DNA of 64,000 bases from Mya arenaria (lineage: Eukaryota > Mollusca > Bivalvia > Myida > Myidae), in contig NC_069136.1 of assembly GCF_026914265.1 (NCBI RefSeq), positions 10,658,356 through 10,722,355 of the forward strand, read 5' to 3'. Shown in pieces: positions 1-64,000 of the stretch. The notes under the pieces were generated by a model. The model worked only from the letters and a program-made list of their open reading frames with translations, ran no database searches and was not told where the DNA came from. Positions within the stretch are counted from its first letter, which is position 1. Each line of letters begins with the position of its first letter. The position numbers and the translations under genes were made by a program.

Positions 1-119
1 TTTTTTGTCAGCAGGCTTATATCACTGGTTTGCAGATATTTACGCAGAAATTGCCTCTTTCCAAGACAACAAATAAAAAAAGTTGTCAAAACTCTATATC
101 TGTGAGAGTGCAGCTTTAA
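1..119. repeat. Foldback MITE, right-hand part
   Basis: This is the terminal part of a foldback element cut by the window edge. It ends in CTGTGAGAGTGCAGCTTTAA, the same terminal repeat as the copies near 6.4, 27.7, 29.1 and 56.1 kb. The preceding words (TTTTTGTCAGCA, ATATCACTGGTTTGCAGATA) also match those copies. Confidence 0.75.
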
Positions 120-1101
120 CAGTTAAGTCTTTTTTATTTTTTTCTGGCTAAGTTGGATGATGATAAAACTATTTATTTTATTTCAGAGATGTCCATTCTG
201 GATGTTTCATTCCGCCAAGTTGATGCTCAACAGGAGTAGGCAGTTGATACCATTGATCTGATAGCACCTGCTATATCAGTGGTTTTACAAGATATTTTTG
301 TGCAAAACACAAGAGACAGAATCGGTTCAAGAACAGAGATAAAATAAATGAAGTGTGTCAATATGAATGAAAACTTTCCTTGACTGCAAGGATTAAAGAA
401 ATGCACACAAGTGACATAAATTTAAATGTTTGGTACAAAAAGTAGACATTTAGAACTTAAAATTATGACACAGGATGTGAAACAACATTTTATAGCCGAT
501 AGCAGTCGAACAAGAGATTTTTCAAAAAGAAGCAAGATGTGTTTTTTTACCCTTGGCAAATGAACCTTTAAAGGGATTATTGCATACCAAGGACAATTTA
601 TTGTTACTGAATTATATCATGTTTAATGTTATTATTAAATTGTAAAAAATACCGTTGTTATTAATATGATTGTCTATGATCTTTTTATTCCAATGACTGT
701 GTAAACTCCCATGGTTAATATTAAAAAGACATAAAATCGAGTTAACGTTTGTGGGCAATAACTAGCCACCCGGTTAACTTAATTTGTAGGAGCACCGTGC
801 TTTTTCCAGCAGCCCTTGGTTCGAGCTTTTTCCTATCATGTTACTTTAGTATTGTTATAGTCAATAATCCTAGGTGTCGTTAGCGCAGTACTGTAGGCCG
901 GATATTTTCTTGGCCCAAATTCAAACAGCCTTGAGATTTAAATGAAACTTGGTACACATGCAAATTTCCAGAAACAATAGGCTCATGTCCAGCAAGATCA
1001 TACATAATATTTCAAGACTTGAATGATTCAATACATCTGCTCTTATGTATTTTAATTTTCATACCTAAAATTATTCATCATTGTAAATACAGTGCTCAAG
1101 T
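120..1101. other. Intergenic, no gene seen
   Basis: AT-rich sequence with stops in all frames and no exon-like stretch. A tRNA-like word GGTTCGAG lies near 820, but no cloverleaf or A box stands at the right distance. Confidence 0.6.
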
Positions 1102-1465
1102 TTAAAGCTGCATTCTCAGGCTGACCATTTTGACAAAAAAAAATGTCTGAAAACGAGTGATATAAGATTGCTGATGGAAGATCAGAAAACATTTTACAGA
1201 ATTATCTTGACTGTTTTGACAAAAAAATGTCAGAAAACCAGTGATAAAGGATTGCTGATAGAAGATCAGATAACATTTGTACGTATCTTTGTTTGAAAAT
1301 GGATATATTTATGGTTAGAAGCGTTACTAACGCTTTAAGAAAATGGAGTCTTTTGACAGTGTTTCAAACAACTGAGATCTGTTATTTTGTGAATCATCTT
1401 ATATGACTGACTGAATTGAAGGCAATGATATCAAAATCAGTTAATCTGTAAGATTGCAGTTTTAA
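1102..1465. repeat. Diverged foldback MITE copy
   Basis: It starts TTTAAAGCTGCATTCTCAGG and ends with an AATCTGTAAGATTGCAGTTTTAAA-like terminus, the degraded terminal repeats of the MITE family. The palindromic centre AAGCGTTACTAACGCTT is preserved near 1,319-1,336. Its left arm carries a short internal duplication: the TGACAAAAAAA..AGTGATA..GGAAGATCAGA module occurs twice. Confidence 0.7.
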
Positions 1466-1929
1466 AGGTGCATGTCCCTAAAGGTCAATTGGCAGGAGAT
1501 CTCATCAAATTTAATGAAGAATCATACATTCAATGATGCAATTAAACTTATTCATTTTGATGAGAATCAGCATTTAAAGAAGTTACCATGAGCTCTGATT
1601 TTTTTGCTGTGCTTTTTTTATGACAAATTTATAATTTCTGTAGAAAATGTCTGACACTATCATACAAATTTTAGCAAAAGAAACAAAAAATGGTTGTACA
1701 GAATCAATGTTTATTTAAATATCTATAAAAAGAGTTGTTCATATAATAAAACATTATGATGCACATTGTAAATGTAAAACATAACTAAAGTACAAGGACA
1801 TAAAAAAATATTTAATTTTATATATTTATATGATTTTTGAATAATAATATTTCTTATGATAACAAGAATAAGTGTTGAATACTAAGCAGTTAAATATTAT
1901 ACATGTATGAATATCAATAATAACAGTCA

Positions 1930-2235
1930 AAAAACAACAGTTCAACCAACAATAGAGATCCAACAAGTACTAGCAATGGGAATCAAACCAATATGACCCA
2001 ACAGTGATTCAAATAACACTAGTTGTCTATCACACATTCTGTCCAACAAGCAGTCCAAACAACACTGGTGGTCCAACCAACACTTCCAGTCCAACCATTT
2101 ATAATTGTTCAACCAATACGTATGGTCCATCCAATATAGCGGCCCAGTAAGCAATAGATGCCAAACCAACAATAGCATGTCAGGTACTAGCTGTCCATCA
2201 CGTTGCTACCAATCTAGCAGCCCAACCAATTGTAG
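1930..2235. repeat. Degenerate minisatellite
   Basis: The words GTCCAACCAACA, AATCAAACCAAT and CAGCCCAACCAATT recur about every 18-24 bases through the whole stretch. The minus-strand reading frame across it is only a Trp/Leu/Asp/Cys-rich translation of the repeat, with no domain signature, so no gene is called. The flanks at 1,466-1,929 and 2,236-2,884 hold nothing else recognisable. Confidence 0.65.
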
Positions 2236-2884
2236 TGATGTTCTTCATTGAAAGTAATGATCTCAGAAGGTAACATCAGCATATTTGAAGCATATCTGTA
2301 AAGAAAGGAATGGAACATAAAAAGCATATTTTTATAAAAAAAGTAAGTTATTCTCAGACTTATTTATGAATGGGTTTTAAGACAATCTGGAACCCGATTT
2401 AATTATAGGCCTGGGGGTATGCGACTAGTCCGGTGGCCATCATAATATTTGAAAATAACAAATAATTCAGAAGTAAAATGTTTATTACATAGTAATAAAA
2501 TACACACAGCAGTATAAATATCATAATTTATATTGATGATGATTTATTTATGTTCATTCATAAGACTATTAGTTATACCTGGTAATGTACATACAGATTC
2601 CTCATTAGATTATGACTGTCAGATAGTAAAACAGACTAATGTATTATTTGTGTTAATTTTGAGAACAAATGTTTTAGAATAGATGAGAATTTGTTGTTTA
2701 TAATACTCCAATAAGAATAGTAACTGCAGTCTTTTCTGAACCATCTACCCCACCCACCAGAACTAACTGTCCAAGTAAACAGTCAAGCGATTTATAGCTC
2801 ATGACATTCAAATAATATCACAATAATGTAATATAAACTCATTAAAATAACAAATCTAATAAAAATAAATAAATTATAACAAAC

Positions 2885-3125
2885 CTGGAATGATAATTTG
2901 TCCGTATTTATCGCTGTTATTGTACTTCGTCATAATCCGGAAATAAACCGGAAGTCACCATGCCGCAAAGGATTATGGTCTATTGGAAAGTCGAGAATTC
3001 ACAAATCAGTCTTAAAACTTCAATAAAATGTCCGGTTGTAAACAGTTATCGCTGCTGTGTTTGTGGGTAAAGATGGCGGACGGGACTCGGTGAATAATTT
3101 GCAGCTTTCTCATTGGTCAATAATG
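2885..3125. promoter_or_regulatory. TATA-less promoter-like patch (ETS, YY1, CCAAT)
   Basis: This is GC-richer than its surroundings. It holds two ETS cores (CCGGAA at 2,937; CCGGAAGT at 2,948), a YY1-type AAGATGGCGG at 3,070-3,079 and an inverted CCAAT box (ATTGG at 3,112). These are typical of broad housekeeping promoters, often bidirectional. Candidate first exons exist both ways: leftward with a CCAG/GTTTGT donor at 2,885 and a possible acceptor at 2,295, and rightward from a good-context ATG at 2,960 with a possible GTAAAG donor near 3,066. Neither gives a convincing protein in this window, so the transcript served is unknown. Confidence 0.45.
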
Positions 3126-5173
3126 ATTAGTTTGATTGACAGGTCGGATCGATGTATTACAGACACGCATGCATCAAATATCCTGGTTTAAACTACGAAT
3201 CGTTCCTAAAAATAGATTGATATAAATAGTTTTTAAAGACATGTAATTAACCGATATACTTTTGGATCAGCCCTGGTTCAAACTATAAACAGTTACGTCG
3301 AACTTATATTACAAACAGGCATGTAGTAAATATGCTATTAAAACACCCTTGCAATAAAAGTGTCCACTTGGATATATGACTGATTACCAGTTTTGCTCTG
3401 CGGCAGAAACTTTAAAAATGTATTGATTACGCACTAAGAGCTTTCGCACATTTAAGTATATCGTTATTCAATTTTTACCAATTTCCTTCTAAACTGTTTA
3501 AGCTGATTTTATTTCATGCACTACATACGAGTACATATGTCGTACTTTAAGCTCTCAGACAAGTAGACAAAACTGTTTTCCTTTCAATAATAGTTTTCAT
3601 AAAAACTACATGTAGACGATTCACTAGCGTATTCGCCTGCGAATCGAGGGTCGTTTGTCCGATCACTACCAGATGCACGCGGCAATATATTCTTATGACG
3701 GTCTGATTAATCGATTTAAACTCATACTCAATCGATTACAACATACGTATTTCGACTATCGATTATTGGAATATTTTTATTATAAATAATGTAATAATAA
3801 ATGTAAACGTATAAATATATTCTAGCAACCAAGTCATTGAATAAAATATAGTCTTAACATATGTTAACGGACTCAGCAGTAACAATACATAACAATAGTA
3901 AAAGATTAGCTTTTGTGGGGCAAAAATATTCATGTTGTGTAGACTCATGAGGTTATGGGAAATCTACAGATGCATAATGATTTTCAAGAATCTCGAAGAA
4001 GCTTTTAAAATTTACGAGATTTCCTCATTAGCTTCGTTAAAAGCTTGTTCTTATACTTGCACAGCCGGAACAAGTGCCCACCTGAAATGTAATGAAACAT
4101 AACACAACCCATCCTGCTTTTAATTTTGTTTATTGAACATTTTTTTCAAACAGTAAAACATGAAACGGCACTATAACCATATTTTTTCTGGCTCACGGCA
4201 TGAACTTTATTTTACAGGTTGTGACTAAGTAAAGAAATTCGGTATAAAGAAATCCGCACCTGGCAAACGTTAATCTGAAGAGGCTGCAACAGAAACTGAT
4301 TACAAAGTCTGATGGAACTATTCTAAATCACAATGTACAAGACAAACACTACATCACAGACTTGAAATGAAATTGGCAGAATTGCAATTTGTATGTTTTT
4401 ACGACAAATGAGACGAAACATTTTGGTAGAACAACTTACTTTGCAAAAACGTTAATATTTTGTTACATTTAGAAATGCCAAAACCATTCTGACACGTTAT
4501 TTAGAGAACATACATCAAACACTACATCACAGACTTGAAATGAATTGGCATTAATTGCGTTTGTACAATATACAGGACCTCTTTTTTCAAGCATGTTAAT
4601 ATAAGGCTGCGTTTAGAAATGTCAAAACAGTTCTGGCACGTTATTTAGAGGACATGCATGTATATCAATTTTCTGGAATAAAATTATTTACACGTCAGAT
4701 CAACTGTTCAACTCTTAAGGTGATAAACATATTTCCCATCTAACATGACACTTGTTTTCACTGATACACAACAAAAAGGCTTGTCTCTTTCTTCCAGCTG
4801 TCTGAATAAGAAAATATTATCTGATGATGGTCATGTGATCTGGACTTGAAAAACTGAAACGAATCAGAATTATTAGGGAAGTCCTTGCCCAGCGATCTCC
4901 CATAGTCGTCACTCAGGTGCCTATCTGCAGTAGCCGTTTGTAGCATTTTATACTCTAATTGCGAATAAGTTCCACATCTAAAAGTGCATATTTTCTTCAT
5001 TACTGATATAAGTAATCGCATTTTTGTCAGAAAAGTTGTATTCGTATTATATTGAATCTTAGTATCTAATAAAATGGCTGAAATAATGCGCGTTCTAATA
5101 AAACTACTATTTTTTCATCATTCAAAAAGGCCCTAAAACGATTCTGATGAGTTCGCCGACTTAATGCTATACA
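3126..5173. other. Spacer, probably including the K+ channel 3' UTR
   Basis: No coding exon is seen. At 4,343-4,660 two diverged direct copies of a roughly 145-173-bp unit share CAAACACTACATCACAGACT and GCACGTTATTTAGAG-like words. Reversed AATAAA signals at 4,206-4,211 and 4,129-4,134 could end the K+ channel transcript, about 1 kb below its stop. A degenerate tRNA/SINE-like patch (CACTAGCGTATTCGCC) lies near 3,620. Confidence 0.5.
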
Positions 5174-8100
5174 TCAACGTTTTTCTTGATTATCTTGGTG
5201 TTTAACATCGTCATTATTAATATTTTCTCTACTCTGCGCGGACTGCAACGATACGTTTTTCACTATCTCACTGCTAGCGCAAACTGTCCCCACATGGGTG
5301 TACAAGGACAGGAAGTGGTTGGCGAAAATAGGCACAGTCAACGCGAACAGGAGAACACCAGAAATAGAGCAGAAAACGGCTACAAGTCGTCCGATACCCG
5401 TCGTTGGAGTAATATCTCCATATCCGACTGTTGTCATGGTAATTGCGGCCCAATACCACGCCATGGGGATGCTATCGATATTGTCCGTTCTCTCCGCAAT
5501 GTAAAACACGCTAGCGAATGTACACATTCCGGCAATTAGGAACAAAAACACGATGAGTAAATCCCGTATGTTAGCGTACACCGTGTATGTCAATACTCTA
5601 CCAGCGCGAGTATTATTGGTGATGCGAAACAACCGAAATGCTCTGAGCATTTGCATGAATTGTAGCAAATCCAACCAACTCTTTTCGTACTGCTTCCTTT
5701 CAAAGAAAAACAAACATAACATGTGAATGTAAGTCGCAATCAATGCAGCGGCATCAGCAATGTTGATGACAGATGTGAAATATCGTAGAAGACACGGACA
5801 CGAACACAAACGCAAAACAATGTCTACCGTGAAGAAAGACACCGTTATCAGTTCCAAGACTACGAACGTTATGATCTTCACTTTCATGTTTGGTAATTTT
5901 ACGTATTCAATAAAAATCGGGTCACCAACAATGGGATCAGTTTGAAAAGAGCCATTGGGCATCGCGGGGGTCCCGGTAGTCGTGGATATGCGGGATGGAG
6001 AAGCTAAAACTAGCACCTCGATGAAATTGTCTTCATCAACGTTCCAATGATTCGTACTCTGCAGAGCTTCTGGTATGTTTTCGGAGTCGCAGTCTTGTTC
6101 GAGAATATCTGCAATGGTTCCATACCTCAGTCAGTGGTACATTCAGACGTTGTAGAAGTGGAAGAATAATGATGCACGGACATGTATTTATATTATGGCT
6201 ATTGGCTTACGTGGTTTCATGATATGTATAACCAAGTTTGAAACATTGGCATAGATGATAAATTTGATTTTATTTGCCTTAAAACAGTTTTGCTAATTGT
6301 ATGGTTATATCTGAGGAAGATATGTTTCAGTATTTTCTTTTTATTTGTCTGAAAGAAATAATTATGAAAAAACAAACTTTTAAGCTGCACTCTCACAGAT
6401 TTACCGTCTTGACAACTTTTTTATTTTTGGTCTTTAAATGAGCCAATTTCTAAGTAAACAACTGCAAACCAGTGATAAAAGACTGCTGACAAAAAATCAG
6501 ATCGCAGAATTTCATATTTCCGTTCGAAAATTAATATTTTATGGCTAAAAGCGTTACTAACGGTTTAGGAAATATGCATAAAGCGTCACATTTTGAACTT
6601 TAATATAAAGAATCTGTTATCTGAATTTTGTCAGCAATCAAATATCACTGGTTTCATGCTTTTTCGCATAAATTGGCTCGTCCCAAGAAAAAAAACAACA
6701 CGCCAAAACGTTCAATCTGTGAGAGCATTAGGTATGTTGTTTTAGTGTAATGCACCCATACCGTTGCGTTATGCTGTATTTTTCGACACACAACTAAATA
6801 CTAGACCACTGATAGCATACAGCGGTCATGAAGTCCTTAAGAGAACTTCGACATGTTCGTCATATGCTATCAGTGTCCTGGTATTTCTCGCGAAAGGGTC
6901 GTAACTGATGTTGGAAAAACTCGTGGCCAAATCCCTTTGCATGTCCTCTTTTTATGAACGTAAGCTTTGTAACATTGCACTGTTTCTGTGTCATTGTTGT
7001 TATCTTTATCATATATTGTGTAAATGTATCGGCATGCAATAAAATATGTTGAAACCAAGGTTTCATTGTTGCTGTATATGAAACAAGTGAACGTGAGTTT
7101 TCTTATCCCCTTATACAATTGTAAATCAACATAACCCCTTTAAACAGTAAAACTGGAAAATATATAGTGAAATACTGATCTCAATACACTTAACAAAATA
7201 ATTAAAAACTGTCATTTGCGCAATAATACCTTGCAGTTGTTCTTGGCCGGTCATGTTGGTAAGATGCATGTATTGCAGACGCTCGCAGTTTGTCATATTC
7301 CGCTGGAATGTGGGATGTGTGCTATAGGCCACCGTGAATATTGACAGTAGCACCATGAACAGAGACACCGCCACGTATGTCTGTAACAAACAAAAGGGTA
7401 CCCTATCATACAGAAGAAATCGCGGAGTGGTGTTGTAGGCACCGTGGATATTAGCAGTAGGACCACAAAAAGGGACATCGCCAGATGTTACTGCATTGTA
7501 TGCATTGGTACGATAGTGACAATACAATAGTTAGATGGGTGTTGTAATTTACTGTGATCAGTAGGATCACTGTATCATTATTGTGATACAGTAAGATCAT
7601 ACACAAGAAAAATCGCCGTGTATTACTGCAATATACGTAAGGGTAACGTAGTTGTATACAATAGTTGGATGGGTGTTGTTGTCAACTGCTGTTAACTATG
7701 AACAGCAGGATCTTAGACAAGGAAATCCCCGTGAATAAATAATACTTTATACAGAAGTGTACCATTTTGTAAATGTTTGTTCAAATACTTTTTAATCAAA
7801 TTGTCAAATTCTATAACTTTAAATGTTTAATAACTATAGTTAACTTGTGCAAAACATGATTATGCAATTTCATGAGGAACAGGTGCTTGTGGTCTTACCA
7901 ATCTACTTTTCTGTCTCATGACAAGGGAAACAAGGTTTTCAATGTTTAGTTCGTTTGTTTTTCACAGAAAGAAATTTTATGGCAACATGTATGAAATAAT
8001 TTACTTACCTACATAAGTTACAACGAAGATTACGAAATTGTGGAACGCAGAGAATATATCATATGCTTACACACAAATTAGAAAGCGCGGATCATTTGCA

Positions 8101-11100
8101 TTCAGATTAGGGATGCAAACTAATGGCAAAAGTGATATTCGAATATTCGGTAATTCTTTCGATCGAATATTCGAATATTCGAACACCAAAATGAACCTTT
8201 AAGAATTGCAGTAAACTATTATTATTCACTAAAGTAATAGTGGGGGCCCTGTTACCCTTCCTGGTCGTATTCGGTACACGCGACGGACCCTTATTGTTCC
8301 ACAAATTAGCCTCTGAATTTCCCATTTACAAATATATCCCAAGAAAAAGCAATATATCTTTAACAAAAAACAAACCTCTGCGTTCATTTTTGTAAAAAAT
8401 GCAAAATAAGATCAGGGAATTGCGTTTGTCCCGGTTAAATGACGATATGCGCCAACGTGGGACTTGCAGCCTCGTTCTGGGATTGATGTTTACGAAATAT
8501 ATTTATAGAAAACGACACCATGTCTAAACGTCGCTTTTGTCTTAGGTATTGTACAACAATACAGGACATATATCCTTAAACGTTAAACCATACACTTTCA
8601 GTTAATTTTTGTACGCAAGAGCGTTACATTGAAAACATGGAAACAGTTTTAAGCACATAACTAGCACATGTCCTTCGTAGCATCAAGGCGATTTGAGCAA
8701 TATCGCCAAGCTTGATTAGCAGTGAAGACAAAACATTGGTATAAAGGCCGATCTCTTAAACCCTTAATTGGCATGGTCATTTAAATGTACCCAAAATAAT
8801 TGGAATGTGTTTTATGTCACTTGTCTAACAGCCAGTAAATGCAAAATTACGGGGACTGTTTATAGTTCCCGGCGATATATCCGATATGACGCGTGTATAG
8901 TGTCATCAAGTTCACACCTATGGCATTAGGGGTCGTTGTAAAAACAAGACAGACGAAGATGACAGTTGTAGGCAAAAAGTGTATTAATTTATTATTTCAA
9001 CAAAAACATCGAATATTCGAATACCTATTTTGACACTCGAATACCAAACGTTCGATCGAATATTCGAATATTCGAATATTCGTTTGCATCCCTAATTCAG
9101 ATACATGAAAGCGCAGTGAGAAACTAAGTGGCTTCAGTGCTTTTATTTTTATTTTTTAAATGTGCTGTATAGTCTCCTGATCACTGATACTATATATAGT
9201 GTGTGGATACCACGTAAATTGCGTCAATAATGCTTCGTCGCAAGGTAATATTTTGCTTTGTAAAAAGACTTTAAACAAAGATAACTTACCTTTTCTTTAC
9301 CTTGTTAAATAAAGCATAGCGCAGTTTACACCGCTTACAGAGCTCCGCCTTCGGTCTCTTACCAGATTTTGATTGAGAGTTTAGTTTTTTTAAAACACTT
9401 CGACAAACCTGTTCACAAAACCGACGAGTACAATCCCCACCACGGGAATTACTCCAGACCTCTTATTTTCAAAATACACCAGTTATTGTTCCTAACCAGA
9501 GAAGACACTCGATATTGATTCATATCTACCTTCAACTTTCATTACAATCGTACACTCGAGCCTAAATAGTTTAGTATCATTTATCAAACCAAGCCAACCT
9601 TTGAGAGTACCGAAGCTTTCCCGTTCCCACAGATTCCCCAGAGGACGGCCCGGATGCCCCTCAGAAACGGGATACAGTCCAGCGAGTACCTGCTGGGTGT
9701 GTTGTCATATTGATCACCTTGACACTTCCGGAACTTGCGTAATGTCTCTTCCTCGTCTAGAAAGCTCTGTATTCTGGGAAATGGTAAACATATTAATAAA
9801 AAAACACAAATGGCATCTATGCACATATGTTAATGTCTTAGATTGTCTTTATTATTCTGTTTCCCTTTTATGCGGATCGATCAAATGATTTATCACCCAC
9901 GCCCATCCCAACCCCTTTTAAGTTTTTCCTTAATCTAGATGAACAACTACTAACCTGGCCTCAATTAACTTCTTAAGCTCAACAGGCTTAAGTCGCTTAT
10001 TTCAATTAGCTTAAATACATACTGAAAATGGATTTTGATAAACGAAAAATGGCTAACTGCCATAATCATATAGAATATTCTTACATAGTTTCTAAAAACT
10101 CTTTCAGAAGTAAATAATAAACATTTTATAGAACAACAAAAATAGTGAGATTAGCTTAATCCTGTTATAAGAGACTTAAGAAGTTTCGAAAAATATGGAT
10201 CGGATTCCTATTTATACTTTCTAAACCTCTGCTTTTTTAAAATGTTCTCATAGATAACAGCTAAGTATAATCTCAGAATAGTATATGATTTTGGCACACA
10301 ACTTTTGTACGCCTTTTTGTACGCCGAATTCCACGCGGCCTAAAACGTTTATTTCCTGAACGTCGAACTGCAAAGTTTGACGGTACTTTCGCAATTAATT
10401 TGTTAAGTAGCATTCACTTTTATAACATAACTGTTTTAAATTTTAATATAACTGTTTAAAATTTGATTTTTTTTATATATCTTTTTTCAAATATTATATC
10501 GTCTCATATCCTGGTGAGTTGTTTTATGTCATAAAAACGTTAATGATTAGTCGTTTATATTAAAAAAATATCTAAATAATTAAACACATCTATATTTCTA
10601 TTATGTTCCATTACAAGGGCGTGGTTATTGTATTGTTCCCTGTTTTATGTATTTTTAACATTTGTCTTGTGTTGTATTTAAATATATGTTATGTTTATAG
10701 GTAACAGACATAAACTAAGAATAAACAGTAATAACATAAACTGAAGAACCCCCAGAAGTGTTGTATTATATTACCTTCAATATGTAAAAGAATTATATGA
10801 ACATATATATGATATATAAATGGTATTCCGAATGACAGTAAAAAAGAGCATGCATTCCGGACCCCAGTCCAAATTTCACCGATATTCCAGGGAGGATTAC
10901 ACCCTAACTTATATTTAAAAAAGGTATAAAGTTAACTTCATAAAAATAAGAACGAATTTAAATAGATAAATAAAACTAAAAACATACCTGTTTTTGCAAC
11001 ACTGTGAAAGGATGTCCGGACTTATATCCCAGAATTCCAGTTCACGTAGAAATGCCCCAGGACATGAAGTCACAGGAATATGTAATTCTCCCGTCTGATA

Positions 11101-11262
11101 TAGAGCCAATATGGGGCTAAACATATCAGCTGGTCTGTCAAAAACTGTACACCCATTCTGTACCAAATACTTCAGATTTGAATGCGGACCATTGTCAATC
11201 TTATCTCTTGATATTCTGTATGTTTGACCACCGACATTCACGTGTATTTGCTCAGAATCCAT
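5174..11262 (-). CDS. Voltage-gated K+ channel, Kv alpha subunit (non-Shaker T1 type)
   Basis: Four exons: 11262-10988, 9773-9599, 7380-7230 and 6108-5174. All splice phases agree and give 511 aa. Residues 1-91 are the T1/BTB tetramerisation domain with an intact zinc motif HX5CX20CC, which is diagnostic of Kv2/3/4-type (non-Shaker) subunits. S1 begins at about residue 151. S2 (about 279-305) and S3 keep the charge-transfer residues E, F, D and D. The pore has TTVGYGD (filter at 427-432), so K+ selectivity is expected. Oddities: S4 reads Q350-x2-Q353-x2-R356-x2-R359-x2-R362-x2-N365, so the first two gating arginines are glutamine. The S6 PVP hinge is TVP (458-460). The S1-S2 loop is long and rich in Ser/Thr/Pro. 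The C-tail is short. The closest type by feel is Shaw/Kv3, but assignment to a subfamily is inference. The channel would act as a plasma-membrane tetramer. Confidence 0.93.
6380..6728. repeat. Foldback MITE in K+ channel intron 3
   Basis: It starts TTAAGCTGCACTCTCACAGA and ends TTCAATCTGTGAGAG, inverted complements of each other. The arms pair along nearly the whole length around GCGTTACTAACG. It has no coding capacity, so it is non-autonomous. The superfamily is not determined. Confidence 0.8.
6893..7061. repeat. Dispersed repeat, paired with 15,732-15,896
   Basis: About 165 bases match the stretch at 15,732-15,896 in the same orientation, including CCAAATCCCTTTGCATGTCC and ACATTGCACTGTTTCTGT. 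This copy lies in K+ channel intron 3. No terminal repeats or coding content were recognised. Confidence 0.7.
7435..7735 (-). pseudogene. Decayed tandem copies of the K+ channel S1 exon
   Basis: Just upstream of exon 3 (S1) the intron holds degraded echoes of the exon start. A stretch at about 7,435-7,490 reads MSLFVVLLLISTV in one minus frame, against VSLFMVLLSIFTV in the true exon, but soon leaves frame. Further echoes follow near 7,606 and 7,724, each with an ATCGCC/CCCCGTG-like core and ATTACTGCA or AATACTTTA after it. The true exon's acceptor and phase fit the gene; these copies do not. Confidence 0.55.
8108..9094. mobile_element. Non-autonomous hAT-type element
   Basis: Terminal inverted repeats TAGGGATGCAAAC / GTTTGCATCCCTA are flanked by a perfect 8-bp target duplication ATTCAGAT (8,100-8,107 and 9,095-9,102). 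An 8-bp duplication is the hAT hallmark. Both subterminal regions are packed with TTCGAATATTCG repeats. At 987 bp with no transposase it is a MITE-scale passenger in K+ channel intron 2. Confidence 0.92.
9774..10987. other. K+ channel intron 1, nothing recognised
   Basis: AT-rich intron between the T1 exon and the T1-S1 linker exon. No repeat family or exon was recognised. Confidence 0.6.
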
Positions 11263-14200
11263 TTTGCAAATTGTTTATTGCACAAACACGTATATTATAA
11301 ATATCACTTTAACCGATAAAATAGAACTCCAATGCAAACTGTTTTCCATCCAGCTAAATCAATGAAGGTCTTAAGGGAATATTCTCAAAGAATGAAAATA
11401 ACATTTCCTGTGAAATTCTTCGAGAACTGTAACGAGAGGCTTCCATTTCATAGACAATGGCACCTGGAAACGCTTCGGAATGTTTCTGCAGAAGAATAAT
11501 TACAAGGCTTGAAGGAGGGATTTTGTTTTTGTTTATACGATGTCATGCATAACCGCATCCGCATGGCACGTTTTTTTCTCTCTCAAGGCAACACTTATTT
11601 AAAATACAATCTACATTTTCAGCCAACGACATTTCAGTGGTAGACTTAATTATCAAGAATTTCAACTTCAATTTAAGGTTCGCCTACTCAGTCATCAAAT
11701 TCACAATCTCTGTGTCAGATATTGCATTGAAAATGTATCATCCAATGAGGTTGTATTCTTAGTCAGATGACATGAAGTAATATCCTTAGGGTAAAAAAGT
11801 ACTCGTTCCCTACGCTCACTGAGCCCATACTTAATCATTACAAATTTACTTCATGTCACCTAACATCATGGTAGCTGACGATACATTTTCATTGATCATT
11901 ATTAAAATGATAAATATATAACGGATTACATGTTAAATTTCGTTTGATTTCCCTCTATCGCTTGCATTTTTGTCTCACTAGTAACGGTTTATTTGCTAGC
12001 ATATATATATAGACATTCTTTCCGCTGTATTTCATAAATGTGACACTTAAAAGTAATAAAAGAAACTTACGGCCTCCCTCCACTGACTATATCAAGATTG
12101 TGCGAGAAAACGTCCTCTGATCGATTACAATGATGTATCATAGTTGCGCGAAAGCGTCATTTAACAAGGACATATTCCTCGTTGTTTCGCTACATAAAGT
12201 ATCAGGTTTGGAATACAAATATTCTTATAATGTGATGAGTTTTCGTAGACAGTCACACAAATATTACATAAAAGGGAAAACAAACCATAAAATCATATTT
12301 TATTAATATATCCATACAACGCCATGCCAATTGCGAGTAAATAATTTATTCAGATAGCGTACCCTGGGCGTTTAAATGCATCAATCACTTCAAAGGTTGT
12401 ATAATGCATTGGACGTGTTCATTTCGTTAATGCTGCTTCGTTTGTTAAACATCCGATAAACAAAGGCATCAAATCCATACGGACCAATCAGATTGTATAT
12501 GACATAGTATTAATCATATTTCCACAATATTATGTTTGTTATCGATACACAATTTTGCGTAGCTCATACGGCCGTGTCGTTGTTCGTTCTTTGCACGTCC
12601 AATTATCTAATTGCTATTTTAGAACTTATTCTTTGGAGAAAATTTGACGTCAGCATAAATTTATTTTGTGAAACAATTTACAAACAAGCAAATGCCATTT
12701 TATATTGTAAAAAATACCTGTATAACCTTTTGAATTTTACCAAATCGTCCAAGTTGTAAATACATTTTTCGGAAAATTTGATATTCATCTATGTTATCTA
12801 TTCACTGTTTCCGACTCGCTTTGACACTGCTTAACGCACCATATAAGCACTTATTGCCTATTTATTATCAATTCTCTGACTCTTGTCTGTTATATTTATT
12901 ATGTTTAACATCTCTAACATCATTAGATTAAAGTTTGCATGTATAGTTTATAGACCACTTTAAGATAACAGATTTCTATGTCATGAACTCCTTTCTTTAT
13001 ATATTGTCTATTACTTGATCCATCAGCTTGTTCAAACTAAGATATTTATATACATTGTCACAGATTCTAGTTAACTCCATCTTGTAATTTCAATGTTGAT
13101 TTTTAAATATTTTTCTATTTTATGTCCATATTTGTGATATGTAGTTTATACAGCGCTTTTGAACGTTTATTGTACATATGAAAAAGAATCAGTTCAGAAT
13201 TATAGAGGTATTCTTTGCTAAGCTTCTTCTTAAACGGTCTCGTTCACAGATTTTATGTTGGATTTTTGCTTGTTAAAATTGAGTTATTTTACTTTTTTCA
13301 TGAACAAAGACCAAACAGCAACTGCCAGATCTTTATTTTAACATAATTAAGTAAATTCAGGCCAAACATGATTCAATTTTCAAAAGCGTTGCTAACGCTT
13401 TTCGGCATAATAGAGCATCCTTTGTCATATTTTCGAATCTTTATTCAGAATAATGCTTTAAAAATCATCTCTATAACAAACATGTCACAAACCTAAAGTT
13501 GAATCTAAATTTAGCTCGTTCAACGTCAGTACGAAATATGCACATCACGTGACATTCTTAAATATGTTTTTAAATACAATACTCATACCAACACTGTTTT
13601 TTCATAAAATATGTCAATTGAAAGCTTGATTATATTAGACTGAGATAATTGTATTTTATATTGCGAGAAAAGTGACAAAACTTACTTACCAGGTGAAAAT
13701 ATCCTCACAAAACACTAACATCTCTTCGAACACCGCCATTTTATTCCGCATCACACATTTCTCTCAGTTAAAGTTCGTAAAACACAAAACACGTTGGACC
13801 CCCTGATAGATAGCTTAAACAATATAAAATTCAGTTTTCTCAGCCTGATTCTCAAACACAGACACAGAATGTTAGTAAATATGGCCTCAGGACACGAAAT
13901 GGAATTAAATTATCGTTGAATGCTGCACAGTTTTCAACATTTGCGGTTGGGGTAAATGCACATGTATATTTTCTGGCCGATTTTCTTTGCCAGTGTCAAA
14001 ATTATGCAGAGTGGAACTTTCTGGGCGAGTGATTGTTGAAGTCGGTTGATGGCGGACTATTGATAAGATACAAAAAACTTTATTTGTGCTTTCCTCTGAC
14101 ATTTCAGAATAGAAAAAAAAGTCCGTTTACGTGGTCGCATGACCAACTGACTGAAGATAAACATCACGTGGTCAACTATCCTAGTATACTAAAATTTTCA

Positions 14201-16374
14201 CAATACTTTGTTATTGGACGGATTTGTATGCAAGTGACAGGGCAAATGCAGTTCTCCTGTCTGGTTTTGGGTCAAAATGGGGCCAAACGTATCCATTGAT
14301 CAGTGAAAAACTAATATGTATTCCATCAATCCATCATAAATTGAGGTCTAAAGGGAATATTAACGTGGAGAGAAATTGCGTTTCCCCGTGCAATTCTTGG
14401 AGAACGGTATTTCATAGACATTGCTATGACACCTGGAATCACTCAAATGTTTGTGCCACCTCAGAGGAGTTATTTACGTTGTTACTATTCATTGGAATTC
14501 CGCATCCACATCTTGAGAGTGTTTTCAAATGTATTCCTCTCGCGTGCAAGCTTATGATAAAAATTTCTTTAATAACAATATTACCAATATATAAAAGATT
14601 AAATGTAAGATATTGTTTGCCTTTTTGTGCATTTAAAAGGTGGATTGTGTTTAAATTTTATCCTATCACTGTTTATTTTGTTGCATTTAACAATTAACAA
14701 AAATGAGGATTATATACAAAGTTTGCATTTGATTCTTTCTTAAGCTGAAATTTAACAAATCAACACTGAAAGTATCATAAACTCTCAGTGTCTCTCAATG
14801 TAACACCACACAATACTATTTGAAGTATTTCACGATGGTTCGGGAATGTGTTCTCTGGAATATCGATTGATTACAATATTGTCGTATTATTATTTCTGGT
14901 AGTTGCCCAATCTTAATTTGAAGTTATTTTACCTGGATAATTTATAATTTCAAACGATTTCATCAAGTATTAGATTGATATTAGTCGAGGGTCTCACATA
15001 GAGTGGAACACAATTAAGAGAACATCAGAAGATCGGGATAATTATTCTTAATTGTACTTCTTAAACAAAATGATGTCAATGGCTAGTAATCCTTTACTTT
15101 ATCGAATATCGTGTTTTTGTCTATAAAAGCATCAAGCATTCATCGTGCATTAATATGCTGCTTTGATATTTTTAAGACAAACAGAAGGTATAAGGGCCAC
15201 GAATGTCAATCATAAAGATTGTTTTCTAATCACCTCAGAGACTCTCCATTATGAAATCACTGTAATGCTGAAGGAAATGCCAAACTACTTTTAAACTACC
15301 AAATTTACATTCGAAAGGCATCTTCACTAGACCTTTTCAGAACACTAGACAAGTTCATTCTCTGAGCACTAACAAACTACTTTCCGGATATTCTTATCTA
15401 TCTAATGATGATAATGTTGTAATATTTACAGAAGTACATAACTATAAAAAGTTCAGTAATAGTTTCTTTAACACTCTTCAGTAAGAACAATGAGTACTCT
15501 ACTAACTTCCTCCCCTCTTGCTCTTTTTCTCTCTCCAATTTTATTTCTAACACATATCTTAATTTCTACTTTTTATTATTATTTGCGGCATTTCACGATC
15601 TATTTATTAGTTATAGAGCACATTCCTCTTATTCCTATGTATATGAGCACTACATAACTGTATTAAATATTACGTTTGGTTTATAGTTCAGGTAATAGCG
15701 TTACCATTTTGCTTTTCATGGGCGGTTTAGAAAAGGACCGTAACTTATGTTGGAAAATTCCTGACCAAATCCCTTTGCATGTCCTTTTTATATGAACGTA
15801 AGGTTTGTTACATTGCACTGTTTCTGTTTCTCTGTTGTTATCTTCATCAAATATTGGGTAAATGTATCATCATGCAATAACATATGTTTTAATCAAATCA
15901 ACAGTATTCATTCAATATCACAAAATGGTCCACATAATGCACTGAATCTAATCAGCACCATATGATGCTGTGGATCGTGAAATAAGCTGTATAACACTAA
16001 TAGTAATCCCTTTCCACGTCATCGTTGATAATTTACAAGGAAAATGACACTCAGATTTAAGTCACTATGGAGCAGTTCAGAGTTAAATTTTGTTCAGATC
16101 CGCACTCTTTTCGAGTCAACACCATTGAAGAGGATGGTAAGCAGAAACGCTGAAAATCATATAATATCTATGAATATATTATAATATAACAGTAGAGCGG
16201 AACGGTGTATACAAACAAATAATAATACCATATATGTTAAGCCATTGAGACTTGTCTGATAATCTGAAACTCATATACTTATTATGTTGAAGGTCTTTAT
16301 GAAAACTTTTGACTATAATGCCCTGGTATTTCTTAGAAATGTCTAGCGTTTTTAGTCATCGGTCTTGAACAGGG
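11263..16374. other. Spacer between K+ channel and MFS transporter
   Basis: This lies upstream of the K+ channel start and downstream of the transporter stop. No exon with acceptable splice sites was found. About 150 bases at 11,360-11,520 match 14,340-14,490 in the same orientation (AAGGGAATATT, AATTCTT.GAGAAC.GTA, TTTCATAGACA, CACCTGGAA). A second copy of the 6.9-kb dispersed repeat is at 15,732-15,896. A GCGTTGCTAACGC palindrome at 13,385 may mark a ruined MITE copy. Confidence 0.55.
11605..11870. repeat. Interspersed hairpin repeat, copy 1
   Basis: A family of about 270 bp, also at 18,450-18,722 and 20,391-20,675. Shared order: TCTACATTTTCAGCCAA, an AATTTCAAC block, a GCCTACT block, CCAATGAGG, then an inverted-repeat core around CTCGTTC..CGCTCACT, ending ACTTCATGTCACCTAAC. 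No coding sequence or clear terminal repeats were seen, so its class is unknown. Confidence 0.7.
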
Positions 16375-16380
16375 TTTATT
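16375..16380 (-). terminator. Candidate polyadenylation signal of the MFS gene
   Basis: AATAAA on the minus strand, about 190 bases below the transporter stop codon. It is the nearest canonical hexamer seen. Confidence 0.4.
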
Positions 16381-16568
16381 TTTGAAATTTCGACTACTGG
16401 GCTTATCCCTGTATTTTACACTGTATTATTTATAAAAGCACTTCGCCAATATTCGTTTAAGTCACGTTTTCATTTCAAGCCCATGCTCTTTAAATCTTAA
16501 AATATAAACCAAGATTTGATATGTTGTTCTAGTCTATGCAGTTTCCCTTGCATTGAGATCAATATAGC

Positions 16569-19500
16569 TTAAAAAAGGGAAGTAATCAACATACTGAATG
16601 CGGAAGTTCCTGTTGCTATGTAGAATATACCAGTCCATCCAAGTGACTCTTTCAGACGGGTTCCAAGAATGCTGGCCAGAAGAGAAGAAAAGGCCTGTAA
16701 GTAATCGAAAAATTGGCAAAAAGTAATTGAAATAGTTGCAAATAGTAATTGAAAAATTGCCAAATAGTTTTTTTTAATAGTGGCAAATAGAAATTTAAAT
16801 AATGCCGAATAGTAATTGACATAATGCCAAATAGATATTAAAATGGCGCTAAATAGTAATTAAAATAGCGTCAAATAGTTCATTAAATAGTGCCAAATAG
16901 TAAATGAAATAGTGCCAAATAGTATTAAAATAATGCCGAATAGTAATTGACAGGAGTGCCAAATAGTAATTGAAATAGTGCCAAACAGTAATTGAAATAG
17001 CGCCAAATAGTAATTTAAATTGTGAAATGATACAGCATATTTTTTTAAATCCTACTTTGATTCTTTCCTAGAAAAAAACCCATTCTACTCTTAGTACATA
17101 CAGAAAACATAAACGAACAAAATAGAGAATTTAGTGCTTATTGTCTTAAACTATCGCGTTACACCGTGTCACCGTTAGTAATAAATGTTGTATTGAATAC
17201 ATACCTTTTTTCACAATCAAAATGTAAGATCATTGAGTTCAAACTTACTGATTTTGAAATATAACACTCTTGGCAGTTGACACCAAGGCAACAGTATACG
17301 AGAAATGAACGACTTATGAGAGCAATATAATTATATCACCATAGGCTACGGTTTATGTTATGAAATGAACGGTAGATAAAAAGTAATACTTTCCCCAAAG
17401 TGTTAAATAAATTACAAAAAATGGCACATTGATGACAGGTAGCTGATTATAGACATACAAGTTCAAGACTGATTCAAAGTCTAAGATGTATTTCTGCTTT
17501 TCGTGGTTCATATATCGTAGGGTTAATTTAAACATTATTTATTTCATTGACATACACTTAAACAAATCTTAAACATATCGTAAAGATTGAGATGATAAAT
17601 TTATCCAAAAGACATTAATGCCAGAAGGTACCAGCCGACTTTAAAGGGACTTGACACCAGATGGTCACAAATCGCCAAATACAATATTTCCTAAATGCGA
17701 GCTAGTAGGAAGCCGATAATACATCACTTTACATGATTAAAATAATGAACGCAACAATCATGCTGCTGACGTCTCATCTGTGTTTCTCCGTTTAAAATAG
17801 CGCATAATGGTTTCATAGTTTAAATCATATCTGTTTCAGAGTACAGATAAATATACCGACGCTCTTTTTAAACTTACTGAGATTAACGTGGTAGAAAACC
17901 CTAGAAAATTTGAAATAAGAAAAACGTGCAAAAACTGCGAAAGATGCATGTGCCTGACGCGATGTGATACAGTAGTAAGTAAGATTTAATGGGTTTACAG
18001 AACGATTTCAAACTTACGTTAGTTTTTGACAAAATTCATTCAATTGTATCATGCGGTGTCTAGCCCCTTTAAGATATAGAATATTTTGGTTCCTTATAGC
18101 ATTAACCCCGCGAACTTTGTGGTATACACAATGGAGGAGGCTAGATGCTGCGACAACAAATTATGTGACATCAAAAGCAAGTAAGACACTTACCAGCCCG
18201 AGAGTAACAAAACCGTACGTAGCCGCCAAGTGCTTTACACCAAAGAGTCTGGACAGTGTGGAGGGAATAACGGCCCATAATCCACAAAGGAAAGCAAATA
18301 TGCCACAGACCCACACAAGGTACAGTTCCTTGGACATGTGCTCTGTTAGTTGGAGGGTTCCAAACAGGACCGTTAGGCCACCGCTAATTCCCCATAGGCT
18401 CACCTGTAACGTAAGATAAAATACAAACTAAGTTTACAGCAACATAAATTGCAGGGTAGGCAATAATTAAGTACTGCGTAGGCTTCATCATTAAGAATTT
18501 CAACTATCGAAGGTATTCAAAGGTCCGCCTAATGCCGCTCATGCGATACACACTCCCTGTGCCAGATTGTGCGTCAGCAATGTGTCAGCCAATGATGCTG
18601 TATTTTAAGTTAGTTAGATGACCTGAAGTAAAATCTTAATATTAAGAAGGGCTCGTTTGCTACGCTCACTCTGTCCCATTCTTCAAAATTTAAAGATTTA
18701 ACTTCATGTCATCTGACTATTAATTAAATAGTTCAGACACCATTAGGCGTCTTTATCGAATTCAGCAGCGAGCACATACACATAGTAGTACAGTTGAACG
18801 ACGGCAAGACAAAAAATCATGGAATAAGCATTTAAGGCAACTTTTAAGGTCCTTATGTTCTGTCGATAATTTAGCAACAAACTGGACCTAGTTCACGGAT
18901 AAACAACAACAAACAACAACAACAACAACAGTTAATGAGATGTAAAAAAATCCCTGTCAACGAACTATAAACAAACCAAGTGCCTTATTGGTAACAATAT
19001 GGATATAGCTTGCAAGACAAACCTCCAACCATGTATTGCGTACATCTACCAATGGACAAATATTGCTTTTTGACAGCCATTTTAGAATATGCTCTTCATT
19101 TAATTTTAGTTTCAGGTCAAACTGTTAATAATTGGTATAGATAGATATTGCCAACTGTACTATTTTATAAAATAAATATTTTTAAGCCAAGAGACGTACA
19201 CGGTACCCATATTTGTCATTGAATATACCCCATGCCGGCCGGCCCAGAGAGTTGAACACAGACGACATTGAACCTACTAGTGCCAGGAAATGATCATCGT
19301 GAATAAACGTCTGTCCGTATGCCTGAAATACGAAATTATAAAAGCTGCTTCTTTCCTAATATAAGAATGCAACAGTAACAAACCTACAGTCTTTGACCTT
19401 CACATTACAAGATTTTTTTTCATAATACATTAGACAATATGTCCATGAGTATGTACATTATAAAACGTATATTGTTATACAAATAAGTCATAGGTCGTAA

Positions 19501-21291
19501 GACTTGATGTATTAACGGCGAAAAGAGGATATGTTTTCTACTCATAATAAATACATATGAAAAGTGTTTCGTAATTTTGAACGCTTTATACACAAACATC
19601 GCCAAATTTCCACTAACAACAGCTTTTCGAGGGGTCATCAACTCAATAAACTTAAACATATTCCGTCTTTTTTTAAGTAATATGGTTTGATATACATTTC
19701 TCGTAGTTCAGCATGCAATTGACATTCTAGTAAAAAGTGATATTCGTCTTCAAGAGTGTTACGAAATGTAAAGTGTCACACATTAGGCCGATTGTCAGCG
19801 ACTGTGTTAATGTTAACAGCGCGATTAACAACATCGTTGTTACCTTTTAAACGTGAACTTGTTCATGATATCTCACAATCTTATTATGTACAACTGAATC
19901 AGTTATTAGAGCTTGTAAGAAACATAAAATATCAAAAATGGGTATCCATTAAACATTAAGACCAGTTAAAATTTAAAAATAACAATACTGGTGTGAACAC
20001 CGTTGTTAACTTTATCAAAATTCTGGACAATCGGCAACCTTGTTAACGGATTACGTGCGTGCCCGAGGGACGGATTTTTCTATCTGGGCCGGACACTCAT
20101 GATAGATACTTAGTATATCTTAATGATTAAGAACGGCTCGGTCGCTCACTCCGCCCCTTCTTAATCATTAAGAAGTTACTTCATGTTGTCTAACTATTAC
20201 TTGTACCTGGCATGCGATATGGCTAGATCCTACCTTGTACATGGAAAACACAATTGTTGTTCCGCAGGTCAAAAAGAAGACCGAGATGATTACGACATAG
20301 TAGGAACGAGTCGTGAATGCAACCTTTAGGACTGCTGGTATACTCAAATCATCATGTGCTCTGTGAAAAACATAATACAGAAACATTAGAATACAACCTA
20401 CATTTTCAGCCAAGGAAATTGAAGAAAGGCAATCATTAAGTTCTTGGCTTAAGATTTTCAACTTTCACGGGTGTTTAAAGGCCCGTCTACTGCCAGTCGT
20501 CTGATAAAGTATCCTGCGCCTGAGTTTGCGTTGTAAATGTGTTAGTCAATGAGGTAGGATTCTAAGACAGAAAGTGCCTCTGAAGTAACATTTTAATAAT
20601 TAAGAATGTCTCGTTCGCTTTACTCACTCCGCCCATTCTTAATCATTTAAATGCTACTTTATGGCATCTAACTAGTACATAGTTACTGCACCCACTACCC
20701 AAGTTCATACTAATAAGATTCATGATGAGGCGTAGCTAGCCCTCTATTCATGTGGATACATAATTGTTGTAGGGGTCGGGTCATGCACCCCTTCCCCCGG
20801 AAATTTTGAAAACAATGCAGCAATCTAGGGTATTTTGGTCGTACTGTGTAGTTATATTCAGTACAGGAAATCGGACAGTTTTAGGATAAAAATCAACAAA
20901 TAAACCCTTAACTCGGCATATGGCTATTTTTTGTCAGAACCATGGGGATTCAGCCGCGAACTCGCGTATTGGCAGCTATGCACTTGTCATGGTTTTGTGA
21001 TTGTTAACATATTCGTGTCATATGACATTCTATCATTCAAGTTGGATTCCAGTGGGCTGTTTCAAAAGACTTTTAGCTGTCACTTCAATTGTCTTAAATC
21101 TGTATTAATGTTACTAAAGGAAATTCATCGAACTCTGCTTTATTTCCTCACCTTCGTGTTCGTTTGGCTTAAGATCATTTCAATCAAATATGTAGTAATA
21201 TAATGAATCGGAAACACTCAGATAATTTTAATTTACTTTTTGTTGTGTGTATGTGAGTTTGTTTGTTTGTTGTTGTTGTTGTTGGGGTTTT

Positions 21292-21355
<64 letters not shown>

Positions 21356-24300
21356 TGTGTGTTTGTTTGGGTTTTTTTTTTTGGGGGGGGGGTGGAGGGG
21401 GGGGGGGCTGCAAGACAGAATTTTTCAGCAAGTCTAACATTTTTAACATTTTTTTTCAAATTTTCAGCTTAATTTGGTAAGCAATATTTATAAACCAGTA
21501 ACTACAAATTAAACGATAAATGAGAATTAATACGCATGTTAAACTTATCCAGTAACATACGTTTTTGCTCCGTTGCTTAATTCACTGGTATCTTTTTTCG
21601 TGTCCATCAGCTCCACGGTGCTGATAGTCAAGCCGTGGCCATTCTCTTTAACTGGAATGTCTATTTCTTTAGGAAAGCTGATGTCGACATCTTTTATATC
21701 CTGCCATTACCGAAATACATATGTTCAGTAAAAATACACATTGAAACTTAGTCATTGAAAAAAGAGTTGACTTTACAGTTATAATGTCAATGTTTTACTA
21801 ACATTCATTTCGTTTCACTTTCATTTAAACAGATAAAATAAAAAAAAAATAGTAAAAATATAAAGTCTTGATAACCATGATACCATCATTCTTTATATAA
21901 TGATTGGTTGCTAGATAACGTCCGCTGAAAGAATCACGTCCAAAACTCCGCATGGGAAAGTTTAAATGGCTACCAAAATGGGATGAATGTTGAATCTCTT
22001 CGGTTTAACATGTGTTTAATTGGTACTTTACAGATTTTGTTTTTGCATTTTGTGTTTATTTTTCATTTCTATTTTCATATCCTTCAAGTAAAGCTTCAAT
22101 TGAATAATTATATAATTTCCAGCGTGACCAGATAGCGGACACTGGTGTGTTTTTTTAATGAGTGTCAGTCTTAGACTCTACGGCAGCCGAATAATAAAAT
22201 GAGATCAGAAACTGGAATCAGATCGGTAAAAGCACCTGTGACGGAGGATCAGAGATGAGGAGGGTCCCAATAATCTGCATACCAAAGTAGGAGCCAGCGA
22301 GCACCAGAAAGCAAAATGGGACCCGATCAAGAAGATCCGGCTGGGTAAAGTACCTGCGAAGTGAGGGTGAGAATATGTAGGAATTTACTAAATAGAACCT
22401 ATTAGAAGGGTTGCCTATTAAACATGACAGGATGCTGTTTGTCAGCCATTGTGTCCTTTGGATTATATAACTTATTATTTATTAACAAAAACGATCCTAT
22501 TATTGGCCAATTAATGGTAGACTGACCAGTGTTGTATTAAACAATATTTGTAAGGCAAAAAAGAATGTCATTTCACTGATACTATTTATTACCTTCATCT
22601 GTACTTTCCAGTATAGATCTGGCTGAATTTGTTTTCAAGGTGTTTTCCACGTGTCAATTCTGATTTTGCCTTAATGGTTTCTAGAACTTGTAATATGCAC
22701 AGCGGTTCATTTATGAATCAATCATTATATGGCGAATGGAATGGGTCAAAGCAGATCGTATGAATAGTTAACGTTCAATATTCACCTTTCCCCATCTTCC
22801 GTGACCAAATCAGGTGAGTAGTTGTCCGGGTTTATATATGCCGTTATAACTTGGTTAAAAATAGTTGCCCCGCCACCATACCCGGCAAGAATTATTCCGG
22901 AAACTAAGCTTGGTCGCGTTGGAAACCACTGTAAAAAGATAACAAATGATCTCATGTTAATGCTTCTGCACTCTTTGGTGTGTAGTTTGGTGAATATCAA
23001 TGCATAGGAGCGGTTACTTTTACACAAAGTACATGTATACATCAGTGGTGGATCTAGTAGGGGACATAAGGGTCCGTTCACTCCCAGTTGGCCAGCAAAG
23101 TAACCTTCAAACACCTATTAAAACCAGAAATTGACACCTTAACAATTAAAATTTTGAACAATTATATTAATAGCTCACTGTTTTCTCATAAGTATGTCCC
23201 CTTTATAAGAGGTATTAAATTATTCTTGAATGATGGGCTGAAATGCATCAAGTATTTTATAGGTTACGTTTCAATACCTCAGTGAAATAACAGTTTTAAG
23301 GTTGTTTGGCGGTAGTGCTGCCACCCCCCCCCCCCCCCTCCCCTCCAGTAATGATCTCTTTGATACACAACTGCACAGTACCATAACTATATTTTTTTAA
23401 CTTAATGTTGTTTAATATTACTATCTCATTGATTGGATTGGCAATTAGAAATCTTTGGTGGGATGTTTGCCTGATCTGAACTGCAAATAGTTATGAGAAG
23501 TAAAACTAATATTATTCTTGCTCCATGTCGGAAACGTGTATTAATGTCCATGTCTTCGAACTCGATGACTTACGAGTCAGACGTACGATTCGGACCTTTA
23601 TAGAGGCCATACATGAGCAGCTCCTAACACAACAATACTATAGACTGTATCACGTGACAACAATTTGAATCGGAATATATTAGGTTTGCAAGATTTTCTG
23701 TATAAAGTGACGATACCTTTCATAATTTTGAATGAAAACAATTCAATATACTTAGTTATATCTGTATATTGATACTTTAATGTTCACTGAAAGGATAATT
23801 ATTATATATGTTTGTGTCAATATGTGAGAGTCATTCATAGCTTCTCAACGTTTCGCCAGCAATATCACAGTGTCAACTTTAACATACTATTTACTGTTTT
23901 AAGTTTTTGTACAAATCTACAGAGTGTAAGGTGTACGTACGACACAATAACGTGTATTGACAATCGGAACTCTTTGGCCATTTTCCATCCAAGTATACGG
24001 ACGGTTAACAATGTAAGAAATCTTTACTTTTTATTACGCTGCAAGTAGAGCAGTTAAACTTAATGTCTCTACTTTTAGAAGTCTTCATTATCTATACAAT
24101 AATACACTTCACTGGCATTCAATTTAAACTTATTATTACAAAATACGCGTTAAAACGCTACAATTAATTAATACTATAGTTTATTTTTACGAACTACTTC
24201 TTCTGTTGTACCGTCATACATCCGCGGTTGTTTTCGACGGAAATTGCCGAGGAGTTACGAATGCTAACGAGTAATAGTGTTGACTATTTTCTTTAATAGC

Positions 24301-27248
24301 AAAGGTCATTTTTAGGATACTGTTTTAATTGCAAATGTGAGAGGCAGTAAGCATGAGTCAGTATTGGCAGGTTTATGTTTAACCCATGTACTTGTACTTA
24401 ATTTGTTCACAGGGCTTTATTGCAGGACTATTTAATTTTGCAACACATGTGTATGTTGTCAACTGAAACACAACTAGTTCCATTTGCATGTATTATACAC
24501 CGTTGTTAAAGTACTTTACAAGATTACAGCAAAGATACGAAGGCTATGACATTACGTCGACTTTTTTGCGAAGAACGAACTACTTGAATATCCTTAACAG
24601 AGGAAATAAAACTAACCTTGATAGCGCAGCTGACGGGTACTGGGTATATAATTTTGTTGCCAAGGTTACACACAAAGCCATACGTCACAACCAGAATAAT
24701 AAGGGAGCTGTTAACGCTGAAATAACTCGCTGCAACGGTTCCGCTGTTGTAAAATGATTTGGAAGGATATGGTATTTTTCATTATTCAGTTATTAAGGAT
24801 TGTCTTTGATATGTTAATTAAAGGTAAAAAGAAAGTGAATTATATTTTAATATAAATTTTGAGCAGCTCACTGTCAGTGCATTGCTTTTGTGCATTTGGT
24901 AATATGACCTTAAATGAATGTTCCGTAAGAAAATGTTTGTTTTTATTATTTACTGCGTTGGCAAAACGTTTAATGTGTTTCAGCAGTGTCTGCGAACATA
25001 GCAAATATTGCGAGTTTACTAAACAACTCCATGCTTAAAACATACAAGCGCATGATAAGACTCACGCTGTTAGGGCACCTTTTAAATGATTACCATATAT
25101 ATTATATCGCATTATGATATACATTTGGTTTCTCATTAAAGGAACGTTAAAATAAAGTGCTTAACACGGTTTTATCTAAGGTTGACCTGACCTAGGTCAA
25201 AATATGGCGCTTACACAAGATAGATAATGGGCCGTTATTTGTCTGAACATTTTTGAGCGGTGTTCATAGTTTCCGGCTTTATACGGAAGATAACTTTAAC
25301 TGTGCTAACAACTAGGCCGAAGTCTACCAAATAAATGACGCTGAACATAAAACCCTTTTGGTATGACCTAAGTGATACTAAAGTAAATTTTAACATAGTT
25401 CTATGTAAACAAATGCTCCATATTTGTATTTTGGTTTAATAAAAGCTAGAGGTTTTTGTATTAACTTACATGTAAACTAAACATTAATAACTTAGAAAAC
25501 TTATATAAATACTGTAACGACATGAAAACGAAAATGCAAAAGAGATTGAAAAGTATTTATTATACCTACCAGTACACAAACGTTCCCAGCAAAGTTGTGA
25601 GGCGTGGACCAACCATGTTATTAACAACTCCCGCGATGAGCATGCCAAATAAATTCCCGAAGGCACCAATGCCGTTTACCCACAGGGCGTCAACGTTCTG
25701 AACGGAACTGTCAGCCGTACGGTTACGTAGATAGGACACGAAATAAGGCGAAAAATTTCCTACAATAAACAAGAATCACATTTACTTATATCTATAGGAG
25801 TAATATCTACTTTTTCTGATATTCGAATTTCTATAGATACAGTTTCTTGATGGTTTCATAATTTTCGAATGATATTGCATATGTACATATTTTATTCAGA
25901 GTGTAAGTGTCTTATATTATATCAAATAATCATTATATAATTAAGCCTTTAGGAGTTTTACAAATCTTGAAGATGTTCATTCTATATTTGATATGCAATT
26001 TGGCAATATTTTTGGTCAGCATATTTATAAATTTTATATATAAAATCATACAGTAAATGCCCACAGTATAGATTGATGCAAATATTCATAGTTTTAATTC
26101 AATGCATTATCATGAATAACTCAACTGATTTATTGATCAAAACAAGCAAAAACATATGGTTTGCGAACAGATAACAGTATAAGCCTTGATAAATGTTATC
26201 ATTTAATCAATACCTATTTGGCCATAAATAAATCATTTTAAAAAGTTCAAAATTATTGCTAATATTTTTAACAACTGTTCAACTTTTCATTGCATTGAGT
26301 AATATGCAACAATTTTAATTATTAATGCCTGCAATTTAATCAGCTGTTAGTGTATTGCCTGCTGTCTACTTATATGCAAACTAAAAAAACCCAAAAAACA
26401 TCGGTACTGAAACGCTATCTCAGTTTTTTTTCCTCCCTAAACTGACTTTTTTTTGCATTTGTTCAAAGCCTCCAAAGATTGTTCGCTCAATTATTTGACT
26501 TATTCATAATTATTATTTTACTGAATCAAAACAATTCATTATGATACCACAATAATAAGGTATCGCAAAGCATCCAAAATTATTATATTTGTACAATGGA
26601 ATTCTTATGTAAAGGACCAACCAGATTTTGTGTCTAAATTATTGTCGGTTGATCCCTTGCAATGCATTTTCTTTTCTATGATTGCTGTGACAGAAAATTT
26701 TAGCATATTGTCTGCCCTAAAGTCGCGTTGAATGATTAAGCTATCAAATTGCTGAAAGTGGTCTTGAGATAAAGATGTCCGCTTCTGACCCAAGATGGCC
26801 TCTAATCACAATTACTGGTAGCCATTAGCGGGTTTGGGGGCAGAAGCAAACCCAGAGCGCATCCTCCTTTAAATTGTCCTAGCTATCTTTTTTTTATATT
26901 TTAGCATCCAAGTTACAATATGAATAGAATGCCAATATGTAGCATTTTATACCTAAAATAGCCATACAAATTTCGATTTCAAGGGAGGGGCGAACGTTCA
27001 AAATTTGCTCCCCTGAATTTGGACCCACTTTTACACCGAATACTGGAACTGCCCCGATTACATAAGCTTCCCAGGATTGGTTCGTATCGACATGTATATA
27101 AGAGCATATTCAGGCGAAGTATGAACAAAAAATAGGTATAAAGCTTACCGAACGTGTAAAGAGCCCCAATAGCAAGATGTACGAGAAATCCGCCAAACAG
27201 TACTAGGCAACCCCTGAAAAGGGTATTTCTTTTCACCAGTAACTCCAT
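16569..27248 (-). CDS. MFS transporter, oxalate:formate antiporter / monocarboxylate transporter-like
   Basis: Ten exons: 27248-27149, 25759-25570, 24743-24617, 22928-22786, 22353-22236, 21700-21561, 20360-20234, 19322-19200, 18403-18194 and 16694-16569. Every phase closes, giving 467 aa. The first helix carries the GGFLVHLAIGALYTFGNFSPY signature of OFA-type MFS proteins. Later come a GPRLTTLLG motif-A equivalent, WFPTRPSLVSGIILAGYGGGA in the first half, a hydrophilic central loop (exon 6), then YGQTFIHDD and a GRPAWGIFND block in the second half. Twelve helices are expected, and the protein stops straight after the last one with no cytoplasmic tail. Exon 3 is short and easy to miss but is required by phase. 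Substrate cannot be read from sequence; small monocarboxylates or oxalate/formate are the family's known cargo. It would sit in a cell or organelle membrane. Confidence 0.92.
16697..17030. repeat. Minisatellite at the acceptor of the last MFS intron
   Basis: About 15 imperfect copies of a roughly 20-22-bp unit (AAATAGTAATTGAAATAGTGCC) begin beside the exon 10 acceptor at 16,694. On the gene strand the repeat supplies the T-rich tract upstream of the TTACAG acceptor. The remaining intron (17,031-18,193) shows nothing recognisable. Confidence 0.85.
18450..18722. repeat. Interspersed hairpin repeat, copy 2
   Basis: In MFS intron 8. It shares GTCCGCCTA, GTGCCAGATTGTG, CCAATGATG, GATGACCTGAAGTAA, the CTCGTTTGCTACGCTCACT core and ACTTCATGTCATCTGACT with the copies at 11.6 and 20.4 kb. 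A short (CAA)n run follows at about 18,904-18,931. Confidence 0.75.
20038..20103. repeat. Half-copy of the 48.9-kb foldback arm
   Basis: GTGCCCGAGGGACGGATTTT, then a TCTATC block, CCGGACAC and ATGATAGATA match the right arm of the foldback at 48,915-49,070. Only one arm is present here. It lies in MFS intron 7. Confidence 0.65.
20104..20205. repeat. Interspersed hairpin repeat, core only
   Basis: A near-perfect inverted repeat TAATGATTAAGAACGG / CCCCTTCTTAATCATTA flanks CTCGGTCGCTCACTCCG. It is followed by GTTACTTCATGTTGTCTAAC, the same 3' end as the longer copies. Confidence 0.75.
20391..20675. repeat. Interspersed hairpin repeat, copy 3
   Basis: Lies in MFS intron 6, just upstream of exon 7. 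It contains CCTACATTTTCAGCCAAGGA, GTCAATGAGGTAGGATTCT and the AAGAATGTCTCGTTCGC..CGCCCATTCTTAATCATT hairpin. Two other copies and the core-only copy lie in or near the same gene. Confidence 0.75.
21241..21408. repeat. Compound microsatellite and G-rich tract
   Basis: Within MFS intron 6: (TTG)n, then (GT)n, then (GTGC)n, then T9 and two long G runs broken by TGGAG. Frames open through it in several phases only because the repeat lacks stops. G-quadruplex formation is possible. Confidence 0.9.
23322..23346. repeat. Poly-C tract in MFS intron 3
   Basis: A run of about 15 C residues followed by CTCCCCTCC. The rest of introns 2-4 (22,929-24,616 and 24,744-25,569) shows no other recognised feature apart from the palindrome at 25.19 kb. 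Confidence 0.85.
25188..25200. promoter_or_regulatory. Nuclear-receptor-like palindrome
   Basis: TGACCTAGGTCA is a perfect everted pair of AGGTCA half-sites, preceded by another TGACC. It sits in MFS intron 2. It matches nuclear-receptor half-sites by sequence only; function is unproven. Confidence 0.25.
25760..27148. other. MFS intron 1, nothing recognised
   Basis: AT-rich intron between the start exon and exon 2. The part around 26,760-27,060 is less AT-rich, but no repeat or exon could be assigned to it. Confidence 0.55.
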
Positions 27249-27676
27249 ATTTACAAGAAGCTAGCGTGTGTAGACGTAAAATCTCAGTAAGGTTCGCAAT
27301 CATATAAAAATAGTAACTTACAAACTGTATGGCTGTTATGTTAATGGCACATTCCATTGTTTTACCATTTAAGTTAGAGCCACAATTATTTTTAGTACAT
27401 AAGCATATCTCCATCTGTTTGAACTGAAGCCGTTTGACACGATATTAAATTAAAGGTAAATAAATAGGGTTAAAATTCCACTGATGTATCTCAGTGTGTA
27501 CTGTTTTTAAGTTTTATATAATGATCATTAATGATATAGATAGTATCAGTAAATTAAGTGTATATTGAACGATATCCGGGGAGATGGTTAATAAACAATG
27601 GAAATGTAAATAAATATGAATAAACCAAGCAATAACAATGATAAAAATAATATTGTCTAATCATGCGACAAATGGT

Positions 27677-28036
27677 TTGAAAGCTGCATGCTCACAGATT
27701 GAACGTTTTGACAAGTTTTTTTTATTTTTATTTTGTCTTGAAACGAGCCAATTTTTGTGAAAATCCATGGAAACCAGTTATATAAGAATGATGACAAAAA
27801 ATTAGATCGCAGATTTTTATTTTTAAGTTCGAAAATGGATGTTTTATGCATTTTTCCTAAACCGTTAGTAAGCCATAAAACATTAATTTTCGAACGGAAA
27901 TATAAAATTCTACGGTCTGATTTTTGTCAGCAATATTAGATCATTGTTTTGCAGATATATAAGCAAAAATTGCTCTTTCTAAGACAAAATATAAAAAAGT
28001 TGTATAAATGGTATATCTGTGAGAGTGCAGCTTTAA
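27677..28036. repeat. Foldback MITE inside the left duplicate
   Basis: Ends TTGAAAGCTGCATGCTCACA and TGTGAGAGTGCAGCTTTAA are inverted. The arms pair across most of the element (GAACGTTTTGACAA; TTTTTATTTTTAAGTTCGAAAA-like blocks). It has no coding capacity. Confidence 0.85.
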
Positions 28037-28210
28037 CGCTTACGCAAATACAAATTACATACGTATATATTTTTTATAAACCCGCCAATTTGTGAAAAAG
28101 TTATGGCTCTTTGTCTTTTTCATTTTTCAATTAAATTGTTCAGCCAAATTTATTTTAAATTCAAAAGCTTTTGATATGAAAAATAAAAAATATATATATA
28201 TACATGTACA

Positions 28211-28515
28211 TCAAAACAACACATTTTTGTTTGATTTAGGAGTGAAAAATGTCAACAAATTTTGTATTGGAATACTATTATCGCAATTAAAGTAATTATT
28301 ATTTTCCAATATACGAATTGTTAATGTGTTCACTGATAGTATGGGGGCTATGTAATACATGTAGATTTGCAATGTAGAACAATCACAATCAAAGAGGTAC
28401 ATTATTTTCCTATGTACGAATTTTTAATTTCTTCACTTATGGCATTGCAGACTATACATTAATAATATTATAACTGCAAAGTAGGACACTGTCGAGTTGC
28501 TTATCTCTGCACAGG
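28211..28515. repeat. Dispersed repeat family, short form (left duplicate)
   Basis: ATCAAAACAACACATTTT, GGAGTGAAAA, ATAGTATGGGGGCT, GTAGATTTGCAATGTAGAAC, TTATTTTCCTATG.ACGAATT and GAGTTGCTTATCTCTGCA occur in the same order as at 37,449-38,105 and 45,316-45,985. Those long forms carry about 350 extra bases in the middle. Confidence 0.8.
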
Positions 28516-29111
28516 CTTCTGTTGGTCATATCTTGACATTAGTCCAAATAATTGTACGTTGACGGATTTTTTTTTTAGATTTTTGATATGGCAAATCCTT
28601 CACATACAAATTGTTTAGTATCAAAAGTGGGTTGTTGTTCCGATCAGGATTCCGGGTTAAAGCATATAGCGTCTATAAAATATCATAAAAACAAGAAATA
28701 TTACCAGATAATGTTATTTCATATTAGTTCCGTACACTTACTAAATAGTAACTTACAAACTGTATGGCTGTTATGTTAATGGCACATTCCATTGTTTTAC
28801 CATTTAAGTTAGAGCCACAATTATTTTTAGTACATAAGCATATCTCCATCTGTTTGAACTGAAGCCGTTTGACACGATATTAAATTAAAGGTAAATAAAT
28901 AGGGTTAAAATTCCACTGATGTATCTCAGTGTGTACTGTTTTTAAGTTTTATATAATGATCATTAATGATATAGATAGTATCAGTAAATTAAGTGTATAT
29001 TGAACGATATCCGGGGAGATGGTTAATAAACAATGGAAATGTAAATAAATATGAATAAACCAAGCAATAACAATGATAAAAATAATATTGTCTAATCATG
29101 CGACAAATGGT

Positions 29112-29471
29112 TTGAAAGCTGCATGCTCACAGATTGAACGTTTTGACAAGTTTTTTTTATTTTTATTTTGTCTTGAAACGAGCCAATTTTTGTGAAAATC
29201 CATGGAAACCAGTTATATAAGAATGATGACAAAAAATTAGATCGCAGATTTTTATTTTTAAGTTCGAAAATGGATGTTTTATGCATTTTTCCTAAACCGT
29301 TAGTAAGCCATAAAACATTAATTTTCGAACGGAAATATAAAATTCTACGGTCTGATTTTTGTCAGCAATATTAGATCATTGTTTTGCAGATATATAAGCA
29401 AAAATTGCTCTTTCTAAGACAAAATATAAAAAAGTTGTATAAATGGTATATCTGTGAGAGTGCAGCTTTAA
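29112..29471. repeat. Foldback MITE inside the right duplicate
   Basis: Duplicate of the MITE at 27,677-28,036, carried along in the 1.43-kb duplication rather than inserted separately. Confidence 0.85.
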
Positions 29472-29645
29472 CGCTTACGCAAATACAAATTACATACGTA
29501 TATATTTTTTATAAACCCGCCAATTTGTGAAAAAGTTATGGCTCTTTGTCTTTTTCATTTTTCAATTAAATTGTTCAGCCAAATTTATTTTAAATTCAAA
29601 AGCTTTTGATATGAAAAATAAAAAATATATATATATACATGTACA

Positions 29646-29950
29646 TCAAAACAACACATTTTTGTTTGATTTAGGAGTGAAAAATGTCAACAAATTTTGT
29701 ATTGGAATACTATTATCGCAATTAAAGTAATTATTATTTTCCAATATACGAATTGTTAATGTGTTCACTGATAGTATGGGGGCTATGTAATACATGTAGA
29801 TTTGCAATGTAGAACAATCACAATCAAAGAGGTACATTATTTTCCTATGTACGAATTTTTAATTTCTTCACTTATGGCATTGCAGACTATACATTAATAA
29901 TATTATAACTGCAAAGTAGGACACTGTCGAGTTGCTTATCTCTGCACAGG
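29646..29950. repeat. Dispersed repeat family, short form (right duplicate)
   Basis: Duplicate of 28,211-28,515, carried along in the 1.43-kb duplication. Confidence 0.8.
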
Positions 29951-30445
29951 CTTCTGTTGGTCATATCTTGACATTAGTCCAAATAATTGTACGTTGACGG
30001 ATTTTTTTTTTAGATTTTTGATATGGCAAATCCTTCACATACAAATTGTTTAGTATCAAAAGTGGGTTGTTGTTCCGATCAGGATTCCGGGTTAAAGCAT
30101 ATAGCGTCTATAAAATATCATAAAAACAAGAAATATTACCAGATAATGTTATTTCATATTAGTTCCGTACACAAAAATTAAATATCCAACTTATAATACT
30201 GAGTTTGGCGGCTTTTCTTCATTTCATTCTGTCAAAACATAACGATATATACATGAAGGGCACCTGTAAGGCTTTAGGGCACAGTTTTAAATCGCTCGGA
30301 ACATTTCGGCCATTGGCCGAGTTGTTACGATTGTATAACGAGGTCTATCTCGAAGCTTTGTCGGAGGAGGTCGAGTTATTACGATTGTATCGAGTTGTTC
30401 CCCTTCGCATAATTGTTGTCTGTGTCAGTCAACTTTCGTTTTATT

Positions 30446-30471
30446 GAACAGGGTTGTTTTCAACCCTGTTC
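30446..30471. repeat. Perfect short hairpin
   Basis: GAACAGGGTTG and CAACCCTGTTC pair perfectly across a four-base TTTT loop. Just upstream (30,318-30,400) a GAGTTRTTACGATTGTAT word is repeated twice with GAGTTGTTCC after it. Confidence 0.8.
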
Positions 30472-30943
30472 AGTGTAGCCACAAACTCGACACTCACAAC
30501 ATAAAATTCCTATTAATAGTAACAAATGTCGCCAGCCGATTTACCACCAAAAATATAGTTTGAGAAAGTGCAGACAATATAAATTGCAAGCTAGGTTTCC
30601 AATAACCGAGGTAGATTTGACAAAGCATGAAGCAATCATAACGCAATATCTATTAAATAATTTAATCTGTTGAACTGAGATAAAGATAACATTAAAGTAG
30701 TATCCCTGCGCCAAACAATGAATGAACATCGAAACGTAAACAAAGAATTACTATCCACTCAAAGCGCATCATTCAATCACGTGACACAATGATGATGCCA
30801 AGTGAATTTACAGTCGAAGAGAGATAATCCTGTAATGAGATAATGCAGTAAGTTTATCAGATTTGTCTCCCTTGCCTTTGTAAAGAAGAAGCGGGAAATC
30901 TCAAGCTTGATTGATTGTCGTGCACAGTTGAAGTCTACAGAGA

Positions 30944-31087
30944 TGTGTGTTTTACTTTGTTTTAGAAAACTTGATTGTTTTACTTGGAATCTGATGTTCT
31001 GATGGTTAGTATTGATGTGTTTTACTTTGTTTTAGAAAACTTGATTATTTTACTTGGAATCTGATGTTCTGATGGTTAGTATTGATT
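30944..31087. repeat. Tandem repeat, two 70-bp units
   Basis: TTTACTTTGTTTTAGAAAAC through GATGGTTAGTATTGAT is repeated at a spacing of 70 bases with only one or two differences. Confidence 0.9.
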
Positions 31088-31548
31088 TGCATTTGTAGTC
31101 TTTTGTGTTTGTCTTGGTTTAGCAATGGATTGGAATGATCATTATTTCATTTAGCTGCATTTATTTAGTTGTGTCATGTATTTTCACGACATCAGCAGAT
31201 TTTGTATTTAAAACGAGAATGACAGTACCGTGATATTCTCTTAGCCCCTTTCCATATACTAATATATGTGGGTTTGGTTACATATGATAACATGCATGGA
31301 TAACAGAAGTCACCATGGGAGTACGAGGGAGTAGAGGTGTTTGATCTATAAATCAGTAAGTTCCATGCCAACGTTTTGTTTTATGATGTACTGTGTTGTT
31401 GTTGTTGTTGTTGTAATCGCTTGTATTATATGTGTGTTTTATATGCTTGAGCCATTTAATTTAATCTGCCACTGCACACGATTTAATCATATAAGATATT
31501 AGACTGTTCACGATGTTAACTTATAAACATGTTATTATTCATTATCTT

Positions 31549-31628
31549 ATCGTCACCTTAGTGCAAGAACTCAATATCTGCTTCTATTTTTTATATGCAG
31601 TTATTACGTTATTGCACTAAGATGACGT
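31549..31628. repeat. Inverted repeat with 18-bp arms
   Basis: ATCGTCACCTTAGTGCAA near 31,549 pairs with TTGCACTAAGATGACGTT near 31,611, with a loop of about 45 bases. Confidence 0.7.
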
Positions 31629-31655
31629 TATGATTGTTTATATTTATATTTTCAG

Positions 31656-31768
31656 GACGCTCCGATATTATATCTACATTCGATAATGTTGAATATAGAG
31701 ATATTGAAGAACACTGTGTTTGTTGTTTGAACTATCAAACTGCTACATATGGTAACCTGGACATATAG
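31656..31768 (+). other. Exon-like stretch, unknown gene
   Basis: A TTATATTTTCAG acceptor is followed by an open frame (starting after two bases) of about 37 codons that ends TATGGNLDI-stop-like at 31,766. It contains a CVCC motif. A separate 50-codon ATG frame lies at 31,795-31,947. No family is recognised and no matching upstream exon was found. It could be a terminal exon of an unseen gene, a noncoding RNA exon, or chance. Confidence 0.2.
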
Positions 31769-31947
31769 ACCCACCCTCGCTTAGGAATTGCAAATGTATT
31801 CTCATCTTAAAACCTGGAATGACCTAGAAAGCAACAATGGTCTCATTGATCTCAATGATCACACAGTTTCCCTGCTAAAAACATCACGCGATAGGCCACG
31901 TGGGAATAACAAACGCACGCATGACAGGCACGTACTAAAGTGCTGAC

Positions 31948-32870
31948 GAATTACCTGACGATATAGAAATAGAAGAGTGTTGCTGACCATATAGACAATG
32001 AAGGAAAAAAGTTTTGAAATTAAAGATTTTATGCTAACTTTGTTTTATATATATATATATATTTACACTTTTTATAGTGTACGTATAGTCGGATGTTTGT
32101 GCATTCATTTTTGAAAATGGAATTTTATTGAAATGAATCGATTTCTTTTTTTGCTGGTTTGGTGTAAATATGAGAAAATATCGAGGACTTAATAACTTTT
32201 TTAGGTGATTCATCTTCAATTGTTTGAAATCAATTTTTTCATCATTTTAATTAAGGAACTATTTTCTCTTTAATATGTTGTATTTTCGAAGTTGTTTTGT
32301 GAATAACAAGGCAAACATGTGCAAACTCTTTCTAATGAGTAAAGTTTGATTAGTATATATATACTCATATGTAACACCATATGATGGAGTTCTGCTTGGA
32401 TTAGTTACATTCTCCATCCTTGTTTGCCTTCTTACACAGCGACATAATTTTTATTGTCATTAAAATATATTTTTTTTTCATTTACCATCATGCTTCAATA
32501 AACCTGGGGCGGCCCATGTAGTTGTTTTACACGGGGACTCTTAGATTCACTGTACAACATATCAGCACCTTATTAATACACACATGATCGTGAATCATAA
32601 GGGTGATAACCCGTATAAAACCCTGTTCATGCAGCGCTTTCAGCGCTTTGATTGGAAAGGTAAACGACTTGTTTTAATGCATTAAATGCTTGTTCAGTGC
32701 AAAATAACATTTCACTTACATGGTAAAATATGAATATAACTCTTTATGATCAATTTCAACCATAAAATACTTCACTTAAAACAATTTCAATATTTTTAAA
32801 ACACCCCCGTTTTTGCACATTCCCGTTTAGACGTTATGTATTGGAAGAATCTCGTAAAACACGTCTATTA
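31948..32870. other. Spacer before the inhibitor/LAMP array
   Basis: AT-rich, with a short (AT)n run near 32,045 and no gene seen. Collinearity with the other array units begins at about 32,875. Confidence 0.6.
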
Positions 32871-32943
32871 TTTTAGACTAATCGTGACATGTGAGCTACT
32901 CTCGTGTTGAAGGTTACATAAAACCGGCCTAGTTCAGTTCAGC

Positions 32944-32950
32944 TATAAAT
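32944..32950 (+). promoter_or_regulatory. TATA box of inhibitor gene 1
   Basis: CTATAAATTGTACA lies 61 bases upstream of the start codon. The spacing is identical in all three copies, and the surrounding TAAAACCGGCCTAGTTCAGT block is conserved. Confidence 0.7.
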
Positions 32951-33004
32951 TGTACATGAATCAAACCTTTAGGGCATACGTCTGAGATATCTAGACCGAC
33001 CAAC

Positions 33005-34545
33005 ATGAGAACCTCTATTGTCGCACTTGTTTTCTGTGGATTAATCGGTTTGTTGAAATTATTATAATGTAAAGTCGTCTTTGAAATTGAGACATATTGA
33101 GATATGAAATAATATAAGTTTTAATCGGGAGATAGGATTTTCAAACAACGGGTAAAATTTGAAGAAAAATTAATAATTTAAGAACTTTTACGAAACTATG
33201 TAATAGCAAAGTTTGTCTTTGTATAGGGCATGCACGTAAGTCTCCAACGGACCCATTTTCGCTGATGTCGTTATATATTATTAAGGTGTGTTTGCTACTT
33301 TCAAAAACATCATAAACAAAAAAATATTTCCAACTAGTAGAGTTGAAACGGTTCACATCCATGTTAAGAACCAATTTCAATGCTTACGTTATTCAATCCC
33401 TAACAAACGCCCACGTGCCAGATAATAGCCGACCATACTGGGACAGCGTGTGTCCGTATAGGCAAATATTGTCAATGGTACCATAATTCAATCCGTCACA
33501 ATTGTTCACTATTAATTTTACAGCCATCAGTGTTGGCGAACCATGCCAGACGCTAGCTGACTGTGCAGAGACGGCCTGCACCCATCTTGACAGTCACATC
33601 ACCTGCGAATGGCCGAAGGGGGATTGTGATAACGGCAACTGCCATGGCTATTGCACCTGCGGCGCACTCACAGGTAAATCTTCAAAATGTTCTTCAAAAA
33701 TGAATACATATTATTGTTTCTATATATTTCTCTTGCCATATATACTCGAACAAGCACACACTATTACATAATTGTAAAAACGCGAATCTGTGATATTTGT
33801 GTAGGTTTGTATGAAATAGGTTTTGTCCCTTTTTGCCGTTTTATAATGTTTGAATCAGCCGGTGAAACATAAAAACGACAATGTCATATAGTTATGATGA
33901 AAAATCATCTACATCAATGAATGACCGCGGGGATGATTTTTTCTATATCTAAAATTGATCCCCTGATCACCTATGTTGAAAAATTGATACAGCATCATCA
34001 TCAGCAACAGCAGCAAAAACAGCAGAAATACTAGTTGCTGTAGCAGCAGAATGATCATCATCATAATAATGATAATCATCATGCTATATATTTCTCTGGA
34101 ATTTATTTCTTAATATGGAAGTTTGAACGCAGGGTCAAAAACCTATAGACGTCATTATCTTAATTTGGACGAGGGGGTCTATGTGTAAAGGGTAATTTTT
34201 CTGACTAAAATGATCCCCGGGTACTGTTTTTATGGGGATCATTTTTTTCGTTATTTCGTCCATATTGATATTAATAAGATCCATCTGACAAATCAATTGT
34301 GTGCGTTATAGGTAAATAGGTATGCATATAAAAAAGAGTCAATTTAAACTGTGTCCTCAGTTTAAAAAAAGCAGCGATAAAACCAGAGGTCCAATATATG
34401 TAATCTGCGAGCGTTTAAGGGAAATCATTTCCACATTTCAGCTTGTGGCCCATCTGGTGACTGCAGCGCCATCCGATGTCACGACCAAGACAAGGCCCCA
34501 CACTGTGTAGAGAGAAGTTGCAAATGTATCGATATCGATAACTGA
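33005..34545 (+). CDS. Secreted cysteine-rich protease inhibitor-like peptide 1 (Cvsi/I84-like)
   Basis: Three exons, 33005-33047, 33524-33673 and 34442-34545, join in phase to 98 aa. A hydrophobic signal peptide of about 18 residues (MRTSIVALVFCGL...) is followed by a mature chain with 14 cysteines. The chain is two related modules: CX5CX4CX8C with a CTC end, then CX5CX4CX8CX4CXC. This resembles bivalve Cvsi-type slow-binding subtilisin inhibitors (MEROPS I84), which is the best guess from cysteine spacing and length; another small secreted cysteine-rich family is possible. The intron 1 donor is GTTTGT, against GTATGT in the other two copies, and intron 1 is about 0.9 kb shorter. Copy-specific residues are Ser4, Lys in WPKG and Arg in VERS. 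A polyA signal AATAAA lies at 34,653. Confidence 0.85.
33990..34085. repeat. ATC/CAG microsatellite, intron 2 of inhibitor 1
   Basis: CATCATCATCAG followed by interrupted CAG units and (ATC)n. The orthologous spots in copies 2 and 3 have different repeat lengths. Confidence 0.85.
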
Positions 34546-34652
34546 TATGCCCAGTAGGTTTCGTCAATTGTAATTTGAAAATAACTAACAAGGTATAAAA
34601 ATAAGAACATTTTGTTTTGTATTTATTTGCCTTCGACGATTGTTATGATTAT

Positions 34653-34658
34653 AATAAA
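34653..34658 (+). terminator. Candidate polyadenylation signal of inhibitor gene 1
   Basis: AATAAA about 108 bases below the stop; the ATTATAATAAAAACG-like context is conserved in all three copies. Confidence 0.5.
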
Positions 34659-35502
34659 AACGTATTATCAACAAGAACATTAAACATGGTAATAAACATG
34701 TGTAAACGCATGTTGCCTTTTATTTTAACCTTAAGCTGATCTATTGATAATGAAAGGTAACACAATTCCACAATATCTGAAATGCCATTTTTATTTTTGT
34801 AATTTTTTACTTATACTGTTAACATTATTTATTTGCCCACATTTTTAGAAACAGGAGAGAAGTAATAACATTAGCTTTCATCTATCTCTTCAATCCCGAC
34901 GCTGTTAGATGTATAATATGTGTTGTTTTTATGTATTTTCATGCATTTAATAACTTCTACCTTTAAACTAAACTCGGTTACAAAGATCAAACGAGACAAC
35001 ATTTATACCAATGAAAATCGTGCTCTGTGTATTTGGTTGGAGCTTTTGGGTTCAGAAGCATACTCATTTACCCTTGAAATATGCATTTGTTGAAGTTAAG
35101 TGGGTCTTCTCGAGCGAAATGGCCCCAAAGGTGATCCCTAAGACCCTTGACTTTATTTACGTTTTTAAGACTAAAATAATGGTTATTAAGTGTATTGAGC
35201 AAGTGTATTAGAAACTGTGAAATGAGGTTAAGATTAAATGCCGGTGCTCTAAAAATAATATAAGCGATAAAAGAATAATTGATCTGACTTTCGATTGGCG
35301 GGGATAGTAGTAGGTATGTTTAGTAACTCTAGCACACTCGTTATAAGTTGAATAGGTTACTCCAACAAAAACATCAGCATCAAACTGAAGGAAACTTAAC
35401 CAGCGGCATTTAATACGTCAACAGTGTTTCATTAATCTTATTTTATTGGACATTTTTGTATTAATAAATTGTAGATATCATATATTGAAAAAGGGTTGCA
35501 AT

Positions 35503-37337
35503 TATTTTCATAGTTGAATGTAACCTATTCTTGATCATCGACGACTTAACATGTATACAAGGAAATCAATATCCACAATAGAAGCCAAGATAGTCCCAAC
35601 GATCATTTCAGCGGTAAACCCTTTTAACAAAGGCAATCAATTATTTTCATAGTTGAATGTAACCTATTCTTGATCTTCCACGACTTAACATGTAAACAAG
35701 AAAAGCAGAATCCACAGTAGCAGCCAAGATAGTTTCAACTATCATTTCAGCGGTAAAACCTTTAAACGCATCGGCGTTACATTCTGTAACATCTGAAAAA
35801 AAATAGTATGATTGTTTCCTTGGATTAACACACGCCTTGTAGTTATTCTATGTTTGCTTACGAAAATGGTTTGAGTCTTTATATGATAAGACAAAAACGT
35901 ACATCGCAACAGAGTTTGATTGACAATGTGCCGATTGTTCAGAACTTTGTTAGAATAAGTAACGTTGTTAACGGCATCTTTGTTAACTTTCAAAGGTGAA
36001 ACATTTCATGGAGGGCTGATAAACTTGGGTAAAACAATCTTTGCTGAATCAGTTTGCTAGATATTCGTGTTAAGTACCACAGATCACATGTGTGTTAAAC
36101 TTTCAGAGTATTGAATATTTGAAAGTTTACATCGAGCCAGTTAACAACGTTCTTAAATCTAACAATTGATCAAATGTTTACACAATGAGGACACATACTC
36201 TTCAATTCCGGACAAAATATATTCTGTTGCATATCGAATACCAAAACCAAGCAACTGAAATCTAATAATAACTGTTAAAGTCCCATTACCATATTCACTG
36301 AACCTGGTGATATCTGTCTGGTACGCTGTATACTGCAGATTCCACGTCTCAAGAGTTATTCCCCCTTTCAAGTCGGTCTTCGTATCAGCATTGCACAGAT
36401 AGGAGCCATCTTTCTGTGTCTCAAATGCCTGCATTAGGTTGTTGTTTGGCGAAATAAATGATTGGCTAGCTAAAAAAAGAAAAATAGGTTCAAAGAGGCT
36501 TAATACAACAAGTTCATAGAATGTATATCAGACGTATATTTTAAATATTAGAACCTGTAGCAAACGATCAAAATGTATCTTTACCAAATAGCGCTTTTCC
36601 AAGGCCAATAAAGAGAAATAAGGTACATGTATGCTATATATTATATAAAGCTATCTATTCTGAAATGTCCAACTAAACTAAAAATCAAAATGTAAAGAGA
36701 CAATATATTTTACAAAGTTTATAGGAATAATTAAGTTAAAAATAATAAATTAGTTTCAAAAATGCAGTATTGGTAAAAGTCATGTAGACTGACAAAGAGT
36801 TATCATTTTTTGCATTAGGGAAAAGTTCTGGTGTGTATTTTCCCTGTACACTCAATGTATCCCACCAGATATTGTCACCATCCTTGCCAAAGCTAAATAA
36901 AGATCTAGTATGTAAAAAGCTCCAAATTGATTGATACTTAAAACAAATAACTGACGTGTTATGATGTATCATCCTGCATATACATTCACATCACTTAATC
37001 AAGCTGTTGTAACAATAGTCCAGGGAGGGGAAAGGTTGAGCATATAGGTACCCTTAGACTGTAAGTGATTCGGAAAAGGCAGGATATTGACTTGTCTGGT
37101 GAGACAGCCACCCAAGAAACAAGGCTTGGCAAAATGTTTTCACAGGATTATCGATTATGTTCCTGTGTCAGTGATGGAATCTAGACAACAAAGTTGCAGT
37201 TTTTCCAAATCCTCTGGGTAAGTGCATTACCTTTGATGTTCCATTTCCAGTCCATGACAAAGAGTTGTATGAATCAAATTTCAGCATAATGCAAGGATCG
37301 CGTATTTCTGGGAATTTTATTGGATTGTCGCAAACGC
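35503..37337 (-). pseudogene. LAMP-like gene, copy A (decayed)
   Basis: Remnant of the LAMP gene that is whole at 54.5-59.8 kb. Recognisable exons: exon 2 (37337-37231, open), part of exon 6 (about 36890-36797), exon 7 (36469-36290, open) and the TM exon 8 (35792-35647, open, ending GYIQL). One deletion fuses mid-exon 6 straight to intron 2 sequence, removing exons 3-5 and the 5' half of exon 6. The exon 6 donor GT is lost. There is no signal-peptide exon: the match to the full gene stops just before exon 2. The TM exon is partly duplicated at 35,503-35,627, and that second copy carries a stop. No complete LAMP can be encoded. Confidence 0.85.
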
Positions 37338-37448
37338 CTGAAGGGGAAATGTTGGAGATAAATATAAATTCAAATAAATCACTTCAATAAATCTACAACT
37401 ATATGTTATAATAGTTGTATTCCACTGAAAGTGTAAAAATAAATAATA

Positions 37449-38105
37449 TCAAAACAACACATTTTGTAATTTAGGAGTAAAATTGTCATCAAATTTAAAA
37501 GTATTGGCATACTAGGATAGCAATTAAAGTGATTATTTTTTTTCAAATTGTTCAAGATGTACTCTTACTCCCAAAAAAGCTTTACCAGAATTAATAATAT
37601 TGTTTTAATATTTCATAAAGGATGAATAAATGTCGAAAACAATGGTTTTTATGAAGTATACCGAGTTCAATTTGAAATGAGCATAAAACAAGGTATTTCT
37701 ACGTAATGAGACTATAGTAGACCACAGTAAATATTTTAACATTCACCAATCATTTAATATTTTTGCGCTTTCTGCTATCAAATACGCGGTTACAATCGTG
37801 TTATCAATAATTAATATTTTCCATAAGTGCATTATTCAGTAAGAAATAAAGCTTTATCAGTCAAAATTGATGTATGCTGTACATGTGTATGTATTAATTT
37901 TGAATAAGAGCGTCACTTTATTTCTTGATAGCATGGGGACTCTGTAGTACATATAGATTTGCAATGTAGAACACTCACAATTAAAGAGATAAATTATTTT
38001 CCTATGGACGAATTTTAATTTCTTCACTTGTGCCATTGCAGATTATACATTAATAGTACAACTGTAATGTAGAACACTGCAGAGTTGCTTATCTCTGCAA
38101 AGCCT
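37449..38105. repeat. Dispersed repeat family, long form
   Basis: Related to 28,211-28,515 at both ends, with about 350 extra central bases. It is nearly the same as 45,316-45,985. In both places it lies between a LAMP exon 2 and the next inhibitor gene, so it marks the duplication junction. Confidence 0.8.
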
Positions 38106-38180
38106 ATTTTTGCTTAAATCGTGACATGTGAGCTACTCCCGTGTTGAGGATTACATAAAACCGGCCTAGTTCAGTTCAAC

Positions 38181-38187
38181 TATAAAT
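38181..38187 (+). promoter_or_regulatory. TATA box of inhibitor gene 2
   Basis: TATAAAT 61 bases upstream of the start codon, in the same conserved block as copies 1 and 3. Confidence 0.7.
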
Positions 38188-38241
38188 TGTACAAGATTTA
38201 AACCTTTAGGGCATACGTCTGAGATATCTAGACCGACCAAC

Positions 38242-40145
38242 ATGAGAACCTGTATTGTCGCACTTGTTTTCTGTGGATTAATCGGTATGTTGAAAGTATT
38301 ATTATGTGAAGACGTCTGCGAAAATGAGACATATTGAGATATGAAATAAAATAAGTTTTAACCGGGAGATAGGATCTCAAAACAACGGGTAAAATTTGAA
38401 GAAAAAAAATATAATTTAAGAACCTTTACGAATATATGTAAAAGTAGTAAAGTGTGTCTTTGTATGGGGCATGCACGTTTTTCTCCAACGGACCCATTTT
38501 CGCTGATGTCGTCATATCTTATTAAGGTGTTTTTGCTCCTTGCAAAACCATCATAAACAAACAATATTTCCAGCTAGTAGAGTCGAAAAACTTGTTTTAT
38601 TACATTTTAAATAGAAAATTCGAAATGATTTGTCCGTGAGTGACTTTGAAAAAAAATACTATGTACTATCAACTGTAATAACTACTTTTTTAAAATCAAG
38701 TGTAGTTACTTCCCATTGATCAAAACTAAACTCATCACTTTTGAACCAAAACTAATAAAAAAAAGTTTGAATATGTTTAGATAAATATATTTTTTGTAAT
38801 AAACCAAACATAATGTTTATTGGAGAAATGGTAATACTATTTTTCAAACGTTTTATTTAACTTGAAGCTGACTGTTTGAGAATTTGCTTTCGTACAAAAC
38901 AAATTACAGACGAAAACAGCTCGAACTTAAATTCGATGTTATGTCATCTATCTAATATGTTTTTTAAGAGTATGAATTTGGATTTCGAACATTCCGGACA
39001 ATTCACACAACAATTAACGAATATTTTTGTTTTTCAACCTGCCTAAAATGTCTTAACTTATTTCTGGAACACTACCTGTCTTAAGGCGAATCTGACTGGT
39101 CTCTTACAGTGATTGGTGATTGATTTAATATGCACCACTTTCTCTTTAAAAACTGTTTTAAATCGAATGTTAATTCACGTTTGTTTTGCTATCATATTCA
39201 AAAAAACATTCAACGAGGGGTGTTCATAAAATGTTTGCACTTAAACACGAGAAATTAAACTTACCAAATAAATCTTTGAGAATTTCACCTCGAGCCGGAA
39301 ATAGAAATGACAGCTACGTTATCAGCTATCAAAACTTTGCGTGAGGGGCGCCCAATGGGTATCGTCGTAGCATTGATATGTTTCTAAATTTTATCAACTC
39401 GCATTATAAAATGCAAATAATCCGTATTTCACAGCTATGATAGCGAACCCTGCATTACGAAAGCTGACTGCCCAAACGGTCCACATCCATGTTAAGAACC
39501 AATTTCAATGCTTACGTTATTCAATCCCTAACAAACGCCCACGTGCCAAATGATAGCCGACCATACTGGGACAGCATGTGTCCGTATAGGCAAATAGTGT
39601 CAATGGTACCATAATTCAATCCGTCACAATTGTCCACTATTAATTTTACAGCCATCAGTGTTGGCGAACCATGCCAGACGCTAGCTGACTGTGCCGAGAC
39701 GGCCTGCACCCACCTTGACAGTCACATCACCTGCGAATGGCCGAGGGGGGATTGTGATAACGGCAGCTGCCATGGTTATTGCACCTGCGGCGCACTCACA
39801 GGTAAATCTTCAAAATGTTCTTCAAAAATGAACACATATTATTGTTTCTATATATTTCTCTTGCCATATATACTCGAACAAGCCCACACTATTACATAAT
39901 AGTAAAATAGTGAAAACACGAATCTTTGATATTTGTGTAGGTTTGTATGAAATAAGTTTTATCCCTTTTTGCTGTTTTATAATGTTTGAATTAGCCGGTG
40001 AAACATAAAAATAACAATGTCATATAGTAATGATGATGAATAAAAAACATCTACATCAATGAATGACCCCGGGGATGATTTTTCTATATCTAAAATTGAC
40101 CCCCTGATCATCTATGTTGAATAATTGATACATCATCCTCATCAT

Positions 40146-40198
<53 letters not shown>

Positions 40199-40741
40199 AA
40201 GCAGAAACACTAGTTGCTGTAGCAGCAGAATGATCATCATCATAATAATGATAATTATCATGCTATATATTTCTCTGGGGTTTATTTCTTAATATGGAAG
40301 TTTGAACGCATGGTCAAAAACCTATAGAGGTCATTATCTTAATTTGGATGAGGGGGGTCTCTTATCCATGTGTAAAGGGTATTTTTCTGACAAAAAATGA
40401 TCCCTGGGTACTGATTTTATGGGGGTCATATTTTTCGTTATTTCGTATAATATATTGATATTAATAAGATCTATCTGACAAGTCATTGCTTTCTTGTGTG
40501 CGTTATAGGTAAATAGGTATGCATATAAAAAAGAGTAAATTTAAACTGTGTCCTCAGTTTAAAAAAGCAGCGATAAAATCAGAGGTCCAATATATGTAAT
40601 CTGCGAGCGTTTTAGGGAAATCATTTCCACATTTCAGCTTGTGGCCCATCTGGTGACTGCAGCGCCATCCGGTGTCACGACCAAGACAAGGCCCCACACT
40701 GTGTAGAGGGAAGTTGCAAATGTATCGATATCGATAACTGA
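38242..40741 (+). CDS. Secreted cysteine-rich protease inhibitor-like peptide 2
   Basis: Exons 38242-38284, 39652-39801 and 40638-40741 join in phase to 98 aa, with signal peptide and 14 cysteines as in copy 1. Differences from copy 1 include Cys4 in the signal peptide (MRTCIV), Arg in WPRG, Ser in DNGSC and Gly in VEGS. All cysteine positions are conserved. Intron 1 is about 1.37 kb and nearly matches copy 3, apart from a stretch of about 125 bases that copy 3 has near 47,080-47,205. Function is inferred as for copy 1. Confidence 0.85.
40137..40260. repeat. ATC/AGC microsatellite, intron 2 of inhibitor 2
   Basis: (ATC)n is followed by about ten AGC units, the longest of the three paralogous tracts. 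Confidence 0.9.
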
Positions 40742-41701
40742 TATGCCCAGTAGGTTTCGTCAATCGTAATGTGAAAATAACTAACAAGGAATAAAAATAA
40801 GAACATTTTGTTTTGTATTTATTTGCCTTCGACGATTATTATGATTATAATAAAAACGTGTTATCAACAAGAACATTAAACATGGTAATAAACATGTGTA
40901 AACGCATGTTGCCTTTTATCATTACCTTAAGCTGATCTATTGATAATGAAAGGTAACATAATTCCACAACATCTGAAATGCCATTTTTAATTTGTATTTT
41001 TTTACTTATACTGTTAACAATATTTATTTGCCCACATTTTTAGAAACATGAGGATAAATAACATTAGCTTTCATCTATCTCTTCAATCCCGACGCTGTTA
41101 GATGTATAATATGTGTTGTTTTTATGTATTTTTATGCATTAAATAACTTCTACCTTTAAACTAAACTCGGTTACAAAGGTCATACGAGACAGCATTTATA
41201 CCATTGGATATTGTGCTCTGTGTTTTTGGTTGGAGTCTTTGGGTTCAGAATCATACACATTACCACTTGAAATATGCATTTGTTGAAGTGAAGTTGATCT
41301 ACTCGAGCTTATCGGTCACAATGGTGATTCTCCTTTTTGACTTTAATTACGTGATTTAAAGATTAAATAGATAGGTTATTAAGTGTAATGAGCCGGTGTT
41401 GTAGTAACTGTGATAGTAGATTAAGATTCAATGTCGATGTTCTTAAAATAGTATAAGCTATGTAAGAATAATTGATCTGACTTTCGATTTGCGGGGATAA
41501 TAGTAGGTATGTTTAGTAAAACTAGTACAATCGTTATAAGTTGAATAGGTTACTCCAACAAAAACATCAGCATCGAACTGACGGAATCTTAACCAGCGGC
41601 ATTTAATACGTTAATAGTGTTTTATTGATCTTATTTTATTGGACATTTTTGTATAAATAAATTGTATACATAATATTACTGAAAAAGACACTCAATTATT
41701 T

Positions 41702-44700
41702 TCATAGTTTAATGTAACTTATTTTTGACCTTCGACGACTTAACATGTATACAAGGAGAGCAAAATCCACAACTGCAGCCACGCTAGTCCCAACGATCAT
41801 TTCAGCGGTGAAACCTTTGAACGCATCGGCATCACATTCGGTAACATCTGAAAAAAAAGAGTGCGATTGTTCCCTTGGTTTAACACACGCCTTGTATTTA
41901 TTCTATACTTGCTTAAGAAAATAGTTCGTCTATATATGATAAGAGAAAAATACACCTTGTAAAAGAGTTTGATTGACAATGGGAATATTGTTCAGAACTT
42001 TGCTGGAATGAACAAGGTTGTTAACGGCATCTTTGTTAACTTGTTAAGGTGAAACATTTCGAGGAGGGCTGATATACTTAGGTAAAACAATCTTTGCTGA
42101 ATCAGTTTGCTAGATATTCGTGTTAAGTACCACAGATCACATGTGTGTTAAACTTTCAGAGTATCAAAGATTTGAAAGTTTACAACGAGCCAGTTAACAA
42201 CGTTCTTAAATCTAACAATTGATCAAATGTTTACACAATGAGGACACATACTCTACTATTCCGGACAAAAATATATCCTGTTGCATATCGAATACCAAAA
42301 CCAAACAACTAAAATCTAATAATAACTGTTAAAGTCCCATTACCATCTTCACTGAACCTGGTGATATCTGTCGCTGTATACTGCAGATTCCACGTCTCAA
42401 GGGTTATTCCCCCTTTCAAGTCGGTTTTCGTATCAGCATTGCACAGATAGAAGCCATCTTTCTGTGTTTCAAATGCCTGCATTAGGTTGTTGTTTGACGA
42501 ACGATTAGCTAGCTAAAAAAAGAAAATAGGTTCAATGAGGCTTAATACAACAAGTTATTAGAATGTAAATCAGACTTTAAATATTGGAACCTTCAAACGA
42601 TCAAAATGTTTCCTTACAAAATAGCGCTTTTCAAAGGCCAATAAAGAGAAATAAGGTACATGTATGCTTTATATTATATAAAGGTATTTATTCTGAAATG
42701 TCCAACAAAACAAAAAATCAAAATTTACAGAGACAATATAGTTTACAAAGTTTATACGAATAATTAAGTTAAAAATAATCAATAAGTTTCAAAAATGCAG
42801 TATTGGTAGATGTCATGTAGAGTGACAAAGACATACCATTTTTTTGCATTAGGGAAAAGTTCTGATGTGTATTTTCCCTGTACACTCAATGTGTCCCACC
42901 AGATATTGTCACCATCCTTGCCAAAGCTGATATCTATAATGAAATCCTTCTTGAAAGTGATTCTCATCGCCTGGTTCATCGTCATTGCAATGAGGGCATT
43001 TCCCAGGGAAAATGAATTACAACTTCCTGTCACCATAGGGCTTTCTACTCCTATCTGAGCAGTTTTCTTCTAAAAATAAACAAGAGCTTGATTTCATCAG
43101 TTCATTACTTGAAAAAATGTTAAATTCACTTTCTCTACAAATGTCACTTTATTTAATTACAAGGGAAGCTTCGGCGTTTATTGATAGCATTTCTGAGAAA
43201 TACTATAATGAAGGTCTTTTTTATTGTATTCTAGAAGTATTATAGAAATTATCTCCATGAACAGTACCCATTCTACTTTACATATTGAAAACTGTTTAGT
43301 TATGTTATCAAATATTCATACAAAGCAAGCTTGACGACAAGTAGGTCAACATTAAGCAGAAAAATTCTGTGTTCCAGCCTATTTATAACTTATTACAAGG
43401 GAAACTGTTCTCATAATTAACATTTAACGTAATCATGATGCTTGTATTTTTAGTTTGGCCTAATAATTTTCTAAAAACTGTTTATCAGCCCAGTCAGACT
43501 CCTGTAAAACTTAATCAAAAGTATGTGTAAACAGGATTTTATCATAATTATACATTAAACACCCGCTGAGACCGATGTATGTGTAAGTTCAACTATTTAC
43601 ACCCAATTATTTATAACACTTGTATCAATACAGAATAGATGTGAAAGAATAGGAAAACCTTACAGAAAGACCATAGGGACAGAATTTACAGAACGACCCG
43701 AGGTAACAACAAGCTTGGAGATGTTTTTTTATCTGCATAACCTGAGTCCGTTAAATGTAGGCATAGTGGAAATTTAATAAATACAGCAAAACATATCATA
43801 ACAAATTCTTCCAAGTTCCAATTTTTTACTAAGTTTCACAGTTGAACATATAAATACATTAAAACATACTAGTACCTTTTGAAAAAGTTCCATTTTCAAG
43901 GTTAAACCCCTGCATCTGAACACTTGTAAATATCAATTCCAGGTTGTAAGTGTCATTCTCAACTGACATACTTTTGTCATATTTCTGCTCTGCATCACAC
44001 TGGTAGGAGTTTCCCATATTGCTCACTTGGTTAATAAGAGTTGTAATTGAAACTGGGCCTAAAATGAGTAAGATTCAAAATTAAATACACATTGGTTAAT
44101 ACTTTCTTGTTTGTATATCAAATTGATGCATGTGTAAGAATAATGATCACTAATACATATATTACATATAACGTTAAACTGTATAGATTTTGCTGATCTG
44201 ATCATGTAGCAAACATGTGCTAAAACATGTGTTAAATGTGTATTAAAGGCAGATCACATCACTGAACAGGAATCGCACCTGTCATTCTATTCTTGAAGAC
44301 TATATATGGCACAAACTCTAGGTCCATAACAACATTTACCATGTCTGAACTGTACTTGTAGGTAAACTTGAAGGTAGAATTATCCACATGAAACCTTACT
44401 TTCACAAATGGATCATTAGTTTGCCCTCACACATTCCATCTATTACTGACAGGTCTTCAAACGTCCACATTGGTACCTTCTGCAAAAAGAGGAAGGGAAA
44501 ATCACATACATTTTTTTACACCGATCCAAAAGTTTTTAAATGATATTCTGAACCTTTTCCAACAGCATTTCTTTCATTCCCAAATTCGACATGTATTTTG
44601 AAAATGTTTGCAATAAGATAATCCCACATCATGGGGTAAATTCTAATTCCAAAAATGGCTAGGAAAACGCCTGCTACATTCTACTTGAGAATCTAGTTAA

Positions 44701-45204
44701 GACTAAAATAGTCCATTATATTTTGGTAAATAAAGATCTAGTATGTAAAAAGCTCCAAATTGATTGATACTTAAAACAAATAACTGACGTGTTATGATGT
44801 ATCACCCTGCATATACATTCACATCACTTAATCAAGCTGTTGTAAAATGAGTCCAGGGAGGGGGCAGGTTGAGCATATAAGTACCCGTAGACTGCAAGTG
44901 ATTCGGAAAAGGCAGGATATTGACTTGTCTGGTGAGACAGCCACCCAAGAAACTAGGCTTGGCAAAGTGTTTTTCACAGGATTATCGACGCCAGAACACC
45001 TCTCACCCAAGGGATTTTGAATTATGTTCCTGTTCCAGTGATGGAATCTAGACAACAAAGTTGCAGTTTTTCCAAATCCTCTGGGTAAATGCATTACCTT
45101 TGATGTTCCATTTCCAGTCCATGACAAAGAGTTGTAAGAATCAAAATTCAGCATAATACAAGGATCGCCTGTTTCTGGGAATTTTATTGGATTGTCGCAA
45201 ACAC
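41702..45204 (-). pseudogene. LAMP-like gene, copy B (decayed)
   Basis: Recognisable exons: 2 (45204-45098, open), 3 (about 44480-44281), 4 (about 44059-43878, open), 6 (about 43071-42847), 7 (about 42514-42336) and 8 (41847-41702, open, ending SYIKL). Exon 3 has a one-base loss after GAGGG that shifts the frame. Exon 6 gains one base in its A-run before the donor. Exon 7 has a small deletion and an early stop near its acceptor. The hinge exon 5 is missing because the stretch matching 56,835-57,600 of the full gene is absent. The signal-peptide exon is also absent. It is a pseudogene, though it keeps more LAMP sequence than copy A. Confidence 0.85.
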
Positions 45205-45315
45205 CTGAAGGGAAAATGTTGGAGATAAATATAAATTCAAATAAAACACTTCAATAAATCTACAACTATAAGTTACAATAGTTGTATTCCTCTGAAAGTG
45301 TAAAAATAAATAATA

Positions 45316-45985
45316 TCAAAACAACACATTTTGTAATTTAGGAGTAAAATTGTCATCAAATTTAAAAGTATTGGCATATTAGTATAGCAATTAAAGTGAT
45401 TTTTTTTTTTCCAATTTACAAATTGTTAAAGATGCACTCTTACTCCCAAAAATTATTAACCACAATTAATAATATTGTTTTAATATTTCAGAAAGGATAA
45501 ATAAATGTCGAAAACAATGGTTTTTATGAAGTATACCGAGTTTAATTTGAAATGAGCATAAAACAAGGTATTTCTACGTAATGAGACTATAGTAGACCAC
45601 AGTAAATATTTTAACATTCACCAATCATTTAATATTTTTGCGCTTTCTGCTATCAAATACGCGGTTACAATCTTGTTATCAAGAATTAATATTTTCCATA
45701 AGTGCATTATTCAGTAAGAAATAAAGCTTTATCAGTCAAAATTGATGGATGCTGTACATGTGTATGTATTAGTTTTGAATAAGAGCGTCACTTTATTTCT
45801 TCACTGATAGCATGGGGACTCTGTAGTACATGTAGATTTGCAATGTAGAACACTCACAATTAAAGAGATAAATTATTTTCCTATGGACGAATTTTAATTT
45901 CTTCACTTGTGCCATTGCAGACTATACATTAATAGTACAACTGTAATGTAGAACACTGCAGAGTTGCTTATCTCTGCAAAGCCTA
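45316..45985. repeat. Dispersed repeat family, long form, second copy
   Basis: Near-match to 37,449-38,105. It again lies between a LAMP exon 2 and the following inhibitor promoter. Confidence 0.8.
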
Positions 45986-46059
45986 TTTTTGCTTAAATCG
46001 TGACATGTAAGCTACTCCCGTGTTGAGGATTACATAAAACCGATCTAGTTCAGTTCAGC

Positions 46060-46066
46060 TATAAAT
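46060..46066 (+). promoter_or_regulatory. TATA box of inhibitor gene 3
   Basis: TATAAAT 61 bases upstream of the start codon. The upstream GGCCTAG of the other copies reads GATCTAG here. Confidence 0.7.
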
Positions 46067-46120
46067 TGTACAAGATTTAAACCTTTAGGGCATACGTCTG
46101 AGATATCTAGACCGACCAAC

Positions 46121-48732
46121 ATGAGAACCTGTATTGTCGCACTTGTTTTCTGTGGATTAATCGGTATGTTGAAAGTATTATTAAGACGTCTGCGAAAATG
46201 AGACATATTGAGATATGAAATAAAATAAGTTTTAACCGGGAGATAGGATCTCAAAACAACGGGTAAAATTTGAAGAAAAAAATATAATTTAAGAACCTTT
46301 ACGAATATATGTAAAAGTAGTAAAGTGTGTCTTTGTATGGGGCATGCACGTTTTTCTCCAACGGACCCATTTTCGCTGATGTCGTCATACCTTATTAAGG
46401 TGTTTTTGCTCCTTGCAAAACCATCATAAACAAACAATATTTCCAGCTAGTAGAGTCGAAAAACTTGTTTTATTACATTTTAAATAGAAAATTCGAAATG
46501 ATTTGTCCGTGAGTGACTTTGAAAAAAAACCCCATGTACTATCAACTGTAATAACTACTTTTTTTTTAAATCAAGTGTAGTTACTACCCATTGATCAAAA
46601 CTAAACTCATCACTTTTGAACCAAAACTAATAAAAAAAAGTTTGAATATGTTTAGATAAATATATTTTTTGTAATAAACCAAACATAATGTTTATTGGAG
46701 AAATGGTAATACTATTTTTCAAACGTTTTATTTAACTTGAAGCTGACTGTTTGAGAATTTGCTTTCGTACAAAATAAATTACAGACGAAAACAGCTCGAA
46801 CTTAAATTCGATGTTATGTCATCTATCTAATATGTTTTTTAAGAGTATGAATTTGGATTTCGAACGTTCCGGACAATTCACACAACAATTAACGAATATT
46901 TTTGTTTTTCAACCTGCCTAAAATGTCTTAACTTATTTCTGGAACACTACCTGTCTTAAGGCGAATCCGACTTGTCTCTGACAGTGATTGGTGATTGATT
47001 TAATATGCACCACTTTCTCTTTAAAAACTGTTTTAAATCGAATGTTAATTCACGTTTGTTTTGCTATCATATTCAACCTTTCCATTCCAAGTTTTATTCA
47101 GTAAATGGCGGCCAATGTTACTTCGGTCATGCATTCATGCCCTTAACAATTTGGAAATACTTTCGTGCATTTATTCATTATTTGGGCCATAGATGCATCA
47201 AAAAACATTCAACGAGGGGTGTTCATAAAATGTTTGCACTTAAACACGAGAAATTTACTTACCAAATAAATCTTTGAGAAGAATTTCACCTCGAGCCGGA
47301 AATAGAAATGACAGCTACGTTATCAGCTATCAAAACTTTGCGTGAGGGGCGCCCAATGGGTATCTTCCAAGCATTGATATGTTTCTAAAGTTTATCAACT
47401 CGCATTATAAAATGCAAACCCCTCGGAATCATCCGTATTTCACAGCTATGATAGCGAACCCTGCATTACGAAAGCTGACTGCCCAAACGGTCCACATCCA
47501 TGTTAAGAACCAATTTCAATGCTTACGTTATTCAATCCCTAACAAACGCCCAGGTGCCAGATGACAGCCGACCATACTGGGACAGCATGTGTCCGTATAG
47601 ACAAATAGTGTCAATGGTACCATAATTCAATCCGTCACAATTGTCCACTATTAATTTTACAGCCATCAGTGTTGGCGAACCATGCCAGACGCTAGCTGAC
47701 TGTGCAGAGACGGCCTGCACCCACCTTGACAGTCACATCACCTGCGAATGGCCGAGGGGGGATTGTGATAACGGCAACTGCCATGGCTATTGCACCTGCG
47801 GCGCACTCACAGGTACATCTTCAAAATGTTCTTCAAAAATGAACACATATTATTGTTTCTATATATTTCTCTTGCCATATATACTCGAACAAGCCCACAC
47901 TATTACATAATAGTAAAATAGTAAAACACGAATCTTTGATATTTGTGTAGGTTTGTATGAAATAGGTTTTATCCCTTTTTGCTGTTTTATAATGTTTGAA
48001 TTAGCCGGTGAAACATAAAAATAACAATGACATATAGTAATGATGATGAATAAAACACATCTACATCAATGAATGACCCCGGGGATGATTTTTCTATATC
48101 TAAAATTGACCCCCTGATCATCTATGTTGAATAATTGATACAGCATCCTCATCATCATCATCATCATCAGTAGCAGCAGCAGCAGCAGAAAAAGCAGAAA
48201 CACTAGTTGCTGTAGCAGCAGAATGATCATCTTCATAATAATGATAATTATCATGCTATATATTTCTCTGGGGTTTATTTCTTAATATGGAAGTTTGAAC
48301 GCAGGGTCAAAAAACTATAGAGGTCATTATCTTAATTTGGACGAGGGGGTCTCTTATCCATGTGTAAAGGGTATTTTTCTGACAAAAATGATCCCTGGGT
48401 ACTGATTTTATGGGGGTCATATTTTTCGTTATTTCGTATAATATATTGATATTAATAAGATCTATCTGACAAGTCATTGCTTTCTTGTGTGCGTTATAGG
48501 TAAATAGGTATGCATATAAAAAAGAGTAAATTTAAACTGTGTCCTCAGTTTAAAAAAGCAGCGATAAAATCAGAGGTCCAATATATGTAATCTGCGAGCG
48601 TTTTAGGGAAATCATTTCCACATTTCAGCTTGTGGCCCATCTGGTGACTGCAGCGCCATCCGGTGTCACGACCAAGACAAGGCCCCACACTGTGTAGAGG
48701 GAAGTTGCAAATGTATCGATATCGATAACTGA
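46121..48732 (+). CDS. Secreted cysteine-rich protease inhibitor-like peptide 3
   Basis: Exons 46121-46163, 47663-47812 and 48629-48732 join in phase to 98 aa. The start is MRTCIV as in copy 2. The mature chain has WPRG, DNGNC and VEGS, so it differs from copy 2 by about one residue. All 14 cysteines are kept. Intron 1 (about 1.5 kb) is nearly that of copy 2. The downstream flank carries a foldback insertion at 48.9 kb and then a LINE at 50.1 kb. Confidence 0.85.
48146..48255. repeat. ATC/AGC microsatellite, intron 2 of inhibitor 3
   Basis: A shorter (ATC)n and (AGC)n tract than in copy 2. The Ile/Met/Leu-rich minus-strand frame over it is an artefact of the repeat. Confidence 0.85.
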
Positions 48733-48913
48733 TATGCCCAGTAGGTTTCGTCAATTGTAATTTGAATATAACTAACAAGGAATAAAAATAAGATTATTTT
48801 GTTTTGTATTTATTTGCCTTCGCCGATTATTATGATTATAATAAAAATGTATTATCAACAAGACCATTAAACATGATAATAAACATGTGTAAACGTATGT
48901 TGCCTTTTATTAT

Positions 48914-49453
48914 TGATAATATCTGTCATGTGTTCCCGTTCCGGATCGAAAAATCCGACCCGAGGGCACCTGCGTTGCCAGGTAACGAGGCTTGACGAGT
49001 TACCGGCTACGCAGCGTGCCCAAGGGTCGGATTTTTCTATCCGGAACGGACACATATGATAGATATTTTTCTAGCATACCTTAAATTACATTTTTTTGTG
49101 AAGAAAATACATAAAAAAGCGCGTTTTTGTACATTTCACCAAAAAGCGCGTGCGATGATGTTTACTGACGTCATGACGCGCAGTAATTTGTATTCACTGC
49201 ATACGTCAATAAGTTCCTACGCTATCACGTCTTTTAAGGCTTATTTTGTTTTGTTTTTAAGGAATCTTTAGTAAAGTTTATGTTAATGGAACTCATTTAT
49301 TGAAATCGCATTACTATGGTTACATTAAGTGTTTAATAAAAGAAATTGAAAGTATTAGGTCACAGCGCGTGACTCATCTGGCATGGGGGGATGCCAGATG
49401 GAGTTTTCCAGCACGGCTGAAATCACAGGAAATGCCTATCCGGTGTGCTAGAA
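48914..49453. mobile_element. Foldback insertion of about 0.54 kb, unit 3 only
   Basis: Copies 1 and 2 run straight from GCCTTTTAT to CCTTAAGCTGATC; unit 3 has about 540 extra bases between them. The left 155 bases (48,915-49,070) form a near-complete foldback with arms of about 52 bases (GGGTCGGATTTTTC..ATCCGGAACGG on the right arm). Further on are a CRE-like TGACGTCA near 49,164 and a perfect hairpin CATCTGGCAT/ATGCCAGATG at 49,376-49,401. No clear terminal inverted repeats or target duplication were found, so the class is open. One arm recurs at 20,038. Confidence 0.75.
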
Positions 49454-50089
49454 AACCTTAAGCTGATCTATTGATAATGAAAGGTTACATAATTCCACAA
49501 CATCTGAAATGCCATTTTTAATTTGTAAATTTTTATTTATACTGTTAACACTACAGTATTTATTTGCCCACATTTTTAGAAACAGGAGGGAAGTTATAAC
49601 ATAAGCTTTCATCCATCTCTTCAATCCCGACGCTGTTAGAGGTATAATATGTCTTGTTTTTATGTAATTCCATGCATTAAATAACTGTTACCTTTAAACT
49701 AAACTCGGTTACAAAAATCATACGAGACAACATTTATACCAATGAAAATTGTGCTCTTTGTATTTGGTTGGAATCTTTGAGTTCAGAAGCATACTCATTT
49801 AACCTTGAAAAATGCATTTGTTGAAGTTAAGTGGGTCTACTCGAGCGAAAAGGTGATCTCTAAGACCCTTGACTTTATTTACGTTTTTAAGACTAAAATA
49901 AAGGTTATTAAGTGTGCAGTAATTGAGCAGGTGTATGAGAAACTGTGAAATGAGGTTAAGATTAAATGCCGGTGCTCTAAAAATAATATAAGCGATATAA
50001 GAATAATTTTTCTTACTTTCGATTGGCGGGGATAGTATTAGGTATGTTTAGTAACACTAGCACAGTCGTTATTATAGTTGAATAGGTTA

Positions 50090-53000
50090 GATAGATTTAT
50101 TCGTGCATATATATATGTCATAGTAACAAACCAAATATCTCATAAAGTTATAACACAGACTGATTAACAAAGTATTAGTGATGATATCTATACTAAAGCA
50201 CAACATCATTAGAATGCTTTGGATACATACGTGCGTTAATAAAGATTTTATTCAATGTGACAAATATATAACACAGGATAACCCGTTAAAGTTATTCAAC
50301 TTATTTCCAATGGGGTCTTTATGACAAATATAATTATTTGCCAAGATCTCAGTTGTAAGCTGTTTAAATTAGGTTTTCTTATACAAAGATAACATGCATG
50401 TACTCTTGACCAGTTAAAGAATGATTAAATGTTTGAGATCGAACTTTTACAGTTATAATGCAACCGACTGTTAAAACCATATGACACTTTAGCATAATAT
50501 GACAAAAATCTTAGAACTGATATGCAAGATTAAATGAATAACAATTAATAAAATAGGAAATCTTCCATTTCTGCACATTTCATACCAACACTAAGATGTG
50601 ATTTCACTTCGTTTTTAAAAGTATTCTTATTTTTCAATTATTTTAACTTTATTGGAAGACTGTTCCAGTCTTGGATTGCTTGATAAAAGAAAGTATTTAA
50701 TATAAAACTGTCAGTCTGTGGCACTTTAAAATTTCCAGCACTATGTCTACTGTTGTAAGAATGTGTGGATGAGACTAAAGTAAAATGTTCATGTAAGTAT
50801 GATGGGCATTTGCTATTAAAGATTTTATGTACATGGTTAAGTCGTAGTTGCTTTATCCTATTTTCTATATTAAGCCATCCAATATCACTGAAAGCCGAGA
50901 CTTTCAGGGAAGTTCTACAATCATAGCCATAAATAAATCTGACAACTTTGTTCTGAGTGACCTGTAATCTGTTCTTGAATTGTTTAGATATACCACTGTA
51001 CCAAGATGTCGATGCATAGTCAAAATGACATTGTATTAAGGAGTTACATAACAATCTTCTTAGATTCATATCTAAAAAAACGATTTTTTTAGCCTAGAAT
51101 TAACTTTACTGACAATATTGTTAACAATAGATGCAGCACTGAGATCATTGTCCAGTATACTTTCAAGATATTTAACAGATTGTTTAGGTTTTATGATATG
51201 GCCATTGCAGTTTACATTAAAGCTATCAACTTTTGTTAGTTTTCTTTAAGACCCAAATAAAATACATTCTGTTTTTCCAAGATGCAAAGACAGTTTGTTG
51301 TCAACTAACCACTTACTACAGTTTTCAAGTTCCTTGCCGAGTACATTGCTAATAACAGACGGATCTTTGTGTGAGAAAGGGATAGCAATATCATCTGCAT
51401 ATAATATTAATTTACATTTTTCACTTATGCTTATACTCATATCATTGACATAGCATAAAACAGCAACGGTCCAAGTATGCTTCCTTGAGGAACGCCACAA
51501 GAGATGTTCATGAATTCAGACGTTGTATTATTTACATTGACAACTTGTTTACGTCCAGATAAATATGATTGAAACCACTCAATTGAATCCACACCAATTT
51601 CTTTTAACTTCTGACATAGAATTTTGTGATCTACGGTATCAAACGCCTTTTGAAGATCCAGCATAATCATTCCTGTATATAGACCTTTGGAATTTTGTTC
51701 TTTTATATGGTCGGTCAAATGAATTAGGCAGGAGTCAGTTGAATAGTTACATCTAAAACCACTCTGAAGTTCGTATAATAATCCATGTTTAACAAGAAAA
51801 GATTCTAGTTGGTTGTATACAACTCTTTCTAAGATTTTTGAAACTATACATAGTATGCTTACAGGTCGATAGTTTGAAACATCAGATCTGTTGTTTTTCT
51901 TAAACAATGGTTTAACTTTAGCATTTTTGAGTTCAGATGGTACAATGTTACTTGTGATAGAGCTGTTTATCAGAAATGTTACTGGTATCTTTAAAAATGG
52001 TGCAGAATCTTTTAAAAATCTTGCAGGAATGTTATCTAACCCAGTGCTTTTTGAACAATTTAGTTTACATAGTTCCTTGTAAATGTATTCTCCAATAACA
52101 GTGTAAATCTGACCACAGCTTTTTTGGATCATTTTTATTTTCTTCCAGCTTGTTCGACATATATTCTGATTCGGCCTTAATTACTTCTTTCTGAACTAGG
52201 TTTCTGTAAAAACGATATTTATCTAACATCATCTCCTTCTGTTTGTATTTTTTGAATTGGAAATAAAAAGCATCTCTTTGACTGATGAGTTCCAGAATGT
52301 TAGAATCTAACCATGGTTCACTTCTTTGTTTTAGTCTGACTTCCTTAACAGGAGCAACAGTGTTCAAAACTGACAGAAATGTTTCTTTAAAAGACAGCCA
52401 TGAATCTTCTACATTTTTTGCAATAAACATGTTTGGCCAATCCCAAAGTTTAAGTTTGTGAATAAAATGATCTACATTGTAATGTTTCAAAGATCTTATA
52501 ACAACATTCTTATGCATATTATACGTCTTTTTCTGTGTTTTACGCGTACAAAAATACAGACAAATGATCACTGAGACCTATCGGAAGAGTACCAGACTGA
52601 ACAATATTGTCTTGATGGCTACATAAAATGTGATCTAACACAGAAGATGAGGACTCTGAGATTCTGGTAGGGTCATTTATAATCTGTTTTAGATTAAAGA
52701 TATTAAGAACTTGTTCAAACTGATTTCTTTGCAAAAAACAAATGTTAAAATCACCAAGGATGTACCATTCTGAGTCAGATCTAACCATAGATAAAACATT
52801 TTCAAAAATATCAACAAAATCTGTTTGTTTAGGTGGTCTATAACATGACCCTATTAAAATAGGTTTGAGTTTTGGTAATAAAATATCAGCCCACACTGCT
52901 TCAAGATTGTCCTTTTCTAGGTCCCGTCTTTCGGTGAACGCCAGATCTTCATTAACGTATAAGCATACTCCACCACCTTGTCTGTTCCGGTCCTTTCTGA

Positions 53001-54368
53001 TCACATTGTATCCTTGAATTTGTATTTCCGTGTCCATAACTGAATTGTCTATATTTTGGCATTAAATGTCTCACTTCGGGCAACTTTGGTAATAGAGATC
53101 GTATGTTGAAATGCATAAAATGAAGTCCTTTAAGTTCAAAGCAGTTAAAATTACTACACGATTCGGCAAAACTATTGTCATGATAACCAGGCAGAATTCT
53201 ATCATGAATATCGTTTAAATCATCAAAAAGATAAAAAGGTAATAATTTAAAAGTACATATCCGGCAAGTGAAATAGAAAGATCCATTAGATTTGCATACG
53301 TTTGAGTAGAAAGAATCACTTATCTAACCAGAGCATCTTATATGTGTCCGGATTTCGCAAAAATCACAGTTGACAGCTTTACTACGGGCAGTTACACCTT
53401 TTCCACAAACTGAACAAGGAAATCTAGGTTGTCCCCCTTCCTTCATATTTGAAAATCCCGAATTATCAACATACTTGTCCTGTTCAATGGGTCCAGGGTG
53501 CGGGTGCACGTCACCACTTAGTAGAAGGAACACGAAAAATATATATCTTGGATTAACCTTGGCATAATACTTCTGAAGGTTTTTAATCGTTCTCATGGAG
53601 AATACAAAATGGCTGGGTGCCACTTCAACCACTGGGGGCGAAAGGTACGAAAGAATTTCAAACGTGAAAATACTGTTTTTGTAGAGTCGAAACTGCTGAC
53701 AAGTGTTTTTTCGCATGGAGAATATTTATGTTTGTTTTAGGCTGGTTGGTATCGTTGTATTCCACTGTTTTAAAATATATTTGAAGAAGTATACAGGCGA
53801 TTAAAATTCCACGAAAAGCCACCATCTTGAACGACTAGACTGTTAGCTCCTGTATGAAACAAAATTAAATGTCTCACCAGTACGTTCAGAAGAAAAAGTG
53901 ACTCTACACATATGTTAAAAAATAATTAACTCTTCCTCTTTATAAAGCTTGAAAGTCCCTCTTCGATAATTTCTACGCCGGGATCCGAACACTATCAAGC
54001 GTTTACGTTATATCTCCTGTGGAATTGTTGTTCGATTTTATTGAATTTATCATAAACGGTACGGTTGTTGGCAAAATGATTGTTCACTGTTGATTTCCCA
54101 TCTTTTAAGTTAAAGTTCCGTCTTTTTCCTCTTTGTTACTCGATTTCTTGCGCCGACGTCAAACCAAATTTGAAGTTTTCCAAAGTTCACACAATCCATC
54201 TTGATGAAAATTGTACCATAAGACGTGAATTTTAATTTGACATCGTTTGATAATATATTTTTTTGAATATTGCTTAAGAAATTATGTTAAAATAATTTAT
54301 TTTTGTTAAAATATATAAGAGCGTCATTTTTTTACAACTTGTTATGATGACGTCATTTCCGGACGTGG
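50090..54368 (-). mobile_element. LINE with 2A-like motif, PHD finger, endonuclease and RT (CR1-like)
   Basis: A 4,279-bp insertion flanked by AGGTTA (50,084-50,089 and 54,369-54,374). Units 1 and 2 keep the empty site (35,35x and 41,55x). Coding order on the minus strand: an N-terminus with SGDVHPHPGP, a 2A-like motif (about 53,520), then a C4HC3-type finger starting CSVCGKGV. Next comes an APE-type endonuclease (NIRSLLPKLPEVR near 53,100; GSCYRPPKQ and ILGDFN in 53,037-52,540). Last is a reverse transcriptase (KAFDTVDH, SCGVPQGSILGPLLF, LYADD at about 51,390) and a conserved C-terminal region to 50,638. Single-ORF organisation is likely. Breaks seen: a stop after the finger's RCSG, at least two frame changes between endonuclease and RT, and one between the PQGS and YADD blocks. 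The 3' end is AATAAATCTATC with no poly-A. It is full length but inactive. Confidence 0.92.
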
Positions 54369-54442
54369 AGGTTACTCCAACAAAAACATCAGCATCGAAC
54401 TGACGGAATCTTAACCAGCGGCATTTAATACTTGAACAGTGT

Positions 54443-54448
54443 TTTATT
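54443..54448 (-). terminator. Candidate polyadenylation signal of the intact LAMP gene
   Basis: AATAAA on the minus strand 76 bases below the stop codon, just inside the border of the LINE insertion. Confidence 0.55.
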
Positions 54449-54523
54449 AATCTTATTTCATTGGACATTGTTGTATAAATAATTTGTATACATCATATTA
54501 TTGAAAAAGGCACTCAATTACTT

Positions 54524-57500
54524 TCATAGCTGAATGTAACCTATTTTTGACCTTCGACGACTTAACATGTATACAAGGAGAGCAAAATCCACAACTGCAG
54601 CCAAGATAGTCCCAACGATCATTTCAGCGGTGAAACCTATGAGCGCATCGGCATCACAATCGGTAACATCTGGAAAAAAGAGTGCGATTGTTTACCTTTG
54701 GTTTAACACACGCCTTGTATTTATTCTATACTTGCTTAAGAAAATAGTTCGTCTATATATGATAAGAGAACAATACACCTTGTAAAAGAGTTTGATTGAC
54801 AATGGGAAGATTGTTCAGAACTTTGCTAGAATGAACAACGTTGTTAACGGCATCTTTGTTAACTTGTTAAGGTGAAACATTTCATGGAGGGCTAATATAC
54901 TTAGGTAAAACAATCTTTGCTGAATCAGTTTGCTAGATATTCGTGTTAAGTACAACAGATCACATGTGTGTTCATTAAACTTTCAGAGTATTAAAGATTT
55001 GAACGTTTACAACGAACCAGTTAACAACGTTGTTAAATCTAACATTCGATTAAATGTTTACACAATGAGGACACATACTTTACAATTCCGGACAAAAATA
55101 TATCCTGTTGCCACAGCGAATACAAAAACCAAAAAAATAAAGTATAATAATAAATGTGAAAGTCCCATTACCATCTTGACTGAAGTCAGAAATATCTGTC
55201 TGATAAGCTGCATACTGCAGATTCCACGTCTCAAGAGTTATTCCCCCTTTCAAGTCCGTCTTTGTATCTGCATTGCACAGATAGGAGCCATCTGTATGCG
55301 TCTTAAATGCTTGCATTAGGTTGTTGTTTGACGAATTGAATGGTTGGCTGGCTAAAATAGGAAAATAGGTTCAAAGAGGTTTTATTCAGCAAGTAAATCA
55401 GACGTATACTTTAAACATTGGAACCTTCAACCTGTAGCAAACGATAAAAATGTTTGCTTACGAAATAGGGCTTTCCAAAGGCCAAAAAGGAAAATAACGC
55501 ACATGCATGTTGTATACATTATATATATGTATATATTCTGAAATGTCGAACAAAACAAAAAATCAAAATGTAAAGAGGCAAAATCTTTTACAAAATTAGG
55601 AATAATTAAGTTATAAAATAAGATATTAGTTTCAACCCAATTTGCAGTACTGGTAAAAGTAATGTTGACTTTGGTAGACCTACCATCTATTGCGTTAGGG
55701 AAAAGTTCTGGTGTGTATTTTCCCTGTACACTCAATGTATCCCACCAGACATTGTCACCATCCTTGCCAAAGCTGATATCTATCACGAAATCCTTATGGA
55801 AAGTGATACTCATCGTCTGGTTCATCATCATGGCATTGAGGGCATTTTCCAGGGAAGATGAATTACAACTTCCTGTCACTATGGGGCTTTCTACTCCTAT
55901 CTGAGCAGTTTTGTTCTTAAAATAATCAACATAGCTTGATTTCATCAGTCCATTACTGGGAAAAATGTTAAATTAACTTTCTCTACAAAATGACACTTAA
56001 TCTAATTACAAAGGAAGCTTCGGCGTTTATTGATGTCATCACTAATCTGGGAAATACTATAACCAAGGTATTTTTATTGTTATTATAGAAATCATCTCCA
56101 TGAACAGTACCCATTCTATTCTTAACTTAAAGCTGCACTCTCACAGATTGAACGTTTTGACAACTTTTTGTATTTTTTTTCTTCGAACGAGCCTATTTTT
56201 GCGAAAATCCATGGAGACCAGTTATATAAGAATGCTGTCAAAAAATTAGATCACAGATTTATATAAATAAGTTCAAAATTTGAGGTTTTATGAATTTTTC
56301 TTAAACCGTTATTACGGTTTAACCCATAAAACATGAATTTTCGTACGGAAATATTAAAATCTACGATCTTATTTTTGTCAGCAATCTTATATCATTGATT
56401 TGCTGATATTTACGCAAATATTTGCTCTTTTGAAGACAAAAACTAAAACAAGTTGTACAAATGGTATATCTGTGAGAGTGCAGCTTTAAGGCTGAACTTG
56501 AAAATCCAATGATGAGACAATTACTCTTGCATTAAATATATTACACCTACTAGTATTATGGTTTTAGATTAAACTGTAAGTTAACCACAAACTAATTATA
56601 ATTTAATTATTCAAAGTTGATGTGAATTAACTGTTTCACATATTGAACACTGTTTTAATTGTGCTAAAAAAATCGTACAAAGCAAGCTGACGGCAAGTAG
56701 GTCAACATTAAACAGAAAGGTTCTGTGTTACAGCCTGTTTATAACTTATTACAAGCGTCACTGTTCACATAATTAACATTTATCGTTATCAAGATTCTTG
56801 TATTTTTAGGTTGGACTAATAATTTTCTAAACTGGAACTACATATACAAGACAGTAAAAGCAAAAGCGTGTAGAGACCCCCCTCCTAATGAGGATACAAA
56901 CGCCAATTTGAATTTCTCAGGTCATAAAGCATGTTGTCAACAACAATTACTATTTTAAAAGTTAGAGTTATGGCCTTGCTACAAACTTGTACATTACAAT
57001 TCATGACAGTATCTGAAACAGATTATGAGCATACAAAACTGATAAAGACAAAGGCATAAAATTGTCCAACACAAATCACACTTAGGGGTGTTTAAAGAGA
57101 TATTATTCTCAAGATAAACATCACATTAAAACATGATTTGACCCCCCCCCCCCCCCCACCCCACCCCCCAATCCTAGAATATCTACTTCTCCCTGTTTTC
57201 AAAGTCTAGCTTATTTCATGCTTTGACTTGTACTTTATTGAAAAGACTAGCTTATAAAACCAGACTCTCACCGTATCATTTGTCTGGTATTGTACAATGA
57301 TCATCATCTGGGCCTTCAGAAGGATACAGGTCTTATTGGCATCATCTTTAACGCTCAAAGACAGCTCGGGGTGGTTTGAGGGATTTGGCGCTGGTGTTGT
57401 TGCAGTTGGTGCTGTTGAAGTTGGTGTTGATCCTGTCTTAGTTGGTGCTGTGGTTGTTGATGGTGTTAGTGTGGATGTTAATTCAGCATCTGCAGGACAG

Positions 57501-59790
57501 TGGTCACCTTGGAATTTAGAAGATTTTTTTTCGTTAAAGTTCACTTTTCAACAAAAACTATTAAGTTACAAAAGCATGCTGTTTTGTTTGGGTCATTTAT
57601 GTTCAAGTTAAACTATTTACACACATTTATTTATAAATCTTGTAGCAATACTGAATAGATGTGGCAGAAAAGAAAACACTACAGGTGTCAGATTGACAGA
57701 GCAACCCGAGGTAACAACCAGCTGGGAGTCTGGGAGATGTTCATTTTTTCCGCTTAAGTCCACGATTATTCGTATAGTGCAAATTCCATGAATACAATTT
57801 ATCGTATCAAAACAATTTTTTCCAAGTTCCAAATTCTTACCAAGTTTCACTGTTGAACATATAAATACATTAAAACATACTAGTACCTTTTAAAAAAGTT
57901 CCATTTTCAATATTAAACGCCTGCATATGAACACGTGTAAACTTCAATTCCAGGTTGTAAGTGTCATTCATATCTGACTTGTTTCCGTCATATTTCTGCT
58001 CTGCATCACACTGGTAGGAGTTTTCCATACTGCTCACTTGGTTAATCTCAGTTGTAATAGAAACTGGGTCTAAAATGCACAAGAATAAAGATATTAAATA
58101 CACATTGGTTAATACTTTCTTGTTTGTATATCAAATAAATGTGTGTGTAAAATTAATGTTCACTACTACATGTATTACATATATAGTTTGTGCTGATCTG
58201 ACCATGTAGCAAACATATGTTAAACGTATATTATTGCTTTCATCATGCAAATTAAATACATGAACAATATTTTTATGAAAATCTACAGAAACAAGTCCAG
58301 TAGACGAACGTTTACACATAAACCCCGTTTAATGGCACAGGGTAATGCTAATGCCATAGGACACAAAAACAAACAATCACAATCCAGAAATATGGAAGAA
58401 CAGCACAAAACTCCACAAACAAAACACTACATATATAATAAATAATACTAGGGGTGCTCATCAAATTCTCACCTGTCATTCCATTCTTGAAGACTATATC
58501 AGGCACAAACTCTAAGTCCATAACAACATTCACCATGTCTGAACTGTTCTTGAAGGTAAACTTGAAGGTAGAATTATCCTTATGAAACCTTACTTGCACA
58601 AATGGATCAATATTTTGCCCCTCACACGTTCCATCTATTACTGACAGATCTTCAAACGTCCACAGTGGTACATTCTGCAAAAATGGAAGGGAAGATCACT
58701 TACAATTTTTCCACCCATCCTGAAGTTTTTAAATGATATTCTAAACCTTTCCAAACAGCATTTTTTTCATTTCCAAATGTGACATGTAACTCCAATTTGA
58801 AGATGTTGGCGATAAGATTATCCCACATCTTGGGGCAAATTCTCATTCCAAAAATGCATAGAATAGGGCTAGCTACATTCTATTTGAGAATCTAGATTGA
58901 CTAAAATAGTCAATTTTATTTTGGTAAATAAAGATCTAGTATGATATAAGCTTCAATTTGATTAATACTTAAAACTAATTACAGACATGTTATACAGTTA
59001 CATCATTCAATCAAGCTGCTGTAACATTAGTCCAGGGAGGGGACAGTGTGGGCATATAGGGGACCTTAGACTGCGAGTGACTCGGGATATTGACTTGTCC
59101 AGTGAGACAGCCACCAAGGAAACTAGGCTTGGTCGAATGTTTTTTTCACAGGATTGCCGATGCCTGAACACCTATCACCAAATGTCACTGCTCCAGAGGT
59201 GGAATCTAGACAACAAAGTTGCAGTTTGTCCGACGCCTCACAAAATAGATATGTGCATTACCTTTGTTGTTCCATTTCCTGTCCATGACAAAGAGTTGTA
59301 AGAATCAAATTTCAGCATAACACACGGCAGGCCTGTCTCTGGGAATTTTATTGGATAGTCGCAAACACCTGAATAGAAAATAAGTGTGGGGGACTTGTGT
59401 AGTGGTATAAAAACATAAACGTGAATGTATTCATTTTATATTTTATGTTCAGGTAGAATTGCACATATGTCACAATTATACACAACTTTATTACTTAATA
59501 ACTTACCTAGGTAATTGGATTTATCTTCTTAATACATTATGTCAGAAGGTTGCAATATTTAATGGACTTACTGATAAACCTTATCAAGTAACTGGCTCTT
59601 CAGTTGTATAGGCAAAGAAATATCTAGAACGATATAGGTTTGCTGTGTTTTAGACTTATGTCATTCGCTGACTCGTTTGTTATTCAACCTACTCGTAATA
59701 CTATGTTGTCTTTATCAGCTGCGACATACATAACAGTTTTACGTACTTACAACATGCAATACAAACAGCCAGCATGCTTATCAGCCTCAT
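54524..59790 (-). CDS. LAMP: Lysosome-associated membrane glycoprotein (LAMP), intact
   Basis: Eight exons: 59790-59751, 59368-59262, 58674-58473, 58069-57887, 57507-57272, 55915-55684, 55351-55172 and 54669-54524. All phases close, giving 441 aa (human LAMP1 has 417). A signal peptide (MRLISMLAVCIAC) is followed by LAMP domain 1 with PCVML...SYQC and MQAF blocks. Then comes a Pro/Thr/Ser-rich hinge (about residues 188-218) and LAMP domain 2 with KTCILLKAQ, LFPNA, GSYLCNAD and LQYAAY blocks. One TM helix (about 410-429), SRRRSK and a terminal GYIQL follow. The GYxxPhi tail is the classical AP-dependent lysosomal sorting signal. The protein should be a heavily N-glycosylated lysosomal membrane protein. 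Oddity: an Asp (421) lies within the TM helix. The two related copies to the left are decayed. Subtype (LAMP1 vs LAMP2) is not resolved. Confidence 0.94.
56127..56489. repeat. Foldback MITE in LAMP intron 5
   Basis: Perfect-looking ends TTAAAGCTGCACTCTCACAG and CTGTGAGAGTGCAGCTTTAA, with complementary arms around a CCGTTATTACGG centre. It is absent from the matching intron of copy B (near 43.2 kb), so it inserted after the duplication or was lost there. Confidence 0.9.
57141..57172. repeat. Poly-C tract in LAMP intron 5
   Basis: A run of about 18 C residues followed by ACCCCACCCCCCA, in the stretch that copy B lacks. Confidence 0.9.
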
Positions 59791-62123
59791 GATGCCAGTG
59801 GAAGCTGCAACTATAAACATTAGTTACATGCATTTCATTTATGCAATATTGCATATTTCTTAATGACATTATATACTCATCCTAAAATGAAACAATACAA
59901 GTGAATCAAGATGAAGACTGCTTCTTCTTGAGTACGTATGATTAACGTGAGCAACGTCTTGGTTACGTATCACTTGCATAAAGGGAAATATTGTACATTA
60001 ACAGTTATGGCAGGACTGTTGCATCTGTTAATTTCTGCATATGTCTTCTCTGATAGATTTGTAGCTATTCCCAAATCAAGGATAGAGAATCATATCGAGT
60101 CTTATGTGACGTCATCAGACAATGAACAGAGCAATACATATGGTTTATCCAAATTCTGTCCTTTATCACTCAATCTTACATGACACATTCCTTTTTAACT
60201 TTTAGTTGAGTTTTTCCTTTATACATAGGGTCCATGTACGACGTGCGACTTTTAAAAACAGCTGAGTCGTTTTCGCTTTTGTTTACATGTAAAAACGATA
60301 ACACTGCCCAATTTTATAGAATCAAATAAATGTCGATCTTGTTGTTTTGAAGGAAAACGCTAACTTCTCTTTTGGGTGAGTATATATAGCAGAGGACATG
60401 CCACATGTTTGGAATAAATCGGTAAAGTGTTTTAAGGAATTTTTTATTGGTCTATATACATATTAATTTCAAAATACCACGCGTGAGTAAATATTATTTT
60501 AAGCAATGCAGGTGTACGTACTATTAAACATTGAAGAACATTATTACGTAGTAACTTTCAAAACACTTACCTTAATTAGATTAAGCCCAGTACTAATTCA
60601 GTTATCATGAAAATGACAATTAAATGGTCCTATCAATTTCGAATACAAACACGTTCATTAGAATAACGATAGATGAGACGTCCGTATAAGATTATGAAAA
60701 AAACTTACTATCTCTCAACTATTTGCATATATATGCATGTTTACATTAAATGTTTCATTACAGGGTATTCATTTGTTATCAAAATAAAATGAAATTATCA
60801 ATTTGCGTAACGAATGCAATTATTTAAGCCTTGATAAATACAAATAAAATTGTTGATAAACTTGATAAGAAACTAACTTCCTCTTCGTCACAGTTTGATA
60901 CCAGTTGTCCATTGTAAGGTTTTATTCAATGATACAGGGGCAATGATAATATACAGTGTCAAGTTCATGTCTAGATTCAGACGCAAAAAACACACACTTT
61001 TATCGAATTACAAACAATCATCTTTTTTCCATTTGTTTAAAAAATAATGAGAATAATTGTTAATTATAATAATTGTTCGAATAGTAATAAAAGTTAGCAA
61101 ACTTCATCAGAAAAAAAACCTAAAAAGAAAGATTCAATAACATGATGATTTGCAGTTTTTTACAATTGACTCTAAACTCAGACTTGGGACTGTTTGTAAT
61201 CAAAGCCCCAGGACAAGTCCAGTGACAAAGACACGAATACGAATACCCTGTTCAAGCTTCATGCCCCCATCACACTAGGCCACGGGCCCACTACGTCCTC
61301 CAAAATCTGGCAGGACGCAGTCAACGTAGAAGGAACGCAGTCAACGCCGATAAGGACGTGATATGGTCTTTATGGACGTGAAGGGCGTGAGCGAACTTTA
61401 AACATGTTAAAAATGTAGTGAGGACATGGTCGCCTCAGGACGTAGTAGGTTGTCATTGCGTAGTTGTTACATCAATGGAGTTCTCATCACAACCTCTCCA
61501 CGTTTTACAATGACTATTGTACGTTCGCGTCATTCGGTTGTTAATACGTGGTTTTGGTGCTTAACACGTCTTAGACACGTTTATATCAGGTTCTTACCAT
61601 GTCCTGTCAGGTCCGGAACAGAAATCATGTATAAATACGTGATTCAACTTCCCTATAACTTAATGCTATACTAGCACTTGATATGAATGAAAAATAGGCC
61701 AGTTATAAATAAATTTCAGTAATTCCATCTCGATCCTATTAAAGGCTTTACAGAATGTAAACGAGAGACAAATATCATCACAAAAAAAAAAAATGCACAC
61801 GTATCGAAATGAACACTTTCTATATTCATACCATTTAATGAATACGAAATGTTTTTTACAATAAATACAAATATGCTTTTATAATATTGTTCTCGAAACC
61901 ATTAAGATGTTTTTGTTGTTAATTTTCCGCATAAGCGTCCAATTTGGATGTGTTTTGGAGATGGTTCACTATTGCAAATAATCTTAATTAGAGATTAATC
62001 TGAAATTATGCTTTATCCATAGGTTGATAAACAAATGCATTATCAGACGACAATAGCGGCGCATTTAGGCAAAGTTTTTGTTTCGCCTGACGGCAGTTAC
62101 CCTCTTCAAGTGAGAGTTGTAAA
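59791..62123. other. Spacer between LAMP (minus) and lectin (plus)
   Basis: The two genes point away from each other, so both promoters should lie here. No exon was found. The patch at about 61,255-61,640 is GC-richer and repeats GGACGCAG/GGACGTG/GGACGTAG words at irregular spacing, with GTATAAATACG at 61,629. This may be an old repeat. The remainder is AT-rich. Confidence 0.5.
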
Positions 62124-63891
62124 ATGGATTGCTTTACAATGCGGATGGTCGTTCTTTGTGCTGTGTTACTTCTGTCGTGCACGCCTTCATGCCACCCATA
62201 TACGGCTGATCAAGTGTATACAGTCCTTTCTAGTCGACTAACAAATGTCGAGATCAATGTTCAAGTTAACAACGATAAGTTAAAAGATTTTGAAGAAACG
62301 CAGGGAAATCCATCTACATCGGGACATCATCTCGAATTGCCAGAAATCTCTCAGAAGATAGAACAGAACCTGGCAAAGAATGTTCAACAGAGAACCCGAG
62401 GTTTGTCTCGTGCCTTCGCAAAAGAGAAGAGATACCTCCAGGATTTCATAGAGTCTGCAAGGTTAGAATGCCAAGCAGATATAAAGAATCAAATGAAGAC
62501 TTTGGAGAAGAGTCTTAGCGAAAATGTACAAGCTAGTGTTGCTGATATTAAACGTATGTTGCATGGTGCTGAGTCAAAAACTAATACGAACATTTCTGAG
62601 TTACACACTTCACTAAACAAACAGCAAAGAGATATTGATAAGCTGGCCACACAAGAGAACAGTGTAAACCAAACTCTTCACACAATCATAGAATTGTCCA
62701 GTAGGATAGAATCTCGACTTACAGCAATTGAAAACAAAGGTCTTGACACAATAACAGAATTGACCAGTAGGATGGAAACTCGACTCACATCAATGCAAAA
62801 TGAGTTGGATCAAGTCAAAAAAGTAAGTATTTAAAAAATGATATTATGGAGGTTTTGGAACCTCAATTGACGTGAACGTGTAAAATATAGCAGCTTCTGA
62901 GTGCATCATTATTTCGGAAGATGTGCAAGTTTAAATCTTGTAGTCAATTTTAAGGTCACATTCAGAAATAGGTACTGTAACTTGTAAAAGGCGAAAGGGG
63001 AATGGCTTCTACAATATCACTGGAAAGTGTTAATGGGGGAGTCGGTGAACCTTACGGTACACCAGTGATGACATATTTCGCAAACGACTTTCAAGGTCAC
63101 GTTCAGCTTTAACGTTGCTTGAAATCCATTCTAAGACTTCATAAATTCAACAAGGAGGTCTGCTAAGTCAACCAGAAGCAGCAATGTTGCTACTTTATTG
63201 ATGACAAAGACCAATATTTCATGTTATTCAAAGGCAATATATTTTAATTGGAAATATAGTTTGGTGGTTTGAACATCGAGCAAAACAATTTTGTCATTGA
63301 GTCGGTAATTTCATTGGCATAAATGCCCTTCCCAAAACTTGGTTTTCATATGTATTGTTGATTTACACTGATTATGAATGTGTTTGTATGATTTTCATCA
63401 ATTCATATCAAACTTATACAATTTTCTTTTTTTTAATATAAGTTGATCGATATTGTGACTCGTTTCAAAAATTTGCTTTTCAACACGCATAATCGAGATC
63501 CATCAAACGGGTAATATATGTTGTTGTTCTGGTCTTTTATTCTGCAAGAAGAAATGCCATTTGTGATAACACGAGCCATTCAACGGCAAACATGTGTCAG
63601 CATATGGTAAAAATGCCTTGTATTTGCAAGGAGACATGCAGAATACATCCCTTTACCATACACTGACATATGTGTGCCGTTGAACGGCTCGTGTTGTCAC
63701 AAATGACGTTTCACCTTGCAGAATTAAAGACTTCTTCAGAAGGATGGTGCCTTCTTACGGCTCGTGTTATTACAAATACATTTCTCCCTGCAGAATTCAA
63801 GACATTCACACCGTGCCCTGACGGATGGGTGCCGTTTAAAGGTTCTTGCTATTACTTCAACACAAATAGAGCCAACTACGACAGTGCCAAG
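62124..63891 (+). CDS. Secreted coiled-coil C-type lectin (5' part; continues past window)
   Basis: Exon 1 (62124-62822, 233 codons, GTAAGT donor) starts with a hydrophobic signal peptide (MRMVVLCAVLLLSC). It continues as a long heptad-rich, Glu/Lys/Gln-rich stretch with near-repeats (IELSSRIESRLTAIEN; ITELTSRMETRLTSMQN), which fits a trimerising coiled coil. A later exon (63794-63891) opens a C-type lectin domain: TPCPDGWVPFKGSCYYF with the first disulphide pair and the Trp of the fold. Exon 1 ends in phase 0 but the CTLD exon begins with two bases of a codon, so at least one more exon must lie between or the junction differs. A candidate at 63,443-63,510 does not fix the phase. The rest of the CTLD, including the sugar-binding loop, is beyond the edge. 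An extracellular pattern-recognition role is inferred. Confidence 0.8.
63540..63725. repeat. Inverted repeat next to the lectin CTLD exon
   Basis: About 78 bases at 63,540-63,618 (ATTCTGCAAGAAGAAATG..ACACGAGCC) are the inverse of 63,648-63,725 (GGCTCGTGTTGTCACAAATG..CTTGCAGAAT), with a loop of about 30 bases. The 3' end of this module also resembles the true intron end at 63,755-63,793. Confidence 0.8.
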
Positions 63892-64000
63892 GTACCTTAG
63901 CGTACAACAAGCGAACATTGACAATGTCCCAATTTTAAATTTTCAAATAAACATTTCGTTCAGCAACGGTTTGTAATGGATATAATTAGAATTAACTTAC

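Follow-up and report, generated by a model that had tools for sequence, protein, structure and literature searches.

A repeated segment of the Mya arenaria genome pairing a whole inhibitor-like gene with part of a LAMP gene

A 64,000-nucleotide stretch of the Mya arenaria genome (NC_069136.1, positions 10,658,356 to 10,722,355; hereafter the window) contains an array of three units at 32,880-59,790. On the plus strand of every unit lies an inhibitor-like gene, and on the minus strand a gene for LAMP, a lysosomal membrane protein, or what remains of one. A fourth unit, on a different chromosome (C12) and thus beyond the window of the preliminary description, holds an intact inhibitor and a further LAMP remnant. 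The genome therefore has four copied segments, with the inhibitor intact in all four (the window's three and C12) and LAMP complete in one. The best explanation overall, which we put at a probability of roughly 0.7, is that a segment containing only part of LAMP was duplicated, that the LAMP remnants eroded, and that the inhibitors were kept by selection acting on the set. The array had previously been read as a case of selection sorting the two genes, with duplicate LAMP genes free to decay. This reading is not supported: copying took in the inhibitor in full and LAMP only in part, so LAMP decay needs no post-duplication relaxation of selection. The apparently opposite fates were mostly built in by the extent of the copied segment.

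Units and junctions of the array

Self-comparison of the window places the unit starts at 32,880, 38,117 and 45,996, in agreement with the three collinear inhibitor/LAMP units described earlier. Unit 1 (32880..37433, inhibitor 1 and the LAMP A remnant) aligns to units 2, 3 and C12, and has a deletion of the stretch between the LAMP A exon 6 remnant and exon 2. The part of unit 2 that is common to units 1, 3 and C12 spans 38117..42928. Only unit 3 has a minus-strand, retrotransposon-bearing insertion (50090..54368), with reverse transcriptase (51437-52180) and endonuclease (52543-53061) segments whose frames are broken. Divergence varies by block. Identity is 96% across the block with inhibitors 2 and 3 and only 84% in the adjoining stretch. 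Noncoding divergence between inhibitor copies 2 and 3 is approximately 2%. A single doubling of whole units does not fit, because LAMP B and C are more diverged than inhibitors 2 and 3.

Between units 1 and 2, junction J1 (37433..38117) joins LAMP intron 1 to the inhibitor upstream region. Junction J2 (45300..45996) has the same make-up and lies inside a 96.6% identical block. J1 contains a high-copy dispersed repeat at 37551-37920. This 370-bp repeat occupies the equivalent position in J1 and J2, and its 3' part is also present in C12; the homologous sequence at 28.2 kb lacks the repeat. The left edge of the C12 unit falls inside the junction repeat, and its right edge directly abuts a different repeat, present at many places. 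Inhibitor copies 2-4 have the same upstream region, created by the junction, and copy 1 a different one; all that these regions have in common is 125 bp containing a TATA-like box (identified by eye).

We infer the following order of events. An ancestral, Family I84-like secreted inhibitor gene would have stood tail-to-tail with a LAMP gene, and illegitimate recombination would have fused LAMP intron 1 with the DNA immediately 5' of the inhibitor. Every duplicated segment would thereby have contained the inhibitor in full but a LAMP gene lacking the signal exon. The dispersed repeat may then have entered the junction, which was presumably duplicated once more (unit 2/unit 3) and also reached another chromosome (C12, where each edge lies at a repeat). 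Recombination between units would have led to partial homogenisation. The truncated LAMP pieces would have yielded no targeted protein from the start and would have eroded by exon deletion and frameshift, with the inhibitor copies staying intact under purifying selection on the set. Retention is most likely explained by more, or differently controlled, secreted inhibitor being useful, for example in defence, which presumes that the copies are expressed and active and that dosage is beneficial.

The complete LAMP gene and its remnants

LAMP C (54524..59790, minus strand) is complete, encoding 441 aa in 8 exons with GT-AG borders (exons 1-4: 59790-59751, 59368-59262, 58674-58473 and 58069-57887; exons 5-8: 57507-57272, 55915-55684, 55351-55172 and 54669-54524). 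As in the LAMP family (PF01299), the product has a luminal domain (E 2.1e-13; 50.8 bits against a cut-off of 27.2), one membrane segment, read by eye, and a GYIQL tail that fits the GYxx-hydrophobic pattern. We take its parts to be a signal exon, two luminal halves, a Pro/Thr hinge, the membrane segment and the short tail. Further LAMP genes lie 3' of the window, and the neighbouring LAMP E is likewise outside it. Leaving aside a difference in the length of exon 5, LAMP C and LAMP E share 88-96% identity over exons 2-7, in contrast to the last exon, where the proteins are only about 37% identical.

LAMP A (minus strand) comprises exon 2 (37231..37337), a 3' remnant of exon 6 with the acceptor side deleted (36804..36894), exon 7 (36290..36469), exon 8 (35647..35792) and a second, broken copy of exon 8 with an in-frame TGA (35508..35622). 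Missing from it are exons 1 and 3-5 and the acceptor of exon 6. LAMP B, also on the minus strand, retains exon 2 (45098..45204), exon 3 with a 1-base deletion causing a frameshift (44279..44479), exon 4, which differs from that of LAMP E at 1 of 183 bases (43876..44058), exon 6 with a shifted donor position (42838..43069), exon 7 with an altered 5' end and acceptor and a 6-base deletion (42344..42501), and exon 8 (41702..41847); exons 1 and 5 are missing. Neither remnant combines a signal exon with a continuous frame. The earlier claim that both had lost the signal exon, internal exons and frame is therefore borne out for exon losses in both and for frame loss in B. It does not extend to the frame of LAMP A, where exons 2, 6', 7 and the first exon 8 are open and the only stop lies in the second exon 8.

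The proposal that the duplications cut LAMP in intron 1, truncating A and B from birth, is borne out. Homology to LAMP E ends 96 bp 5' of exon 2. A and B share one junction inside intron 1, beyond which the upstream region of the following inhibitor begins directly, and exon 1, sought in remnants A, B and C12, was found in none of the three. This resembles partial gene duplication as reviewed in PMC3449122, in which a breakpoint inside a gene leaves a copy incomplete from birth. What differs here is that a whole gene and a cut one are neighbours within one segment, and that there are four such segments, one of them with LAMP complete. No paper combining the full name of LAMP, bivalve and tandem duplication was returned by our literature search, a statement confined to that search.

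Constraint on the inhibitors and competing explanations

Inhibitor 1 is encoded on the plus strand by exon 1 (33005..33047; part of the signal peptide, GT donor, phase 1), exon 2 (33524..33673; 8 cysteines, AG/GT, phase 1) and exon 3 (34442..34545; 6 cysteines and the stop). The corresponding plus-strand exons are at 38242..38284, 39652..39801 and 40638..40741 for inhibitor 2, and at 46121..46163, 47663..47812 and 48629..48732 for inhibitor 3. The product is small and cysteine-rich, with 98 residues. In each of the three genes of the window, both introns are in phase 1 with GT-AG borders, the 297-nt frame spread over three exons is open, and none of the 14 mature cysteines is lost. This agrees with the preliminary description of open frames and kept splice phases; its statement that every cysteine was kept does not cover signal-peptide residue 4, which is Ser in inhibitor 1 and Cys in the other copies.

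Across the tree of the four inhibitors there are 5 nonsynonymous and 6 synonymous changes. The synonymous count matches the 5.7-6.4 expected from noncoding (intron) change, whereas the nonsynonymous count is far below the expected 17-19 (P 0.0001-0.0006), which supports purifying selection on the inhibitor set. A binomial test of 5 nonsynonymous out of 11 changes gives P = 0.018-0.047, and the split for the window's three copies alone gives P 0.08-0.14; these counts are small (11 changes, four copies), and the tests were chosen post hoc and are mutually dependent. The neutral rate is also uneven along the unit, with copy-1-specific change at 31 of 290 sites in 5' intron 1 and at 3 of 178 sites just before exon 2. 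A model in which only one copy is constrained has P = 0.0006-0.054 over eight variants, and selection probably acted on more than one copy. Constraint on any single copy is not firmly shown, because each branch has only 0 to 3 nonsynonymous changes (single-copy P 0.0077-0.66). The suggestion that selection keeps the extra inhibitors thus stands for the set and not for each copy separately.

The preliminary description had also anticipated a dN/dS contrast between inhibitors and LAMP copies. This was absent: remnants gave 0.49-0.60 mutually and 0.32-0.61 against intact C or E, and intact C against E gave 0.51. By dN/dS the remnants are not shown to be neutral. The nonsynonymous to synonymous split of the inhibitors (5:6) does not differ significantly from that of the LAMP B branch (34:15; P = 0.17).

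It is conceivable that the intactness of the inhibitors reflects only the recent origin of the copies, without selection, the LAMP remnants being worse since they are older and were cut at birth. The low noncoding divergence of copies 2 and 3 and the mostly weak per-copy tests are in keeping with this, and open frames alone are weak evidence of selection: the neutral probability that all four are open is 0.33-0.37 with substitutions only, and 0.04-0.14 with assumed indels. We nevertheless consider youth unlikely to suffice, given the nonsynonymous deficit alongside a synonymous count that fits, and a neutral probability of 0.003-0.045, depending on the assumed indel rate, for four open copies that also keep all 14 cysteines. 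Gene conversion among units from one functional master, rather than per-copy selection, could also have kept the inhibitors alike and open. The closest pair indeed switches along the unit, informative sites cluster (14 runs against a shuffle mean of 20.9, P 0.001), and identity drops sharply beyond the inhibitor 2/3 block. However, one topology is backed by 80 of 91 informative sites, and exon synonymous change equals intron change, only nonsynonymous change being low, so the exons were not specially homogenised. Conversion is improbable as the main cause.

A further alternative, that LAMP A and B were complete at first and eroded because nothing was gained from LAMP dosage, would accord with the 6 of 8 exons retained by LAMP B, several with preserved splice sites. 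We regard this as very unlikely, since both lack exon 1 and have one common junction inside intron 1, and the C12 remnant lacks exon 1 as well. Duplication of a partial-LAMP segment is preferred. The array provides a natural comparison of a whole gene and a cut gene that went through identical copying events next to each other. Neighbours that appear kept versus decayed need no difference in selection until their breakpoints have been mapped.

Relation of the inhibitor to MEROPS Family I84

A Pfam search returned no family for the inhibitor, and a PDB sequence search returned three chance-level matches (best E 0.82) and no solved relative. The closest description is that of Family I84, which includes cvSI of oyster and scSI of razor clam, and for which tandem expansion is already published in razor clam (PMC9198434, to which the comparisons here refer). 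The I84 pattern has 12 conserved cysteines (CX5-8CX4-5CX7-9CX4CTCX6-23CX5-7CX3-6CX5-8CX4CXC). In common with the family, the inhibitor genes have three exons, two phase-1 introns and a signal split by intron 1, a mature product of approximately 8.4 kDa (assuming cleavage after residue 19), a CTC motif with a C-terminal CX5CX4CX8CX4CXC array, and tandem clusters with Ka/Ks < 1.

The cysteine spacing of the inhibitor is 5,4,8,6,4,3,1,5,5,4,8,4,1. The 12 family positions can be aligned, and two extra cysteines sit in an 11-residue insert before CTC, giving 14. From CTC to the next cysteine the spacing is 5, which is one less than the published minimum. Because of the 14 cysteines and this spacing, the sequence is filed as an I84-like variant and not a plain member, the 14-cysteine form being set apart only from I84 as described in PMC9198434. 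Serine protease inhibition by the Mya protein is putative.

Reference I84-like genes were taken from this genome, using a motif composite from PMC9198434, with weak E values of 0.04-3. Inhibitor exon 3 shows 40-47% identity with two 12-cysteine I84-like genes at other places in the genome. Exon 2 is 23-37% identical to five I84-like genes, and of 2000 shuffles that preserved the cysteines, 28 matched or exceeded its profile score. A further weak match (C6, E 1.26) was rejected, a pattern search locating an I84-type cysteine array on neither strand. In our literature search, three papers mentioned both cvSI and Mya arenaria, and none of these had either name in its title or abstract; we claim no wider absence.

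Tentatively, the array may represent a 14-cysteine branch of I84, with a two-cysteine loop, spreading as a mobile segment, in which copy 1 and copies 2-4 are differently controlled and kept for different uses. The inhibitor in any case adds a different cysteine arrangement to a mollusc inhibitor family linked to defence. Unlike I84 as described in PMC9198434, the copied segments each carry LAMP sequence and one is on another chromosome; the four of four intact copies compare with 2 of 14 called nonfunctional there. The computed pI is 4.5-4.7, against 4.98-6.11 in I84 (PMC9198434).

Inhibitor/LAMP units and the identity of the inhibitor

Self-comparison of the window (C15:10,658,356-10,722,355) identified three collinear units, starting at 32,880, 38,117 and 45,996. 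Together with the gene models, this shows that the preliminary description of three inhibitor/LAMP units was sound and its coordinates accurate. Every unit contains a plus-strand gene for a 98-residue inhibitor, whose three exons measure 43, 150 and 104 nt and are separated by two phase-1 introns with GT-AG borders. Tail to tail with it, the minus strand carries LAMP sequence, either a gene or a remnant. Unit 3 has a complete LAMP gene, LAMP C, whose 8 exons encode 441 residues (PF01299 match with E 2.1e-13); a retrotransposon-bearing insertion at ~50.1-54.4 kb lies between LAMP C and inhibitor 3. LAMP B (unit 2) retains exons 2, 3, 4, 6, 7 and 8, with exon 3 frameshifted and the splice borders changed at exons 6 and 7. 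What is present of LAMP A (unit 1) is exons 2 and 7, the end of exon 6, and exon 8 in two copies.

When the 1.216 Gb genome (18 contigs) was searched with the inhibitor, nine matches were obtained. Eight of them are exons, belonging to four copies, and the ninth is weak. The fourth copy lies on another chromosome (C12, at 57.61 Mb), with an open frame and 14/14 cysteines kept. This C12 segment of ~6.2 kb also carries LAMP sequence (exons 6 and 7, and exon 8 in two broken copies), so that three of the four intact inhibitors are accompanied by LAMP remnants and one by the complete LAMP C. Because exon 8 is likewise doubled in LAMP A (window 35508-35792), the sequences suggest a common ancestor for LAMP A and the C12 remnant. 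Downstream of the window, the plus strand of C15 carries LAMP E (C15:10,737,076-10,743,659), whose exons 2-7 are open and whose exon 1 was not found; past LAMP E there is a more distant LAMP. LAMP C and LAMP E are 88-96% identical over exons 2-7, but only ~37% identical at the protein level in the last exon, with respective tails GYIQL and GYDSV (window 54524-54669; C15:10743514-10743659).

The putative inhibitor is classed here as an I84-like 14-cysteine variant. The razor clam report (PMC9198434) describes Family I84 genes with three exons, two type 1 introns and 12 cysteines, tandem clusters with Ka/Ks of 0.16-0.57, and 2 of 14 genes called nonfunctional. Compared with that account, the Mya inhibitors match in exon layout, and the spacing of their last six cysteines is within the permitted range; an 11-residue insert, however, brings their total to 14 cysteines. 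With a composite of the motifs in the same report, eight further genomic locations were matched, at weak E-values of 0.04-3. By a loose pattern, all eight have an I84-type array of cysteines, one being a divergent form, and exon 3 of two of them is 40-47% identical to the inhibitors described here.

Selection on inhibitors and LAMP genes

Among the four inhibitor coding sequences there are 11 variable sites (5 nonsynonymous, 6 synonymous); the window's three alone show 8 (4 and 4). Noncoding variation amounts to 9.0% of 1,418 gap-free sites, or 8.1% of the 1,003 sites adjoining exons 2-3. From this noncoding change, 17.3-19.3 nonsynonymous differences are expected among the four copies where 5 were seen (P 0.0001-0.0006), while the 6 synonymous differences compare with 5.7-6.4 expected (P 0.54-0.65). 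The proposed selection to keep the inhibitors is therefore borne out for the set, which by these substitution counts is under purifying selection. On the N:S split by itself, P is 0.018-0.047 when all four copies are included and 0.08-0.14 when only those of the window are; the rough dN/dS is 0.23-0.36. A model in which only one copy is constrained predicts 6.2-15.4 nonsynonymous differences in the others, which in fact carry 2-5 (P 0.0006-0.054 across eight variants). Per-branch tests are mostly weak: for copies 1 to 4, P is 0.09, 0.56, 0.12 and 0.09 under the local rate, and 0.008, 0.66, 0.19 and 0.16 under the overall rate. In simulations without indels, 33-37% of runs left all four copies open, and 3-5% left them open with 14/14 cysteines; with indels, at assumed rates of 0.05-0.1 per substitution, the figures were 4-14% and 0.3-1.3%.

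For LAMP (core exons 2, 3, 4, 6 and 7), dN/dS was 0.51 between the intact C and E, and 0.60, 0.49 and 0.57 for the remnant pairs A-B, A-D and B-D (D being the C12 remnant). Comparing remnants with C or E gave 0.32-0.61. A three-way count, with 12 codons that differ in all three set aside, assigned ~34 N/15 S to B, 23/8 to C and 8/7 to E. In N:S, B compares with C plus E at P 1.0 and with E alone at P 0.35, and the inhibitors compare with C plus E at P 0.30. The anticipated contrast of low dN/dS in the inhibitors and near-neutral values in LAMP A and B is thus not visible (inhibitors versus B, P 0.17), in part because the remnants may hold change dating from before their breakage.

Junctions and mosaic history of the units

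With LAMP E as a yardstick, the homology of LAMP A and B ends in intron 1, 96 bp past exon 2, where it gives way to the upstream sequence of the next inhibitor (junctions at 37433-38117 and 45300-45996). LAMP A and B were cut short by duplication, as the preliminary description had suspected. Its interpretation was half right: the inhibitor set is constrained, but the "opposite fates" of the two genes lose most of their force because duplication itself truncated LAMP A and B.

A 370-bp repeat (6,121 first-look candidates genome-wide, of which 40 were scored) occupies the identical place in both junctions. The C12 segment begins with the 3' part of this repeat, and homologous sequence at window 28.2 kb is without it; on this basis, the junction was most simply formed once and then copied. 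The left edge of unit 1 has no such junction, and upstream of the ATG this unit has only 125 bp in common with the other units. Sequence immediately left of the C12 segment occurs at three other genomic places at the set threshold, and the right edge of the segment directly adjoins another, many-copy repeat. A tandem array of ~67-bp units related to the latter is present at C16:52587818-52592540.

Which two units are closest varies with position: over the inhibitor it is mostly units 2 and 3 (mostly 0-3% different), and over the LAMP 3' end unit 1 and C12 (0-4% different). Among 91 informative sites, 80 group (1, C12)(2, 3), 8 group (1, 2) and 3 group (1, 3), and these are more clustered than in shuffles (P 0.001). 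Identity is 81-87% between the blocks of LAMP B and C, and 96% between those of inhibitors 2 and 3. Judged by divergence, the two genes of a unit are therefore not of a single common age, which counts against viewing the units simply as three sisters. Exon 4 of LAMP B differs from that of LAMP E at 1 of 183 bases, a closeness that sets it apart from the other exons (Fisher P 1e-7), while nearby intron sequence is ~15-24% or more different. The pattern suggests a short tract of gene conversion between oppositely oriented genes (window 43848-44065, minus, and ~C15:10738315-10738533).

Other features of the window

A 1,430-bp stretch is tandemly repeated at 27308-30172 with 100% identity, and is either very recent or an assembly effect. 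Probable voltage-gated potassium channel exons occupy 5177-11274 (minus; Ion_trans 5177-6130, BTB_2 10918-11274). At 62091-63976 (plus), a coiled-coil-like open frame precedes one that resembles a C-type lectin; the lectin match is weak (E 0.0077) and falls short of the curated cut-off.
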